This document shows positions 1 through 64,000 of a stretch of DNA of 64,000 nucleotides, piece by piece. The notes beneath the pieces are model-generated. The model was not told the DNA's origin. It did no database searches and saw nothing but the letters and a program-made list of their open reading frames with translations. The position numbers and the translations under genes are program-made. Numbering within the stretch: position 1 is the stretch's first letter; every line of letters starts with the position of its first letter. Source of the stretch: Cupriavidus taiwanensis (GTDB taxonomy: Bacteria; Pseudomonadota; Gammaproteobacteria; Burkholderiales; Burkholderiaceae); contig NZ_LT977070.1 of assembly GCF_900250075.1 (NCBI RefSeq), forward strand, positions 2,584,894 through 2,648,893. The letters run 5' to 3'.

Positions 1-95
1 TTGAGCAGCGCATCGACAACAAGATCATCCGTCCCAGCGCCAACTACACCGGGCCGGAGAACCTGAAGTTCGTGCCGATCGGCAAGCGCAAGTGA
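1..95 (+). CDS. 3' end of an unidentified protein gene
   Basis: An open frame enters from the left edge and stops at TGA 93-95, giving about 30 C-terminal residues that end in VPIGKRK. The segment is too short to assign to a family; the start and most of the protein lie outside the window. The frame is supported by high third-position GC and by the stop being followed by a non-coding spacer with a repeated 'agtgaagccggccca' unit. I do not recognise the product. Confidence 0.5.
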
Positions 96-271
96 AGCCG
101 GCCCAAGTGAAGCCGGCCCAACAGCGGCGCCGATTATGTAACCAAAGCCCAGAGCACTACGCCGCCCAGGCCAAATCGTAGAGAATAGCGGCGGCAATGA
201 TCCCAGCGCCGCCCGCCTGCCGGGGGCACATGACCATAAATCGATTTCAGTATCCGAAAGGCACTCACAAA

Positions 272-832
272 ATGAAACATCTTGTCCTTGCCGCCTGCAT
301 CGGCGCCTTCAGCCTGACCACCGCCACCGCCGTGATGGCGCAGGAGCCGGCCAAGAAGACCACCACCAAGAAGAAGTCGTCGACCAAGAAGAAGGCCGCC
401 GCCGGCGCGGCCGCCGCGGCCGGCACCGCTGCGGCGGTGACCCCGAGCGGCGAGAAGTGGCAATGCGAGCTGGGCAACAGCCTGTATATCGCCGGCGACA
501 TGCTGCGTGACGAAATCCTGACCGTGCACTGGCAAGGCCGCGACTACAAGCTGCCGCGCCAGGCCACGGTGACCGGCGCCGACCGCTACTACGACGCCCG
601 CACCGGCCTGGACCTGGTGGTGATCCCGAGCAAGGCCATGCTGTTCAACAAGAACCTGGGCCAGCGCCTCGCCGACGATTGCCAGAGTGCCGCCATGCAG
701 GCCGGCGCCGCGGCCCCGACCCAGGCCGGCGGCCTGCGCGCGCCGGCCACCACCCCGCTGCTGGTTACCCCGCCGGACGGCCAGACGATTCAGCCGGGAA
801 GCACCCAGCAAACCGCCGCGCCCAAGCAGTAA
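272..832 (+). CDS. Secreted MliC-like (lysozyme-inhibitor-fold) protein with Lys/Ala-rich linker
   Basis: The 186-residue protein begins at ATG 272 with a clear Sec signal peptide (MKHLVLAAC to about VMAQ), so a periplasmic location is expected. Residues about 27-50 form a Lys/Thr then Ala-rich linker ([16 protein letters not shown]). The following ~80 residues contain two cysteines (in WQCELG and ADDCQ) and a [14 protein letters not shown] stretch that resembles the MliC/C-type lysozyme inhibitor fold. The C-terminus is low complexity (Ala/Pro/Thr/Gln). The upstream in-frame ATG at 197 would bury the signal peptide, so 272 is preferred. Fold assignment is by pattern and moderate; a strong terminator follows at once, so the gene is probably monocistronic. 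Confidence 0.7.
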
Positions 833-841
833 GCCGTACCG

Positions 842-883
842 GGGCGCTGGCGGCCGCTGCCTTGCGGCCGCCAGCGCCCTTTT
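842..883 (+). terminator. Rho-independent terminator
   Basis: A 16-bp perfect inverted repeat (842-857 with 864-879) with a 6-nt loop is followed by TTTT. It lies 10 bases after the stop of the MliC-like gene and separates it from acnA. Confidence 0.85.
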
Positions 884-1046
884 GCCTTGCCGTGCCGGGT
901 GGCGGCCAAGCCGCACCCCGGTTAGAGTATGCAGTTGCAGTGCGCTGCCTGCCTCGGACCGCGGTCAAACGCCGTGGCAGCGCACCGGGGTCTCGATTCA
1001 GGTCCGAGCCAATGCCATCGCATCATCCTTCGATCGGAGTACGGCA

Positions 1047-3752
<2,706 letters not shown>

Positions 3753-3789
3753 GCGCCATCAGCGCCATCAGCGCCATCCGCGCCAACGA

Positions 3790-3836
3790 CGCCGCCCGTC
3801 CCGCCCTTTCCAGGTCCGGGGCAGGCGGCGTTTTTT
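3790..3836 (+). terminator. Rho-independent terminator of acnA
   Basis: CGCCGCC pairs with GGCGGCG across a GC-rich interior and is followed by six T residues (3831-3836). It lies about 40 bases after the acnA stop. Confidence 0.85.
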
Positions 3837-3985
3837 CATTGGCGCTTGCGACCCGGGCATCACCTGCGGGCCCGCGCGCCGCGTGTAAGTTTGACGCAAG
3901 CCATGGCTGTCAAACTGTGTCGCACAAGAACGCGGCCGAACGACCGCAAGCCGGACCCCGGCATCACCCAGAACCAGGAGACACC

Positions 3986-4150
3986 ATGGTCAAGATCCTC
4001 ATCGCATTCATCGTGGTCGCCGGCGCGGCCCTCTACCTGCTGACCAAGGGCGGCAGCGACGTTTCCATTTCCGGCGAATCGCACAGCGTCGAGAGCCATG
4101 CGCCCGCGGCCCCGGCAGCGTCCGCGGCCCCCGCCCCGGCCGAGAAATAA
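3986..4150 (+). CDS. Small single-pass membrane protein (54 aa), unknown function
   Basis: ATG 3986 is preceded by AGGAG at 3976-3980 with good spacing. The predicted protein has an N-terminal transmembrane helix (VKILIAFIVVAGAALYLL), then a short polar stretch and an Ala/Pro-rich tail. I do not recognise a family. A TTTGAC...GTCAAA inverted motif lies about 75-95 bases upstream (3890-3914), which could hold a promoter or operator, but this is weak. It is bounded by the acnA terminator and the DUF2863 gene. Confidence 0.6.
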   Translation: MVKILIAFIVVAGAALYLLTKGGSDVSISGESHSVESHAPAAPAASAAPAPAEK

Positions 4151-4258
4151 TCGTCGCGCAGGCAGCAGCATCCACAACGACCGCACGCATATAGCGGTCT
4201 CCCTGTCAACGCAACGAGTAGAATACCGTTTTACGCAAAAAACGGACGGTTTCTTTCT

Positions 4259-5461
4259 ATGGCAGGTTTTCGCCCCAAGGCTTCCCCGCGACTCTCTCCC
4301 GACGCCGAGCGTCTGGTGGCCGATGCGCTCGCCCTCGACGCATCGGGCAGCCGCATGGAGGACGGATACTGGGAGCGGCGGCTTTCGCAGCGCCTTGGCC
4401 GCCTGCTGAAGAACGGTAGCCAGACCGCGCTCGACGCGGCGCTGGAGCACCTGTTCAAGCACAATGCCGACGCCTCCGACGTGCTCGCCGAGCAGGCCGA
4501 GACGCTGGCCGAATCCGCCTCGATCGAGGTCGACGGCCAGCACTATGACGCGCTGCTGATCGCCGCGCCGATCCTGGCGCACACCCGCTACGCGATCCCG
4601 TCCGGCACGCTCAAGCCCGAACTGGCGCAGACCCTGGCGGTGCACCTGCAGGCACATGTGCTCGCCAACGGCACCAAGGTCGCGCTGTCGCCCTACCTGT
4701 ACAGCATCGACCAGCTGCCGCGCACGCACAGCGACACCTTCGCGCTGACGCACAAGCTGGCCGCGGCCGCCCTTGCCGGCGCGGTGCCCAAGGTCGACCT
4801 GCGCGACCTGCCCGAGACCGCGCCGATCCTGGCCGATCCGCGCTACCTGCTGGCGGTGGTGGTGGCGCCGCGCGAACAGGCGCTGTTCCGCTGGCAGGAA
4901 GACGCCAAGGACCATCACGCCGAGCGCTCGACCTGCCTGGAACAATGGCGCAGCCAGGTGCAGCCTTCGGTGGCGCTGCTGCTGCCGGGCTGCGAGTTCG
5001 AGCTGCTGCTGCCGGACGCGTTCTTCCTGTCCTGCCGCGAATCTGACAAGAGCATCCGCCCGCTGACCGTGCGCGCCGCCGTCAACTACCTGTGCGGCAC
5101 GCTGGACATCTCCGCGGGTCAACTGGCCGCGGTGGTGGCCGCCTTCGGCGAGGAAGTGGTCGAGGAATACCGCGTCGGCTTCACCATGCGCGGCGAGAAG
5201 GATGTGATCTACGGCATCGTCTGGCCGGTCTACGGCCGCGAAGCCGGCGAGGTCGATGCCGACGAAAAAGGCAATCCGCTCGAGCAGATCTGCGAGGAAC
5301 TGCGCAATGCCGGCGTCGAGGACATCTTCCGCCACGCCGCGCTGTTCGATCCGGAATACTGCGAAGATTGCGGCACGCCGCTGTACGCCGACCGCAACGG
5401 CGAGATCGTCCACGCCGAGCTGCCGGAAGACGCGCCGACGCAGCAGCCGCTGTTCCACTAA
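4259..5461 (+). CDS. DUF2863 family protein
   Basis: This 400-residue soluble protein matches, by recollection of its sequence character and taxonomic context, the DUF2863 family found in Burkholderiales; its biochemical role is unknown. The C-terminal end holds CEDCGTPLYADRNG, a CxxC treble-clef-like element that may bind zinc. No signal peptide or membrane segment is seen. There is no purine-rich ribosome-binding site: the leader just before the ATG is TTTCTTTCT, and a small hairpin (CCGTTTT/AAAACGG) lies 15-33 bases upstream. A -10-like TAGAAT at 4219-4224 would give a leader of only about 30 bases. The unit ends in a strong terminator. Confidence 0.8.
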   Translation: MAGFRPKASPRLSPDAERLVADALALDASGSRMEDGYWERRLSQRLGRLLKNGSQTALDAALEHLFKHNADASDVLAEQAETLAESASIEVDGQHYDALLIAAPILAHTRYAIPSGTLKPELAQTLAVHLQAHVLANGTKVALSPYLYSIDQLPRTHSDTFALTHKLAAAALAGAVPKVDLRDLPETAPILADPRYLLAVVVAPREQALFRWQEDAKDHHAERSTCLEQWRSQVQPSVALLLPGCEFELLLPDAFFLSCRESDKSIRPLTVRAAVNYLCGTLDISAGQLAAVVAAFGEEVVEEYRVGFTMRGEKDVIYGIVWPVYGREAGEVDADEKGNPLEQICEELRNAGVEDIFRHAALFDPEYCEDCGTPLYADRNGEIVHAELPEDAPTQQPLFH

Positions 5462-5488
5462 GACGCGCTGGCAGCGAGCCAGGCAGCG

Positions 5489-5515
5489 AAACGGCCCGCA
5501 TGCGGGCCGTTTTTC
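5489..5515. terminator. Bidirectional terminator between convergent genes
   Basis: A perfect 20-bp palindrome (5491-5510) is flanked by A and T tracts, so it can end both the DUF2863 transcript (+) and the methyltransferase transcript (-). Confidence 0.85.
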
Positions 5516-5524
5516 ATCGAGCGT

Positions 5525-6211
5525 TCAGCCGGGCTGCCGCTCGCTGACGCAGCGCCACAAGCCATGGCCGGAGGCCGCGTACTTGCGCTCGAACGGCGTC
5601 ATCGGCTGCGCCGGCGCCCAGGCCTCGATCCGCGCCGGCCGTCCCGCCAGTTCCAGCGCCTGCGCGAACTCGTCGATATAGATGCGCCAGTTGCTGCGGC
5701 ACTCGAGGTAGTCGCCGCACGCCGCCAGCGCCGGGAACACCGCGTGCCCTTGCCAGCGCCGCCCCAGGTGGCCGATTTTCGGCCACGGGTTCGGGTACAG
5801 CACGTAGTGGCGCGCCACCGGCACCGCATCCGCCTGCAGCAGCCGCCAGACATCGACCAGATCGGCGCGGGCCCAGCAGAAATTCGCCGGCATCGGCGCT
5901 TCGCCCCACCAGTCCTTGCCGGCGGCCAGGCGCTTTTCGGACTGGTCGACGCCGATGACGAAATGGCCGGGGAACTGCGTGGCCAGGCGCAGCGTGCTTT
6001 CGCCGACGCCGCAGCCGGCATCGAGGATCAGCGGCGCGCCGCCAGTCTGCTGCCAGCGCTGCAGCGCCGCGGCCAGCTCGCGCCGGCTGGGCTCGCCGAT
6101 GGGCTTGCGGAACGGCTCTGCCAGGTGGCGCGCGACGCGCGCGGCGAGGTGTTCATGGACATCGGACTGCGCCGAGACGATGGTGCGGGAATTGGCGAAC
6201 ATGGACGCCAT
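5525..6211 (-). CDS. TrmB-like SAM-dependent methyltransferase, probably tRNA (m7G46)
   Basis: The 228-residue protein has a class-I SAM-binding motif (LDAGCGVGESTLRLA, then IGVDQSEKR) and the TrmB-type motif PNPWPK (classical TrmB has PDPWPK). TrmB proteins methylate G46 of tRNAs to m7G. The acidic substrate-contacting stretch of classical TrmB is less conserved here (TPFERKYAASGH near the end), so this may be the second, TrmB-like paralogue seen in many proteobacteria rather than the main enzyme. I chose ATG 6211; ATG 6202, three codons later, is equally possible and neither has a strong ribosome-binding site. It is convergent with the DUF2863 gene. Confidence 0.8.
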   Translation of the reverse strand: MASMFANSRTIVSAQSDVHEHLAARVARHLAEPFRKPIGEPSRRELAAALQRWQQTGGAPLILDAGCGVGESTLRLATQFPGHFVIGVDQSEKRLAAGKDWWGEAPMPANFCWARADLVDVWRLLQADAVPVARHYVLYPNPWPKIGHLGRRWQGHAVFPALAACGDYLECRSNWRIYIDEFAQALELAGRPARIEAWAPAQPMTPFERKYAASGHGLWRCVSERQPG

Positions 6212-6329
6212 TTTACCGGGCAGCCCTGCCAGCAAGGCTGCAACCATGCCACTTTAGCGGCACAATGCGGGACAAACCCGTCTGAGAACCCGTCCGCGAC
6301 CGCGCTAACCCGTACGAGGAGCCTGCCCG

Positions 6330-7970
6330 ATGACCATGATCCACGCCCTGCCGCCGCAACGTCCGCCGCGCCGCCGTGTCACTCCCGCGCGCCGCGCGGT
6401 GCTCCGTGCCGCCGCGGCGCTCGTCTTCGGCAGCGCCGCCTTCACCCTGCTGCCGGCCGGCGCCGCGCATGCCGAAGACCTGCGCATCGGCCTGGCCGCC
6501 GACGTCACGTCGATGGATCCGCACTGGAACAATGCCGGTCCCAACAACGCCATTGCCCTGCACGTGTTCGAGTCGCTGGTGTTCATGGACAAGAACGCGC
6601 GCTACATCCCCGGGCTGGCGCTGTCGTGGAAGCCGGTCAACGCCATCACCTGGGAAATCAAGCTGCGCCCCAACGTGAAGTGGCACGACGGCTCGCCCTT
6701 TACCAGCGAAGACGTCAAGGCCTCGCTGGAGCGGCCGGAGAAGCTGGTCAACAGCCCGGGCTCGTTCACCAGCTACACCAAGCCGATCGCCCGCATCGAC
6801 ACGCCCGACCCGCTCACCGTGCGCCTGACCATGAGCGTGCCCAACTACGCCAACCTGGCCAATGACCTGAACAGCGTGCCGATCATGCCAAAGAAGGTCG
6901 CGGCCACGCTGACGCAGAACGATTTCGACTCGGGCAAGGCCATGATCGGCACCGGCCCGTTCAAGTTCGTGCGTTTTGCGCGCGGCCAGGAAATCGTGAT
7001 GGCACGCAATCCCGACTACTGGGGCCCGAAGCCCGAGTGGGACCGCGCGGTGTTCCGCATCATCACCGACAACGGCGCGCGCAGCGCCGCGCTGCTGGCG
7101 GGCGATGTCGACGTGATCGAAAGCGTGCCCTCGGCCGACGTCGCCAAGCTCAGGCAGAACCCGAAGTTCAAAATCGAGCAGCAGGTGTCGTGGCGCACCG
7201 TGTTCTGGCAGATGGACCAGTCGCGCGACAACCCGCCCTTTGTCACCGACAAGGCGGGCAAGCCGCTGGGCAAGAATCCGTTCAAGGACGCGCGCGTGCG
7301 CGCCGCGGTCAGCAAGGCGCTGAACCGCGACGCCATCGTCAGCCGCATCATGGAGGGCCTGGCGGTGCCGGCCTCGTCGATCGTGTCGCCGCAGATCTTC
7401 GGCCATCCCGGCACCAAACCCGAAGCCTACGACCCGGAAGGCGCGAAGAAGCTGCTGGCCGCGGCGGGCTACCCGGACGGTTTCGCCCTGACGCTGCACG
7501 CCACCAACAACCGCTACCTGAACGACGCCGCGGTGGCGCAGGCCACCGCCAGCATGCTGACCCGCATCGGCATCCAGACCAGGGTGGAAACCATGCCGGT
7601 GGCGGCCTACTTCACGCGCGCGCGCCAGGGCGAGTTTGCCTTCCAGATGCTGGGCTGGGGCTCGGCCGCCGCCGACGTGGCGCTGCGCTCGATCACCGGC
7701 ACGCCCAACCCGAAGACCGGCTACGGCACCTGGAACTGGGGCAAGTACAGCAACCCGCAGCTGGACCAGCTGATCGAGAAATCGCTGACCACGGTCAGCA
7801 GCGACAAGGCGCGCGAGGACAATGCCCGCGCGGCCGCCAGGTTTGCGCTGGCCGACCACGCGATCATTCCATCGCACAGCCAGCTGGCGATGTGGGCGAT
7901 GAAGAAGGGTCTGAAGTACGAGGCGCGCACCGACGAGTGGTCGCTGGCGCAGTTCTTTCACAAGGAGTGA
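6330..7970 (+). CDS. ABC transporter substrate-binding protein, family 5 (peptide/nickel type)
   Basis: The 546-residue protein is a periplasmic solute-binding protein of the DppA/OppA type (SBP_bac_5). Visible family features are LRIGLAADVTSMDPHW after the leader, KWHDGSPFTSEDVKASLE, GTGPFKF, and VRAAVSKALNRDAIV. The N-terminus has a long basic region with ARRAVLR, which resembles a weak twin-arginine motif, then a hydrophobic stretch ending AHA before the mature part. GAGGAG precedes ATG 6330. No permease or ATPase gene is adjacent, so it is an orphan binding protein here; the ligand cannot be told from sequence. Confidence 0.9.
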   Translation: MTMIHALPPQRPPRRRVTPARRAVLRAAAALVFGSAAFTLLPAGAAHAEDLRIGLAADVTSMDPHWNNAGPNNAIALHVFESLVFMDKNARYIPGLALSWKPVNAITWEIKLRPNVKWHDGSPFTSEDVKASLERPEKLVNSPGSFTSYTKPIARIDTPDPLTVRLTMSVPNYANLANDLNSVPIMPKKVAATLTQNDFDSGKAMIGTGPFKFVRFARGQEIVMARNPDYWGPKPEWDRAVFRIITDNGARSAALLAGDVDVIESVPSADVAKLRQNPKFKIEQQVSWRTVFWQMDQSRDNPPFVTDKAGKPLGKNPFKDARVRAAVSKALNRDAIVSRIMEGLAVPASSIVSPQIFGHPGTKPEAYDPEGAKKLLAAAGYPDGFALTLHATNNRYLNDAAVAQATASMLTRIGIQTRVETMPVAAYFTRARQGEFAFQMLGWGSAAADVALRSITGTPNPKTGYGTWNWGKYSNPQLDQLIEKSLTTVSSDKAREDNARAAARFALADHAIIPSHSQLAMWAMKKGLKYEARTDEWSLAQFFHKE

Positions 7971-7996
7971 AGGCGTCCGCGCGCCCGGGGTTTCCT

Positions 7997-8022
7997 CCTC
8001 TCTCCCGCTTGCGGGGGAGAGG
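7997..8022. repeat. Dispersed palindromic repeat (CTCTCCC-type), terminator-like
   Basis: CCTCTCTCCCGC-TT-GCGGGGGAGAGG forms a 12-bp stem with one wobble. It lies between two convergent genes and belongs to the same family as the elements at 11147-11185 and 25238-25377. Confidence 0.7.
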
Positions 8023-8025
8023 TGC

Positions 8026-8898
8026 TTAAATCATCAACCGCTCTTCCTGCCGCGCATTGGCCGCGCGCAGCTTCTGCACCCAGTCCCGCGCCGGCAGCCC
8101 GGTGGTGTCCTCGATCACGTCGGCGCGCGCTTCCAGCACGTCCCACGCCACATCGATTTCCGGCCCGTTGAAGGCCAGCGCGATGATGTTGCCGTCATGC
8201 ACTTCCGGGAACACCAGCACGCGGTTGTCGAAGGCATCGCAGATGCGCGCGATGTTCTTCGGAAAGCTGTCGTGGTCGCCGAACAGGTTGATCGTCATCA
8301 CACCCGGCGCCTTCAGCGTGCGGCGGCAGGCGCGGTAGAACGCGGTGGTGTCCAGCACCGGGCCGCGCGCGGTGGCGTCGTACAGGTCGACCTGCAGCAC
8401 GTCGACGGCGCCGGCGTGGGCGCCGTCCATCACGTAGTCCCAGGCGTCCTGCTCGCGCACGGTCAGCCGCGCGTCGTCCTCGCGCAGGCCGAACATGCTG
8501 CGCCCGGCGACGATCACGGCGGGGTTCAGCTCCACAGCGGTCACGCGCGCGCGGCTGAACTGGCGATGGCAGAACTTGGTCAGCGCCGCGGCGCCCAGGC
8601 CCAGCTGCACCACGTGGAATTCATCGACCGACGGCGACAGGAACAGCAGCCAGGCCATCATCTGCTGCGCGTATTCCAGCTCGATCGCATCCGGCTTGCG
8701 CAGCCGCATCGCGCCCTGCACCCACTCGGTGCCGAAGTGCAGGTAGCGCACGCCTTCCATTTCCGAGAACGTCACCGGCGCGAAGCGCGGCGTCATGCGT
8801 TTTTCTTCGCGGGCTGGCGCCTCGCCACGGGTGCGGGTGCCGCGTGCCGGACGGCGCGAGGCCACGGCTTCAATCGATTTGCGTTTCAGTAGGGTCAT
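8026..8898 (-). CDS. Spermidine-synthase-like methyltransferase-fold protein
   Basis: The 290-residue protein has a Rossmann-type core similar to the spermidine synthase family: VQLGLGAAALTKFCHRQ, then VTAVELNPAVI, then DVLQVDLYD. The catalytic Asp-rich loop of true spermidine synthases is not clearly conserved, so it may be a general methyltransferase-like protein. The first ~35 residues are basic and low in conservation; I used ATG 8898 because the frame further upstream overlaps the TPR gene. A second start at MTPRFAPVTF (8796) is plausible and would remove that basic extension. The neighbours are not functionally related. Confidence 0.75.
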   Translation of the reverse strand: MTLLKRKSIEAVASRRPARGTRTRGEAPAREEKRMTPRFAPVTFSEMEGVRYLHFGTEWVQGAMRLRKPDAIELEYAQQMMAWLLFLSPSVDEFHVVQLGLGAAALTKFCHRQFSRARVTAVELNPAVIVAGRSMFGLREDDARLTVREQDAWDYVMDGAHAGAVDVLQVDLYDATARGPVLDTTAFYRACRRTLKAPGVMTINLFGDHDSFPKNIARICDAFDNRVLVFPEVHDGNIIALAFNGPEIDVAWDVLEARADVIEDTTGLPARDWVQKLRAANARQEERLMI

Positions 8899-8962
8899 GT
8901 CGTCGAGAAAGGCGTTCGCCGCCCACGCCGAGGCGATGGAGGCGATGGGAACGAACGCGGAT

Positions 8963-9715
8963 TTACCTGGCCAGCGCCGCCTGCGCGCGCTGCAGCCAGG
9001 CGCGGTTGTGGTCGCGGGCGTGGCGCGGCCAGTGGCGGGCGTCGTGGATGATTTCGGCATACAGCCGCTGCGCGCGCTCGCGGTCGGCCGGGTCGGGCTG
9101 GGCCGCCAGCCAGTCGGCGAACAGGCAGCGCGGGGCGGCGTCGCTGGCGCTGGTCAGCGCCTGCTCGAAGGCGGCGCGCGTGCCGGCCGCGCCGGTGGCG
9201 GCCAGGGCTTGCGCGTACAGCAGGGCCGGCTCCGGCTGCTGGCGCGCGCGCGGCTGGGCCGCGAACAGCTTTTCCAGCGTCGCTTGCGCGCCGGGCGCAT
9301 CGCCGGTGGCGAACTGCGCCTGCGCCAGGCCTTGCAGCAGCGCGGGATCGGTCGCGAATGGGCCGTTGGCGGCCGCCTGGTAGTGCTGCAGCGCCTCGGC
9401 CGGCTCGCCGGCGGCCAGCAGCGCCGCGCCCAGGCGCATGCGGTGCGCCACCGTCGGGGCCCGATCGAAATCCGAGCGGGCCTCGCGCACCGCGCGGTTG
9501 GGATCGACCAGCTGCGTGATGGCGCGCGTCGCCGCGCGCGCCCCGCGCGACTGGCGCAGCTCGGGCAGGTAGATCGCAAAGAAATAGACCACGCTGCCGA
9601 GGCCCGGGAACAGGAACAGGATCAGCAGCCAGTACATGTTCTGGTGCGTGCGCACCGCGTGCACGGCAAAGAACAGTGCAACGATGATATGGATGCTGAT
9701 GCCGAAAATACGCAT
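8963..9715 (-). CDS. TPR-containing inner-membrane protein
   Basis: The 250-residue protein starts at ATG 9715 behind AAAGGTGA. The N-terminus has two hydrophobic helices (IHIIVALFFAVHAV and YWLLILFLFPGLGSVVYFFAIYL), followed by a cytoplasmic or periplasmic domain of tetratricopeptide-like helices (AALLAAGEPAEALQHYQAAANG, GLAQAQFATGDAPGAQATLEKLF). TPR proteins are scaffolds; the partner is not evident. The gene stands alone between the methyltransferase-like gene and uspA. Confidence 0.8.
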   Translation of the reverse strand: MRIFGISIHIIVALFFAVHAVRTHQNMYWLLILFLFPGLGSVVYFFAIYLPELRQSRGARAATRAITQLVDPNRAVREARSDFDRAPTVAHRMRLGAALLAAGEPAEALQHYQAAANGPFATDPALLQGLAQAQFATGDAPGAQATLEKLFAAQPRARQQPEPALLYAQALAATGAAGTRAAFEQALTSASDAAPRCLFADWLAAQPDPADRERAQRLYAEIIHDARHWPRHARDHNRAWLQRAQAALAR

Positions 9716-9864
9716 AGGGAAATCACCTTTGAAACCACGGCGGGCGCGCCAGCCGCCGGCATTGTGACAGAAAGGCGCGGCGGCGGCCCGGGCGCGGGCG
9801 CCGCATAGGGTTGCAAACGGGGCTGCGGACAGGCCCTCAGGATGCCAGAAGCGCCTCGCGGCGG

Positions 9865-9904
9865 AAAAAAAATGCGGCCCCGGCAGCGCCGGTTTTGCAA
9901 CCGG
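9865..9904 (-). terminator. Probable terminator of uspA
   Basis: On the minus strand, a CCGGTT/AACCGG hairpin (9889-9904) and adjacent GC-rich sequence lead into eight T residues (9865-9872 as A on the + strand). The hairpin is not directly next to the T tract, which lowers confidence. Confidence 0.5.
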
Positions 9905-9942
9905 TGCCCGCCAGGGCCTGCTGGTTGACGCGCGTCGCCGTG

Positions 9943-10380
9943 CTAGCGATAGACCAGCACCGGGATCTTGCTGTGCGTCAGCACCTTCAGCGTCTCGCTG
10001 CCGATCAGCATGCCCTGGATGCCGCGCCGCCCGTGCGATGCCATCACGATCAGGTCGCAGCCCTTGTCCTCGGCGGTCTTGATGATGGCTTCGTAGGGAT
10101 GGTCGTTGACGGCGTAGGCGGTGTCGCACGGCACGCCCGCCGCGCTGGCTTCCTCGGCGCGCTCGCGCAGGTACTGCGTGGCGCCCGCCGCGGCTTCCTT
10201 GACGTAGGTTTCGCGCGTGTCCTCCAGCATCTCGACCTGGTAGGTCAGCACGTGGTAGTTCGGACAGACCCGCACCGCGGTGGTACGCGCCCCCATGTCC
10301 CGCGCCAGCGCGAGCGCCTTGCGGAACGCCGATTCAGACAGGTCGGAGCCATCGACCGCCAGCAGCAGATGCTTGAACAT
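9943..10380 (-). CDS. Universal stress protein, UspA family
   Basis: A 145-residue cytoplasmic UspA-fold protein. Visible motifs are the N-terminal LLAVDGSDLSESAFRKAL and the C-terminal nucleotide-binding pattern ASHGRRGIQGMLIGSET with LKVLTHSKIPVLVYR. ATG 10380 follows a strong AAGGAGG. The promoter region just upstream contains a long inverted repeat overlapping the -10 box, so regulated expression is likely. Such proteins typically help cells survive growth arrest or respiratory stress; the specific trigger is not visible. Confidence 0.93.
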   Translation of the reverse strand: MFKHLLLAVDGSDLSESAFRKALALARDMGARTTAVRVCPNYHVLTYQVEMLEDTRETYVKEAAAGATQYLRERAEEASAAGVPCDTAYAVNDHPYEAIIKTAEDKGCDLIVMASHGRRGIQGMLIGSETLKVLTHSKIPVLVYR

Positions 10381-10497
10381 GATTGCCTCCTTGCCGCATA
10401 TTTGCCGGCTCAGGCAACTCACTTCCGATGCATTCGCGCCATGCGTCAGAAAGTGCGAGCCCGCAAGGCGCACAAGGAGCGGCCGATACTCCCGGTT

Positions 10498-10550
10498 TGG
10501 AATCATGGGCCGGCCCGATTCCAGTATAGGTGCGCGATGGCCCACGACAA
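10498..10550 (-). promoter_or_regulatory. Promoter of uspA with overlapping operator-like palindrome
   Basis: On the minus strand TTGTCG (10545-10550) and TATACT (10523-10528) are separated by 16 bp. The -10 box abuts an inverted repeat with perfect arms TGGAATC (10498-10504) and GATTCCA (10517-10523) around GGGCCGGCCC, placed over the expected start site. The transcript leader would be about 140 bases. Confidence 0.6.
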
Positions 10551-10611
10551 TCCGGAACGCGTCACTTCCGGGCAGGCCGATTCCATACGCGCAATGCCGG
10601 CAGCGAGCCCC

Positions 10612-11115
10612 TCAGTCCAGCAGGCTGCGCCATAACGAAAGCTTCTGCTCGAAGCTGCGCGCGGCATGCGCCGGGCTGGACGAGGGCAGCACCACGGTCT
10701 CGTAGCCCTGCGCGGCGAACTGCGGCGCAAAGCGGCCTGAGGTGCCGCCGTTGAAGCCGATGCGCCGCAGCGACGGCGCCAGTGCGCGCAGGCGCGTGAA
10801 ATCGTTGGCCTGCGGATAACGGATATTGCTGTCCAGGCTGCCTTCGCGCTGGCACGCGCCCAGCACGTCCCACACGCCGATGCGATGCGCCAGCAGCCGC
10901 ACCAGCCGTTCGGCATAGGGCAGTTCCGCCAGCGGCTCGCCGGTCAGCGCGCCCAGCAGCGGCCAGAACTGGTTGCGCGGATGGGCGTAATACTGGCGCG
11001 CGGCGAGCGACGCGGCACCGGGAAAGCTGCCCAGCACCAGCACGCGGGTGTGGGCGTCGATGACGGGGGGCAGGCCCTGGTGGAGGTCGATCTTGGGGGG
11101 CGTAGTGGCGGACAT
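10612..11115 (-). CDS. DNA-deoxyinosine (hypoxanthine) glycosylase, uracil-DNA glycosylase superfamily
   Basis: The 167-residue protein has the start motif VLVLGSFPGAASLAARQYYAHPRNQFWPLLG, read here in pieces: GSFPG and HPRNQFW are the active-site and DNA-contact motifs of the family-6-like DNA-deoxyinosine glycosylases. The C-terminal PSSSPAHA replaces the usual uracil-glycosylase SPxS segment. It would remove deaminated adenine from DNA. ATG 11115 is used since the upstream frame runs through the intergenic repeat. It lies downstream of nothing on its strand except htpG, from which a palindromic repeat separates... the two genes point the same way, with htpG first. Confidence 0.88.
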   Translation of the reverse strand: MSATTPPKIDLHQGLPPVIDAHTRVLVLGSFPGAASLAARQYYAHPRNQFWPLLGALTGEPLAELPYAERLVRLLAHRIGVWDVLGACQREGSLDSNIRYPQANDFTRLRALAPSLRRIGFNGGTSGRFAPQFAAQGYETVVLPSSSPAHAARSFEQKLSLWRSLLD

Positions 11116-11146
11116 GGCAAAGAGGGCGATGCAGACGGCCGCGAGT

Positions 11147-11185
11147 GTTGCCTGCCCTCTTCCATTTATGGGAGAGGCAGACAAC
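11147..11185. repeat. Dispersed palindromic repeat between htpG and the glycosylase gene
   Basis: GTTGCCTGCCCTCTTCCAT pairs with ATGGGAGAGGCAGACAAC, giving a long nearly perfect stem. The ATAAAT loop version of this repeat also occurs at 25346-25371. It may act as a transcription or mRNA-stability boundary. Confidence 0.65.
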
Positions 11186-11214
11186 CAACGCTGTGCAAGC
11201 CCGCATCGCAGCCG

Positions 11215-13125
11215 TCAGGCCAGCAGCTTGTTCACGCGCTGCACGTAGGCCGCCGGGTCTTCCAGCATGCCGCCTTCGGCCAGCAGCGCCTGGTCGAACA
11301 GCACCTGCAGGCGGTCGCTGAAGGCATCCCCCGATTGCTCGCCTTGCAGGTCCCGCAGCTTCTTCACCAGCGCGTGTTCCGGGTTCAGTTCCAGGATCGG
11401 CCGGGCATCCGGCGCCTTCTGGCCGGCCTGCTTGAGCAGGCGCTGCAGGTAGCCGCTCATGTCGCCCTCGTCCGACACCAGGCACGATGCCGATGCAGTC
11501 AGGCGCAGCGTCACGCGCACGTCCTTGGCCTTGCCGGCCAGCACGGCCTTGGCGCGCTCGACCACATCCTTCCAGTCGGCTTCGGCCTTTTCCTGCTCGG
11601 CCTTCTCGGCCTCGTCGGCAAGCTTGCCCAGGTCGAGGTCGCCGCGCGCCACCGACACCAGCTCCTTGCCGTCGAATTCGCGCAGGAACGACAGCATCCA
11701 TTCATCGACACGGTCGGTCAGCAGCAGCACTTCGATGCCCTTCTTGCGGAACACTTCCAGGTGCGGGCTGTTCTTCGCGGCGGACCAGGTGTCGGCCGTG
11801 ACGTAGTAGATCTTGTCCTGCCCTTCCTTCATCCGGCCGACATAGGCGGCCAGCGACACGTTCTGCTCGGCGGTGTCGTTATGGGTCGAGGCGAAGCGCA
11901 GCAGCTTTGCCACGCGCTCCTGGTTGGCCTGGTCTTCGCCGGCGCCTTCCTTCAGCGCCTGGCCGAATTGCTGCCAGAAGGTGTCGTACTTGGCGCGCTC
12001 GGCTTCGTCCTCGCTGTCGGCCATCGATTCCAGCATCGACAGCACGCGCTTGGTGCAGCCCTCGCGGATCGCCTTGACGTCGCGGCTCTCCTGCAGCAGC
12101 TCGCGCGACACGTTCAGCGGCAGGTCGGCGGAATCGACCACGCCCTTGACCCAGCGCAGGTAGCCCGCCAGCAGCTGCTCGGCGTCGTCCATGATGAAGA
12201 CGCGCTTCACGTACAGCTTCAGGCCGGCCTTGTGGTTGCGATCCCACAGGTCGAACGGCGCGCGCGCCGGGATGTACAGCAGCTGGGTGTATTCGCTGCG
12301 GCCTTCGACGCGGTTGTGGGTCCACGCCAGCGGCGCCTCGTTGTCGTGCGCGATGTGCTGGTAGAACGCGGTGTACTGCTCGTCGGTGATGTCGGACTTG
12401 GCGCGGGTCCACAACGCGCTGGCCTGGTTCACGCTCTCCCACTCGTCGGTGCGCTTGTAGGCGCTGGCCTCGGCGTCCCACACTTCCTTGGGCATGCGGA
12501 TCGGCAGCGAGATATGGTCCGAATACTTCTGGATGATGCTCTTCAGGCGCCACGCCGACAGGAAATCGTCCTCGCCCTCGCGCAGGTGCAGCGTGATGGT
12601 GGTGCCGCGCTCGGCGCGCGCGATCGCGTCGACGGTGAACTCGCCGTCGCCGCTGCTTTCCCAGCGCACGGCTTCCTCGGCGCCCAGGCCGGCGCGGCGG
12701 GTTTCCACCGTGACCTTGTCGGCTACGATGAAGGCCGAATAAAAGCCCACGCCGAACTGTCCGATCAGCGCCGCGTCCTTCTGCTGGTCGCCGGACAGCT
12801 GCTGGAAGAATTCCCTGGTGCCCGAACGGGCGATGGTGCCGAGGTTGCGGATGGCCTCGTCGCGGCTCATGCCGATGCCGTTGTCGGTGATCTTCAGCGT
12901 GCGTGCCTGCGCATCGGCCTCGATGCGGATGGCCAGGTCGGCGTCGTTCTCGAGCAGGGACGGATTCGCGATCGCCTCGAAGCGCAGCTTGTCAGTGGCG
13001 TCCGAAGCATTAGAGACCAGCTCGCGCAGGAAAATTTCCTTGTTGCTGTACAGCGAGTGGATCATCAGGTGCAGCAGCTGCTTCACTTCCGCCTGGAAGC
13101 TCATCGTCTCGTGCGGTGCGGTCAT
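11215..13125 (-). CDS. htpG: Chaperone protein HtpG (Hsp90)
   Basis: The 636-residue cytosolic Hsp90 homologue is full length. GHKL ATPase motifs are visible: [20 protein letters not shown] and [11 protein letters not shown]; the middle domain has SRELLQESR and the C-terminal dimerisation domain is intact. It assists folding of client proteins under stress. ATG 13125 follows AAGAGGAGA. No heat-shock promoter is obvious in the 118-bp gap to the regulator gene upstream. Confidence 0.98.
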
Positions 13126-13243
13126 GGTTCTCCTCTTGAAAACAGGCGAATCTGGATAGGTTGGCTGGCCACCGGGGCCGTGCCGGCAAAAATAGGGACG
13201 CCCGGGCCATTTTCAAGACCCGGGGGACGCGCCGGGCGCTCGG

Positions 13244-14794
13244 CTACAGCCGCTCGAGCTGCCGCGCCAGGAAGCGCAGCATGTCCGGATCGCCGCTGCT
13301 GGCGACGTTGAAGCGCATCCAGCCGGACGGCATCTGCGACGGCGAAAACAGGCTGCCCGGGGCGAACAGGTAGCCTTCTTCATGGCCGGCGGTGGTGATG
13401 GCGTTGGAATCGCGGCCGGTGTCGGCCCACAGGTACATGCCGGCATGCTGGCCGGGGAACAGGCGCAGGCCCAGCCGCTCCAGCTCCCGCCGGGTCTCGT
13501 CGCGAGCGCGGTCGAGCCGGGTGCGCACGCGCTCGACGTGCTTGCGGTAATGCCCTTCGGTCAGCACCTTGTACAGCACCCGCTCGTTGATCTCGGGCGT
13601 GGCCAGCCCGGCCAGCAGCTTGCCGTCGGTCAGGGCCGCGGCCGTCTCCGGGTGCGCGGCGACGAAGCCGACGCGCAGGTTGGCCGCCAGCGTCTTGGAA
13701 AAGCTGCCCAGGTAGATCACCCGGCGCAGCTGGTCCAGGCTGGCCAGCCGGGTGGCGGCGTGGCCGGGCGGGCACAGGTCGCAGTAGATATCGTCCTCGA
13801 CGATCAGGAAGTCGTACTGCTCGGCCAGGCGCAGCAGCTGGAACGCCTTGGCGGCAGACAGCGAGGTGCCGGTCGGATTGTGCAGCACCGAGTTGATCAC
13901 GAACAGTCGGGGCCGGTGCGCCTGCACGATGCGCTCCAGCGCCTCCAGGTCCGGGCCCTCGCCGGTATAGGGCACGCCGATCACCTGCGCCCCCTGCGCG
14001 GCAAAGCGGCCGAACATCACGAACCACGCCGGGTCGCCGACCAGCACCGCGTCGCCGGGCTGCAGGTAGAGCCGGGCAATCAGGTCTAGTGCCTGGGTGA
14101 TGCCCGAGGTCAGCACGATCTGCTCGGCGCCGGCGCGGATCTCCAGTTCTTCCAGCCGGGTGCGCAACTGCTGGCGCAGCGGCAGGAAGCCCTGCGGGGT
14201 GCCGCTGGCCAGGAAATGGTTGCCGGGCTGGCGGCCGAGCCCGCGCAGCGCGCTGGCGATCAGCTCGCCGTCGAGCCAGTCGTTGGGCAGGAAGCCCAGC
14301 CCGGGCGCCTTGTGCGCCTCGGCGGTATGGAACATGCTGCGCAGCAGCCAGGTCACGTCGATCTTGCGCGCCGCCGGCGCGTCGCGCGAGACCGGCGCCG
14401 CCGGCGCGGCCGGCGCCCGCTCGCGCACGTAGAAGCCCGAGCCCCGGCGCGATTCCAGGTAGCCCAGCGCCACCAGCCGCTCGTAGGCCTCGACCACGGT
14501 AAAGCGCGAGATGCCCTTCTCCTGCGCCAGCTGCCGGATCGACGGCATGCGCATGCCGGCGCGGAACACACGCTCGTCGATGCGCATGCGCGCCCATTCG
14601 GTCAGCTGCTCGACCAGCGTCATCTGCGCCGATGGCACCGGGTCCGGCAAGCGCGCGGTGGACGACAGCACCAGCTGCAGCGCGCGCGCGGCTGCGGCGC
14701 CGGCTGGGGCTTGCGCGCCGCCTCGGCTATCCTTCTGGCGGGCCACGGCGGCGCTGTCGCCGCCGGCGTCGCCCTTGCTGGACTGGGCATCCAT
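13244..14794 (-). CDS. MocR-type regulator: GntR winged helix fused to aminotransferase-like domain
   Basis: The 516-residue protein has a GntR DNA-binding domain at about residues 65-130 (RMPSIRQLAQEKGISRFTV, then EAYERLVALGYLESRRGSGFYV) and a fold-type-I aminotransferase domain from about 150, with the PLP lysine in GSFSKTLAANLRVGF and HNPTG in the substrate-binding region. MocR regulators use the bound PLP or an aminated ligand to control genes, often divergent ones. ATG 14794 follows AGGAGCAGC. It is divergent from the glyoxalase-like gene, and the 84-bp gap carries direct repeats typical of MocR operators. It resembles PdxR, but the target set here differs, so I give no symbol. Confidence 0.92.
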   Translation of the reverse strand: MDAQSSKGDAGGDSAAVARQKDSRGGAQAPAGAAAARALQLVLSSTARLPDPVPSAQMTLVEQLTEWARMRIDERVFRAGMRMPSIRQLAQEKGISRFTVVEAYERLVALGYLESRRGSGFYVRERAPAAPAAPVSRDAPAARKIDVTWLLRSMFHTAEAHKAPGLGFLPNDWLDGELIASALRGLGRQPGNHFLASGTPQGFLPLRQQLRTRLEELEIRAGAEQIVLTSGITQALDLIARLYLQPGDAVLVGDPAWFVMFGRFAAQGAQVIGVPYTGEGPDLEALERIVQAHRPRLFVINSVLHNPTGTSLSAAKAFQLLRLAEQYDFLIVEDDIYCDLCPPGHAATRLASLDQLRRVIYLGSFSKTLAANLRVGFVAAHPETAAALTDGKLLAGLATPEINERVLYKVLTEGHYRKHVERVRTRLDRARDETRRELERLGLRLFPGQHAGMYLWADTGRDSNAITTAGHEEGYLFAPGSLFSPSQMPSGWMRFNVASSGDPDMLRFLARQLERL

Positions 14795-14804
14795 GTGCTG
14801 CTCC

Positions 14805-14850
14805 TGCAACTGTACTGAAGACGATCCGTGCAACTGTACCGGTACTGTAC
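14805..14850. promoter_or_regulatory. Putative MocR operator: direct repeats in divergent promoter region
   Basis: TGCAACTGTAC occurs twice (14805-14815 and 14829-14839), 24 bp apart, and the core CTGTAC occurs a third time at 14845-14850. MocR/PdxR regulators are known to bind direct repeats with spacing near one or two helical turns in divergent promoter regions. Confidence 0.65.
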
Positions 14851-14878
14851 CGAGTACCTTGTCTACCATCAAGCCAAG

Positions 14879-15556
14879 ATGAAGCTAGCCCTCGATCACC
14901 TCATCGTTGCCGCCCCCGACCTCGGCACCGGCACCGACTACGTTGCCGGCGTGCTGGGCATTGCGCCCCAGGGCGGCGGCGCGCATGCGGCCATGGGCAC
15001 GCACAACCGCGTGCTGGGCCTGTTCGGCGGCATCTACCTGGAAGTGATCGCGATCGATCCGGCCGCCGCCGCGCCGGCACGGCCGCGCTGGTTCGGCCTG
15101 GACAGCGAAGCGGTACAGCAGCGCCTGCGCGATGGCCCGTTCCTGCTGCACTGGGCCGCGCGCGTGGAACGGCCCGCCGACATTAGCCGCTGGCAGGCCC
15201 AGTATCCCGAACGCATCGCCCCGGTGATCCCGATGAACCGCGGCAGCCTGCAGTGGCGCATCACCGTACCCGCCGACGGCAGCCTGCCGGCCTGGCCGGG
15301 CGAAGCCGGCAGCGCCGGCGACGGCGCGCTGCCCAGCCTGATCCAGTGGGACGTGACCCCTGCCCCCGGCGCCAGCCTGCCGCGGCAGGACCTGGCGCTG
15401 CGCCGGCTGTCCGCGCGCCACCCGCGTGCCGAGCTGCTGCGCCAGGGGCTGGCATGGCTGGGCGCCGACCACCTGCTCGCAGTGGAGCAGGACGACGGCC
15501 CGCCCGGACTGATTGCCGAGATCGAAACCGCGCAGGGCATCCGCACCCTGCGCTAG
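14879..15556 (+). CDS. Glyoxalase-like (VOC fold) protein
   Basis: The 225-residue protein begins LALDHLIVAAPDL, typical of the glyoxalase-like domain (PF13468 type), with THNRVLGLFGGIYLEVIAIDP as the second metal-ligand region (His and Glu positions of VOC enzymes). The substrate is unknown. It sits directly downstream of the MocR operator and begins a same-strand run with AlaX, LysE, EamA, RidA, aminotransferase and GST genes, suggesting amino-acid-related stress or detoxification. There is no clear ribosome-binding site; an in-frame ATG at 14828 lies inside the operator and is less likely. Confidence 0.82.
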   Translation: MKLALDHLIVAAPDLGTGTDYVAGVLGIAPQGGGAHAAMGTHNRVLGLFGGIYLEVIAIDPAAAAPARPRWFGLDSEAVQQRLRDGPFLLHWAARVERPADISRWQAQYPERIAPVIPMNRGSLQWRITVPADGSLPAWPGEAGSAGDGALPSLIQWDVTPAPGASLPRQDLALRRLSARHPRAELLRQGLAWLGADHLLAVEQDDGPPGLIAEIETAQGIRTLR

Positions 15557-15604
15557 CCGTCCCCTGCGCTAGCCGTCCCCACCACAAGCCCCAAGGAGCC
15601 CCCG

Positions 15605-16318
15605 ATGTCCGCCACCCGCAAGCGTTTCGACGAAGACCCGTACCTCGACCACTGCGCCGCCACCGTGGTGGCCGCCAGCGCCGAGGGCATCGAGCTCGAC
15701 GAGACCGTGTGCTACGCGCGTAGCGGGGGCCAGGCCGGCGACACCGCCACGCTGACGCTGGCCGACGGGCGCACCGTGGCCATCGTCGACACGGTCTACG
15801 CCGACGACCGCCGCCGCATCCTGCATGTGCCGGCCGCCGAGGCGCCGCTGCCGCGCGCCGGCGAGCGCGTCACCGTGGCGATCGACTGGGACCGCCGCCA
15901 CCGGCTGATGCGCCTGCACACCTGCCTGCACCTGCTGGGCTCGCTGATCCCGGTGCCCGTGACCGGCTGCGGCATCTCGCCGGACAGCGCGCGCATCGAC
16001 TTCGACCTGCCCGAATCCACGCTCGACAAGGCCGACCTGAGCGAGCGCCTGAACGCGCTGATCCGCGCCAACACCGCGGTGCGCACCACCCTGATCACGC
16101 CGCAGGAACTGGCCGCGCAGCCCGACCTGGTGCGCACCATCGGCGCCGCGCCGCCGGCGGGCACGGCCAGCATCCGCATCATCGAGATCCCCGGGGTCGA
16201 CCGCCAGCCGTGCGGCGGCACGCACGTGGCCAACACCGGCGAGATCGGCGCGGTGGTGGTGACGAAGATCGAAAAGAAGAGCCGCACCAACCGGCGCGTG
16301 GCGGTGGCGTTGGCATGA
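15605..16318 (+). CDS. Alanyl-tRNA editing protein, AlaX type
   Basis: The 237-residue stand-alone editing domain hydrolyses mischarged Ser- or Gly-tRNA(Ala). Zinc ligands are visible as His105 and His109 (RLHTCLHLLGS) and Cys203 with His207 (QPCGGTHVAN). The SGGQAGD loop is also conserved. AAGGAG precedes ATG 15605. The stop overlaps the start of the LysE gene by four bases (ATGA), implying translational coupling. Confidence 0.93.
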   Translation: MSATRKRFDEDPYLDHCAATVVAASAEGIELDETVCYARSGGQAGDTATLTLADGRTVAIVDTVYADDRRRILHVPAAEAPLPRAGERVTVAIDWDRRHRLMRLHTCLHLLGSLIPVPVTGCGISPDSARIDFDLPESTLDKADLSERLNALIRANTAVRTTLITPQELAAQPDLVRTIGAAPPAGTASIRIIEIPGVDRQPCGGTHVANTGEIGAVVVTKIEKKSRTNRRVAVALA

Positions 16319-16977
16319 CGACTTCCACACTGTTCAGCGGCCTGCTCACCGGCCTGAGCACGGCACAGTTCGCGGCGCTGCTGACGCTGCTGACGGTCGG
16401 CCTGTTCACACCCGGACCCAACACCACCATCGCCGCGGTGAGCGGGGCCAACTTCGGCCTGCGCGCGACGCTGCCGCATTGCGTCGGCGTCGCCTTTGGC
16501 TTTGCCAGCATCCTGGCGCTGTGCGCGCTGGGCGTGGGTGCGCTGGTGCTGGGCCAGCCCGCGCTGGCCGCCGCGGTGCACGCGGCCGGCGTCGCCTACC
16601 TGCTGTGGCTGGCGTGGAAGATCGCGCGCAGCACCGCGCTGGCCGAAAAGCAGGTGCTGCGCCCGCTCAGCGTGTGGCAATCGGCGGCGCTGCAGTACGC
16701 CAATATCAAGGCGTGGATGCTGGCGCTGGCGGTGGCGGCCTCGTACATGGCGGGCGCGGCGTCGCCGGTGCGGCGCGTGCTGCTGGTGTGCGGCGTGTTT
16801 GGCGTACTGGGCTTCGTCAGCAACGGCGTCTATGGCGCGGTGGGCGCGTCGCTGCGGCAGTGGCTGCAGCACGGCCAGCGCGTGCGCTGGTTCAACCGCG
16901 CCATGGGCGCGGCGCTGGCGCTGACGGCGCTGTGGATTGCGGTCGGGGCCCGCCCCGGCGTGCCCGCGGCAGCCTGA
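16315..16977 (+). CDS. LysE/RhtB family amino-acid exporter
   Basis: The 220-residue membrane protein has about six hydrophobic helices and the family motif TPGPNTTIAAVSGANFGLRA near the N-terminus. LysE/RhtB proteins export amino acids or derivatives. The ATG at 16315 lies in the AlaX stop (ATGA). Together with the aminotransferase and EamA genes this suggests an amino-acid overflow function; the substrate is not known. Confidence 0.9.
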   Translation: MTTSTLFSGLLTGLSTAQFAALLTLLTVGLFTPGPNTTIAAVSGANFGLRATLPHCVGVAFGFASILALCALGVGALVLGQPALAAAVHAAGVAYLLWLAWKIARSTALAEKQVLRPLSVWQSAALQYANIKAWMLALAVAASYMAGAASPVRRVLLVCGVFGVLGFVSNGVYGAVGASLRQWLQHGQRVRWFNRAMGAALALTALWIAVGARPGVPAAA

Positions 16978-17015
16978 CCCGCGAGATCAACACCCTGACA
17001 ACACCGAGGCCAACC

Positions 17016-18014
17016 ATGCCCGCCAGCCGCCCCGCTCCGCCAACACCCTTGTCATCGACGACACCCCCGGCTGCTGCCGTGCCGGCCTCCGGCGGCATGC
17101 TGCTGGGCCTGGTCGGCGTGGCGATCTTCAGCCAGACCCTGCCGTTCACGCGCATGGCGGTGGCCGAACTGGACCCGATCTTCGTCGCGCTGGCGCGGGC
17201 CGTGCTGGCCGCGCTGCTGGCGCTGGCGCTGCTGGCCTGGCGCGGCGCGCTGCGCGCGGGCCGGCGCCCGCGCGGCGGGCAATGGACGCGGCTGGCCGTG
17301 ACCGCGCTGGGCGTGGTGGCGGGCTTTCCGCTGTTTTCCTCGCTGGCCATGCGCGAGGTGCCGGCCAGCCACGGCGCCATCGTGATCGGGCTGCTGCCGC
17401 TGGCCACCGCGGTGTTCGCCGCGTGGTTCGGGCGCGAGCGGCCGTCGCCGGCGTTCTGGCTGTCGGCCGTGGCCGGCAGCGCGCTGGTGGTCGGCTTTGC
17501 CGCGTGGCAGGGGGCCGGCGGCCTGCAGCATGCCGACTGGTTCCTGTTCGGCGCGGTGCTGCTGGGCGCGCTGGGCTATGCCGAGGGCGGCAAGCTGTCG
17601 CGCGAGCTGGGCGGGCTGGAAACCATCAGCTGGGCGCTGGTGGTATCGCTGCCGGTGCTGGTGCCGGTGGTGGCCTGGCTGACGCTGCGCGACCTGCCGG
17701 CGATCGCCGCGGCGTCGCCGCGGGCGTGGGGCGGCATGGCCTATGTTTCGGTGTTCTCGATGTTCGTGGGCTTCCTTTTCTGGTACGCCGGCCTGGCAAA
17801 AGGCGGCGTGGCCCGCGTCGGCCAGATACAATTGCTGCAGCCGTTCCTGACGCTGGCGGGCGGCGCGCTGATCCTGTCCGAGCCGCTCGACGCTGCCACC
17901 ATCGCCTTCGCGGTGGCGGTGATTGCCGTCGTGGCCCTGGGCCGCCGCGCCGCCGTGCAGCAATCCGCACCTGCCCCGGAACCCTCACCGATCCTTCCCG
18001 GACGCATTCACTGA
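17016..18014 (+). CDS. EamA/DMT-family transporter
   Basis: The 332-residue protein has ten hydrophobic helices in two EamA repeats (GLVGVAIFSQTLPFTRMAVAELDP; AYVSVFSMFVGFLFWYAGLAKG). An unusual 25-residue Pro/Thr/Ala-rich N-terminus precedes the first helix. DMT members export small metabolites. It is 38 bases downstream of the LysE gene and 11 bases upstream of ridA, consistent with one operon. No strong ribosome-binding site is seen (CGAGG at 17005-17009). Confidence 0.88.
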   Translation: MPASRPAPPTPLSSTTPPAAAVPASGGMLLGLVGVAIFSQTLPFTRMAVAELDPIFVALARAVLAALLALALLAWRGALRAGRRPRGGQWTRLAVTALGVVAGFPLFSSLAMREVPASHGAIVIGLLPLATAVFAAWFGRERPSPAFWLSAVAGSALVVGFAAWQGAGGLQHADWFLFGAVLLGALGYAEGGKLSRELGGLETISWALVVSLPVLVPVVAWLTLRDLPAIAAASPRAWGGMAYVSVFSMFVGFLFWYAGLAKGGVARVGQIQLLQPFLTLAGGALILSEPLDAATIAFAVAVIAVVALGRRAAVQQSAPAPEPSPILPGRIH

Positions 18015-18025
18015 CTGGAGCCTAC

Positions 18026-18493
18026 ATGTCCCAAACCTCGGTCTACGATACCCTTGCCCGCCTCGGCATCGAACTGCCGGCCGTCAGCGCCCCCGCCGCC
18101 GCCTACGTGATGGCCGCGCAGACCGGCAACACCGTGTTCCTGTCCGGCCATATCGCGCGCAAGGACGGCAAGGTCTGGACCGGCAAGCTGGGCCAGGAGA
18201 TCGACACCGAAACCGGCAAGGCCGCCGCCCGCGCCGTCGCCATCGACCTGCTGGCGACGCTGCATGCGCATGTCGGCGACCTGAACCGCGTCACCCGCAT
18301 CGTCAAGGTGATGAGCCTGGTCAATTCGACCACCGACTTCACCGAGCAGCACCTGGTCACCAACGGCGCCTCCGAGCTGCTGGCCGAGGTCTTCGGCGAC
18401 AAGGGCAAGCACGCGCGCAGCGCGTTCGGCGTGGCGCAGGTGCCGCTGGGCGCGTGCGTCGAGATCGAACTGATCGCCGAAGTGCAGGGCTGA
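18026..18493 (+). CDS. RidA family (YjgF/YER057c) protein
   Basis: The 155-residue protein carries the Rid fold signature: FLSGHIARKDGKVWTGKLG, LLATLHAHVGDLNRVTRIVKVMSLV and the C-terminal ARSAFGVAQVPLGACVEIE with the family's conserved Arg. RidA proteins hydrolyse reactive enamine/imine intermediates released by PLP enzymes. TGGAG precedes ATG 18026. The next gene downstream is a PLP aminotransferase, which fits this role. Confidence 0.92.
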   Translation: MSQTSVYDTLARLGIELPAVSAPAAAYVMAAQTGNTVFLSGHIARKDGKVWTGKLGQEIDTETGKAAARAVAIDLLATLHAHVGDLNRVTRIVKVMSLVNSTTDFTEQHLVTNGASELLAEVFGDKGKHARSAFGVAQVPLGACVEIELIAEVQG

Positions 18494-18568
18494 AGCTTTA
18501 TCGTTGACTGAGCGGCCGGCCGTTGCCGTGCCGCTCTCCCAAGAATCACCGCAGACTAGAGACACATC

Positions 18569-19753
18569 ATGAAATGGGCCATTTCCCGCCGGGCGCAGCA
18601 ACTCACCAGCTCGGCCATCCGCGAAATCCTTAAGGTCACCGAGCGTCCGGAAGTCATTTCGTTCGCCGGCGGCCTGCCGTCGCCGGCGTCGTTCCCGGTA
18701 GCGGCGATGGAAGCCGCGACGGCCCGCGTCTTCGCCGACAACCCGCAGGCGGCGCTGCAGTACGCCGCCACCGAAGGCTACCTGCCGCTGCGCGAGTTCG
18801 TCGCCCGGCGCCATGACGTGGCGGTCGAGCGCGTGCTGATCACCACCGGCTCGCAGCAGGCGCTGGACCTGATCGCCAAGGTGATGATCGACCCCGGCAG
18901 CAAGGTGATGGTGGAAACCCCCAGCTACCTCGGCGCGCTCCAGGCGTTCTCGCTGTTCGAGCCGGAATTCGTCTCGATCCCGAGCGACGACAAGGGCCTG
19001 CTGCCCGAGGCGCTGACGCCCGAGCTGACCGCCGGCGCGCGCTTCCTGTACGCCCTGCCCAACTTCCAGAACCCGACCGGGCGCCGCCTGCCGCTGGAGC
19101 GCCGCCAGGCGCTGGTGGCGCGCGCGCAGGAACTGGGCGTGCTGCTGGTCGAGGACGATCCGTACGGCGCGCTCAGCTACACCGGCGACCAGCTGCCGAG
19201 CCTGCTTTCGATGAACCCCGATGGCGTGATCTACATGGGCTCGTTCTCCAAGATCCTGGCCCCCGGCATGCGCCTGGGCTACGTGATCGCCCCGCCCGAG
19301 CTGCATTTCAAGCTGTGCCAGGCCAAGCAGGCCTCGGACCTGCACACGCCCACGTTCACGCAGCGCGTGGCCTACGAGACCGTGCGCGACGGCCTGCTCG
19401 ACACCCATATCCCGACCATCCGCGAGCTCTACGGCAAGCAGTGCCAGACCATGCTGGATGCGCTCGAGCGCCACATGCCCGAGGGTGTCAGCTGGAATAC
19501 GCCCGAAGGCGGCATGTTCATCTGGATGGAGCTGCCCGAGGGGCTGGACAGCATGGTGATCCTGGAGGAAGCGGTCAGGCGCAACGTCGCCTACGTGCCG
19601 GGCGCGCCGTTCTATGCCAACAACCCGAAGCGCAACGCGCTGCGCCTGGCCTTCGTCACGGTGCCGGCGGAGCGCATCGAACAGGGCGTGGCGATCCTCG
19701 GCGAGCTGTTCCGCGAAGCCATTGCCGCGGCGCGGCAGCCGCGCGCGGCCTGA
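18569..19753 (+). CDS. PLP-dependent aminotransferase, class I/II (2-aminoadipate/LysN-like)
   Basis: The 394-residue cytosolic aminotransferase has the fold-type-I motifs: SQQALDLIAKV, PNFQNPTG, VLLVEDDPYG and the PLP lysine Lys228 in GSFSKILAPGMRLGY. The N-terminus (MKWAISRRAQQLTSSAIREILK) is that of the LysN/ARO8-like group that act on 2-aminoadipate, branched or aromatic amino acids. It is closely related to the catalytic part of MocR proteins, one of which lies 4 kb upstream. ATG 18569 has AGAGACACATC just before it. Confidence 0.92.
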   Translation: MKWAISRRAQQLTSSAIREILKVTERPEVISFAGGLPSPASFPVAAMEAATARVFADNPQAALQYAATEGYLPLREFVARRHDVAVERVLITTGSQQALDLIAKVMIDPGSKVMVETPSYLGALQAFSLFEPEFVSIPSDDKGLLPEALTPELTAGARFLYALPNFQNPTGRRLPLERRQALVARAQELGVLLVEDDPYGALSYTGDQLPSLLSMNPDGVIYMGSFSKILAPGMRLGYVIAPPELHFKLCQAKQASDLHTPTFTQRVAYETVRDGLLDTHIPTIRELYGKQCQTMLDALERHMPEGVSWNTPEGGMFIWMELPEGLDSMVILEEAVRRNVAYVPGAPFYANNPKRNALRLAFVTVPAERIEQGVAILGELFREAIAAARQPRAA

Positions 19754-19802
19754 TGCCACGGATAGACGGATAAACGCGGGCGCACCTGACTTGGGAGACG
19801 AC

Positions 19803-20447
19803 ATGTTGCGTATCTGGGGCCGGCTTTCCTCCATCAACGTGCAGAAGGTGGTCTGGTGCGCGCGCGAGCTGCACCTGGACCATGAGCGCGTCGATATCGG
19901 CGTGACCAAGGGCGACCTCGACACCGAGGCCTACGTGCGCCTGAACCCTAACCGCCAGATCCCGGTGATCGAGGATTTCCGCGGCACGGATGTCGGCGGC
20001 GAGCCCTTCGTGCTGTGGGAGTCCAATGCGATCGTGCGCTACCTGTGCGCACGCTACGGCGAAGGCACGCTGTGGCCCGAGGACGTCAAGGCGCGCGCCT
20101 CGGCCGACCGCTGGATGGACTGGCAGACGACCGCCTTCAGCCCGGCGATGGTGACCGCGTTCCTGAACCTGGTGCGCAAGCCCGAAGCCGAGCGCGACCC
20201 GGCCGCCATCGACGCCTCGTGCGAGCGCACCGAGCCGCTCGCCGCGCTGCTGGACAAGGCGCTGGCCGGACGCGAGTTCATCGGCGGCGACCGCTTCACC
20301 ATGGCCGACATCTCGCTGGCCTGTGCCGCGCACCGCTGGATGGGACTGCCGCGCCAGCACCAGCCGCGCCCCGAGCTGGAGCGCTGGCTCAACGCCATGC
20401 GCGCCCGCCCAGCCGCCGGCGGCATCCTCGAACTGCCGCTGCGCTGA
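19803..20447 (+). CDS. Glutathione S-transferase family protein
   Basis: The 214-residue protein has a thioredoxin-like N-terminal domain (RIWGRLSSINVQKVVWCARELHLDHERVDI, LNPNRQIPVIED, LWESNAIVRYLC) and an all-helical C-terminal domain with GDRFTMADISLA. The Ser-Ser-Ile-Asn sequence occupies the catalytic N-terminal site. GGGAGA precedes ATG 19803. It closes the same-strand run that starts at 14879. Confidence 0.92.
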   Translation: MLRIWGRLSSINVQKVVWCARELHLDHERVDIGVTKGDLDTEAYVRLNPNRQIPVIEDFRGTDVGGEPFVLWESNAIVRYLCARYGEGTLWPEDVKARASADRWMDWQTTAFSPAMVTAFLNLVRKPEAERDPAAIDASCERTEPLAALLDKALAGREFIGGDRFTMADISLACAAHRWMGLPRQHQPRPELERWLNAMRARPAAGGILELPLR

Positions 20448-20474
20448 GCCGCGGCAGTTTTTTCACCCGCCCTT

Positions 20475-21125
20475 CTACTTCGGCGCGCGCGAGCCCGATG
20501 CCGCGGTAAACACCCCCAGCCCGATAAAGGCCGCGCCGGTCAGGTAGCGGCCCAGCGCGCGCGCGCGGCCGGCGCGGCGCAGCGCCGGCATCACCGCGGC
20601 GGCGGCCATCACGTAGCACGCATCCGTGGTCGCGGCGATCAGCACGAAGGCCACGCCCAGCGCCAGGCTCTGCGCCAGCGCCGAGCCCGCCGGGTCCATG
20701 AACTGCGGCAGGAAGGCGGCGAAGAAGATCGCGGTCTTGGGGTTGAGCAGCGCCACCACGAAGCCGTCGCGCACCACCTGGCGCAGGCTGCGCGGCGACA
20801 CCTCGGGGGCGCCGCCATCGGCCCCGCCGCCGCCGCGCAAGGCTCGCACGCCCAGCCAGATCAGGTAGGCCGCGCCGGCGTACTTGACCACCGTAAAGGC
20901 CAGCGCCGACACCGAGAACAGCACCGCCAGCCCCAGCGAGGCGCCGATGGCATTGCCCAGGTTGCCCAGCGCCACCGCGCCGATCGAGGCCAGCCCGGCC
21001 TGCCGGCCCTGCGCCAGCGTGCGCGTGACGATATAGACCACGGCCGGGCCCGGCGTGATCGCCAGCGCCAGGCTGGCCACCACGAAAGCTGTCAGCAACG
21101 GCCACGGCGGAAGAAATTCGGTCAT
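20475..21125 (-). CDS. LysE/RhtB family exporter
   Basis: The 216-residue membrane protein has the motif LAITPGPAVVYIVTRTLAQGR near the N-terminus and LNPKTAIFFAAFLPQFMDP in the middle, both diagnostic of LysE/RhtB exporters. Start ATG 21125 with CGAGG upstream. It is convergent with the GST gene (27-bp gap, no terminator seen) and divergent from lldP. Confidence 0.92.
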   Translation of the reverse strand: MTEFLPPWPLLTAFVVASLALAITPGPAVVYIVTRTLAQGRQAGLASIGAVALGNLGNAIGASLGLAVLFSVSALAFTVVKYAGAAYLIWLGVRALRGGGGADGGAPEVSPRSLRQVVRDGFVVALLNPKTAIFFAAFLPQFMDPAGSALAQSLALGVAFVLIAATTDACYVMAAAAVMPALRRAGRARALGRYLTGAAFIGLGVFTAASGSRAPK

Positions 21126-21270
21126 GGGGAAACCTCGCCTGATATTGGAATGGCGCCCGCGGTGTGCCGGCGCGCTGCCCGCCAGTATGGCGCCATGGCC
21201 GCGCCCGCGCCAGCCGGCCGGAATCGTCGCCAGGGCCAGTCATGCGGGCGCGCGGCTGGCTTGCATACTT

Positions 21271-21392
21271 TTGCAGCGGGCGCCGTTTAGAGTACTCTGG
21301 CCGGGTGTGCCGCAAGGGCCCCATGTGCGCCGCCATGCTCTCCGGACAAACCCTGATCCCTGAATGTGGCTCATCGCGATCATGACGCGATG
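21271..21392 (+). promoter_or_regulatory. Promoter region of the lactate permease gene with an operator-like inverted repeat
   Basis: The 414-bp gap between the divergent lysE-type and lldP genes holds TTGCAG (21271-21276) and TACTCT (21293-21298) with 16-bp spacing. A perfect 7-bp inverted repeat CATCGCG-N7-CGCGATG is at 21372-21392, about 70 bp downstream of the predicted start site, in the leader. A regulator such as an LldR-type protein could bind there, but none is encoded nearby. Confidence 0.45.
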
Positions 21393-21539
21393 TACGGCGG
21401 GCGCCGGCGGGCCCCTTTTTAAAATCCTTGTTCTTTGCCGGCGCGGCGGATACCGCACGCCGGTGCAAAGCGCATGCGGGAGTTCCAGGGCACGCAGATC
21501 GCCCGGGCGCCCGAGCCAAACCAGAGGAGGATTTCGATC

Positions 21540-23222
21540 GTGTGGAGTCAAGTCTATGACCCGCTAGGCAATATGGCGCTGTCGACCATTGCCGCGGGCA
21601 TTCCCGTCGCCGTGCTGCTGGCAGCGCTGGCGTTCTTTCATATGCAGGCGCACCTGGCGGCGGGCCTGGCGCTGGTGATCGGCATCGTGGTGGCCTCGAC
21701 CGTGTTCGGCATGCCGGCGGCCATGGCGGGCAAGGCGGCGGGGCTGGGCATCGTGTCCGGGCTGTTCCCGATCGGCTGGATCGTGCTGAACATCATCTTC
21801 CTGCACCGGCTCACCACGCTGAACGGATCCTTCAAGGTCTTGCAGAACTCGATCTCCGGCATCACCGAAGACCGCCGCCTGCAGCTGCTGCTGGTGGCGT
21901 TCAGCTTCGGCGCCTTCTTCGAGGGCGCGGCCGGCTTCGGCACGCCGGTGGCGGTGACCGGCGCGATCCTGATCGGGCTGGGTTTCTCTCCGCTGGCGGC
22001 TTCGGGCCTGGCGCTGATCGCCAACACCGCGCCGGTGGCATACGGCGCGCTGGGCGCGCCCATCATCGGGCTGGCCTCGGTGACCGGACTGGACCTGCTC
22101 GACCTGTCGGCGATGATCGGGCGCCAGCTGCCGTTCTTCTCGGTGATCGTGCCGTTCTGGCTGATCTGGGCCTTCGCCGGCTTCCGCGGCATGCTGGCGA
22201 TCTGGCCGGCGATCCTGGTGGCGGGCGTGAGCTTCGCCGTGCCGCAATACCTGGTGTCGAATTTCCACGGCCCGTGGCTGGTGGACGTGATCGCCGCGCT
22301 GGTGTCGATGGGTTCGCTGACGCTGTTCCTGAAGGTCTGGCATCCGAAGGAAATCTGGACCTCGACCAAGATCCTCGGCCGCCACGACGACTCCAAGGTC
22401 GACCACCCCGAAGCACTGGAAGCCGACGCCCGCGCCAGCGCCGCCTCGGCCGGGATCTCGGTGGCCAAGGCCTGGATGCCGTGGGTGATCCTGACGGTGT
22501 TCGTGTTCGTCTGGGGCATCCCCGAATTCAAGAAGCTGATGGACAGCCTGTGGGCCTGGAAATTCCCGGTGCCGGGCCTCGACAAGGCCATCGTCAAGGT
22601 GCCGCCGGTGGTACCGAAGGAAGTCATCGAAGGCGCCGTGTTCAACTTCAACGTGCTGTCGATGGCCGGCACCGGCATCTTCGTCTCGGCCATCGCCGGC
22701 GGCCTGCTGATGGGCTACTCGGTGCCGCGGCTGTTCCGCGAGTACTGGGAAACCATCAAGCTGGTGCGCTACTCGCTGCTGACCATCTGCGCCATGTTCG
22801 GGGTCGGCTACCTGACCCGCTACTCGGGCCTCGATGCGACGCTGGGCCTGGCCTTTGCGCACACCGGCGTGTTCTACCCGCTGTTCGGCACCATGCTGGG
22901 CTGGCTGGGGGTGGCGCTGACCGGCTCGGACACCGCCTCGAACGTGCTGTTCGGCGGCCTGCAGAAGACCACCGCCGAACAGCTGGGCCTGTCGCCGGTG
23001 CTGATGGCTTCGGCCAACAGCTCGGGCGGCGTGATGGGCAAGATGATCGACGCGCAGTCGATCGTGGTCGCGTCGACCGCGACCAAGTGGTATGGCCACG
23101 AGGGCGACATCCTGCGCTACGTGTTCTTCCACTCGATCGTGCTGGCGATCCTGGTGGGCCTGTTCGTGACGCTGCAGGCCTACGTGCCGCCGTTCACGCA
23201 TATGGTGATCCATCACCCCTGA
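21540..23222 (+). CDS. lldP: L-lactate permease (LldP/LctP family)
   Basis: The 560-residue polytopic membrane protein imports lactate (and glycolate in relatives) with protons. Family motifs include GAFFEGAAGFGTPVAVTGA, IANTAPVAYGALG, and ALTGSDTASNVLFGGLQ near the C-terminus. The start is GTG 21540: it has AGAGGAGG at 21523-21530 with 9-base spacing, and the N-terminus WSQVYDPLGNMALST matches the family, whereas the longer in-frame ORF from 21435 has no such signal. No lactate dehydrogenase gene is adjacent. A terminator follows. Confidence 0.95.
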   Translation: MWSQVYDPLGNMALSTIAAGIPVAVLLAALAFFHMQAHLAAGLALVIGIVVASTVFGMPAAMAGKAAGLGIVSGLFPIGWIVLNIIFLHRLTTLNGSFKVLQNSISGITEDRRLQLLLVAFSFGAFFEGAAGFGTPVAVTGAILIGLGFSPLAASGLALIANTAPVAYGALGAPIIGLASVTGLDLLDLSAMIGRQLPFFSVIVPFWLIWAFAGFRGMLAIWPAILVAGVSFAVPQYLVSNFHGPWLVDVIAALVSMGSLTLFLKVWHPKEIWTSTKILGRHDDSKVDHPEALEADARASAASAGISVAKAWMPWVILTVFVFVWGIPEFKKLMDSLWAWKFPVPGLDKAIVKVPPVVPKEVIEGAVFNFNVLSMAGTGIFVSAIAGGLLMGYSVPRLFREYWETIKLVRYSLLTICAMFGVGYLTRYSGLDATLGLAFAHTGVFYPLFGTMLGWLGVALTGSDTASNVLFGGLQKTTAEQLGLSPVLMASANSSGGVMGKMIDAQSIVVASTATKWYGHEGDILRYVFFHSIVLAILVGLFVTLQAYVPPFTHMVIHHP

Positions 23223-23273
23223 CGCGGCCGGCGCGGCCGACGCCGCGGCGGTTTTCGCAGCGCGTATCAGACA

Positions 23274-23298
23274 AGGCCCCGCCCCCGGCGGGGCTTTT
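23274..23298 (+). terminator. Rho-independent terminator of lldP
   Basis: GCCCCGCC-CCC-GGCGGGGC (23276-23294) is followed by TTTT. Confidence 0.8.
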
Positions 23299-23401
23299 CC
23301 ATTGCGCAAGGCGCGTATCATGTTGCGTCTGATCCGCCGCAAGCGCCCGGCATCCCACCAGGACGAGCAGGCGTGCCGTGGCACACAACGGGAACCCTGC
23401 C

Positions 23402-25231
23402 ATGTTGCGTCGCCTGGAAAGACTGATCGACCCCTTCCGCCATATGCCGGACCGCGAGCCGCCGGGCCAGGTGCTGCGCTTCTACACCTGGTACCTGCGC
23501 GAGGTCTGGGGCGTGTTCGTGCTGCTGTTGCTGGTGGGCCTGGTCGGCGCGCTGATCGAGGTGGCGCTGTTCAGCTTCCTCGGCCGGCTGGTCGACATGG
23601 CGCAGACCACGCCCGGCGCCGAGTTCTTCAGCCGGCACCGGAACGAGCTGGTGTGGATGGCGGTGGTGGCGGTGCTGCTGCGTCCCATCTTCTTCGGCCT
23701 GCATGACGTGCTGGTGCACCAGGTGATCAGCCCCAGCCTGTCCAACCTGATCCGCTGGCAGAACCACCGCTACGTGCTCAAGCAGAGCCTGTCGTTCTTC
23801 CAGAACGACTTTGCCGGGCGCATCGCCCAGCGCATCATGCAGACCGGCTTCTCGCTGCGCGACTCCGCGGTGCAGGCGGTGGACGCGCTGTGGCACGTGG
23901 CGATCTATGCGGTCAGTTCGCTGGTGCTGTTCGCGCAGGCCGACTGGCGCCTGATGATCCCGCTGCTGCTGTGGATCGCCTGCTACGTGGCCGCGCTGCT
24001 GTACTTCGTGCCGCGCGTCAAGCAGCGCTCGGTGATCGCCACCGAATCGCGATCGCGGCTGATGGGGCGCATCGTCGACGGCTACACCAATATCACCACG
24101 CTCAAGCTGTTCGCGCATACCCGGCAGGAAGAAGACTACGCGCGCGACGCCATGGCCGAGCAGACCGAGAAGACGCGGCAGGCCGGGCGCATGGTCAGCG
24201 GCATGGACGTCACCATCACCGCGATGAACGGCGCGCTGATCGCCGGCACCACCGGGCTGGCGGTATGGCTGTGGAGCACCGGCCACGTCACCACCGGCGC
24301 GATCGCGCTGACCACCGGGCTGGTGATCCGCATCAACAATATGTCGGGCTGGATCATGTGGGTGGTCAACGGCATCTTCGAGAATGTCGGGCAGGTGCAG
24401 GACGGCATGAAGACCATCGCGGTGCCGCGCCAGGTCACCGACCGCGCCAACGCGCAGCCGCTGCGCGTCACGCGCGGCGAAGTCCGCTTCGAGCAGGTGG
24501 GGTTCCACTACGGCAAGGGCTCGGGCGTGATCGAGGGCGTCAACCTGACGGTGCGGCCGGGCGAGAAGATCGGGCTCGTGGGCCCGTCGGGCGCGGGCAA
24601 GTCGACGCTGGTCAACCTGCTGCTGCGGCTCTACGACGTCGAGCGCGGGCGCATCCTGATCGACGGCCAGGACATCGCCACGGTCACGCAGGAGAGCCTG
24701 CGCGCGCAGATCGGCATGGTCACGCAGGACACTTCGCTGCTGCACCGCTCGATCCGCGAGAACCTACTCTACGGCAAGCCCTCGAGCACCGATGCCGAAC
24801 TGGCCGCCGCGCTGCACCGCGCCCGCGCCGACGGGTTCATTCCCCATCTGGTCGATGCCCACGGCAATACCGGGCTGGAGGCCCAGGTCGGCGAGCGCGG
24901 CGTGAAGCTGTCAGGCGGCCAGCGCCAGCGCATCGCGATCGCGCGGGTGCTGCTCAAGAACGCGCCGATCCTGATCATGGACGAAGCCACGTCCGCGCTC
25001 GACTCCGAAGTGGAAGCCGCGATCCAGGAAAGCCTGGAAACGCTGATGCAGGGCAAGACCGTGATCGCGATCGCGCACCGGCTCTCGACCATCGCGCGGA
25101 TGGACCGGCTGGTGGTGCTGGACCGCGGGCATATCGTGGAAAGCGGCACGCATGCGGAACTGCTGGCGCATGGGGGGCTGTATGCGCGGCTGTGGGCGCA
25201 TCAGACGGGAGGGTTCGTGGGGGTGGATTGA
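23402..25231 (+). CDS. ABC exporter, fused membrane and ATPase domains (ABCB/MsbA-like)
   Basis: The 609-residue half-transporter has six N-terminal membrane helices and a C-terminal nucleotide-binding domain: Walker A VGPSGAGKST, signature LSGGQRQRIAIARVLL, Walker B LIMDEATSALD and the H-loop IAHRLST. It should act as a homodimer in the inner membrane; the substrate is unknown. ATG 23402 is chosen; an in-frame GTG at 23378 is possible and neither has a strong ribosome-binding site. It is convergent with parC across a large inverted repeat. Confidence 0.92.
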   Translation: MLRRLERLIDPFRHMPDREPPGQVLRFYTWYLREVWGVFVLLLLVGLVGALIEVALFSFLGRLVDMAQTTPGAEFFSRHRNELVWMAVVAVLLRPIFFGLHDVLVHQVISPSLSNLIRWQNHRYVLKQSLSFFQNDFAGRIAQRIMQTGFSLRDSAVQAVDALWHVAIYAVSSLVLFAQADWRLMIPLLLWIACYVAALLYFVPRVKQRSVIATESRSRLMGRIVDGYTNITTLKLFAHTRQEEDYARDAMAEQTEKTRQAGRMVSGMDVTITAMNGALIAGTTGLAVWLWSTGHVTTGAIALTTGLVIRINNMSGWIMWVVNGIFENVGQVQDGMKTIAVPRQVTDRANAQPLRVTRGEVRFEQVGFHYGKGSGVIEGVNLTVRPGEKIGLVGPSGAGKSTLVNLLLRLYDVERGRILIDGQDIATVTQESLRAQIGMVTQDTSLLHRSIRENLLYGKPSSTDAELAAALHRARADGFIPHLVDAHGNTGLEAQVGERGVKLSGGQRQRIAIARVLLKNAPILIMDEATSALDSEVEAAIQESLETLMQGKTVIAIAHRLSTIARMDRLVVLDRGHIVESGTHAELLAHGGLYARLWAHQTGGFVGVD

Positions 25232-25237
25232 CCCGCT

Positions 25238-25377
25238 TGTTTGCTCCCCTCTCCCGCTTGCGGGAGAGGGGCCGGGGGAGAGGGCAGGACTTCGGCAAGC
25301 ATGAAAGCGCGTCACTTCGTGGACAAGCCGGCCCTCTCCCCCGCCCCTCTCCCATAAATGGGAGAGGGGAGCAAACA
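25238..25377. repeat. 140-bp nested inverted repeat between convergent genes
   Basis: Outer arms of 18 bp (25238-25255 and 25360-25377) match perfectly. Inside are two smaller hairpins (CCCCTCTCCC-GCTTGC-GGGAGAGGGG and CCCCTCTCCC-ATAAAT-GGGAGAGGGG) and a third pair of 13-bp arms (25273-25285 with 25331-25343). It lies 6 bp after the ABC exporter stop and 15 bp before the parC stop and can fold on either strand. It is the largest member of a repeat family also seen at 7997 and 11147. Confidence 0.85.
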
Positions 25378-25392
25378 CTGGCTCGGCGAAAC

Positions 25393-27735
25393 TCAGTTGC
25401 CGCCGCCCGGCGCCTCCACCCGCACCGGCTCGATCCTCGGCTCCTTCAGCTTCGCCTCGATCGGCTTGCCCTTGCGCGCGCGCTTGCCCACGTACGGCAG
25501 CAGCGACTGCCCGGCCAGCTTCTGCGACGACGGTTTGCCGCCGCGGCCCGCGCCCGACAGCACCAGCCCGGGCGCGCCCACGGCCACCGCCTGCAGCAGC
25601 TTCTCCTTGGCTTCCAGCTCCATCAGGATCACACCGCGCCCGCCGGCGGACAGCACCTTCACTTCATCCAGCGCCACCAGCAGCAGGCGGCCGTTGCCGG
25701 ACAGGCACGCCGCATGGGTGGCCTCGTCGCCGATCGGTGCAGGAGGCAGCGGGGCATCGCCGTCGTCCAGCGTCAGGAACGACTTGCCGCCCTTCTGCCG
25801 GCCGGTCATGTCGCCCACCGTGGTCTGGAAGCCGTTGCCGTTGGCCGTGGCAATCAGCACGCGCTGGCTGGCGCTGCCGGCAAAGGTGTGCGCCACCTGG
25901 CTGCCGGATTGCAGCTCGATCAGCGTGGTGATGGGCACCCCGTCGCCGCGCCCGCCCGGCAGGCTGGAGACCGGCACGGAATAGACGCGGCCATTGGTGC
26001 CGAACACCAGCAGCACGTCGACGGTGCGGCAGTCGAAGGTGTTGTAGAGCGCATCGCCCGCCTTGAAGGTGAACTGCTGCGGATCGTGGCCATGGCCCTG
26101 GCGCGTGCGCACCCAGCCCTTCTGCGACATCACCACCGTCACCGGCTCGTCGATCACGCGCACCTCGGCCGCGGCGCGGCGCTGTTCCTGGATCAGCGTA
26201 CGGCGGGGGTCCTTGTCTTCCGGGCTGTATTGCTTGGCGTCGGTCTCGATCTCCTTGATGATGCGACGGCGCATCATGGTCTCGGACTTGAGCAGCACGT
26301 CCAGGTCGGCCTGCTCCTCGCGCAGCTCCTTCAGCTCCTTCTCGATGCGGATCGCTTCCAGGCGCGCCAGCTGGCGCAGCCGGATTTCCAGGATGTCCTC
26401 GGCCTGGCGGTCGCTCAGGCCGAAGGCCTCGATCAGCGCGGGCTTGGGCTCGTCGCTCTCGCGGATGATGCGGATCACCTCGTCGATATTGAGCAGCACC
26501 AGCATCCGGCCTTCGAGGATGTGGATGCGGTCCTCGACCTTGCCCAGGCGATGGCGCGTGCGGCGCGTGACGGTGTCGAAGCGGAACGCGATCCACTCGC
26601 CCAGGATCTCGCGCAGGCCCTTCTGGCGCGGACGGCCGTCGGTGCCGATCATCACCAGGTTGATCGGCGCGCCGGATTCCAGGCTGGTATGCGCCAGCAG
26701 CGTCTGGATGAACTCCTGCTGGTCGATGTTCTTGCTCTTGGGCTCGAACACCAGCCGCACCGGCGCGTCCTTGCCGGATTCATCGCGCACCGCGTCGAGC
26801 ACCGCCAGCACGGTGGCCTTGAGCTGCTGCTGGTCCGGCGTCAGCGCCTTCTTGCCGGTCTTGATCTTGGGATTGGTGATTTCCTCGATCTCTTCCAGCA
26901 CCTTCTGCGCCGAGGTATTCGGCGGCAGCTCGGTCACCACCAGCTGCCACTGGCCGCGCGCCATTTCCTCGATGGTCCAGCGCGCGCGCACCTTCAGGCT
27001 GCCGCGGCCGTTCTCGTAGATCTGCGCGATATCCGACGCGGGCGAGATGATCTGGCCGCCGCCGGGATAGTCCGGCCCGGGCATCAGCGCCAGCAACTCG
27101 GCCAGCGCGATGTTCGGGTTGCGGATCATCGCCACGGTCGCGGCGGCGACCTCGCGCAGGTTGTGCGGCGGGATCTCGGTCGCCATGCCCACCGCGATGC
27201 CCGAGGCACCGTTGAGCAGCACGAACGGCAGCCGCGCCGGCAGCAGCCTGGGCTCCTGCATCGAGCCGTCGTAGTTGGGGATGAAGTCGACCGTGCCTTC
27301 GTCGATCTCGTCGAGCAGCAGCCGCGAGATCGGCGTCAGGCGCGCTTCGGTGTAGCGCATCGCCGCGGCGCCGTCGCCGTCGCGCGAGCCGAAGTTGCCC
27401 TGGCCGTCGATCAGCGGATAGCGCAGCGAGAAGTCCTGCGCCAGCCGCACTAGCGCGTCATAGGCGGACTGGTCGCCGTGCGGGTGGAACTTGCCCAGCA
27501 CGTCGCCGACCACGCGCGCGGACTTGACCGGCTTGGCGTCGGCGCGCAGCCCCATCTCGTGCATCGCGAACAGGATGCGCCGCTGCACCGGCTTCTGGCC
27601 GTCGGCCACCTCGGGCAGCGCGCGCCCCTTGACCACGCTGACGGCGTAGTCCAGGTAGGCGCGCTCGGCGTAGCGGGCCAGCGTCAGCGAATCGGCCGGC
27701 TCTTCAGGTTGAAACGTGATGTCTTGTTGTTCCAT
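25393..27735 (-). CDS. parC: DNA topoisomerase IV subunit A
   Basis: The 780-residue protein decatenates replicated chromosomes together with ParE. The catalytic tyrosine is Tyr128 in [11 protein letters not shown]. The quinolone-determining segment reads [10 protein letters not shown] (residues 84-93), with Gln89 at the position of E. coli ParC Ser80. The C-terminal part (beta-pinwheel region) follows from about residue 520. ParC rather than GyrA is assigned because it is paired with parE and lacks a GyrA-box. ATG 27735 is the family start. It forms the order parE - lytic transglycosylase - parC on this strand. Confidence 0.95.
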
Positions 27736-27814
27736 GGATAGGCAAGGATTCGGCGCGCCACGCGTTCGACCTCGACGGCCGGCGCACCGGTTGCTTGTGA
27801 TTCTTGGGTGCCGC

Positions 27815-28612
27815 TCAGGGCATGGGCCGGCGCGCGCCGATCACCATCTTCACGCGCGGGCCGTCGTCGCCACCGGCGCTGGCACGCTTTAGCACCACGC
27901 CCTGCTGCGGCTGGTACAGCCTGTAGAACTGCAGCACGGTGCTGACATACTGCCGGGTCTCGGGATAGGGCGGGATACGGTTGTTGTAGCGCTGCACCGC
28001 GCCCTCGCCGGCGTTGTACGCCGCCAGCACCAGCTCGAGGTTGCCGGGGAACTGCTGCATCAGCCAGCTCAGGTAGCGCACCCCGGCGGTGATATTGGTG
28101 CGCGGGTCGGCCAGCTTCTGCTCGATGGTGCGGCGCGCATCGGCGCTGACGCCAAAGCGCGCGCCGGTGTCGGGAATCACCTGCATCAGGCCGATCGCGC
28201 CCTTGGGCGACACCGCCGCCGGGTTGAAGCCCGACTCCACCGCCATCACCGCCTTGACCAGCGCGGGATCGACATCCTGCTTGCCGGCGATCTGGTGGAT
28301 CAGCGGCTCGACGGTCTTGATGTTGGGATGGTTGAGGACGTAGCGGTACAGCTTGTGCTGCTCGAAGTCGATGTCGCCGCGCGCCGCCTGCGCCTGCTTC
28401 GCCGCCAGGCGCCCGGTGTCGAGCCTGCCGCCGTCCTTCATGAACAGCTTGTAGCGCGCGTCGAGCTTCTGGTCGGCAAAGTGCGCCACGCCGTCGGCGT
28501 CGATAAAGCCCCACAGCTCGGCGTGCGCCGCCGGCACGCAGGCAAGCCCGGCCAGCGCCAGCAGCGTGGCTGCCAGGTTGCGCCTGAGTTTGCCGGAGGG
28601 TCTCATCGTCAT
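27815..28612 (-). CDS. Lytic murein transglycosylase, Slt/MltE-like, with DUF4124-like N-terminus
   Basis: The 265-residue protein has a Sec signal peptide (to about AAHA, residue 31), a short DUF4124-like segment ([20 protein letters not shown]) and a C-terminal SLT domain. The catalytic glutamate is Glu126 in [11 protein letters not shown], followed by [13 protein letters not shown] and [13 protein letters not shown]. It cleaves peptidoglycan in the periplasm, forming 1,6-anhydro ends. It sits between parE and parC; this placement looks like a chance or conserved synteny rather than a functional link. Confidence 0.93.
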
Positions 28613-28651
28613 CGTGTGTTCCTTCTGGTGAGCACCTTGCCAAAATCTACT

Positions 28652-28718
28652 GTCATTCCGCGTAGGCGGGAATCCAGCGTCTTCAAAGTCGCTGGGTCCC
28701 CGCTTCCGCGGGGACGAC
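28652..28718. repeat. REP-like intergenic palindromic element
   Basis: The element has ATTCCGC...GCGGGAAT (28655-28673 region) and CCCCGCTTCCGCGGGG (28698-28713) as two hairpins, and its outer parts (CCAGCG and CGCTGG) face each other. Such mosaics are common intergenic repeats in beta- and gammaproteobacteria. It lies between parE and the transglycosylase gene. Confidence 0.65.
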
Positions 28719-28770
28719 GTGCAAGCGAACTGGGCGATTATCTACCCAATCGCCGGCCGGCGCTCCCCAA

Positions 28771-30762
<1,992 letters not shown>

Positions 30763-31102
30763 GGAGTCGCTACGAAAGTGATGGTCCCGGCTGCCGCGAG
30801 GCGCACAACTGTGCACGCGCCAGGGCACCGGGCACTGCATTGTAATGGAAGCGCGCGACGCCAATCCCGCAGAAAAAAGCCAACGCCCGCACCGGCTCCG
30901 GCTTGCCGGGCGCCGCCGGCAGTTTTTGCCGGAGCGCCGCGTCTGCGGGCTGCGCCGTACGCGTTTTCCCGAGGCAGAGTAAACTCCCCACCACCCGGCC
31001 CCGGCAAGCCTGATTGCCGTTCCGGCGCGGTAAAACAACAAGCACAGACAATCCTGTCGGCGCCGCTTCACCCGGCGCGGCCGCCGCACACCGAGCCAAG
31101 AC
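30763..31102. other. Divergent intergenic region, parE and MFS gene
   Basis: No gene is seen in these 340 bp. On the minus strand TACAAT (as ATTGTA at 30839-30844) is a good -10 candidate for parE, giving a leader of about 70 bases; the -35 is poor. On the plus strand TAAACT near 30981-30986 may serve the MFS gene. No operator-like repeat stands out. Confidence 0.4.
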
Positions 31103-32314
31103 ATGCAGAACCGACAACTCTCCCTGACCACCGTGCTTGTGTGCGGTGGCCTGCTGGTCACGCTTTCGATGGGCATCCGGCACGGCTTCGGCCTGTTCAA
31201 CCTGCCGATCACCCAGGCCCACGGCTGGAACCGCGAGACCTTTGCCTTTGCGCTGGCGCTGCAGAACCTGATGTGGGGCGCCAGCCAGCCCTTCGCCGGG
31301 GCCCTGGCCGACAAGTTCGGCGCGCTGCGCATCATGCTGGTGGGCGTGGCGCTGTACGTCGCCGGGCTGGTGGTGATGGCGCTGGCGACCAGCGGCACCG
31401 CCTTCGCCACCGGCGCCGGCGTGATGATCGGCATCGCCCAGTCCGGCACCACCTACAGCATCGTCTATGGCGTGATCGGCCGCGTGGCCAGTCCGGAAAA
31501 ACGGGTCTGGGCCATGGGCATTGCCGCCGCGGCGGGCTCGTTCGGCCAGTTTCTGATGATCCCGGTGGAACAGGGGCTGATCTCCGGCCTGGGCTGGCAG
31601 AACGCGCTGTACGTGATGGCGCTGATGGCGTGCGTGATGCTGCCGCTGGCGCTGACCCTGCGCGAGCCGCGCGAGGCCGCGCACACTGGCGGCCACCACC
31701 AGACCATCGGCCAGGCCATCCACGAAGCCTTCGGCAACCGCAACTTCCAGCTGCTGACGCTGGGCTACTTCGTGTGCGGCTTCCAAGTGGTCTTTATCGG
31801 CGTGCACCTGGCACCGTACCTGAAGGACCAGGGGCTGACCGATCCCAAGGTGGCCGTGGTGGCGCTGGCGCTGATCGGCCTGTTCAATGTCTTCGGCACC
31901 TATACCGCCGGCGCGATGGGCCAGCGCCTGCCCAAGCGCTACCTGCTGGCGGCTATCTACCTGGCGCGCTCGGTGGTGATCGCCGCCTACCTGCTGCTGC
32001 CGCTGACAGTCGCCAGCACCTGGGTGTTCGCGGCGGTGATGGGTTTCCTGTGGCTGTCGACCGTGCCGCTGACCAACGGCATCATCGCGCAGGTGTTCGG
32101 GGTGAAATACCTGTCGATGCTGTCGGGGGTGGTGTTCTTTTCACACCAGATCGGCAGTTTCCTGGGCGCGTGGCTGGGTGGTTATCTCTACGACCGCACC
32201 GGGGGCTACAACACGGTGTGGATGATCGCGATCGCGCTGGGCGTGCTGGCGGCGCTGGTCAACCTGCCGATCCGCGAGCAGGCGGTAGTGCGGGCGCAGC
32301 CGGCGGCGGCGTGA
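31103..32314 (+). CDS. MFS transporter (OFA/NarK-like oxalate-formate type)
   Basis: The 403-residue protein has twelve hydrophobic helices and MFS motif A (GALADKFGALRIMLVG). The N-terminal RHGFGLFNLPITQAHGWNRETFAFALAL segment is typical of monocarboxylate-type MFS permeases. The substrate is unknown. Its stop overlaps the start of a 46-residue ORF by one base (TGATG), suggesting coupled translation. Confidence 0.9.
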   Translation: MQNRQLSLTTVLVCGGLLVTLSMGIRHGFGLFNLPITQAHGWNRETFAFALALQNLMWGASQPFAGALADKFGALRIMLVGVALYVAGLVVMALATSGTAFATGAGVMIGIAQSGTTYSIVYGVIGRVASPEKRVWAMGIAAAAGSFGQFLMIPVEQGLISGLGWQNALYVMALMACVMLPLALTLREPREAAHTGGHHQTIGQAIHEAFGNRNFQLLTLGYFVCGFQVVFIGVHLAPYLKDQGLTDPKVAVVALALIGLFNVFGTYTAGAMGQRLPKRYLLAAIYLARSVVIAAYLLLPLTVASTWVFAAVMGFLWLSTVPLTNGIIAQVFGVKYLSMLSGVVFFSHQIGSFLGAWLGGYLYDRTGGYNTVWMIAIALGVLAALVNLPIREQAVVRAQPAAA

Positions 32315-32454
32315 TGAGCACGGCCCAGGCGCGCATGGCTAAGGCAGCCGGGCTGGCGGTGCTGGCCGGGGTGCTGGCGCTCGGGTTCGTGGGTTACCTG
32401 CGGCCGGGGTTCATGGTCGACCTGACCAATATGGTGCTGGCCTGGTGTGGGTGA
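32314..32454 (+). CDS. Small membrane protein (46 aa) coupled to the MFS gene
   Basis: ATG 32314 shares its first base with the MFS stop (GTGATGAGC). The product has one transmembrane helix (GLAVLAGVLALGFVGYL) and a short tail ending VLAWCG. No family is recognised. The overlap, the membrane helix and the hairpin just after the stop support it as a real gene; it could be a small transporter-associated protein. Confidence 0.6.
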   Translation: MSTAQARMAKAAGLAVLAGVLALGFVGYLRPGFMVDLTNMVLAWCG

Positions 32455-32474
32455 GGTCCGGCGCTTGCCGGACC
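32455..32474. terminator. Hairpin between convergent genes
   Basis: GGTCCGGC-GCTT-GCCGGACC is a perfect 8-bp stem with a four-base loop right after the small ORF stop and before the uup-type stop. It lacks a T tract, so it may be a weak terminator or an mRNA end stabiliser. Confidence 0.55.
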
Positions 32475-32482
32475 CTCGGGCC

Positions 32483-34417
<1,935 letters not shown>

Positions 34418-34520
34418 GGAAGGAAGACGAGACAGCGAGGGAAGAAGGGACGGGCCGGCGGCGCGGGCGCGCCCGGCGGCAGCCCGCATTGTAGACGACC
34501 GGCAGCGTAAGCCGGCCGGG

Positions 34521-34550
34521 CAAAAAGAAGGGCCCGCGCAGTGCGGGCCC
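34521..34550 (-). terminator. Terminator-like hairpin upstream of the ABC-F gene
   Basis: On the minus strand GGGCCCGCAC-TGC-GCGGGCCC is followed by TTCTTTTTG. No annotated gene ends here on this strand, so it may end a short transcript starting upstream (a small RNA or attenuated leader of the ABC-F gene). Confidence 0.55.
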
Positions 34551-34771
34551 AAGAGTCTCTCCTCGGTGCCCTGCTCGCAAGGCACGAATCCAGCATAACA
34601 ACCGCCCACGCCCCGCTCCAGTCGGACAAGTCCGTAAGGGAAAGCCCCGTCAACGGCGGTCGCCGCGCCGCAGTCCCGCCGAACCCGGTCAAATTGGTAC
34701 GGCCAAGGCACTCATGCGAAGATGGCGGCCGTACCCAAGTGCCTGCTGCACGTCGCCATGACCACCTCGCC

Positions 34772-35950
34772 ATGACCACCGCCTCCCTCAAATTTTCCGA
34801 CCTGTCCGTGTCCGCGCTTGTCGCCGGGCTGGTCGCCACGCTCACCGGCTACACCAGTTCGCTGGTGCTGATGATCCAGGCGGGACACGCGGCCCACCTG
34901 ACCGACGCGCAGATCTCGTCATGGATCTGGGCGCTGTCGATCGGCATGGGGATCACCACCATCGGCCTGTCGCTGGCGTTGCGCGTGCCCATCGTGGTGG
35001 CGTGGTCCACCCCCGGCGCGGCGCTGCTGATCGCCAGCCTGCCCGGCGTGCCCTATGCCGAGGCGATCGGCGCCTTCCTGATGGCGGCATTGCTGATGAC
35101 CGCGGCCGGCATGACCGGCTGGTTCGACAAGCTGATGCGTGCCCTGCCCGCCAGCATCGCCTCGGCGCTGCTGGCCGGCATCCTGTTTCGCATCAGCGTC
35201 GACGTGTTCGTGCAGGCGCAGCACCAGACCGTGCTGCTGCTGGCGATGTTCGCCGCCTTCCTGCTGGGGCGGCGGCTGTGGCCGGCCTATGCGGTGCCCG
35301 GGGTGCTGCTGGCCGGCGTGGCGGTGGCGGGCGTGCTCGGGCAGCTCGATTTCTCGGGCGTGCGGCTGGAACTGGCGGTGCCGGTGTGGACCACGCCGGC
35401 GTTCTCGATGCCGGCCTTCATCAGCCTCGCCATTCCGCTGTTCATCGTCGCGCTGGCGTCGCAGAACATCCCGGGGCTGGCCGTGCTGCAGGCCGATGGC
35501 TACCACGTGCCGGCCTCGCGCCTGATCACCGTCACCGGACTGGCCTCGGCCGCGCTCGCGCCGTTCGGCTCGCACGGCATCAACCTGGCCGCCATCACCG
35601 CGGCGATCTGCACCGGCCCGCAGGCCGATCCCGACCGACATCGGCGCTATACCGCGGCGGTGGTCTGCGGCGTCGGCTACCTGGTCGCGGGCACGCTGGC
35701 CGCCAGCATCGCGGCGCTGTTCGCGGCCTTCCCGCAGGCGCTGGTGGTGGGCGTGACCGCGTTCGCGCTGCTGGGCTCGATCGCCAACGGCCTGACCGTC
35801 GCCATGCAGGTCCCGGCCGAGCGCGAAGCCGCCCTGCTGACCTTCATGATCACGGCCTCGGGCATGACCCTGGCCGGCATCGGCTCGGCCTTCTGGGGCG
35901 TGGTGGGCGGCATGCTCGCCTACCACGTGCTGCGCCGCCGGGCAGGCTGA
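34772..35950 (+). CDS. Benzoate/H+ symporter family (BenE) transporter
   Basis: The 392-residue protein has about twelve hydrophobic helices and matches BenE in length and pattern: SALVAGLVATLTGYTSSLVL at the start, STPGAALL, and ALASQNIPGLAVLQADGY in the middle with GSHGINLAAITAAIC. It probably imports an aromatic or related carboxylate, though no benzoate catabolic genes are near. ATG 34772 is preferred over the out-of-frame ATG 34758. No strong ribosome-binding site is seen. Confidence 0.9.
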   Translation: MTTASLKFSDLSVSALVAGLVATLTGYTSSLVLMIQAGHAAHLTDAQISSWIWALSIGMGITTIGLSLALRVPIVVAWSTPGAALLIASLPGVPYAEAIGAFLMAALLMTAAGMTGWFDKLMRALPASIASALLAGILFRISVDVFVQAQHQTVLLLAMFAAFLLGRRLWPAYAVPGVLLAGVAVAGVLGQLDFSGVRLELAVPVWTTPAFSMPAFISLAIPLFIVALASQNIPGLAVLQADGYHVPASRLITVTGLASAALAPFGSHGINLAAITAAICTGPQADPDRHRRYTAAVVCGVGYLVAGTLAASIAALFAAFPQALVVGVTAFALLGSIANGLTVAMQVPAEREAALLTFMITASGMTLAGIGSAFWGVVGGMLAYHVLRRRAG

Positions 35951-35969
35951 CGGCAGATCCGGCGCGGGG

Positions 35970-36488
35970 CTACAGCAGCAGGAAAGCCAGGTCGGACAGG
36001 CCGATGTCCTCCGGCGGCACGCCCTTGCGCCGCTGGAACAGGATGTGCTGCAGCACGCGGTCGCGATTGCCGGCAAAGGTTTCCGGATCCAGCCGCAGCG
36101 CCACGCGCGCGTAGTGCTCGGCCAGCAGCCGGTAGACCCGGTGCCGCACCCGCAGCATCTCGTTCTCGGCATGCAGCTGGCTCATGGCGCCGGTATTTTC
36201 TTCTTCCAGCTGCCGCATGCTCACCACCACCCTGGCGTGCATGCCGCGGTAGCGGTCGGTCTCCGCATGGGCCTTGCGCAGCTCCTCGCGCAGCGCGCGC
36301 AGGTCCTGCAGCTGCTTCAGGTTCTGCTGCACGCCGCGCTGGATGCGCGCGGCCTCTTCCAGCGCCTGGTCCGCCGCCGCGATGGTGTCGTGCCAAGGAT
36401 TGCCGTCCGGCGCCATGGCCGTGTCCCCGGACGCCGAGGATGCCAAGGACGCCGGGACGGGTGCGCCGTCGATGCCAGTGTGTTGCAT
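35970..36488 (-). CDS. Hypothetical coiled-coil protein
   Basis: A 172-residue soluble protein of unknown family. Residues about 35-120 are rich in heptads (ALEEAARIQRGVQQNLKQLQDLRALREELRKAHAE; VVVSMRQLEEENTGAMSQLHAENEMLRVRHRVYRLL), predicting a coiled coil; the C-terminus is hydrophobic (GLSDLAFLLL). ATG 36488 follows GGGGAG. It is convergent with the BenE gene (19-bp gap). Confidence 0.7.
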   Translation of the reverse strand: MQHTGIDGAPVPASLASSASGDTAMAPDGNPWHDTIAAADQALEEAARIQRGVQQNLKQLQDLRALREELRKAHAETDRYRGMHARVVVSMRQLEEENTGAMSQLHAENEMLRVRHRVYRLLAEHYARVALRLDPETFAGNRDRVLQHILFQRRKGVPPEDIGLSDLAFLLL

Positions 36489-36682
36489 ACCGCTCCCCTA
36501 TACCCCATGCCCGCCGCCGGCATCGTCAGGAATGTGCCGGCCTGGTCAGGCGAGACTGCCGCGACTGCCTGGAACGACCGTCTTGCCGCGGGCCGGCCTG
36601 CGCCTGCCTGCTGCGGTCTTGTGCGGCACATTCAACCGTGCGTTGCCGCTTCGCACAACCACCGCGAGGGAGGGACGCGGCT

Positions 36683-36711
36683 TTGGCGCAACATGCGCGG
36701 GACGCTAAGAT
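36683..36711 (+). promoter_or_regulatory. Sigma-70 promoter of the SMR pump gene
   Basis: TTGGCG (36683-36688), 17-bp spacer, TAAGAT (36706-36711), about 42 bp before the start codon. Confidence 0.65.
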
Positions 36712-36752
36712 GCCGGCTCAGGCCCATTGCCGGCCAGCCTCTTCTGCATGCC

Positions 36753-37085
36753 ATGAACGGATACGTGCTTCTCGCCCTCGCCATCGTCGCCGAGGTCATC
36801 GCCACCAGCAGCCTGAAAGCCTCGCAGGGCTTTACCCGGCTGCTGCCCAGCGTGCTGGTGGTCACCGGCTACGTCGCCGCCTTCTATCTGCTGATGCTGG
36901 TGATGCGCACCGTCCCGGTCGGCATCGCCTATGCGATCTGGAGCGGCGCGGGCATCGTGCTGGTATCGCTGATCGCAGTGGTGTTGTACCGGCAGGTGCC
37001 GGACCTGGCGGCCTGTGTCGGCATCGGGCTGATCATTGCCGGGGTGGCGGTGATCCAGCTGTTTTCCAAGACCAGCGCACATTGA
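36753..37085 (+). CDS. Small multidrug resistance (SMR) family efflux protein
   Basis: The 110-residue protein has four transmembrane helices and the essential membrane glutamate Glu14 in IVAEVIATSSLK. It also has the helix-3 stretch VPVGIAYAIWSGAGIVLV, closely like EmrE/QacE. It would export lipophilic cations by proton exchange as a dimer. A sigma-70 promoter is visible upstream. Guanidinium exporters of the same family look similar, so the natural substrate is open. Confidence 0.93.
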   Translation: MNGYVLLALAIVAEVIATSSLKASQGFTRLLPSVLVVTGYVAAFYLLMLVMRTVPVGIAYAIWSGAGIVLVSLIAVVLYRQVPDLAACVGIGLIIAGVAVIQLFSKTSAH

Positions 37086-37181
37086 CAGGGCGGGAAAATC
37101 CAACACCGGTCAGTTCCGGGACGCCGGATTCCCCGCATTGCCGCGCACTTGCCGAGCGCCGCTTGGCCGACTCCAGGTCGG

Positions 37182-37460
37182 CTAGTTGTGAAACCGGGCC
37201 ACGCGGGTACGCCCGGCACCGCGCCGGGCCATAGCATGCACCACCAGCGCGCGATGCATGACGAGCTGCTTGAGGCTCGCGCGCATGTTTGCCAGCATCG
37301 ATTCCGCCGTGTCGGCGTTGACGCGCTCGCGCTTCAGCTGCGCGACCCGCAGCTGCTGGGCATCGATTCGGTTGGACAGGCGCTCGATCGCCTGATCAGT
37401 TTCGTCCAGATCCTGGAGATCCTCCTCGATGCTGCGCAGGGGCTCGACTCCCGGTTGCAT
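37182..37460 (-). CDS. Small hypothetical coiled-coil protein
   Basis: The 92-residue protein starts at ATG 37460; the alternative ATG six bases earlier leaves no room for the GGGAG ribosome-binding site. The body is a long amphipathic helix (SIEEDLQDLDETDQAIERLSNRIDAQQLRVAQLKRER), then a basic end. No family is recognised. Cytoplasmic location is likely. Confidence 0.6.
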   Translation of the reverse strand: MQPGVEPLRSIEEDLQDLDETDQAIERLSNRIDAQQLRVAQLKRERVNADTAESMLANMRASLKQLVMHRALVVHAMARRGAGRTRVARFHN

Positions 37461-37584
37461 GGCCATCTCCCATCTGAGCGATATGGTTAGGTGATAGGCC
37501 AGATGCAAAGCCCTGTGTATCAGGCTCCGTCCTACAAATCGGTAATTCACCGGGCAACGCGAATCATTCGCGCTGACAAGGGCA

Positions 37585-37806
37585 TTATGGGTGGATCCGA
37601 TCCTTGTCCTTGCCAAAGGAGATGCGCCTGCCGACGCGGCCATCGCGCGTGTGGACGATCAGGTCGACGCGATCTTCCTCGGCCTTCGCCGTGCCGGCCG
37701 CGATGGCCGCCTCCCGGCTGGGGAAAAGCAGACGGCCCTCGCTGCCGCACGCGCGTTCCACCACCCACTGAAGTCCCTCGATCCGTAAAACGTGAACGTC
37801 CGACAT
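37585..37806 (-). CDS. DUF2188-like small protein
   Basis: The 73-residue protein has the DUF2188 pattern: a start with Trp (LQWVVERACGSEGRLLF), EAAIAAGTAKAEEDRVDLIVHTRDGRVGRRISFG. Function unknown. ATG 37806 is chosen from the family start; the frame is open upstream to 37890. It lies between the coiled-coil gene and the tRNA gene. Confidence 0.7.
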   Translation of the reverse strand: MSDVHVLRIEGLQWVVERACGSEGRLLFPSREAAIAAGTAKAEEDRVDLIVHTRDGRVGRRISFGKDKDRIHP

Positions 37807-37939
37807 GGCTGCTCCAAAACTGACGGAGAGAGTATCTGCAGTCGGCCCCCGGGTCGGTATCGGATTTTGTCCGACAGGGCGGATTTGCAACGGCGGAGGG
37901 GAGGAGGGATTTTTGGCAGACGGTTGCCAATAGAATCGG

Positions 37940-38014
37940 TGGTCCCGCCGACAGGAATCGAACCTGTATCTAGCGCTTAGGAGGCGCTCGTTCTATCCAT
38001 TGAACTACGGCGAG
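37940..38014 (-). tRNA. tRNA-Arg (anticodon CCU)
   Basis: On the minus strand a full cloverleaf reads from CTCGCCG (acceptor) to encoded CCA. The D arm is GTTC/GAAC, the anticodon stem AGCGC/GCGCT holds loop CTCCTAA with anticodon CCT, and the T arm is ACAGG-TTCGATT-CCTGT. It decodes the AGG codon. No repeat of its 3' end is seen downstream. Confidence 0.97.
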
Positions 38015-38126
38015 GGACAGGACTGCCAGGACCGGAAGCCGCGGGCGCGGTGATCCTGGAGACGGGCGGGAGTATATCAAAATCCGCACGCCCGCGGCCC
38101 GGCGCCGCCGGGGTGGTGGGTATTGG

Positions 38127-38152
38127 CCGACACCGGCATGCCGGGGTGTCGG
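38127..38152. promoter_or_regulatory. Upstream activator site (inverted repeat) for the sigma-54 promoter at 38262
   Basis: CCGACAC (38127-38133) and GTGTCGG (38146-38152) are perfect arms separated by 12 bp. It lies about 110 bp upstream of the -24 element. Related repeats with CCAACA/TGTTGG arms lie at a similar distance upstream of the two other sigma-54 promoters. Confidence 0.7.
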
Positions 38153-38261
38153 CGCGCATCCAACTCGGCGGCGCCGGCGGCAAGCGGCGGCTGGCCCCCG
38201 CCCTGCCAGGAACCCGCGTCAGGCCCCGGATTCCGGCCCGAGCCGGCCCGCTGGCCGTCGG

Positions 38262-38277
38262 TGGCACGCCGCTTGCT
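38262..38277 (+). promoter_or_regulatory. Sigma-54 promoter (perfect consensus) of the first peptide gene
   Basis: TGGCACGCCGCTTGCT matches the -24/-12 consensus TGGCACG-N4-TTGCW at every fixed position. It is 52 bp before the peptide start codon at 38330. Confidence 0.88.
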
Positions 38278-38329
38278 CGATAGCTCGTACCGCCCCCGGC
38301 GCATCGGCGCCTTCCACCGGAGACCGCAT

Positions 38330-38623
38330 ATGGCCACCCTCTCGATCAATGACCTTGCCGGCTGCCGCGAACTGGCTCCCGCCGCCATGGCGCGCGTACG
38401 CGGCGCGGGTGGGCAATGGGTATTCGGCTGGATCCGGCCGTTCGTGCCGTCGTCGCCGGCGCCGCTCGGCACGGTGATCAACTTTTACGAGATCAACTAC
38501 AGCTTCTATGCTGATCAGATAAACAACCAGTTCCAGAACATCGATATCCGCAACAACGCGCCGAACGCCAATATCAATGTGCGGGGCGACCAGGGTGCCA
38601 GGAACGACGGCCGGCTGGTCTGA
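38330..38623 (+). CDS. Double-glycine-type leader peptide precursor (GA variant), Asn-rich core
   Basis: The 97-residue product begins MATLSINDL and its first 26 residues align without gaps to the other five precursors, ending AMARVRGA. Hydrophobic residues occupy -4 (Val), -7 (Met) and -12 (Leu) from the predicted cleavage, as in C39-peptidase substrates; Gly-Ala replaces Gly-Gly. Two more glycines follow at once (GAGG), so the exact cut is open. The 71-residue core lacks Cys and its second half is rich in Asn, Ile and Phe (QINNQFQNIDIRNNAPNANINV). CGGAG lies before ATG 38330. It has its own sigma-54 promoter and is followed after 62 bp by the PP2C gene. Confidence 0.82.
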   Translation: MATLSINDLAGCRELAPAAMARVRGAGGQWVFGWIRPFVPSSPAPLGTVINFYEINYSFYADQINNQFQNIDIRNNAPNANINVRGDQGARNDGRLV

Positions 38624-38685
38624 TCCCGCCGTCGGGTGCCCTCCGGCGCCGGCGTGGAGCGTTGCGGATCGCAGCGGAGACCAGC

Positions 38686-39462
38686 TTGGGTTTCGACTCG
38701 CATTTCCGGTGGACCTCGGCGGCGTGCACCGACGTCGGGCGCGTGCGCGAGCGCAATGAGGACGCCTGCCTGGACCTGCCCGGGCAGGAACTGTGGGCCG
38801 TGGCCGACGGCATGGGGGGCCATGCCGTGGGGGATTTCGCCAGCCAGGCGGTGGTGCGGGCGCTGACAGCCCTGCCGCCGCAGGCGCGGCTGGAAGACCG
38901 CATCGACGCCACGCGCGCGGCCTTGCAGGGCGTGAACCTGGCGCTGGTCGACGAAGCCGCGCGCCTGGGCGTGCGCTGCATCGGCAGCACGGTGGTGGTG
39001 CTGCTGGCCGGCGACAGCCGCTGTGCCTGCCTGTGGGCCGGCGACAGCCGCCTGTACCGGCTGCGCGGCGGCCAGCTGGCGCGCCTCACGCGCGACCACA
39101 ACCAGGTCGAGCGCCTGCTCGCGCGCGGGCTGATCACGCCGGAGCAGGCGCGCCACCATCCCGCCCAGAACACCATCACCCGCGCCGTCGGCGCGGCGCC
39201 GACGCTGGCGCCGGAACAGCTGCTGACCGACGTGGCCGACGGCGACGTCTACCTGTTGTGCAGCGACGGCCTGAGCAACGAAGTCGACGATGATGCGATC
39301 GCCGCGGTGCTGGCGCAGCAGGACGTGGCGCAGGCCGCGCTGACGCTGGTGCAGAAGGCGCTCGACGCGGGCGGGCGCGACAACATCTCGGTGGTGGTGC
39401 TGCGCGCGGCCGATCCTTGCGGATCGGACCGCACCCTGGTCAACCCCGAGCTCGACACCTGA
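38686..39462 (+). CDS. PP2C-family protein phosphatase
   Basis: The protein (about 258 residues) dephosphorylates phospho-Ser/Thr with two metal ions. All core motifs are present: DVGRVRERNEDA, VADGMGGHAVGDFAS, GSTVVVLLAGD, GDSRLYRL, LTRDHN, LLCSDGLSNEV and GGRDNISVVVL. I use TTG 38686 as start because CGGAG lies six bases before it; TTG 38662 would add eight residues and no ATG is available. It resembles PppA/Stp1 and probably reverses the kinase encoded at 53.8 kb. It is likely co-transcribed with the peptide gene upstream. Confidence 0.9.
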   Translation: MGFDSHFRWTSAACTDVGRVRERNEDACLDLPGQELWAVADGMGGHAVGDFASQAVVRALTALPPQARLEDRIDATRAALQGVNLALVDEAARLGVRCIGSTVVVLLAGDSRCACLWAGDSRLYRLRGGQLARLTRDHNQVERLLARGLITPEQARHHPAQNTITRAVGAAPTLAPEQLLTDVADGDVYLLCSDGLSNEVDDDAIAAVLAQQDVAQAALTLVQKALDAGGRDNISVVVLRAADPCGSDRTLVNPELDT

Positions 39463-39489
39463 CGCCTGACGCCAGAAACCCGCCGCGCC

Positions 39490-40833
39490 CTAGCCCTTGC
39501 CGGCTTCGGCCTGCCGGCTGGCGCGGAAATCCTTCGAGTGGATGCCGTGCTTCTTCAGCAGCATCTGCAGGTGCGAGCGGTTCATGTCGAAGCGCCGCGC
39601 CAGTTCGGCGACGGTGCCGCCCACCTCCTGCAATCCGCGCTCGAGAAAGGCGCGCTCGGCCTCGTCGCTGGCCGCGCGCTTGGCTTCGCTGAGCGAGGTG
39701 GCCATGGCGATGTCAGCGCCGGGTGCGCTGGCGCCGACCACCGCCAGCGCGGCAGGCTTCGGGCGGATGTCCTGCGGCAGGTGCGGCAGGTCGGCGGTAT
39801 CGCCGGCCAGGCAGCTCAGCCGGTACAGCAGGTTGCGCAGCTCGCGGATATTGCCGGGGTAGTCGTAGTGCAGCAGGAAGTCGCGCAGCCGCGGCGTCAG
39901 CCGCACCGGCGCGCGCCGCAGCATGCCGGCAGCCTCGTCGCTGAAGTACGACACCAGCAGCGGGATCTCGTCGCGCCGTTCGCGCAGCGCCGGCAGGCTG
40001 ACGTGGATCACGCTCAGGCGATAGAACAGGTCCTCGCGGAAGGTGCCGGCCTGGCTCATGCGGCGCAGGTCCTTGTTGGTCGCGGCGACGATGCGCGCAT
40101 CGACCGAGATGATCTCGTCCGAGCCGACGCGCTGGATCTCGTGCGCCTCCAGCACGCGCAGCAGCTTGACCTGCCCGGTCAGCGGCAGTTCGCCGATCTC
40201 GTCCAGGAAGATGGTGCCGGTATGCGCGCTCTCGAACTTGCCGCGCCGGTCGTTGCTGGCGCCGGTGAAGGCGCCCTTCTTGTGGCCGAACAGCTCGGAT
40301 TCGAGCAGGCTGTCCGGAATGGCACCGCAGTTGACCGAGATGAAGGGCTTGTCGGTGCGCGCACCGTTGGCGTGGATCACCTTGGCCATCAGCTCCTTGC
40401 CGGTGCCGCTTTCGCCGTCGATCAGCACCGGCAGGTCGGTCGGCGCGGCCTTCTCGGCGATTTCCAGCGCCTCGAGCAGCCGGGGATTGTCGCCGAAGGT
40501 CCCCTCGAAGATAAAGCTGCGCTCCATCAGCGCCTGGCGGCGCTCGCGCGGCAGGCGCTCGACCTCAGGCTGCGGCGGCGCATCTGTGGCCGTGGATCCT
40601 GCCGCGGCGTCGGCAGACGATGCCGCCTGCACGAAGCGCTCCTTGTGCGACAGCCCCATCACCTCGTCGCGCAGCGTGGTGGCCTGCTTGAGCAGCTTCT
40701 CGATCTCGGGCCGGTCAAGCTTCGACGCCCAGCGCAGCGTCGAGCGCAGGATCTCGATCTTCTCGATCAGCCCGGCGAACGACACCGGCGAAGTCACCGA
40801 GACGGGGGTGGCACCCTGGTTGTATAGCTTCAT
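39490..40833 (-). CDS. Sigma-54-dependent transcriptional activator (bEBP), no receiver domain
   Basis: The 447-residue protein has an AAA+ domain with Walker A GESGTGKE (140-147), the sigma-54 contact loop GAFTGA (187-192) and Walker B FLDEIGELP (209-217), and a C-terminal Fis-type helix-turn-helix (VAELARRFDMNRSHLQMLLKKHGI). The N-terminal ~105 residues are helical and match no input domain I know; there is no receiver, GAF or PAS domain. Its start overlaps the stop of the ABC exporter gene (ATGA). It probably drives the three sigma-54 promoters of the peptide genes. How it is switched is not visible; control by phosphorylation or partner binding is a guess. Confidence 0.93.
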   Translation of the reverse strand: MKLYNQGATPVSVTSPVSFAGLIEKIEILRSTLRWASKLDRPEIEKLLKQATTLRDEVMGLSHKERFVQAASSADAAAGSTATDAPPQPEVERLPRERRQALMERSFIFEGTFGDNPRLLEALEIAEKAAPTDLPVLIDGESGTGKELMAKVIHANGARTDKPFISVNCGAIPDSLLESELFGHKKGAFTGASNDRRGKFESAHTGTIFLDEIGELPLTGQVKLLRVLEAHEIQRVGSDEIISVDARIVAATNKDLRRMSQAGTFREDLFYRLSVIHVSLPALRERRDEIPLLVSYFSDEAAGMLRRAPVRLTPRLRDFLLHYDYPGNIRELRNLLYRLSCLAGDTADLPHLPQDIRPKPAALAVVGASAPGADIAMATSLSEAKRAASDEAERAFLERGLQEVGGTVAELARRFDMNRSHLQMLLKKHGIHSKDFRASRQAEAGKG

Positions 40834-43800
40834 GCGGCACTCAGTTGCTTCTGCACCAGTTGGAAATACATGCCCTTGCGCTCCAGCAGCTCCTCGTGCC
40901 GGCCCTGCTCGACGATGGCGCCTTCGTACAGCACCAGGATCTTGTCGGCCTGCATGATGGTGCTGAGCCGGTGCGCGATGATCACCGCCGTGCGCCCGCG
41001 CAGGATTTCCTGCATATTGGCCAGGATGTTGCTCTCGGACTGCGTATCCAGCGCCGAGGTGGCTTCGTCGAACACCAGCAGGCGCGGGTCGTGGTACAGC
41101 GCGCGCGCAATGCACAGCCGCTGGATCTGCCCGCCCGACAGTCCGATGCCGCGTTCGCCGACGACCTGCTCGTAGCCCAGCGGCAGCTTGCTGATAAAGG
41201 CATGCGCGTCGGCCATGCGCGCCACTTCCTCGATGCGGCGCCGGTCCGGGCTGTCGTCGCCGCAGGCGATGTTCTCGGCGATGGTGCCGGAGAACAGCAG
41301 GTTGGACTGCATCACATAACCGACCTGGGCGCGGTAGAACGCCGCATCGATCACGTTGAGGTCGTAGCCGTCGACCGTCATCGAACCCTCGGTGGGCTTG
41401 TAGAAGCCCACCAGCAGCTTGGCCAGCGTGGTCTTGCCCGAGCCGCTGCGGCCGACGATCGCCACCATCTCGCCGGGCCGGATGGCGAAGCTGATGTTCT
41501 CCAGCACATAGGGCGTGTCTTCGCCGCCGTAGCGGAAGTACAGGTCCTTCATCACGATCTCGCCCTGCAGGTCGGGCAGCATCACGCGCGACAGCACGTC
41601 CTGCGGCTTCTGCTCCGGCTCCAGATCGAGCACGTCGCCAAGCCGCTCCATCGCCACGCCGGCGTCGTTGAGCTGGCCCCACAGCGCCACCAGCCCCATC
41701 AGCGGTGCCAGCACGCTGCCCATGAAGGCGTTGAAGGCCATCAGCTGGCCGATGGTCAGCTCGCGCTCCAGCACCAGCGTCGCGCCCACCCACAGCACCG
41801 CGATGGTGGTGGCGGCATTGAGCAGTTGGCTCGCCAGCCCCACCAGGATATGGAACTGCTGCGCCTTGTATTGCGATTCCAGCGCCTTGGTGTACTTGCG
41901 CTCCCAGCGCAGCCGCACCGGGCGCTCGATGCCCATGCCCTTGACGGTCTCGGCGCCGCCCAGCGTTTCCATCAGGTAGGCCTTGGCATCGGTCGAGGTC
42001 GCGAACACGTCGCGCGCATAGCCCTTGACCCGCGGCGTCACCACCACCGTCAGCGCGGCGATCGGGATCACGAAGGCGATCAGCAGCAGCGTCAGCTTGA
42101 CGTTGTAGAGAAACATGATGGTGAAGTAGATAAACACCATCAGCAGGTTCAGCGCCGTGGTCACCGTCGATTCGGTCAGGAAGGCGCGGATGGTCTGGTT
42201 CTCCTGGAAGCGCGCGAAGATGTCGCCGGTCTTGCGCTTGGCGAAGAACGACAGCGGCAGCGACAGCGTGTGCCTGAAGAAATGCGACATCATGGCGAAA
42301 TCCATGTTGCGCACCATGAAGTTGGCCAGGTAGGCGCGGATGGTCGACATTAGCTGCGAGAACACGCTCGAGATGATCAGCCCCGCGATCAGCAGGTGCA
42401 GCAGCCCGACGTTCTGGTGCACCACCACGCCATCGAGAATGTTCTGGATGATCAGCGGCGGCACCACCCCCAGCATCTGGATCACGAAGGTCGCCAGGAA
42501 CAGGTGCGCCAGGATCTTCTTGTACGGCGCCAGGTAGCCGATGAAGCGCAGCCACGGCGAGCGCTGCACCGACAGCTGCGTCATGCTCTCGCCCGGCGTG
42601 AACAGCAGGCAGGTGCCGCTCCAGCCGCGCTCGAATTCCTCGGCACTCATCTTGCGGAAGCCGATGGCGGGATCCGCCACCCACACCCAGCGCGACGAGA
42701 TCCCGTACACCACCACGTAGTGGTAGCCCTCCCAATGGACGATGAACGGCAGCTCGAATCCCATCAGCGAATCACGCGTGCATTGCACCCCGCGCGTGGT
42801 GAAGCCCAGCGATTCGCCGGCGCGCGCCAGGCTGTCGAGCGTGGCGCCCTGCGTGGTGACGTTGGCCAGCTCGCGCAGCTTGCCCAGCGTCATCGGGATG
42901 CCGTAGTGCCGGCAGATCATCGCCAGGCAGGCCGCGCCGCAATCCATTTCCTCGGCCTGCTCCACCAGCGCGAAGCGGCGGATCAGCTTTTCGCCCAGCT
43001 CGGGCCGGGAGGCCAGGTCGAGCAGTACCGGACGCTTGCGCCGCTCGGCCAGCTTCTTCTGCCGATGCAGCTCGCGGTCCAGCACCCGGATGCGCTCCTC
43101 CAGCACCTCGCGCAGGCGCGGATTGCGCTCCAGGATCAGCTGCACGGTTTTCTCGGGAATCACCAGCAGGCGCACGTCGGTCTCGGCCATGGCCGACGCC
43201 AGCTGCTCCTGCCGCATCACGCAGGCGCGCTCGCCGAAGATATCGCCCTGGCCCAGCGTCGCCAGCGGAAACTCGCTGCCGTCTTCGCTGCGCACGATGC
43301 GCACCGTGCCCTGGCGCACCACGTACAGGCGCCGGTCGTCGCGTCCGTCCTGCTTCAGGATTTCCCGGCCGGCCGCGACGCGCTTCACGCCGACGCTGCG
43401 CACCGCGTCTTCCAGTTCCTGCTTGTCGAGCTTGCCGCGCAGGTCGAACAGCCGCGCCACAAAGCCGCCGGCCGAACTGATCGCGACATAGCTGGTGATG
43501 AAGGCCAGCGCCGCGGGATTGCCCGCCACCACGGGCTCGCTCACGCTGCGCGGGATCATCAGCAACTCGGTCTTGCCCGAGGCGCGCACCGACGACTCGT
43601 GCCGGTATTCGCGCAGCAGCGCGAGATCGGCAAAGACCTCGCCGGTCTTGCGCACCCCCATGCTGATTTCCTTGCCGTGCTCCTCGTTGAACACGCGCAC
43701 CGAGCCGGACCTGACGATAAACAGGCCCGGCGCGGCTTCGCCGGCATTGCAGACGGTGTCGCCAAAGCCGAAGCTCAGCACCTGCGCGGCGTCGGCCAGG

Positions 43801-43943
43801 CGCGCCAGTTCATCCGGCGTCAGCACCGACAGGATCTCGACCGTCGCCAGGAAAGCGGCCAGCGCCGGGCCCGCTTCCGGCGGCTGCGGCGCGGCGGTGG
43901 CGGCGTCGGCCGGACCGGCCTCGCTAGCGGGCTTCGATGACAT
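40830..43943 (-). CDS. Peptidase-containing ABC exporter with tandem cyclic-nucleotide-binding-like domains
   Basis: The 1037-residue protein has, in order: two cNMP-binding-type domains (about 40-150 and 185-290), a C39 peptidase domain (about 320-450), a six-helix exporter domain (about 470-750) and an ATPase domain. C39 catalytic residues are visible: Gln329, Cys335 (EEMDCGAACLAMI), His408 (WEGYHYVVV) and Asp424 (VADPA). ATPase motifs are VGRSGSGKTTLAKLL, LSGGQIQRLCIAR and LLVFDEATSALD. It should cleave double-glycine leaders and export the core. Whether the N-terminal domains bind a nucleotide is open, since the full phosphate-binding cassette is degenerate (GDIFGERACV in the second). It overlaps the genes on both sides. 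Confidence 0.95.
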   Translation of the reverse strand: MSSKPASEAGPADAATAAPQPPEAGPALAAFLATVEILSVLTPDELARLADAAQVLSFGFGDTVCNAGEAAPGLFIVRSGSVRVFNEEHGKEISMGVRKTGEVFADLALLREYRHESSVRASGKTELLMIPRSVSEPVVAGNPAALAFITSYVAISSAGGFVARLFDLRGKLDKQELEDAVRSVGVKRVAAGREILKQDGRDDRRLYVVRQGTVRIVRSEDGSEFPLATLGQGDIFGERACVMRQEQLASAMAETDVRLLVIPEKTVQLILERNPRLREVLEERIRVLDRELHRQKKLAERRKRPVLLDLASRPELGEKLIRRFALVEQAEEMDCGAACLAMICRHYGIPMTLGKLRELANVTTQGATLDSLARAGESLGFTTRGVQCTRDSLMGFELPFIVHWEGYHYVVVYGISSRWVWVADPAIGFRKMSAEEFERGWSGTCLLFTPGESMTQLSVQRSPWLRFIGYLAPYKKILAHLFLATFVIQMLGVVPPLIIQNILDGVVVHQNVGLLHLLIAGLIISSVFSQLMSTIRAYLANFMVRNMDFAMMSHFFRHTLSLPLSFFAKRKTGDIFARFQENQTIRAFLTESTVTTALNLLMVFIYFTIMFLYNVKLTLLLIAFVIPIAALTVVVTPRVKGYARDVFATSTDAKAYLMETLGGAETVKGMGIERPVRLRWERKYTKALESQYKAQQFHILVGLASQLLNAATTIAVLWVGATLVLERELTIGQLMAFNAFMGSVLAPLMGLVALWGQLNDAGVAMERLGDVLDLEPEQKPQDVLSRVMLPDLQGEIVMKDLYFRYGGEDTPYVLENISFAIRPGEMVAIVGRSGSGKTTLAKLLVGFYKPTEGSMTVDGYDLNVIDAAFYRAQVGYVMQSNLLFSGTIAENIACGDDSPDRRRIEEVARMADAHAFISKLPLGYEQVVGERGIGLSGGQIQRLCIARALYHDPRLLVFDEATSALDTQSESNILANMQEILRGRTAVIIAHRLSTIMQADKILVLYEGAIVEQGRHEELLERKGMYFQLVQKQLSAA

Positions 43944-44676
43944 GTTCCTGCGCCCTGGCCATCAGCCAGTCCTCGCGCAGCAGGCGCCGCACTTCGACCG
44001 CCACCTCGCTGTCGAGCGTCGCCGGGTGCTTGGCCCGCACCAGGAAGACCTCGAAGAACGAACGGTCGGCGGCCGGGAACGGCCCCAGCAGGTCGCCCGG
44101 CTCGGCATTGAAGACCTTGGCCTCGATCTCGGTCTTGAGCGAGCCGCGCAGCACCTTGCCGATCTCGCCGCCGCGCTCGCGCGTGTCGGCGATGGAATGC
44201 TCGCGCGCCATCTCGGCAAAGGCGTCGGGATCGTCCTGCAGGTACGAGATCAGTTCCCTCGCCTTCCCTTCGCTGTCGACCACGATATGGCTGACCTCGA
44301 TGCTGTCGAAGCGCGGCGAGTTCAGCGCAAAGTATTCCTGCACCGCCGCATCGCTGCACACCTGCGCCATCATCCGCTCCTGATAGAGGCTGTCGGTGAT
44401 GAAGGCCTCGAACTCGTCCAGGCTGACGTTGAGCGCATCCAGGTAGTGGTTCATGTCGGCGGCGCGGTGCAGGCCCTGCACGCGGCGGAACTGGTCGGCG
44501 CGTTCCTGGATCTCTTCCGGCGTGACCACCAGCCCCTGGCGCCTGGCGGCGTGCACGGTCAGCTTGTCGCGCACGACCTGCTCGACCAGCCCTTCGAACT
44601 GCCCGGTCAGCTTGAGCAGGCGCACGAACTCCTCGACCCCAAGCACCTCGTCGTCGATACGCACGATGCCAGTCAT
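43924..44676 (-). CDS. Parvulin-type peptidyl-prolyl isomerase, no signal peptide
   Basis: The 250-residue protein has an N-terminal helical SurA/PpiD-like chaperone part (EEFVRLLKLTGQFEGLVEQVVRDK) and a parvulin domain at about 125-220 (SHIVVDSEGKARELISYLQ, then FAEMAREHSIADTRERGGEIGKVLRG). Unlike SurA or PrsA it has no signal peptide or membrane anchor, so it would act in the cytoplasm, perhaps holding precursor peptides for export. Its end overlaps the exporter start by 20 bp, so they are co-transcribed. Confidence 0.9.
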   Translation of the reverse strand: MTGIVRIDDEVLGVEEFVRLLKLTGQFEGLVEQVVRDKLTVHAARRQGLVVTPEEIQERADQFRRVQGLHRAADMNHYLDALNVSLDEFEAFITDSLYQERMMAQVCSDAAVQEYFALNSPRFDSIEVSHIVVDSEGKARELISYLQDDPDAFAEMAREHSIADTRERGGEIGKVLRGSLKTEIEAKVFNAEPGDLLGPFPAADRSFFEVFLVRAKHPATLDSEVAVEVRRLLREDWLMARAQEHVIEAR

Positions 44677-44754
44677 TTTTTCGACTCCTTTGGCGGCCCG
44701 GCGCGGCGGCGCGCCAGGGCTGGCCAGATGCTGTTCCAGTGTGCCACCGCGGCG

Positions 44755-46137
44755 CTAGCCCGCCACCTCGCGGAAGGGATCGAGCCCGAGGTCGATCAGG
44801 CGCCGTTCGCGCACCACGATCTCCGCCGTCGCGGTCATGCCATAGCGCAGCGGATACTTGTTGTCGGCCACGGTGTAATAGTCGCGCGCCAGGCGCACGC
44901 GGCCCTCGTAGACCGGCTGCTTGTCCGGCCCGCCGGGCTTGGTCGCGGGCGAGATGAATTCCAGCGTGCCGTCGATGATCCCGTAGCGCTGGTACGGGAA
45001 GGCATTGAACTTGAGCTTGACCGGCAGCCCTTCGCGCAGGAAGGCGCGGTCGCGCTCGGCAATCACGATCTTCACCACCGGGCGCGCATCCTTGGGCGCG
45101 ATGCCGCCCAGCGGCGTATTGGCCTGCACCTTGTCGCCGCGCTGGGTCGAGGTGACGTCGGTGATCACGCCGGACACCGGCGCCAGGATCAGAAGGAAAT
45201 TGTCCTTGTCGATGTTCTCGAAGCGGATGCGCGCGGCGGCGTCTGCCACCAGCCGGGCGGTCTGCACCTGCAGGCGCAGCTTGTCCTCGGTATTGGCGAT
45301 CTCGCGCAGCGCCGCGTCATATTGCACGCGCAACCCAGCGAGGTCCTGGCCGCTGCTTTCCAGCTCGGAGCTGGCCTGGGTCAGCTCGCGGCCCAGGCGC
45401 GCCTCCAGTTCGCCCAGCCGCGACTGCGCCACGCGCAGGTTGTTGTCCGCATCCTGCGCCGCGGCACGCTTGGCATCGACCTGCGATTGCGAAACCCCGC
45501 CCCCGCCGGGCAGCGCCAGCAGGCGCGCATAGCGGTCCTGCTCCTGGCGCGCGAACTCGCGCGCGCGGCGCGCATTGTCCAGGTTGCTGCGCGCTTCCTG
45601 CAGTTGCGCGCGCTGCTGCTCGGCCAGCCGCGTGGTGCCTTCGGCGATGCGGGTCTCGTGCTGGCGCGTGGCCACGTCGATCTGCTGCTTGAGCGCCGCC
45701 GCGCGGCGTTCCATCAGCGCCTTCTTGTCGGGGAACTGCTTCCACTCGCGCTCGGAGTCTTCCAGCTTGAGCTGCGCCTCCAGCGCGTTGGCGGCGGCTT
45801 CGATCGCGCCACGCGCATTCAGGCGCGCCAGCACATCGTCCTTGGACACGGGCTGCCCTTCCGCCACGTAAAGGTCGGCCAGCTCGCCGTCCACCGGGGC
45901 ATAGAAGCGCCGCACCTCGGATTCGGGCGCCAGCGTACCCTGCGCGGTGACAATGACATCGGCGTGGCCGACGAAGGACCAGACCAGCCCGCACAACACC
46001 AGTGCGAAGGTGGTGACGATGGTCAGCAGGCCCAGCCGCGACGGCTCCGCGCTGAGCAGGCCGATGCCTTCGGCGCCGTGGTCTTCGAGCGCCTCGGACA
46101 GCGGCTTGAGGCCGGCGTGGCGGGCATCGTCCTTCAT
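44755..46137 (-). CDS. HlyD-family membrane fusion (adaptor) protein
   Basis: The 460-residue protein has a single N-terminal transmembrane helix (residues 36-56), a lipoyl-like half-motif ([28 protein letters not shown]), a long coiled-coil hairpin and the returning lipoyl half ([28 protein letters not shown]), then a beta-barrel. It should bridge the ABC exporter and the outer-membrane channel. The start overlaps the FHA gene stop by four bases. It shares the NHLM/HlyD-type architecture. Confidence 0.95.
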
Positions 46138-48851
46138 GGCTTCCCCTGTGGCGGGACCGTGGCTGCAGCCGCAGACGCAGCCGCGACGGACTCCGGCGCC
46201 TTGCCGCTGTCTTCACCGCCGATCAGCGCCAGCTTGGCCTTGAGCACGGCGGGGTCGAGCACCGTGCTTAGCTCGCGCAGCGCGTGCCGCTGCTGCTCGG
46301 CCTCGGCGCGGATCTCCTGCTCGACCTTGGCCAGTTGCGCCAGGTCGGCGCTCTCGCCCGCACGCAGTTGCGTGAAGATGCGCATGCCCTGGCGCGCGTC
46401 GTCCTGCGCCTGCGACAGCAAGCGCGCCTGCGCGCGGAACTTCGGCGAGATGCCGGGCTCGAGCCGCTGCTCGCCGCCGATCACGCCGTTGGCGCGATAC
46501 TGCTTCCACGCCGCGAGCGCGCTCGCCATCAGCTCGCGCGCGCGGCGCAGGGCGCTGTCGCGCACGCCGTTGACATCGGCCTCGACCGCCTTGGCGAAAT
46601 AGCCGTCCTCCTCCGCCTCGAGCATGGCGTAGAAATCGAGCAGGCGGTCCTCGTAGCCACGGCTGCCGCGCGCGGACTGCAACGCGGCATACTGCGCCGC
46701 CACCTTCTGCTTGTGCGCCAGGTCGCGCGCCAGGTCGTCGGCCCACGGCCCGCCACGGATCTGCCCGAGCGCCGCCAGCGCAGCGGTGCTGTCGCCGCGC
46801 TGCCACGCCCGGGCCGCGGTCGCATACGCGCGCGCCACCTCGGCCGGCGGCAGGCGCGCGCCCAGCGTGGCCAGCTGCGCCTGGAACGGCGGCGTGGCGA
46901 AACGGCTGTCGGCCAGCAGCGCCACCAGTTGCCCCGGCCGGCGCGCGCGCAATGCCTGCAGCAGGCCGGTGTAGCGATCCAGGTCCGACTGCAGCCGGTC
47001 CAGGCCGGCCAGGCGCGGATACTTCTCGCGGTATTCGGCAAGCACCGGCTGCAAGGCCTCCGGGCGGTCGCGGCCCAGTTCGGCAGCGATGGTGGCATTG
47101 AGCCGGTCGATCGCCGCCAGATACACCGAGGCATCGTTCTGCAGCCGGCGCACATCGCTGAGCGCATCGGCATACAGGTCGCGGAACGCCGGCACGTCGG
47201 CCGCGATGCGCCCGAGCGCGCGCTGGTGCGCGGCGGTGTCCTGGTTCCAGTACGCCAGCAGCTGGCGCATCGGCGTCTCGTCGGTGTAGAGCCGGATCGG
47301 CGCATCGACGGCGCGCGGCGCGGTGAAGCGCTCGAGCTTGCCGACCCAGTCGAGCTCGGCCACCAGCGGCCGTGCTTCCGCGTTGTGCGTGCTGAGCTGG
47401 CGCAGGCGCGCCAGCACGGCATCGGCGCCGGCCATGTCGCCGGCCTTCAGCCTGGCGGCAAAGTCGGGCACGTAGGCGCGCAGCAAGGCTTCGGTGCCGA
47501 CGGCCTGGACTTCGACATCGTCGGGATGCCGCGCCAGGTAGCTGTCGGCCGCCTGCGCCGCTCCCGCGTGGTCGCCCGCGGCGAAGCGCGACTGCACCGC
47601 GCGCTCCGGCGCGCCACGCCAGTAGACCGCGGCGCCCGCCACCAGCGCGAGCAGCAGCAGGGCCCCGCCCCAGCGCGCCGCGCGCCGCACGCGCGCGGGC
47701 TGGCCCAGTCCGAACAGCCGCGCCCCTTCCGCCAGCAGCAGCGCGGCACGGCCGCGCGCGCGGTGCCCGCGCGCGCCGTCGGCGGCGGCGGTGGCTGCCG
47801 CGGCCTGGGCCTCGGCTTCGCTGTTGACCTCGTCTTCCTGATGGGCGGCATAGTCGACGCAGAAGATATCGAGGAAGGAATCGGGCGCGCCGACAAAGGT
47901 GGTGCGGTCGCCGTCGTCGCGGGCGGGCGGCGGGGCAACTGCGGCAGCCACCGCGGCATGCGATGCGGGCGTGCCGGGCGTGCCGGGCGTGTCAGGCGCG
48001 GCCGGCGGGTCTGGAAGCTGCAGCAGCGAACGCGTCGCCGTGGCGTCGCCGGCGCCGTCGGACCGCACCTGGGCCTGGTAGACAAAGTGGTTGCCGCCGA
48101 ACGCGATCAGGTCGCCATCATCCAGCGGCACGCCGTGGTCGGCCAGGCGCTTGCCGTTGACGAAGGTGCCATTGGTGCTGCCAAGGTCCTCGACGAAGGG
48201 GATGCCGCCCTTCAGGTAGATATGGGCATGGCGCCGCGACAGGTAGTTGACCTGGTGCGGATAGCTGTCGCGAAAACGCGCGAAGGCATCGTCGCCCTTG
48301 CTGATCAGGTAGGGGAACTGCTCCACGTGCAGCGGCTGCAGCCCGACGTCATGGCGTTCCGGCACCAGCGTCAGCGCCACCCGCGGCGGCTCGGGCCGCA
48401 GCGCGCGCGGCGACAGCCGCACCCGGAACGACAGCATCGGCCCGAACGCGACTTCATCGCCATCGCTCAGCTGCGCCGGCTGGCGCGCCACGGCCGTGCC
48501 GTTGACGCGCGTGCCGTTCTTGCTGCCGAGGTCCGCCACATAGACTGCGCCATGCTCGGCAAAAATGCGCGCATGGCGCCGCGACAGCGTTGCGGCCAGC
48601 GCTTCCGGGTAAGTCGCGAACGGCAGCTCCCTGCGGCCGACCGCGAACAGCGCTTCCTCGATGCGGATTACGCCAAGCTCGGGGCGCGCCACCGGCGTCA
48701 GGAAGATATCGAATTCCTGCGCCGCGTCTTGCGCGGCGTTCGGCACCGCGTCCGGCGCCACGTCCTGCGCCGCATGCTGAGCGAGTTCCCGTGCGGATCC
48801 CTGGGCCATTTTCACCGGCATTTCCATGATCAGTGCTTCGTCAGGAGCCAT
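46134..48851 (-). CDS. Membrane protein with two FHA domains
   Basis: The 905-residue protein has two forkhead-associated domains, which bind phosphothreonine: FHA1 at about 65-145 ([30 protein letters not shown] region) and FHA2 at about 175-262 ([25 protein letters not shown]). A Pro/Ala linker leads to a transmembrane helix at about 393-411, so the FHA domains face the cytoplasm and about 490 helical residues lie in the periplasm, ending in an Ala/Pro-rich tail. It is the first gene of the exporter operon and probably receives the signal of the kinase at 53.8 kb. The large periplasmic part has no family that I recognise. Confidence 0.92.
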
Positions 48852-48917
48852 GTTTCCAGCGAGCCAACAGCGCGGCTGCCGCGGTGGCGGGCCAGGGGGG
48901 ATGAAGCGACTAAGAAC

Positions 48918-48945
48918 ATAGTAGGCGACGGCCTAGGCTAGTCAA
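48918..48945 (-). promoter_or_regulatory. Sigma-70 promoter of the FHA-exporter-regulator operon
   Basis: On the minus strand TTGACT (48940-48945), 16-bp spacer, TACTAT (48918-48923), about 60 bp before the FHA start. No sigma-54 element is seen here, so the machinery may be made constitutively while the peptides are induced. Confidence 0.7.
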
Positions 48946-49079
48946 TCGGCCACGGCAGGCGTGGTTGGGGTGGCAGCGGCATCGGCTTGAAGCCAGCGGC
49001 CGGCGTGCGCACAGGCGTTGCGCAACGCGTTGCTTGCGCCGGCATCACCTTTGCACCGGCACGGCATCGCCGGCACCAC

Positions 49080-50543
49080 TTACTGCGGTGGATTCAGGGC
49101 GGTGTTGCGCACATCGGCCTCGGGCCAGCCGCCGCCGAGCGCCTTGTAGAGCGTGATGGTGTCGCCCAGGATTTGTTGGTGGACCGCCAACAACTGCAGC
49201 TGCGCGGCCAGCAGCGAGCGCTCGGTCTCGAACACTTCGAGCTGCGAGACCACGCCTTCCTTCAGCTGCGCCTCGATCTGCGCGGATACCACGCGCAGCT
49301 GTTCCACCTGCTGCTGCAGCTCGATGCGCTGTTTCTTGTGGGCGTCGACGTTGACCAGCGCGGTTTCGACTTCCTCGAACGCGGTCATCACGGTGCGGCC
49401 ATATTCGTTTTCCGCCACGCCCACCTGCGCCTCGGTGGTCTTGACCCGCGCACGCACGTTCGGGTCCAGCATCGGCAGGTTGATGCTCGGCATGAAGCCG
49501 AAGGTGAAGGACTTGAGCAGGTCGCTCAGCGCGAAACTGGCGGTGCCGCCGCGCGCGGTCAGGCTGATGCTGGGCAGCTGCGCCAGGCGCGCCTGGCCGA
49601 CGATGTTGTAGGCGGCCAGCACGCGGTACTCCGCCGCCACCACGTCCGGGCGCCGCGCCAGCAGCTGCGACGGCAATCCCGCCGGCACCGCCGGCGGCTG
49701 CACGCGATCCTGCAGGCGCCCGGCCGGCACCTTGAGATTGCCGGCGGGCACGCCCACCAGCGTCGCCAGCGCGTTCTCCGCCACATCGCGCGAACGGCGC
49801 AGCTCGAGCAGGTCCTTGTTCAGGCGATTGATTTCCGCCTGCTGCTGCATCACGCGGATCTTCGGCACCAGCCCGTTCTGGTACATGGCCTGGTAGGTCG
49901 ACAGGATCTGCTGGTTCCTGGCCACGGTGCGCGACTGCTGCTCGATCTGCTCGTCGAACTGCAGGATCTGGAAGTACGTGGTCGAGACATTGGCCACCAG
50001 CGTCAGGTAGCCGGCGCGCCAGTCGGCCTCGGTGGCGCGGAACTCGGCCGTCTGCGCCTGCACGCCCTTCTCGACCTTGCCCCAGATATCGATGTCCCAG
50101 TTCAGCTGGGCGCCGGCGCTATAGGTCCATGTGGACTTCTGCCCGGTGCTTTTTTCGAAGCTCGCGCCCGCGCCGATGTCGATCACCGGCAGCCCGCCGG
50201 CGCGGGCCTCGCCGATCTGCGCGTTGGCCACGCGGATGCGCGCCGCCAGCACCTTGATGTCGTAGTTGCCGCCAAGCGCGCGTTCGATCAGCTGGTTCAG
50301 GTACGGGTCCTTGAAGCCCAGCCACCAGTTGGGCTGCACCGCTTCGGACGGCGATACCGTGATCGAGTCCTGGCGCGACCATTCGGCCTTGGCGGGCGTT
50401 TCGGGACGCTGGTACACCGGCGGGCGGAAATCGGCGCAACCCGCCAGCAACGCCAGGCCGGCCGCCAGCGCGGCAAGCCAGGCCACACGGCGCGGCGCGC
50501 GGATCACCGCAGGCACGGACGGAGCGATGGGGAATTCGGGCAC
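49080..50543 (-). CDS. NodT/OprM-type outer-membrane efflux lipoprotein (TolC-like)
   Basis: The 487-residue protein has a lipoprotein signal ending LALLAGC with the acylated Cys, then two outer-membrane-factor repeats with long helical hairpins (LPVIDIGAGASF; VANVSTTYFQIL; ARRPDVVAAEYRVLAAYNIVGQARLAQLPSISL, in pieces). It forms the channel across the outer membrane. The start is GTG 50543, with AGGA seven bases before; the ATG-less longer frame reaches 50666. It lies downstream of a peptide gene on the same strand, beyond a terminator, and next to the FHA operon. Confidence 0.93.
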   Translation of the reverse strand: MPEFPIAPSVPAVIRAPRRVAWLAALAAGLALLAGCADFRPPVYQRPETPAKAEWSRQDSITVSPSEAVQPNWWLGFKDPYLNQLIERALGGNYDIKVLAARIRVANAQIGEARAGGLPVIDIGAGASFEKSTGQKSTWTYSAGAQLNWDIDIWGKVEKGVQAQTAEFRATEADWRAGYLTLVANVSTTYFQILQFDEQIEQQSRTVARNQQILSTYQAMYQNGLVPKIRVMQQQAEINRLNKDLLELRRSRDVAENALATLVGVPAGNLKVPAGRLQDRVQPPAVPAGLPSQLLARRPDVVAAEYRVLAAYNIVGQARLAQLPSISLTARGGTASFALSDLLKSFTFGFMPSINLPMLDPNVRARVKTTEAQVGVAENEYGRTVMTAFEEVETALVNVDAHKKQRIELQQQVEQLRVVSAQIEAQLKEGVVSQLEVFETERSLLAAQLQLLAVHQQILGDTITLYKALGGGWPEADVRNTALNPPQ

Positions 50544-50675
50544 GATGTGTTCCTGCGTGCGACGGCGGCGTTCGGCAGGGCTATGCCGGTTCGCCGGTCC
50601 AGCGGGGCCGCCGCGTCTGTCTGTATTGTGGTGCGCGCGGGCGCGCGCTCCAACCCCGATCGGCACGGGGTCGGC

Positions 50676-50705
50676 AAAAGCGCCGCGGGGTCGCCCCCGC
50701 GGCGC
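50676..50705 (-). terminator. Terminator between a peptide gene and the outer-membrane channel gene
   Basis: On the minus strand GCGCCGCGGGG-GCGA-CCCCGCGGCGC is followed by TTTT. It lies about 21 bp after the peptide stop, so the channel gene would get only read-through or use its own promoter. Confidence 0.8.
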
Positions 50706-50726
50706 TGCGCCATCTCAACCATCCTC

Positions 50727-50993
50727 TCAACGATAGATATTGTTGCTGGCGTTCTGGTTGGTATCCACATGCGAACGGACATGGTCGAGGAAGGCCGAGC
50801 CGTTGCCGTTCAGGTTGGTGACCGACTGCATCTGCGCGATCTCCTGCACGGCGGTGATGCTCTTGTCGAACGACAGGTTCAGCGGCTGGAACACGGCCAC
50901 GAACGGCAGCGCGCGGCCGCCGCGCACGGCGTGCATGCCCTTGCGGTCCAGGGTTTCGACGGTGGTCAGGTCGGTGAGGGTCAGCTTGGTCAT
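50727..50993 (-). CDS. Double-glycine leader peptide precursor
   Basis: The 88-residue precursor starts MTKLTLTDL; its 26-residue leader ends GMHAVRGG with Val, Met and Leu at -4, -7 and -12. The 62-residue core has no Cys and contains DKSITAVQEIAQMQSVTNLN and TNQNASNNI, nearly the same as the two precursors at 56.3 and 56.6 kb. GGAG lies seven bases before ATG 50993. A sigma-54 promoter lies about 85 bp upstream, within a stretch duplicated at 56.2 kb. Function unknown; a secreted bacteriocin-like or matrix peptide is possible. Confidence 0.9.
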   Translation of the reverse strand: MTKLTLTDLTTVETLDRKGMHAVRGGRALPFVAVFQPLNLSFDKSITAVQEIAQMQSVTNLNGNGSAFLDHVRSHVDTNQNASNNIYR

Positions 50994-51075
50994 GATGGTC
51001 TCCGGTAGAGGAAGGGTGTTGCCTGGGGTTTCGGGGTTCGAGCATCGGGTTGGTGTCGCGCTCGGGAGGGACAAA

Positions 51076-51091
51076 CGCAGGGACTGTGCCA
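51076..51091 (-). promoter_or_regulatory. Sigma-54 promoter of the 50.9-kb peptide gene
   Basis: On the minus strand TGGCACAGTCCCTGCG has both invariant GG and GC dinucleotides at correct spacing. The same 16 bases occur before the peptide gene at 56296. Confidence 0.8.
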
Positions 51092-51213
51092 GCGCGCCCG
51101 CGATGCCGGGGCAGAGGGCCGAAGTGCCTGTAAACACAGGGGTTTTTCGTTTCCGGCGCGTGGCCGGGAAGGACTGCGGCACGATTGCCGCGCGGCGTGG
51201 TGGCGGGAGTGCG

Positions 51214-51239
51214 CCAACAGATGGGAGGATGCCTGTTGG
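51214..51239. promoter_or_regulatory. Upstream activator site for the promoter at 51076
   Basis: CCAACAG (51214-51220) and CTGTTGG (51233-51239) are perfect 7-bp arms with a 12-bp spacer, about 123 bp upstream of the sigma-54 promoter. A further CCAACA half site is at 51247-51252. Confidence 0.65.
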
Positions 51240-51297
51240 GATCGGGCCAACAATCTGACCCGGTCCCGCGCCAGGTCACCAGGCTGCCTGCAGCAGG

Positions 51298-51726
51298 CTA
51301 CTTCACGTAGATCGTGATCCGCTTCGAATACACCGGCGGGTTGGTCGGTATGTGCTTGTCATCGCCCATCAGCAGCTGCAGCGTGTGCTTGCCCGGCGCC
51401 AGCTCGATCATGGTTTCGGTCTCGCCCGCGCCGAAATGCAGGTGATTGCGGTCGTTGGGAATCTCCTTGTCCATCGGCGGCAACTCTACGTCGATCAGCA
51501 GGTGATGGTGCCCGGTATTGGGAAACTTCACGTCCTTGGGCGCCACCCCCATGTTGCGCAGCCCGAACCACACCTTGAACGGCTTTCCGGCGGGCAGGGT
51601 CTGCCCGTCATTGGGCCAGCCGATATACAGGTAGGCATTGGGCGGCGCGGCCGTGGGGCCGCCCTGCACCCACGATGACAGCAACAGGCTGACGGCGAAG
51701 ACAGCCGCGGCAAGTAGTCGGGACAT
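51298..51726 (-). CDS. Secreted DUF4399-like protein (copy 1)
   Basis: The 142-residue protein has a signal peptide (MSRLLAAAVFAVSLLLSSWVQG) and a domain with the DUF4399 hallmarks: VWFGLRNMGVAP, TGHHHLLIDVELPP, HLHFGAGETET and PGKHTLQLLMGD. The His-rich GHHHLLID motif may bind metal. Function unknown. It is a close relative of the next gene on the same strand, and both lie inside the peptide-export locus; a role in that system is not shown. Confidence 0.85.
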   Translation of the reverse strand: MSRLLAAAVFAVSLLLSSWVQGGPTAAPPNAYLYIGWPNDGQTLPAGKPFKVWFGLRNMGVAPKDVKFPNTGHHHLLIDVELPPMDKEIPNDRNHLHFGAGETETMIELAPGKHTLQLLMGDDKHIPTNPPVYSKRITIYVK

Positions 51727-51784
51727 GGCGCTCTCCCTGTCTGTTGATCGGCATCTGCCAGCGTGCGCGGCGCACGCTGCGTCG

Positions 51785-52210
51785 CTATTTCACCGTGATC
51801 GTGATCTTCTTCGAATAGATCGGAGGCTCGAACGGAACATGCTTCGCGTCGCCCATCAGCAATTGCAGCGTGTGCTTGCCGGGCGGCAGTTCGACGCGCG
51901 CATCGGTCTCGCCCGCGCCGAAGTGCAGGTGATTCTTGTCCGAAGGGATTTCCTTGTCGAGCGGTGGCAGCTCGGTGTCGATCAGCAGGTGATGGTGTCC
52001 GCAGCGCGGCGATTCGACGCCCTTCGGGCAGACGCCCATATTGCGCAGGCCCATGCGCACCCAGAACTTGCCGCCACCGATGACAGCGCCGTCGTGCGGC
52101 CAGATGATATAGACCTCGGCATTGGGCGGCGCCGCCGTCGGCAACGACAGCGCAGGCGCAGCGGCCAGCGTGGCGGCCGCCAGCAGGCGGAGCAGGAATC
52201 GTCTGGACAT
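51785..52210 (-). CDS. Secreted DUF4399-like protein (copy 2)
   Basis: The 141-residue paralogue of the neighbour (58-bp gap) has a signal peptide (MSRRFLLRLLAAATLAAAPALS) and the same motifs CGHHHLLIDTELPP and HLHFGAGETDA. It has two extra cysteines (VCPKG and RCGHHH) absent from copy 1. The pair arose by tandem duplication. Function unknown. Confidence 0.85.
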   Translation of the reverse strand: MSRRFLLRLLAAATLAAAPALSLPTAAPPNAEVYIIWPHDGAVIGGGKFWVRMGLRNMGVCPKGVESPRCGHHHLLIDTELPPLDKEIPSDKNHLHFGAGETDARVELPPGKHTLQLLMGDAKHVPFEPPIYSKKITITVK

Positions 52211-52393
52211 ACGCGTCGCCTCCCCGAGATCTATTCCCGAAACCCGATCACGTTGTCCCGAAAGCCCCTTGTTGTTGCTTGTTGGTCAGCGCTCGGCGAT
52301 TCGTCATTCAGGTTAGAACGCAAGCGCGGAAAAGGCGACCCCGGTTTGCGGCGGCGACCTCGCAATGCTCCGCCGCATCCACACCCGCTGTGC

Positions 52394-52399
52394 TATCTT
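52394..52399 (+). promoter_or_regulatory. Extended -10 promoter of the FGE-domain gene
   Basis: TGCTATCTT (TGN plus -10 TATCTT) lies about 100 bp before ATG 52500. The -35 region is poor. The 289-bp gap holds no other feature that I can support. Confidence 0.45.
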
Positions 52400-52499
52400 G
52401 AAGCAAGCCGGTCGACGTCCTGCCACACCCCAATGTGCCCAGCGCATGCCGGCGGGTACGGCATGCAATGGAATCGCGGCGCTCCAGCGAGGTGTGAAG

Positions 52500-53753
52500 A
52501 TGTGGCGCAACCTACCAGTGGTACGCGTGGCTGCGATGATCCCGATAACCGCCACGGCCGCGCTGCTCGCCACGGCAATGCCCGCGGCTGGCGAATCGGC
52601 TCAAGATTCGGCGGCGCAAGATTCGGCGGCGCAAGACCGGACACTGCTCTCCGGCATCATGCCGAAGAACACCGACGAGCAGTATGAGCTGAGCTTCTGG
52701 GAATCGATCAAGAACAGCAACTACGCCGCCGACTACGAGGCCTACCTGAAGCAGTACCCCAACGGGCGATTCGCGGGACTGGCCAGGGCACGGCTCGAGC
52801 GCCTGGCGGGCAGCGCCCCCGCGCCCAAGGCGCAGGCGAGCGCGCCACGCGCCGGCGCCGCGCCCGGCGGACAAGCGTCGCGATCCTCGCCGCCTGCTGC
52901 GGCTTCGGCGCCCCCGCCCAAGGCCGCGCCGCCTGCGCCCGCGGCCGCGCGTCCTGCAGCGCCTGCACCAGCGCCAGCGGCCCAGGCGCCGCGCGCCGGC
53001 GCGGCGGGCGACGGGGTGGTCAGTACCACGCTGCGCACCGCTGAGATCCGCGATTGCCCGGCCTGCCCGGCGCTGGTGACGGTGCCGGCGGGCAGCTTCA
53101 CCATGGGCAGCAGCACCAGCGACCCGGCCGAAAAGCCGCCGCATCAGGTCTCGATCGCCCAGCCCTTTGCCATCGGCCGCTATGAAGTCACGGTCGAGCA
53201 ATGGAACGCCTGTGCCGACGCCGGCGGCTGCCAGCGCATTCCCACCGTCGCCGACAGCGCCAGGAACGCACCGGTACGCGACGTCAGCTGGGACGACGCG
53301 CAGCAGTACGTGGCATGGCTCAGCAAGACCACCGGCAAGACCTACCGGCTGCCCACCGAAGCGGAATGGGAATACGCGGCGCGCGGCGGCAGTGCCACCA
53401 CTTACTGGTGGGGCGACCAGATGCGCAAGGGCAATGCCAACTGCAAGGACTGCGGCGATCCGTGGAGCCAGGATGCGCCGGCGCCGGTGGGTTCGTTCGC
53501 GGCCAATCCCTACGGCCTGCATGACGTCAACGGCAGCGTGTGGGAATGGGTGGCCGATTGCTGGCACAGCTCGTACAAGGGCGCGCCCGCCGACGGGCGC
53601 GCATGGAACGAGAACGCCTGCGGCGCGCGTGTCATTCGCGGCGGCTCGTGGCGCGAAGGCGCCAGCTACATGGTGTCGTCGACGCGCTTCAAATACAGCC
53701 CGAGCGTGCGGCAATCGCAGAACGGTTTTCGCGTGGCACGCGACATGAAGTAG
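52500..53753 (+). CDS. Secreted FGE-sulfatase/SUMF1-domain protein (TagR-like context)
   Basis: The 417-residue protein has a signal peptide (to about residue 30), a DSAAQ tandem, a helical stretch ([38 protein letters not shown]), a long Ala/Pro linker and a C-terminal FGE/SUMF1 domain ([50 protein letters not shown]). In P. aeruginosa the FGE-fold protein TagR acts in the periplasm to activate the kinase PpkA. Here it is convergent with a membrane kinase, so a similar role is inferred. ATG 52500 follows GAGGTG. Confidence 0.88.
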
Positions 53754-53802
53754 CAAGCCGCTGCGGCGTAAAGCGCAAGCCCGCGCACCGTGGCCAGCGC
53801 CG

Positions 53803-55887
53803 TCAGCGTGCGCGCGTGGAAATCTGCACCAGGTCCGCGCTGATGCGGTCGCGGCCATACGTGCGCGCCATCTGCGCCAGCGGCTTTTCCAGCGCCCGCA
53901 AATACTCCTGCCGCGACTCGACCTCGGCACGGCGCGCCGCGAACAGCGGCGCCGGCGTGGTCAGCAGCACCACCAGTTCGTTGCCGAACGGTGCCGATAC
54001 GACCCAGTCGCCGCTGTCGCCGATGGTGGCGTGATGCGCCGGCGGCGCCTGGTGGGCCGGTATGCGCTGGCTCGGCACCATATGCGCCACCTTGCCGTCG
54101 GCGGCAAAGTAATCGACATAGACATAGGAATCCTGCGCCGGCGTGCGCAGGTCGAGCACCATCGGCGCGCCCTCGGTCAGTTGCGTGCCCTTGCCGCGCA
54201 ACTGCAGCGACGATGCCGTTTCGCCCTGCCGGTTGCCAGACCAGTACGGCGCGATCATCCTGGCCACTTCGCATTTGTCGGCGGCCAGCGGCTGGGCGTC
54301 GACCACTACCTCGCGCAGCGCCTTGGCGCCGGGCAAGCCACTGAGCTGTTCGCGCAGGCGCGCCGCACCCACGCTTTCCGCCAGGTAGCCGCGCACGTGC
54401 AGGGTCTGGTCCTGGCGCGCACCGGCAAGCAGCGAGCACGGCACCGCGGCCAGCAACTTGCCGACCTCGGCCATCGACAACTCCGCCGCAGCGGCCGGCG
54501 CGGGCGCTGGCGGCGCAGGTGCTGGCGCAGCGGGCGGCTCCGCCGCCGGCGCGGCAGCGCTGAGCGGCGCCGTCGTGCCGGCATCCGCGGCCGGGACTTC
54601 GGCCTGCCGTTGCGACTGCCAGGCGTAGTAGCCGAGTGCCGCCACGCCTGCCAGCGCGGTCAGCACGCCACCCGCCACCAGCGGCCCGGAGCGGCGCGCC
54701 GGACCGCTTACGGCGGCCGACGCCACGCTCATGCCCTGCAGGAAGCGCGCGACCGTCGGCGTGCGCGTCTCGCGGTCGAGCGAAAGTGCTTCACGCAGGG
54801 TCTTCCATTGCGTGCGGCCCAGCTGCTGCAGCGGCGCCGGCTTGAGCCCCGCTTCGCGCGCCTGGTTGGCCGACAGCCGCTGGTAGGGATGCTTGCCGCT
54901 CAGCAGTTCGTAGGTCACGCAGGCCAGCGCGTAGATATCGTCGCGGGGGTCGGGCTCGCGATGCTCGAACATCTCGGGGCTGGCATAGGCCGGCGTCATG
55001 CCGCCCAGCGAACCGGGATCGAATACGGTGCGGTCGGACTCGTCGGCCGGCGGCAGGAAGCCGCGCGCGATGCCGAAGTCGATCACCTTGACCTCGCCGT
55101 TGCCGGTCAGGAAGACATTGGCGGGCTTGAAGTCGCAGTGCACGAAGCCGCGCTCGTGCGCATACGCCAGCGCATTGCCCATGCCCTGGATGATGGGCAT
55201 GGCGCGCGCCATCGGCATGCCGGCAAAGCCCGGGGCCTTGAGTACATGGTTGAGCGACGAGCCCGACAGGTACTCCATGGTGAGGAAGACCACCGGCCCG
55301 TCGCGGTCGAAGTCATAGACCGTGACGATGTTCCGGTGCGCCAGCGTCTGCGCCTTGCGCGCCTCGCGCTGCAGCGCCATCAGCGACTTGGGATGGCCGC
55401 TGAATTGCAGGTTAAGCACCTTGATGGCGATATAGGGCCGGCGGTCCGAGGCTTCCAGCTTGCGCAGGTCGAGCGCCTTGTAGACCGTGCCCATGCCGCC
55501 GACGCCCAGGCATTCCTCCAGCACGAAGCGGCCGTTGAGCGTATCGCCCACGCCCTTGGTGGCCGGCGTCTGCGGCAGCGTGCCGGGTTCGGGCGAGGCC
55601 GCATACATCGAGCCGGTCTCGGTGCCGGCCAGGCGCGTGGCGTCGGTGGCGCCGTCGTATTGGGTGGCGCCGCGGCGCTCGATGCGCCGCATCACTTCGG
55701 CATAGACCGCGGGCGGAAACGGAAAGCGCGTGTTTTCCTCGATCACCACCCGGGCCGCCTGGCTCGGCGTGGTGGGGTCTTGCGCCAGCGCCGTTTCGAA
55801 CGACGCGACGAACTCGTCGTCGGAGAGACCACCGTTCTGGAACTTGCGGATCAGGTCTTTGAGACTGGCCACGGAATGCCCTGACAT
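53803..55887 (-). CDS. Membrane Ser/Thr protein kinase with periplasmic DUF4384-like domain
   Basis: The 694-residue protein has a kinase domain at about 120-385: glycine loop LGVGGMGTVYKA, Lys156 in YIAIKVL, catalytic Asp252 in VHCDFKPANVF (Cys in place of the usual Arg) and Asp270 in DFG. A transmembrane helix spans about 401-423, then an Ala/Pro linker and a periplasmic domain including VLDLRTPAQDSYVYVDYFAADGKVAHMVPS, as in DUF4384. The layout matches PpkA-type kinases. ATG 55887 is used; an in-frame GTG at 55911 is possible. It is probably the kinase for the double-FHA protein and is reversed by the PP2C enzyme. Confidence 0.93.
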   Translation of the reverse strand: MSGHSVASLKDLIRKFQNGGLSDDEFVASFETALAQDPTTPSQAARVVIEENTRFPFPPAVYAEVMRRIERRGATQYDGATDATRLAGTETGSMYAASPEPGTLPQTPATKGVGDTLNGRFVLEECLGVGGMGTVYKALDLRKLEASDRRPYIAIKVLNLQFSGHPKSLMALQREARKAQTLAHRNIVTVYDFDRDGPVVFLTMEYLSGSSLNHVLKAPGFAGMPMARAMPIIQGMGNALAYAHERGFVHCDFKPANVFLTGNGEVKVIDFGIARGFLPPADESDRTVFDPGSLGGMTPAYASPEMFEHREPDPRDDIYALACVTYELLSGKHPYQRLSANQAREAGLKPAPLQQLGRTQWKTLREALSLDRETRTPTVARFLQGMSVASAAVSGPARRSGPLVAGGVLTALAGVAALGYYAWQSQRQAEVPAADAGTTAPLSAAAPAAEPPAAPAPAPPAPAPAAAAELSMAEVGKLLAAVPCSLLAGARQDQTLHVRGYLAESVGAARLREQLSGLPGAKALREVVVDAQPLAADKCEVARMIAPYWSGNRQGETASSLQLRGKGTQLTEGAPMVLDLRTPAQDSYVYVDYFAADGKVAHMVPSQRIPAHQAPPAHHATIGDSGDWVVSAPFGNELVVLLTTPAPLFAARRAEVESRQEYLRALEKPLAQMARTYGRDRISADLVQISTRAR

Positions 55888-55938
55888 GGTTGCTGGCAGG
55901 GCCTGTCCCACCGTGCGGATATGCCCTCTCCTCGCTGG

Positions 55939-55967
55939 ATACTAGTGCGCACCCAAGGCATGCGCAA
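55939..55967 (-). promoter_or_regulatory. Sigma-70 promoter of the kinase gene
   Basis: On the minus strand TTGCGC (55962-55967), 17-bp spacer, TAGTAT (55939-55944), about 50 bp before ATG 55887. Confidence 0.65.
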
Positions 55968-56051
55968 ACCATGCGAGGCCGGCATGCGACCGCACCCCGG
56001 CGCGCTTTGCATGCGCCATGGCCTGATGAATGCGGCACTGTCGCAGCGGCG

Positions 56052-56076
56052 CCAACACCGGCGCCGCCAGTGTTGG
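56052..56076. promoter_or_regulatory. Upstream activator site for the promoter at 56200
   Basis: CCAACAC (56052-56058) and GTGTTGG (56070-56076) are perfect arms with an 11-bp spacer, about 124 bp upstream of the -24 element; similar sites lie at 38127 and 51214. Confidence 0.65.
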
Positions 56077-56199
56077 CCGCGGCCCGTCATATGGGACCTT
56101 CGCCAGCGCGGCGCAGGCCGTGCGCGCGAGCCGACATCGGGTGCAAATCCCCCTTGTTTTCAGGCACTTGCGCGTGGGCGGCGCGAATGCCGATGGCGC

Positions 56200-56215
56200 T
56201 GGCACAGTCCCTGCG
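56200..56215 (+). promoter_or_regulatory. Sigma-54 promoter of the peptide gene cluster
   Basis: TGGCACAGTCCCTGCG, identical to the element at 51076-51091, about 80 bp before ATG 56296. It should serve at least the first two or three peptide genes. Confidence 0.8.
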
Positions 56216-56295
56216 ATTGTCCCTCCCGAGCGCGACACCAACCCGATGCTCGAACCCCAAACCCAAGGCAACACCTTCCTCTACTGGAGACCATC

Positions 56296-56565
56296 ATGAC
56301 CACGCTGACCATCAAGGACCTGTCCTCCGCCGCCACCCTCGACAGCAAGCGCATGCACGCCGTGCGCGGCGGCATGTCGTACCTGCCCTTCGCCGCCGTC
56401 TACAGCCCCGTCAAGCTGTCGGTCGACAAGAGCATCACCGCCGTGCAGGAGATCGCGCAGATGCAGTCCGTCACCAACCTGAACGGCAACGGCTCGGCCT
56501 TCCTGGACCACGTCAAGTCCGACGTGCGCACCAACCAGAACGCCACCAACAACATCTTCGGCTGA
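56296..56565 (+). CDS. Double-glycine leader peptide precursor
   Basis: The 89-residue precursor starts MTTLTIKDL and its 26-residue leader ends RMHAVRGG. The 63-residue core begins MSYLPFAAVY, contains DKSITAVQEIAQMQSVTNLN and ends TNQNATNNIFG; it has no Cys. TGGAG lies seven bases before the ATG. It is the first gene of a four-gene run behind a sigma-54 promoter. The next gene is a near copy. No modification enzyme gene (YcaO, radical SAM, lanthionine synthetase) is nearby, so the core is probably unmodified. Confidence 0.92.
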   Translation: MTTLTIKDLSSAATLDSKRMHAVRGGMSYLPFAAVYSPVKLSVDKSITAVQEIAQMQSVTNLNGNGSAFLDHVKSDVRTNQNATNNIFG

Positions 56566-56621
56566 GCCTTCGCGCCCCGCTGACTGAATCCAGACACTGA
56601 CTACCGATACCGGAGACCATC

Positions 56622-56891
56622 ATGACCACGCTGACCATCCAGGACCTGTCCGCCGCCGCAACCCTCGACCGCAAGCGCATGCACGCCGTGCGCGGCGGCA
56701 TGTCGTACCTGCCCTTCGCCGCCGTCTACATGCCGATCAAGGCGTTGGTCGACAAGAGCATCAGCGCCGTGCAGAGCATCGCGCAGATGCAGTCCGTCAC
56801 CAACCTGAACGGCAATGGCTCGGCCTTCCTGGACCACGTCAAATCCGACGTGCACACCAACCAGAACGCCACCAACAACATCTTCGGCTGA
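56622..56891 (+). CDS. Double-glycine leader peptide precursor (near-copy of the previous gene)
   Basis: The 89-residue product differs from the previous precursor at few positions, mainly YSPVKLSVDKSITAVQE versus YMPIKALVDKSISAVQS. Leader (26 residues, ending RMHAVRGG) and C-terminal part (TNQNATNNIFG) are nearly unchanged. CGGAGACCATC precedes the ATG as in the other copies. It lies 56 bp after the first gene with no promoter in between, so co-transcription is likely. Two similar peptides could work as a pair. Confidence 0.92.
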   Translation: MTTLTIQDLSAAATLDRKRMHAVRGGMSYLPFAAVYMPIKALVDKSISAVQSIAQMQSVTNLNGNGSAFLDHVKSDVHTNQNATNNIFG

Positions 56892-56978
56892 AACCCGATG
56901 CGCAGCGCGCGCGGAGCCTGCCCGACCGCAGCAATCTCCGCGCCTGCCACCCCCACACCGATTCCAAGGAGCCCCATC

Positions 56979-57251
56979 ATGTCAACCATCCTCGTCCGCG
57001 ACCTTGCCCTGAGCAAGGAACTCGACCGTGCCTCGCTGGGTGCCGTACGCGGCGGCAGCTCGTGGCTCAGCCGCGGTGTCGGCGATGTCGGCCCGCTCGC
57101 CAACGTCACCGTCAACGTCAACCAGAACATCGCGCAGCTGCAAAGCATCAACGTCAACACGCTCAACAACAGCTTTGTCGGCCCCGGCGTCGGCCCGGTG
57201 CGCGTCAACGTCAACCCGTCGCAATGGGCCGGCAACTTTGCCGCCGTCTGA
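56979..57251 (+). CDS. Double-glycine leader peptide precursor with divergent core
   Basis: The 90-residue product starts MSTILVRDL and its leader ends SLGAVRGG. The core differs from the first two: it begins SSWLSRGVGDV and carries VNVNQNIAQLQSINVNTLNN, which shares the IAQ-x-QS element. It is rich in Asn, Val and Gly without Cys. AAGGAG precedes ATG 56979. It lies 87 bp after the second gene on the same strand. Confidence 0.88.
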   Translation: MSTILVRDLALSKELDRASLGAVRGGSSWLSRGVGDVGPLANVTVNVNQNIAQLQSINVNTLNNSFVGPGVGPVRVNVNPSQWAGNFAAV

Positions 57252-57300
57252 GCGCAGCGCGCGGCGGCCCGCGGCAGGATCGCGGGACCGCCTCGCCGCC

Positions 57301-57345
57301 TATACTGAAGCGGTCCCGCGGCCGCAAGGCCGTGGTCCCGCTTGA
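57301..57345 (+). promoter_or_regulatory. Possible promoter and hairpin before the last peptide gene
   Basis: TATACT at 57301-57306 resembles a -10 box, with a poor -35. It is followed by GCGGTCCCGCGGCC-GCAA-GGCCGTGGTCCCGC, a strong hairpin (about 57310-57341) without a T tract. It may be an attenuator or mRNA structure in the leader. Confidence 0.4.
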
Positions 57346-57357
57346 CCGGAGACAGCC

Positions 57358-57600
57358 ATGGCAGTGATCGTCATCAAGGATTTGCCCGACAGCATGGATC
57401 TCGACCGGCAGGCCATGACCACCATCCTCGGTGGCGGGCGCACTGCCGGCGGCCAGGCATGGCATGGCTTGCGGCGCCAGGGCGCCGCGCGCATCGTCGA
57501 CTACCCGGGTGGCCTGCCCGGCAACCGCCATGTGATGCCGCGCGAGGCGCCGCTTGGCCGGCTGCCGCGCAAGTCCGCGGGCAAGGATGCCGGGGACTGA
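57358..57600 (+). CDS. Double-glycine leader peptide precursor with short cationic core
   Basis: The 80-residue product starts MAVIVIKDL; the 26-residue leader ends AMTTILGG with Ile, Met and Leu at -4, -7 and -12. The 54-residue core is Gly/Arg-rich and basic (GRTAGGQAWHGLRRQG, LGRLPRKSAGKDAGD) and unrelated to the other cores. CCGGAG lies before ATG 57358. A terminator follows. A basic, Gly-rich core is compatible with an antimicrobial peptide, which is inference only. Confidence 0.8.
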   Translation: MAVIVIKDLPDSMDLDRQAMTTILGGGRTAGGQAWHGLRRQGAARIVDYPGGLPGNRHVMPREAPLGRLPRKSAGKDAGD

Positions 57601-57623
57601 AAGCGACCGCCGGCCCAAATGAA

Positions 57624-57649
57624 AAGCCCGCCATCTCTGGCGGGCTTTG
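57624..57649 (+). terminator. Rho-independent terminator after the peptide genes
   Basis: AAAGCCCGCCA-TCTC-TGGCGGGCTTT, a perfect stem flanked by A and T runs, 23 bp after the last peptide stop. Confidence 0.8.
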
Positions 57650-58406
57650 GATGCGGACGGGCCCGGACCGCCTGGGTCACGCGGTCAGCAGTTCGGTCAT
57701 TCTGTATCCATGCAGGCTTCCCATGATTCCGCCCATGACGCGGACGCCCATCCGGACCACCCGGAGAGTCGCAGGAAGACTGGCGCCTGGAGTCAATGAC
57801 CGCAGTGCTTGCCGCGAACAGCGGCGCAATGCCGCTGAAGGAGGTCAAGCGGGAGCGTTTTCGTCCGCCCCGTGCGGGCATCCTGTGTGCTCGCGCCTAA
57901 AGTATAGGCGGGGCATTTCCGCTTTCAACCAGCGGGCCGGTCACTGCTACGCAGGTGCTGCAGCGCAGACATATCCGGTTACGTTTTCGCAGTGCAACAA
58001 AATTCTGGCACTCTGCTATAATCCGCGCCGTGAGTTTCGCAACTGTGAGATCCGCCAAGCGCCCGGCTTGCTGCCGCGGCGAATCCGCTGCCCTCCCAAG
58101 CTCTGTTTCCTCGCTGCCGGACGCCTAGTCATCACAAATGGCCCCAGCCGCCCAGCAGAACGCACCGCTCACCTGACGTCGCCTCGTCTCCGATCCTGTT
58201 GAACAGCCTGAACTGAGCTGTTTGCCTGCCAGGGACATGGCCGGACCGCCCCGCGGTAACCAGCCACCACCCTGCCTGCCGCCGTACTGCCAGCTGTGTC
58301 TGTCGTAACGGCCTCACCGATTGGCGCCGAAGCCTTTTTAAGACTTTGCACTGCGCCCACCCCATTCTGCGTTTCGGGGTGCCATGCATTTATTTGACCA
58401 TTCGAC
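57650..58406 (+). promoter_or_regulatory. Gene-free region with extended -10 promoter and long leader of the DEAD-box gene
   Basis: No convincing gene is seen. TGCTATAAT (58014-58022), an extended -10 with perfect TATAAT, is the best promoter; transcription from about 58029 would give a leader of about 380 bases. The leader is GC-rich with short repeats and ends in a weak ribosome-binding region. Long structured leaders are known on RNA-helicase and cold-shock genes. The 57650-57990 part has nothing I can assign. Confidence 0.6.
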
Positions 58407-60293
58407 ATGACCCAGCACGACATTCGTGCGGAGCAAGCTATTGCCTCCGCGACCGACGCTTCGATCACTTCCGACGCTGCCCAGAGCCCGCTCGACAAGC
58501 TCGACGCCCTGCTCAACCCCAGCCCGGCAGTTGAAGAAGCCCCGGCCGTGGAAAGCGGTTTCGCCAAGCTTGGCCTCGATGCGGCCATCCTGCGCGCCCT
58601 CTCCGAACTGAACTACAACACGCCCACGCCGGTGCAGGCCCAGGCCATCCCGGCCTTCCTGGCCGGCCGCGACCTGCTGGTCTCGAGCCAGACCGGCTCG
58701 GGCAAGACCGCCGCGTTCATGCTGCCCGCGATCCAGCGCATCAGCGAAATGCCGGCGCCGCAGCGCGCCACCGAGCCCGCCAAGCGCATGAAGGGCAAGC
58801 GCCCCCGTCCGGCCCCGGCCCAGCCGGCGCTGCTGGTGCTGACGCCCACGCGCGAACTGGCGCTGCAGGTGACCGAGGCCGCCGCCAAGTACGGCCGCAA
58901 CCTGCGCCGCATCGTCTGCGCCAGCATCCTGGGCGGCATGCCCTACCCCAAGCAGCTGGCCATGCTGGCCAAGATGCCTGACATCCTGGTGGCGACGCCG
59001 GGCCGCCTGCTCGACCATATCGATGCCGGCCGCATCGACCTGTCGGCGCTGCAGATGCTGGTGTTCGACGAAGCCGACCGCATGCTCGACATGGGCTTTG
59101 CCGACGACATCGACGCCATCGTCAATGCCACCCCGGCTTCGCGCCAGACGCTGATGTTCTCGGCCACGCTGGATGCGCGCATCGCCCAGCTGGCGTCGCG
59201 CCAGCTGAAGGATCCGCAGCGCATCGAGATCGCCGCGGCCCGCGCCGACCAGAGCCATATCGAGCAGCGCCTGCACTTCACCGACGACATGTCGCACAAG
59301 GAGCGCCTGCTGGACCACCTGCTGCGCGACGCGTCGCTCAAGCAGGCGATCGTCTTCACCGCCACCAAGCGCGATGCCGATTCGCTGGCCGAGCGCCTGT
59401 CCGACACCGGCTTCTCCGCCGGCGCGCTGCACGGCGACATGACCCAGGGCGCGCGCAACCGCACCCTGACCGCGCTGCGCCGCGGCAACCTGCGCGTGCT
59501 GGTGGCCACCGACGTGGCCGCGCGCGGCATCGACGTGCCCGATATCACCCACGTGGTCAACTTCGACCTGCCCAAGCAGGCCGAGGACTACGTGCACCGC
59601 ATCGGCCGTACCGGCCGCGCGGGCCGCTCGGGCATCGCCATCAACCTGGTCAACCACAACGACATGTTCCAGTGGCGCCGGATCGAGCGCTTCACCAACC
59701 AGCGCGTCGACGCGTCGGTGATCGAGGGCCTGGAGCCGCGCCGCGCGCCCAAGCCGCGCTCGAACTTCGGCGGCAAGCCGGGTGGCGGCCGCGGTGACTT
59801 CCGCGGCAACGGCGGCGGCAATGGCGGCTACCGTGGCGGCGAACGCAGCTTCGGCGACCGCAAGTTCGGCGGCGACAACCGCACCGGTTTTGGCGAGCGC
59901 AAGTTCGGTGGCGAGAGCCGCGGCTTCGGCAATCGCACGGAAGGCGCGCGCCCGTTCGGCGACGACAACCGTGGCGGCTTCGGCAACCGCGAAGGCGGCT
60001 ACCGTGGCCAGGGCGGCGGCTACCGCGGCGCCAGCGACGGTGCCCGCGGCTTCGGCAACCGTGACGGCGGCCGTCCGTTCGGCGACGATCCGCGCGGCGG
60101 CTTCGGCAACCGTGACGGCAACCGCGGCTTCGGCGAAGGCCGCGGCAATGGCGGCGGCTACCGTGGCAATGGCGGCAGCGGCGAAGGCCGCAGCTTCGGC
60201 AACCGCGACGGCAACCGCGGCTTTGGCGGTGGCTTCGCCGGCAACGGCGGCAACGGCGGCAACCGCAACAGCCGCTCGCGCTACGAGCGTTGA
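58407..60293 (+). CDS. DEAD-box ATP-dependent RNA helicase with Gly-rich C-terminal tail
   Basis: The 628-residue protein has all DEAD-box motifs: [11 protein letters not shown] (Q motif), [48 protein letters not shown] and [11 protein letters not shown] basic insert ([13 protein letters not shown]) lies before motif Ia. From about residue 450 the tail has repeats such as [14 protein letters not shown] and GGGYRG, an RNA-binding and possibly phase-separating region. It probably remodels rRNA or mRNA (RhlE/CsdA-like). It is expressed from a long leader and ends in a strong terminator. Confidence 0.95.
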
Positions 60294-60327
60294 GCGCGCG
60301 GTGCGCTGAGCGCACCTGCCGCATGAC

Positions 60328-60360
60328 AAAACAGGGCACCCTCGGGTGCCCTGTTTTTTT
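60328..60360 (+). terminator. Rho-independent terminator of the helicase gene
   Basis: ACAGGGCACC-CTC-GGGTGCCCTGT followed by TTTTTTT; flanking A and T runs also allow it to serve the minus-strand EgtB-like gene. Confidence 0.9.
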
Positions 60361-60370
60361 GCTGGCGCCG

Positions 60371-61627
60371 CTACAACGCGCAGGTACGAAAGCCGATGAA
60401 GGACAGGTCGTCCTCGGGCAGCCTCGCCCAGCGCGCGCGCACATGGCGCAGCCGCGCCGGACTGGCGAACGAGACCGCGCGCACCGCCTGGTGCGTGCCG
60501 AAGCGCCCCACCATGTCGCCGTCGGACGGCGCGGCGACAAAGCCGGCATACGGCTCGTATGGCGTGGCGGTCCACTCGCGCAGCGCGCCCCACTGCAGGC
60601 CGCGGTTCTGGGTCGCGGCGAGTTCCCATTCCGATTCCGCCGGCAGGCGCCGGCCGGCCCAGACGCACCACGCCTGCGCCTCGTACAGCGTGACGTGGCG
60701 CACCGCCTCGTCGGGATTGAGCGTGCGCAGCGTGCCGAAGCGTTCCAGCATCCACGCGCGCGACTCCGGATGGCGCGACCAGTAGCGCGGCGCGGAGCGT
60801 TCCTGCGTCATCAGCCATTGCCGTCCCGCCGACGACCACCAGGCCGGATGCTCGTAGCCGCCGTCCTCGACGAATTCGAGGAACTGCGCGTTGCTGACCA
60901 GCGCCATGTCGATTTCGAACGCGGGCACGTAGGTCGGCTGAGGCGGCAACTCGTCAGGCCAGGCAAAGCCATCGGCGTCGCTCCAGCCGAGGGTGAAGCG
61001 CCCGCCCGGGAAATGCAGCGTGCCGCCATGACCGGCGGGCGGCGCCGGCGCCGCGCCGGCGGCCTCCGCGGGGGCCATGCCAAGCGCCTGCAGCAGCGCG
61101 GCCACGCCCTCGCCCTGCGCGTCTTCATGCAGCAGCGCGCGACGGTACGGGTACAGCGTCAGGTCGGTGTCGTCGGGCAGCAGCGCAATCCGGCGCAGCA
61201 CGCCGTCGAGCACCTCGGCGGCATAGCGCTTGACCACCGCGACGTCGGGCAGCGCGATCTCCCAGCGCTCGTCGGGCCCGATGCGGTCGGGATCGAACCA
61301 TTCATCGGCGCCGTCCAGCAGCGACGGCTCCGATGCCACCGGCACCGGCACGCCGCCGCGATCGACCTGGCGCACGCCGCGCAGGCACCACCACTCCGCA
61401 TGCCAGGCAACGTGGCCGAGCGTCCACAGCGGCGGATCGGCATCGTACTGGCGCGGCACGTCCCAGGCGCGGCGGGTCTGCCCGAACGGCGCCAGCCACG
61501 CCAGCGTGCGGCTGCGCGTGTCGACCAGTGCCTGCGCCAGCCCTTCGCGCGGCAGCCGGCGCGGGTCCGACCACGTCGCCTTGCCGCCGGTGAAGTAGAG
61601 ATCGGGAAGCATGGGAAAGCCGCTCAT
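60371..61627 (-). CDS. EgtB-like sulfoxide-synthase-family protein (DinB + FGE domains), atypical iron-ligand motif
   Basis: The 418-residue protein has an N-terminal DinB-like domain (PLWTLGHVAWHAEWWCLRG) and a C-terminal FGE domain (VSNAQFLEFVEDGG, RRLPAESEWELAAT, FIGFRTCAL). EgtB joins hercynine with cysteine or gamma-glutamylcysteine in ergothioneine synthesis. The usual HxxxHxE iron motif reads LLHEDAQGEG here, so the second His is Gln. The gene pairs with egtD 147 bp away on the same strand. It could be an EgtB with altered ligands, or a SenA-like or other relative; the neighbour favours a hercynine substrate. Start ATG 61627 or 61612. Confidence 0.85.
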   Translation of the reverse strand: MSGFPMLPDLYFTGGKATWSDPRRLPREGLAQALVDTRSRTLAWLAPFGQTRRAWDVPRQYDADPPLWTLGHVAWHAEWWCLRGVRQVDRGGVPVPVASEPSLLDGADEWFDPDRIGPDERWEIALPDVAVVKRYAAEVLDGVLRRIALLPDDTDLTLYPYRRALLHEDAQGEGVAALLQALGMAPAEAAGAAPAPPAGHGGTLHFPGGRFTLGWSDADGFAWPDELPPQPTYVPAFEIDMALVSNAQFLEFVEDGGYEHPAWWSSAGRQWLMTQERSAPRYWSRHPESRAWMLERFGTLRTLNPDEAVRHVTLYEAQAWCVWAGRRLPAESEWELAATQNRGLQWGALREWTATPYEPYAGFVAAPSDGDMVGRFGTHQAVRAVSFASPARLRHVRARWARLPEDDLSFIGFRTCAL

Positions 61628-61774
61628 CGGGAAGTCCGCGCAGGGGGTGGAGGATGGACAGGCAGCGGTCCGGATGGCTGCGGGCGACCGGGGGCAGCCG
61701 TGGCCGGAGGTGGCGCGCCGTGACACGCCGCGCCGGACTGCGGCCATTATGACACTACCCGACCCACGGGCCGG

Positions 61775-62869
61775 TCAGCCGCGCGCGTGGAACACCGCGA
61801 ACCAGCCGCGCGGGTCGGACCAGTACACCGGGTCGTCGAAACCGGCGGCTTCGAGCAGCAGCGCGAAGTCCTCCGGGCGGTATTTGTATGAATCCTCGGT
61901 ATGGATGCGCTCGCCCGCGGCGAACTCGCGCGCGCCGCCGTCCCATTGCACGCGCACGTCGCGGCTTGCCTGCAGGTGCATCTGGATGCGCGAGGCCGCG
62001 CGGTCGAAGCTGGCCTGGTGGCGCCAGTCGTCCAGCGCGAAATCGGTGCCGACGATGCGGTTCACGTTGCGCAGCACATTGCGGTTGAAGGCCGCGGTGA
62101 CGCCCAGCGCATCGTCATAGGCCGATACCAGCGTGGCTTCGTCCTTGTGCAGGTCCACGCCGATCAGCACGCCGTCGCCGCGCCCGGCCGCGCCGCGCAG
62201 GCGCTGCAGCAGCGCCAGCGCCTCCACCGGGGCGAAATTGCCGATGCTCGAGCCCGGATAGAAGAACAAGCGCCTGCCGCGCCTGACCTGGGCCGGCAGG
62301 TCGAACGGCGCGCACAGGTCGGCGCCCAGCCCGAGCATCGGGATCTCGGGATGCTGCTGCTGCAGCGACGACAGCGTCGCGCGCAGAAACTCGACCGAGA
62401 TATCCACCGCCACGTACTGCGCCGGGCGCAGGCTGCCGAACAACCGCGCCGCCTTCTCGCAGTTGCCGGCGCCCAGGTCCACCAGCACGCAGCCGCTGCC
62501 CGCGCGTGCGGCGATGGCGGGCGCCGCGCTGGCAAAGATCGCGGCCTCGGTGCGGGTCGGGTAGTACTCGGGCAGGTCGGTGATGGCTTCGAACAGGCGC
62601 GAACCCAGCACGTCGTAGAAGAACTTGGGACTGATCGCCGCCTGCGCGGCGCGCAGGCCGGACAGCACCTGCTCGCGCAGCGCGCCGCTGTCTTCGCGGT
62701 ACTGCTGCACGAACTCCGGCTGCGGCGGGCGCTGCGCGCGGCCGTTGGCCAGCGCCACCAGCGCCGGCGGCGCCACGGCATGGCCGTTATGGTGGTTCAG
62801 GGGCGGGAGGGGGGTCTGTGGAGCTTTGTGGCGCGAGGGCGGGTTGGGCGGGTTCGGGACAACCGGCAT
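61775..62869 (-). CDS. egtD: L-histidine N-alpha-methyltransferase (EgtD)
   Basis: The 364-residue protein trimethylates histidine to hercynine. It has the DUF2260/EgtD fold signs: SPKFFYDVLGSRLFEAITDLPEYYPTRTE, SAM site LVDLGAGNCEKAARLF, FFYPGSSIGNF, and GVDLHKDEATLVSAYDD. Residues 1-45 are Pro-rich and of low complexity. ATG 62869 follows AAGGA. With the EgtB-like gene downstream it forms a two-gene ergothioneine-type cassette. Confidence 0.94.
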   Translation of the reverse strand: MPVVPNPPNPPSRHKAPQTPLPPLNHHNGHAVAPPALVALANGRAQRPPQPEFVQQYREDSGALREQVLSGLRAAQAAISPKFFYDVLGSRLFEAITDLPEYYPTRTEAAIFASAAPAIAARAGSGCVLVDLGAGNCEKAARLFGSLRPAQYVAVDISVEFLRATLSSLQQQHPEIPMLGLGADLCAPFDLPAQVRRGRRLFFYPGSSIGNFAPVEALALLQRLRGAAGRGDGVLIGVDLHKDEATLVSAYDDALGVTAAFNRNVLRNVNRIVGTDFALDDWRHQASFDRAASRIQMHLQASRDVRVQWDGGAREFAAGERIHTEDSYKYRPEDFALLLEAAGFDDPVYWSDPRGWFAVFHARG

Positions 62870-63182
62870 GTCGTTTCCTTGTGTGGTCGCAAATGGGCAC
62901 TGCTTCACTGCGTATTCCCCAAGGCCGCGCTGTGCATGTCGTGCGCGCCGGTCTCCGCAATGCGCGCCTGTGCTGTCCGGGGCGCATCGGTCGGAGCCGA
63001 ACCTCAAGGATAGGCCGATCCGGCGGATCGCGCAGCCCCATGGCCGGGCCCGATACAAAATCGCCATCCACGCGGCGGCGCCCTGGCGTGGCCGGATGGC
63101 GCGACGGGGCGAGACGATTACGGCACCCGTGCGAACTTGAGTCAGTATCTTTCCTAATGGGGCATGTCCCTTGCAGTTCGTT

Positions 63183-63188
63183 TATAAT
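63183..63188 (+). promoter_or_regulatory. -10 box of the TerC riboswitch transcript
   Basis: TATAAT, 35 bp before the riboswitch; the -35 region is poor. The rest of the 62870-63182 gap shows nothing I can support. Confidence 0.5.
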
Positions 63189-63222
63189 CCCGCCCAACGC
63201 GGCCCTGAACCGGCCGTGCCCT

Positions 63223-63367
63223 CAAAGGGGAGTAGCTCCGGGGCTGATGCCCTTAGCACAATCGTCATTCCGGGACCGCAGTCCCCGGTTGTGCTGACTA
63301 CCGGCGCGCATACCGCGCCAGTGGTCGAGCAAGACCTTTGCAACCTGGACTTCATGGTTTGCAAAGG
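63223..63367 (+). promoter_or_regulatory. yybP-ykoY (manganese) riboswitch with expression platform
   Basis: The conserved 5' AAAGGGGAGTAGC (63224-63236) and 3' GAGCAAGACCTTTG (63327-63340) close a P1 stem, CAAAGG with CCTTTG. The central part (GCACAATC ... GGTTGTGC) forms an internal hairpin. Downstream TTTGCAAAGG (63358-63367) can pair with CCTTTGCAA (63335-63343), giving an alternative to P1. Members sense Mn2+ and control exporters and TerC-family genes. Confidence 0.92.
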
Positions 63368-63446
63368 CGCCCCCACGCTCCCGTGCCCGTGAATCCAGGC
63401 GAACCCAATGCGCGCGCTTGCGCTGATTCGTACCTGAGGAGAGTTC

Positions 63447-64000
63447 ATGGAGTGGTTTACCGATCTGTTCACGATGCAGTTCCTGACGGCGCTGCTGTCC
63501 ATCGTCGTCATTGACCTGGTGCTGGCCGGCGACAATGCCATCGTGATCGCGCTGGCGGCACGCAACCTGCCGCCCCACCTGCAGAAGAAGGCCATTATCT
63601 GGGGTACCGTGGGTGCCGTGGTGGTCCGCTCGGCCATGACGATCGGCGTGGTCTGGCTGCTGAAGATTCCGGGCCTGATGCTGGTGGGCGGCCTGGCGCT
63701 GGTGTGGATTGCCTACAAGCTGCTGTCCGACGAAGGCGACGGCGACGAGCATGGCAGCGGTGCCTCGACCCTGTGGGGCGCGATGAAGACCATCATCATC
63801 GCCGACGCGGTGATGGGCGTGGACAACGTGCTGGCCGTGGCCGGCGCCGCGCACGGCAGCTTCCTGCTGGTGGTGCTGGGCCTGCTGATCTCCATCCCCA
63901 TCGTGGTGTGGGGCTCGAGCCTGGTGCTCAAGCTGATGGCCCGCTTCCCGGTCATCATCTACCTGGGCGCCGGCGTGCTGGCGTTCACGGCGGTCAAGAT
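63447..64000 (+). CDS. TerC-family membrane protein (YjbE-like), 5' part
   Basis: The first 184 residues are present; the gene runs past the right edge. It has several hydrophobic helices and the paired acidic motifs of TerC proteins, DLVLAGDNAIVIALAAR and IIIADAVMGVDNVLAVAGAA. TerC/Alx-type proteins are linked to manganese or other metal export; the upstream yybP-ykoY riboswitch supports manganese. TGAGGAG precedes ATG 63447. Confidence 0.93.
   Translation, partial: MEWFTDLFTMQFLTALLSIVVIDLVLAGDNAIVIALAARNLPPHLQKKAIIWGTVGAVVVRSAMTIGVVWLLKIPGLMLVGGLALVWIAYKLLSDEGDGDEHGSGASTLWGAMKTIIIADAVMGVDNVLAVAGAAHGSFLLVVLGLLISIPIVVWGSSLVLKLMARFPVIIYLGAGVLAFTAVK

What the first reader, a model, noticed from the sequence alone, without database searches (positions are those of the whole stretch)
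38127..57600. A sigma-54- and phospho-signalling-linked system exporting double-glycine peptides
Within 19.5 kb I see six leader peptides, a C39-peptidase ABC exporter, HlyD adaptor, TolC-like lipoprotein, parvulin, a sigma-54 activator, kinase, PP2C phosphatase, double-FHA membrane protein and an FGE-domain protein. Each part belongs to a known family; the combination is unfamiliar to me as a described system. C39 exporters with double-glycine substrates are known from bacteriocins and from biofilm-controlling peptides of Synechococcus (PteB/EbfG). The kinase/FHA/phosphatase/FGE set is known from type VI secretion. The proposed link between the two is inference from gene proximity and shared promoter signals.
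Basis: partly seen in the sequence, partly recalled or inferred. Interest (0 to 1): 0.95.

Follow-up and report, generated by a model that had tools for sequence, protein, structure and literature searches.

The report
Phosphorylation-linked exporter of small secreted peptides
Soil bacteria related to Cupriavidus and Paraburkholderia carry one co-inherited gene set in which a protein-phosphorylation switch and sigma-54 promoters appear to control a machine that trims and exports small asparagine-rich peptides; the set looks real and undescribed, but nothing has been tested in the laboratory.

Summary
The link between peptide export and phospho-signalling is more than proximity. In the same 299 Burkholderiaceae genomes, all 104 with the exporter also have the FHA protein, the kinase and the peptides (sets in 47, 73). 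Where the kinase lies far from the exporter it is still kept, with peptide genes beside it in the five such stretches read. Sigma-54 sites precede 137 of 164 first-in-run peptide genes against 2.4 in shuffles. A candidate phospho-threonine motif recurs in kinase loop, FHA linker and phosphatase tail. Best reading: a sigma-54-driven C39-ABC/HlyD/NodT peptide exporter under a threonine-phosphorylation switch that resembles, but is not, that of type VI secretion. Most peptides are neutral and Asn-rich, which fits matrix or surface material better than bacteriocins; amyloid evidence is thin (curlin-like repeat in one species, no confident predicted fold). A separate cationic peptide class exists. 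Searches of the held literature listed no description. I call it a new variant of a known kind.

The parts
38262..38276 (+). sigma-54 -24/-12-like site (10 of 10 consensus positions), 56 nt before lead1
38330..38623 (+). lead1: class B precursor, leader ends RVRGA, mature part with WVFGWI and Asn-rich
   Evidence: hit in 72 of 80 loci
38662..39462 (+). PP2C Ser/Thr phosphatase; C-terminal tail motif D256-R-T258-L-V
   Evidence: 73 of 80 loci
39490..40833 (-). sigma-54 activator, AAA+ with GAFTGA, no receiver domain in the Pfam scan
   Evidence: 80 of 80 loci
40830..43943 (-). peptide exporter: two CNB domains, C39 peptidase (C335/H408/D424), ABC transmembrane and ATPase domains
43924..44676 (-). 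parvulin-type PPIase without signal-peptide-like segment; TIGR04500 match below its cut-off
   Evidence: 79 of 80 loci
44755..46137 (-). HlyD-family periplasmic adaptor
   Evidence: 72 of 80 loci
46134..48851 (-). membrane FHA protein: two FHA domains (about 45-150 and 155-265), disordered linker with D315-R-T317-T-F, hydrophobic segment 391-409, helical domain 414-877
   Evidence: 72 of 80 loci
49080..50543 (-). NodT-type outer-membrane factor
   Evidence: 70 of 80 loci
50727..50993 (-). lead2: class A precursor, upstream of OMF-FHA-HlyD-parvulin-exporter-activator on the same strand
51077..51091 (-). sigma-54 -24/-12-like site (9 of 10), 86 nt before lead2
51298..51726 (-). DUF4399 protein, hydrophobic N-terminus
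   Evidence: hit in 67 of 80 loci (the two DUF4399 queries can hit the same gene)
51785..52210 (-). second DUF4399-type protein (likeness by eye; Pfam was run on the first only)
   Evidence: hit in 67 of 80 loci (same caveat)
52500..53753 (+). FGE/PvdO-like protein with hydrophobic N-terminus, no Cys at the two catalytic positions
   Evidence: 62 of 80 loci
53803..55911 (-). membrane Ser/Thr kinase, hydrophobic segment 409-427, weak DUF4384 match after it, activation loop D293-R-T295-V-F
56200..56214 (+). sigma-54 -24/-12-like site (9 of 10), 84 nt before lead3
56296..56565 (+). lead3: class A precursor
56622..56891 (+). lead4: class A precursor
56979..57251 (+). lead5: class C precursor (VNVNQN type)
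57358..57600 (+). lead6: class D precursor, cationic, R-I-V-D-Y-P

Best explanation
One functional unit: a sigma-54-driven type I exporter of double-glycine peptides under a phospho-threonine switch. Shown by sequence and comparison: conserved sigma-54-type sites in front of the precursor runs, the parts list, the intact catalytic residues and the co-inheritance. Inferred: three transcripts (lead1-PP2C; lead2-OMF-FHA-HlyD-parvulin-exporter-activator; lead3 to lead6), amplified by the activator that is encoded last in the second one; precursors held by the cytosolic parvulin, cut after GG/GA by the C39 domain and passed through exporter, HlyD and the NodT channel. Inferred: an envelope cue read by the kinase's extracytoplasmic part and the FGE-like pseudoenzyme leads to activation-loop phosphorylation at T295; FHA1 of the membrane FHA protein binds the phosphorylated kinase or its own phosphorylated linker (T317/T318), as GarA/OdhI-type FHA proteins switch (recalled), and its membrane and helical parts license the exporter or restrain the activator; PP2C resets the switch. 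Least certain: the neutral Asn/Gln-rich peptides (classes A-C) are extracellular matrix or surface material, and the cationic class D peptide has a separate role, perhaps cap, anchor or feedback signal.
For: Co-inheritance: exporter 104, FHA 106, kinase 106, leaders 107 of the same 299 genomes, every exporter genome having all (sets in 47, 73). Synteny in 80 named loci. FHA/HlyD and exporter/activator genes overlap by 4 bases, parvulin/exporter by 20. Kinase in 30 of 30 sampled exporter genomes: 25 within 15 kb, 2 on the same contig at 42 and 118 kb, 3 on another contig (shared DNA or contig length checked); all five unlinked stretches (L183-L187) hold leader genes beside the kinase. In 11 family genomes the kinase lies 100 kb to 1 Mb from the exporter. 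Sigma-54 site with at least 9 of 10 positions before 137 of 164 first-in-run leaders, 0 on the opposite strand, 2.4 in shuffles; 3 of 74 internal leaders. D[RK]T-hydrophobic type motif in kinase 39/42, FHA 73/76, PP2C 51/77 rows, against HlyD 0/76, activator 1/86, parvulin 2/84, FGE 1/63. Conserved catalytic residues. Exporters 34-37% identical elsewhere in the class lie beside an FHA gene in 5 of 7 stretches. Classes A-C mean charge -0.5 to -0.9, Asn+Gln 20-22%.
Against: No experiment. The 104 genomes are related (8 of 25 genera), so they are not 104 independent events. The phospho-motif was noticed by eye before it was counted; it also occurs in 46 of 74 OMF rows, where no cytosolic kinase should reach it, and in 11 of 91 exporter rows. 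FHA2 has Lys for the usual Arg in 76 of 76 rows, and both CNB domains lack the phosphate-cassette Arg. No leader was found near the machine in L173 and L174, nor in the remote stretches L175-L182. The curlin hint is confined to one species, below Pfam's cut-off, and an unrelated family (GerA) scores as well by chance on another member; the predicted peptide has no confident fold.
Confidence: 0.6

Rival explanations
1. Bacteriocin system: the peptides kill relatives, and the phospho-circuit times their release.
For: Double-glycine leaders and a C39 exporter are the classical class II bacteriocin/microcin layout (recalled). The best solved sequence for the class A profile is carnobacteriocin B2 precursor, but only at E 0.21. 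Class D peptides are cationic.
Against: No immunity gene among the genes identified; the gene map leaves little unassigned space beside the peptide genes apart from about 0.8 kb after 57600, though small ORFs there were not screened. Classes A-C are neutral to acidic and Asn-rich. Class B is conserved across genera and families. Genomes keep several similar paralogues.
Confidence: 0.17
2. Signalling peptides: one or more exported peptides are pheromones sensed by the kinase/FGE pair, making the locus a cell-density circuit.
For: Class D, defined by leader alone, has a R-[VIL]-[VILFS]-x-[YF]-P motif in 22 of 25 members against 1 of 214 others. The kinase is divergent from the lead3-6 run, and kinases far from the exporter keep leader genes beside them.
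Against: Classes A-C are on average 64-71 residues long after GG and multi-copy, unusual for pheromones (recalled); nothing links class D to a receptor. This does not exclude a matrix role of classes A-C.
Confidence: 0.15
3. Bystander: kinase, FHA, PP2C and FGE form an independent signalling module that merely neighbours the exporter.
For: All evidence for a functional link is genomic.
Against: Overlapping FHA and HlyD genes; co-inheritance even where the kinase is far away; FHA genes beside 5 of 7 remote exporters.
Confidence: 0.06

Closest known systems
Cyanobacterial PteB/EbfG biofilm system (PMC4997328 and PMC9981879, passages seen)
   Same: C39 peptidase transporter whose Cys is needed for efficient secretion of several small double-glycine proteins; EbfG1-3 reported to form amyloid
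   Different: The words kinase, FHA, cyclic nucleotide and isomerase do not occur in the 2016 main text; no sigma-54 control in the passages seen; peptide sequences were not compared here
Cyanobacterial C39/HlyD/SurA precursor clusters (PMC3140520, passages seen)
   Same: C39-ABC, HlyD and, in some groups, a rotamase-domain protein together with precursor genes
   Different: The words kinase and cyclic nucleotide do not occur in that main text; the products are called bacteriocins there
Type VI secretion threonine-phosphorylation pathway PpkA/Fha/PppA/TagR (review PMC10482370, passages seen)
   Same: Membrane kinase, FHA protein, PP2C phosphatase and periplasmic helper controlling a secretion machine; phosphorylation of PppA at T253 is in its reference list. 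That TagR is FGE-like is recalled
   Different: Here the machine is a type I peptide exporter; the FHA protein has two FHA domains and a membrane-spanning part; NCBIfam lists no type VI component
PknF-Rv1747 of mycobacteria (PMC3908365, start of abstract in the listing)
   Same: A Ser/Thr kinase positively modulates an ABC exporter; Rv1747 carries FHA domains (PMC5549992 abstract start; PDB 6cah)
   Different: There the FHA domains belong to the ABC protein itself; no peptide precursors, C39 domain or sigma-54 known to me
Pseudomonas Fap amyloid system (PMC5557850, passages seen)
   Same: A C39 peptidase is needed for secretion of amyloid subunits
   Different: FapD is periplasmic and separate from any ABC exporter; secretion goes through FapF

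Membership tests
C39 peptidase-containing ABC exporter (PCAT) of double-glycine peptides | C39 domain with catalytic Cys/His/Asp fused to ABC transmembrane and ATPase domains | tested here: met
   Pfam hits; C335 88/90, H408 88/90, D424 90/90 rows; bacteriocin transporter (4ry2) and ComA chains among solved relatives
C39 peptidase-containing ABC exporter (PCAT) of double-glycine peptides | Precursors with double-glycine leaders encoded nearby | tested here: met
   Six precursors
C39 peptidase-containing ABC exporter (PCAT) of double-glycine peptides | Cleavage and export of these precursors by this exporter | not testable with these tools
   Needs secretome or biochemistry
NHLP/NHLM bacteriocin export family | TIGR03796/TIGR03794 at or above curated cut-off | tested here: not met
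   561.6 bits against 853.3; 69.7 against 156.2
Type VI secretion threonine-phosphorylation pathway | Kinase, FHA protein and PP2C phosphatase together, catalytic residues intact | tested here: met
Type VI secretion threonine-phosphorylation pathway | Components match type VI family models and lie with type VI structural genes | tested here: not met
   No type VI-named family in the NCBIfam lists of FHA protein, kinase or PP2C; none of the ten cluster proteins scanned is a type VI structural protein
Formylglycine-generating enzyme | Active-site cysteine pair | tested here: not met
   Positions aligned to the two Cys of a solved FGE (6s07) are Met391 (48/48) and Lys398 (47/48, Arg in one) in the 48 rows that cover them, 15 partial rows apart
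Canonical cyclic-nucleotide sensor | Phosphate-binding-cassette Arg | tested here: not met
   No Arg in 90 rows: CNBD1 His 82, Trp 7, Leu 1; CNBD2 Gln 89, His 1; aligned to the Arg of solved PKG. Another ligand is not excluded
Curli-type functional amyloid | Curlin repeat above Pfam cut-off | tested here: not met
   Window peptides: no hit; three peptides of one species 16.5-17.9 bits against 20.7
EbfG-type biofilm peptides | Secretion, biofilm role and amyloid formation | not testable with these tools
   Needs secretome, biofilm and fibre assays

The most novel reading that the evidence does not exclude
A secretion system in its own right: a threonine-phosphorylation switch, like that of type VI secretion but on an unrelated machine, gates a tandem-CNB-domain C39 exporter that builds an extracellular peptide matrix from three neutral Asn-rich peptide classes, while a fourth, cationic class D peptide reports back to the kinase/FGE sensor. 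The same machine plus FHA protein exists in remote relatives with other cargo, which would make phospho-gated type I export a wider principle.
Probability: 0.3. Interest if true: 0.88.

Novelty: new variant of a known kind. Interest (0 to 1): 0.74.

Why it matters
It would be a type I peptide exporter whose activity is set by eukaryote-like kinase/FHA/phosphatase signalling and whose cargo genes share sigma-54 promoters, present in 104 of the 299 Burkholderiaceae genomes sampled. It defines unannotated secreted peptide families, predicts three phosphosites, and lets one ask directly whether phosphorylation gates export or transcription. It also suggests that threonine-phosphorylation control is a module that combines with unrelated secretion machines.

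Tried and rejected
Rejected: type VI membership; active formylglycine enzyme; canonical cAMP/cGMP sensing; defence system (PADLOC matches of kinase, activator, exporter and PP2C fall on their common kinase, AAA+, ABC, cNMP and phosphatase domains as far as the listed ranges show, apart from an activator match that also covers its N-terminal part). A hairpin with U-tract after lead2 looked like an attenuator, but stems of 10 or more pairs with a T-tail occur in only 8 of 63 loci (shuffles 0.05), so it is not general. Peptide structure prediction gave mean pLDDT 56 and no mature-region fold. The helical domain of the FHA protein (414-877) found no clear relative: the structure searches were filled by the FHA domains, so its fold is untested rather than new. 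Solved-structure searches with the peptide profiles gave nothing convincing. Sigma-70 and terminator scans gave 4 and 11 hits against 1.5 and 8.8 in shuffles and were not used. A first regex for leaders returned nothing.

Against my reading: no leader seen in the stretches L173-L182; the D[RK]T-type motif is also common in the OMF; curlin scores are no better than a chance GerA match in the same scan. Rows dropped: five weak or partial exporter matches (G383, G392, G424, G516, G588) of 109 before counting 104. Rows include overlapping stretches of the same genome and, for the exporter, some remote relatives, so they are not independent genomes. The class D regex was partly circular; redefines the class by its leader. 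Genomes without a match were listed only in part; their number comes from the tallies.

Literature: ten searches ran. Five aimed at this combination (3, 6, 10 of 34, 0 and 0 papers listed) and none of the listed titles and abstract starts describes this gene set; the others looked for known relatives. Subscription papers are mostly not held, so absence in print is not shown.
Full report
WHAT IS THERE. The window lies in a 6.77 Mb genome (G000, contig C1:2584894-2648893); the closest named relatives of its exporter are Cupriavidus. Gene map by Pfam and NCBIfam: lead1 and PP2C on the + strand; on the - strand lead2, NodT-type OMF, double-FHA membrane protein, HlyD, parvulin, exporter and sigma-54 activator; two DUF4399-type genes (-); FGE-domain gene (+); kinase (-); leads 3-6 (+). 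FHA/HlyD and exporter/activator genes overlap by 4 bases and parvulin/exporter by 20 (coordinates). The six precursors are the only matches of the class A profile in the genome at E 0.05.

ONE SYSTEM OR NEIGHBOURS? A scan of one genome per species gave 263 stretches encoding a relative of the exporter; the best 80 were kept with up to 10 kb on each side, some cut by contig ends. Hits of the window's other proteins there (blastp E 1e-4): activator 80, parvulin 79, PP2C 73, HlyD 72, FHA 72, lead1 72, OMF 70, each DUF4399 query 67 (the two can hit the same gene), lead3 66, FGE 62, kinase 16 of 80; in the window's layout the kinase begins at the edge of that flank. Hosts include Cupriavidus, Paraburkholderia, Caballeronia, Trinickia, Noviherbaspirillum, Herbaspirillum and Aromatoleum. 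In six Noviherbaspirillum/Herbaspirillum loci (L034, L042, L047, L052, L059, L075) no HlyD, FHA or OMF lies beside the exporter-parvulin-activator block; for the three followed up, OMF and FHA genes lie elsewhere on the same contig, near the kinase (L189, L183, L190; in L190 the OMF is cut by the end of the stretch and the FHA match is weak; HlyD seen in L189 only).

Presence and absence were scored over the same 299 Burkholderiaceae genomes. The CNB-C39 part of the exporter matched 109; five weak or partial matches were set aside, leaving 104. FHA matched 106, leaders 107, kinase 106. All 104 have FHA and leaders, and the FHA and kinase sets are identical. The extras are G506 (FHA and kinase matches with stop codons inside, no exporter match; perhaps a decaying copy, though stops are reported inside some matches in other genomes too), G588 (partial exporter) and G470 (leaders only). 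Nine genomes of the window's genus lack all four. In these five cases (L183-L187) leader genes lie beside the kinase in five of five; in L183 the kinase sits with OMF and FHA and only the exporter block is apart, and L187 begins at a contig end, so an assembly break is possible there. Searches show 11 genomes of one sister genus with the kinase 100 kb to 1 Mb from the exporter on the same contig number; for six of them a leader in the capped list lies 0.7-0.8 kb from the kinase. These genomes share ancestry, so the counts are not independent events.

TRANSCRIPTION. With the recalled consensus TGGCAC-N5-TTGC (GG and GC required), 137 of 164 distinct first-in-run leader upstreams have at least 9 of 10 matches and 160 at least 8; shuffles give 2.4 and 14.4, the opposite strand 0 and 6. 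The -12 element lies 44-100 nt from the start codon (median 76) apart from two outliers (185, 245). Internal leaders show 3 of 74. The activator carries GAFTGA and is the last gene of the lead2 run, hence the inferred positive feedback.

EXPORTER. C39 triad and ABC motifs are conserved; two rows have Asn at the Cys position, as do the remote L179 and L181. Neither CNB domain has the cassette Arg in any of 90 rows: CNBD1 His 82, CNBD2 Gln 89, both positions aligned to the Arg of solved PKG. They are probably not classical cAMP or cGMP sensors; a different ligand or a structural role is possible.

RELATIVES BEYOND THE FAMILY. Of 369 class-level genomes, nine besides the window's own have matches running through CNB and C39 regions. 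G784 and G751 (63-65% identical) keep activator-exporter-parvulin-HlyD-FHA-OMF, without a leader detected in 20.0 and 15.6 kb. Of seven remote ones (30-34% over this part, 34-37% by blastp over the protein), five have an FHA gene next to the exporter, four also activator and parvulin, one PP2C; two stretches (L175, only 8.2 kb, and L176) show no FHA gene (Pfam FHA confirmed in L177, L178 and L181). In L179 and L181 the C39 Cys is replaced by Asn, and L181 has TpsB-like and TolC-like neighbours, so the cargo there is probably different.

PEPTIDES. From 287 leader matches, 247 distinct proteins were taken. By a regex sorting of 239 of them classes A, B and C (129, 67, 19) have mean charge -0.48, -0.87 and -0.74 and 20-22% Asn+Gln. 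Class D, defined by leader alone (25), is cationic (mean +6.1), and 22 carry R[VIL][VILFS]x[YF]P against 1 of 214 others. Peptides of Noviherbaspirillum massiliense JC206 (genome of L047; L156, L190) match the recalled curlin pattern and score Pfam Curlin_rpt E 0.003-0.008, below cut-off; of 55 class A members only the two from this genome do, and a GerA match at E 0.005 on one member shows what chance gives. AlphaFold gave no confident mature fold. Matrix or surface material is thus favoured by composition, multiplicity and the EbfG and Fap precedents, not shown.

KNOWN OR NEW. The core (C39-ABC, HlyD, rotamase, precursors) is a layout known from cyanobacterial clusters (PMC3140520, passages) and PteB/EbfG (PMC4997328 and PMC9981879, passages). 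The control logic resembles the type VI threonine-phosphorylation pathway (PMC10482370, passages), and kinase control of an FHA-bearing ABC exporter has a precedent in PknF-Rv1747 (abstract starts in the listing). The combination was not among the papers listed (searches named in Tried and rejected). Hence: new variant of a known kind, interest 0.74; what keeps it from higher is the lack of any functional datum and the open role of the peptides.

Noticed in passing
51298-52210 (-): Two DUF4399-type genes with a G-H-H-H-L-L-I-D segment sit inside the cluster; hits in 67 of 80 loci; role unknown.
   Followed up: partly
57358-57600 and class D homologues: A cationic double-glycine peptide class with its own leader type and R-[VIL]-[VILFS]-x-[YF]-P motif, 22 of 25 leader-defined members.
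   Followed up: partly
L156 496-963 (-), L190 3294-3494 (-): Precursors of Noviherbaspirillum massiliense JC206 contain a curlin-like repeat after the same leader, below Pfam cut-off.
   Followed up: partly
L179, L181: Remote tandem-CNB exporters with Asn at the C39 catalytic Cys, next to an FHA gene; L181 also has TpsB-like and TolC-like genes.
   Followed up: no
G506: A 3.9 Mb genome with FHA and kinase matches broken by stops and no exporter match: perhaps decay of the cluster.
   Followed up: no
50590-50730 (-): Strong GC hairpin with U-tract after lead2, possible attenuator, in only 8 of 63 loci with stem of 10 or more.
   Followed up: yes
G000:C2:741138-741545 (L002): Second C39 domain in the genome, in a 301-residue open frame.
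   Followed up: no
39490-40833 (-): The activator matches a PADLOC RtcR_PspF2-CARF model over residues 11-431, so its N-terminal part may not be unique to this system.
   Followed up: no
37940-38014 (-): tRNA-Arg(CCT) lies at the left edge of the cluster.
   Followed up: no
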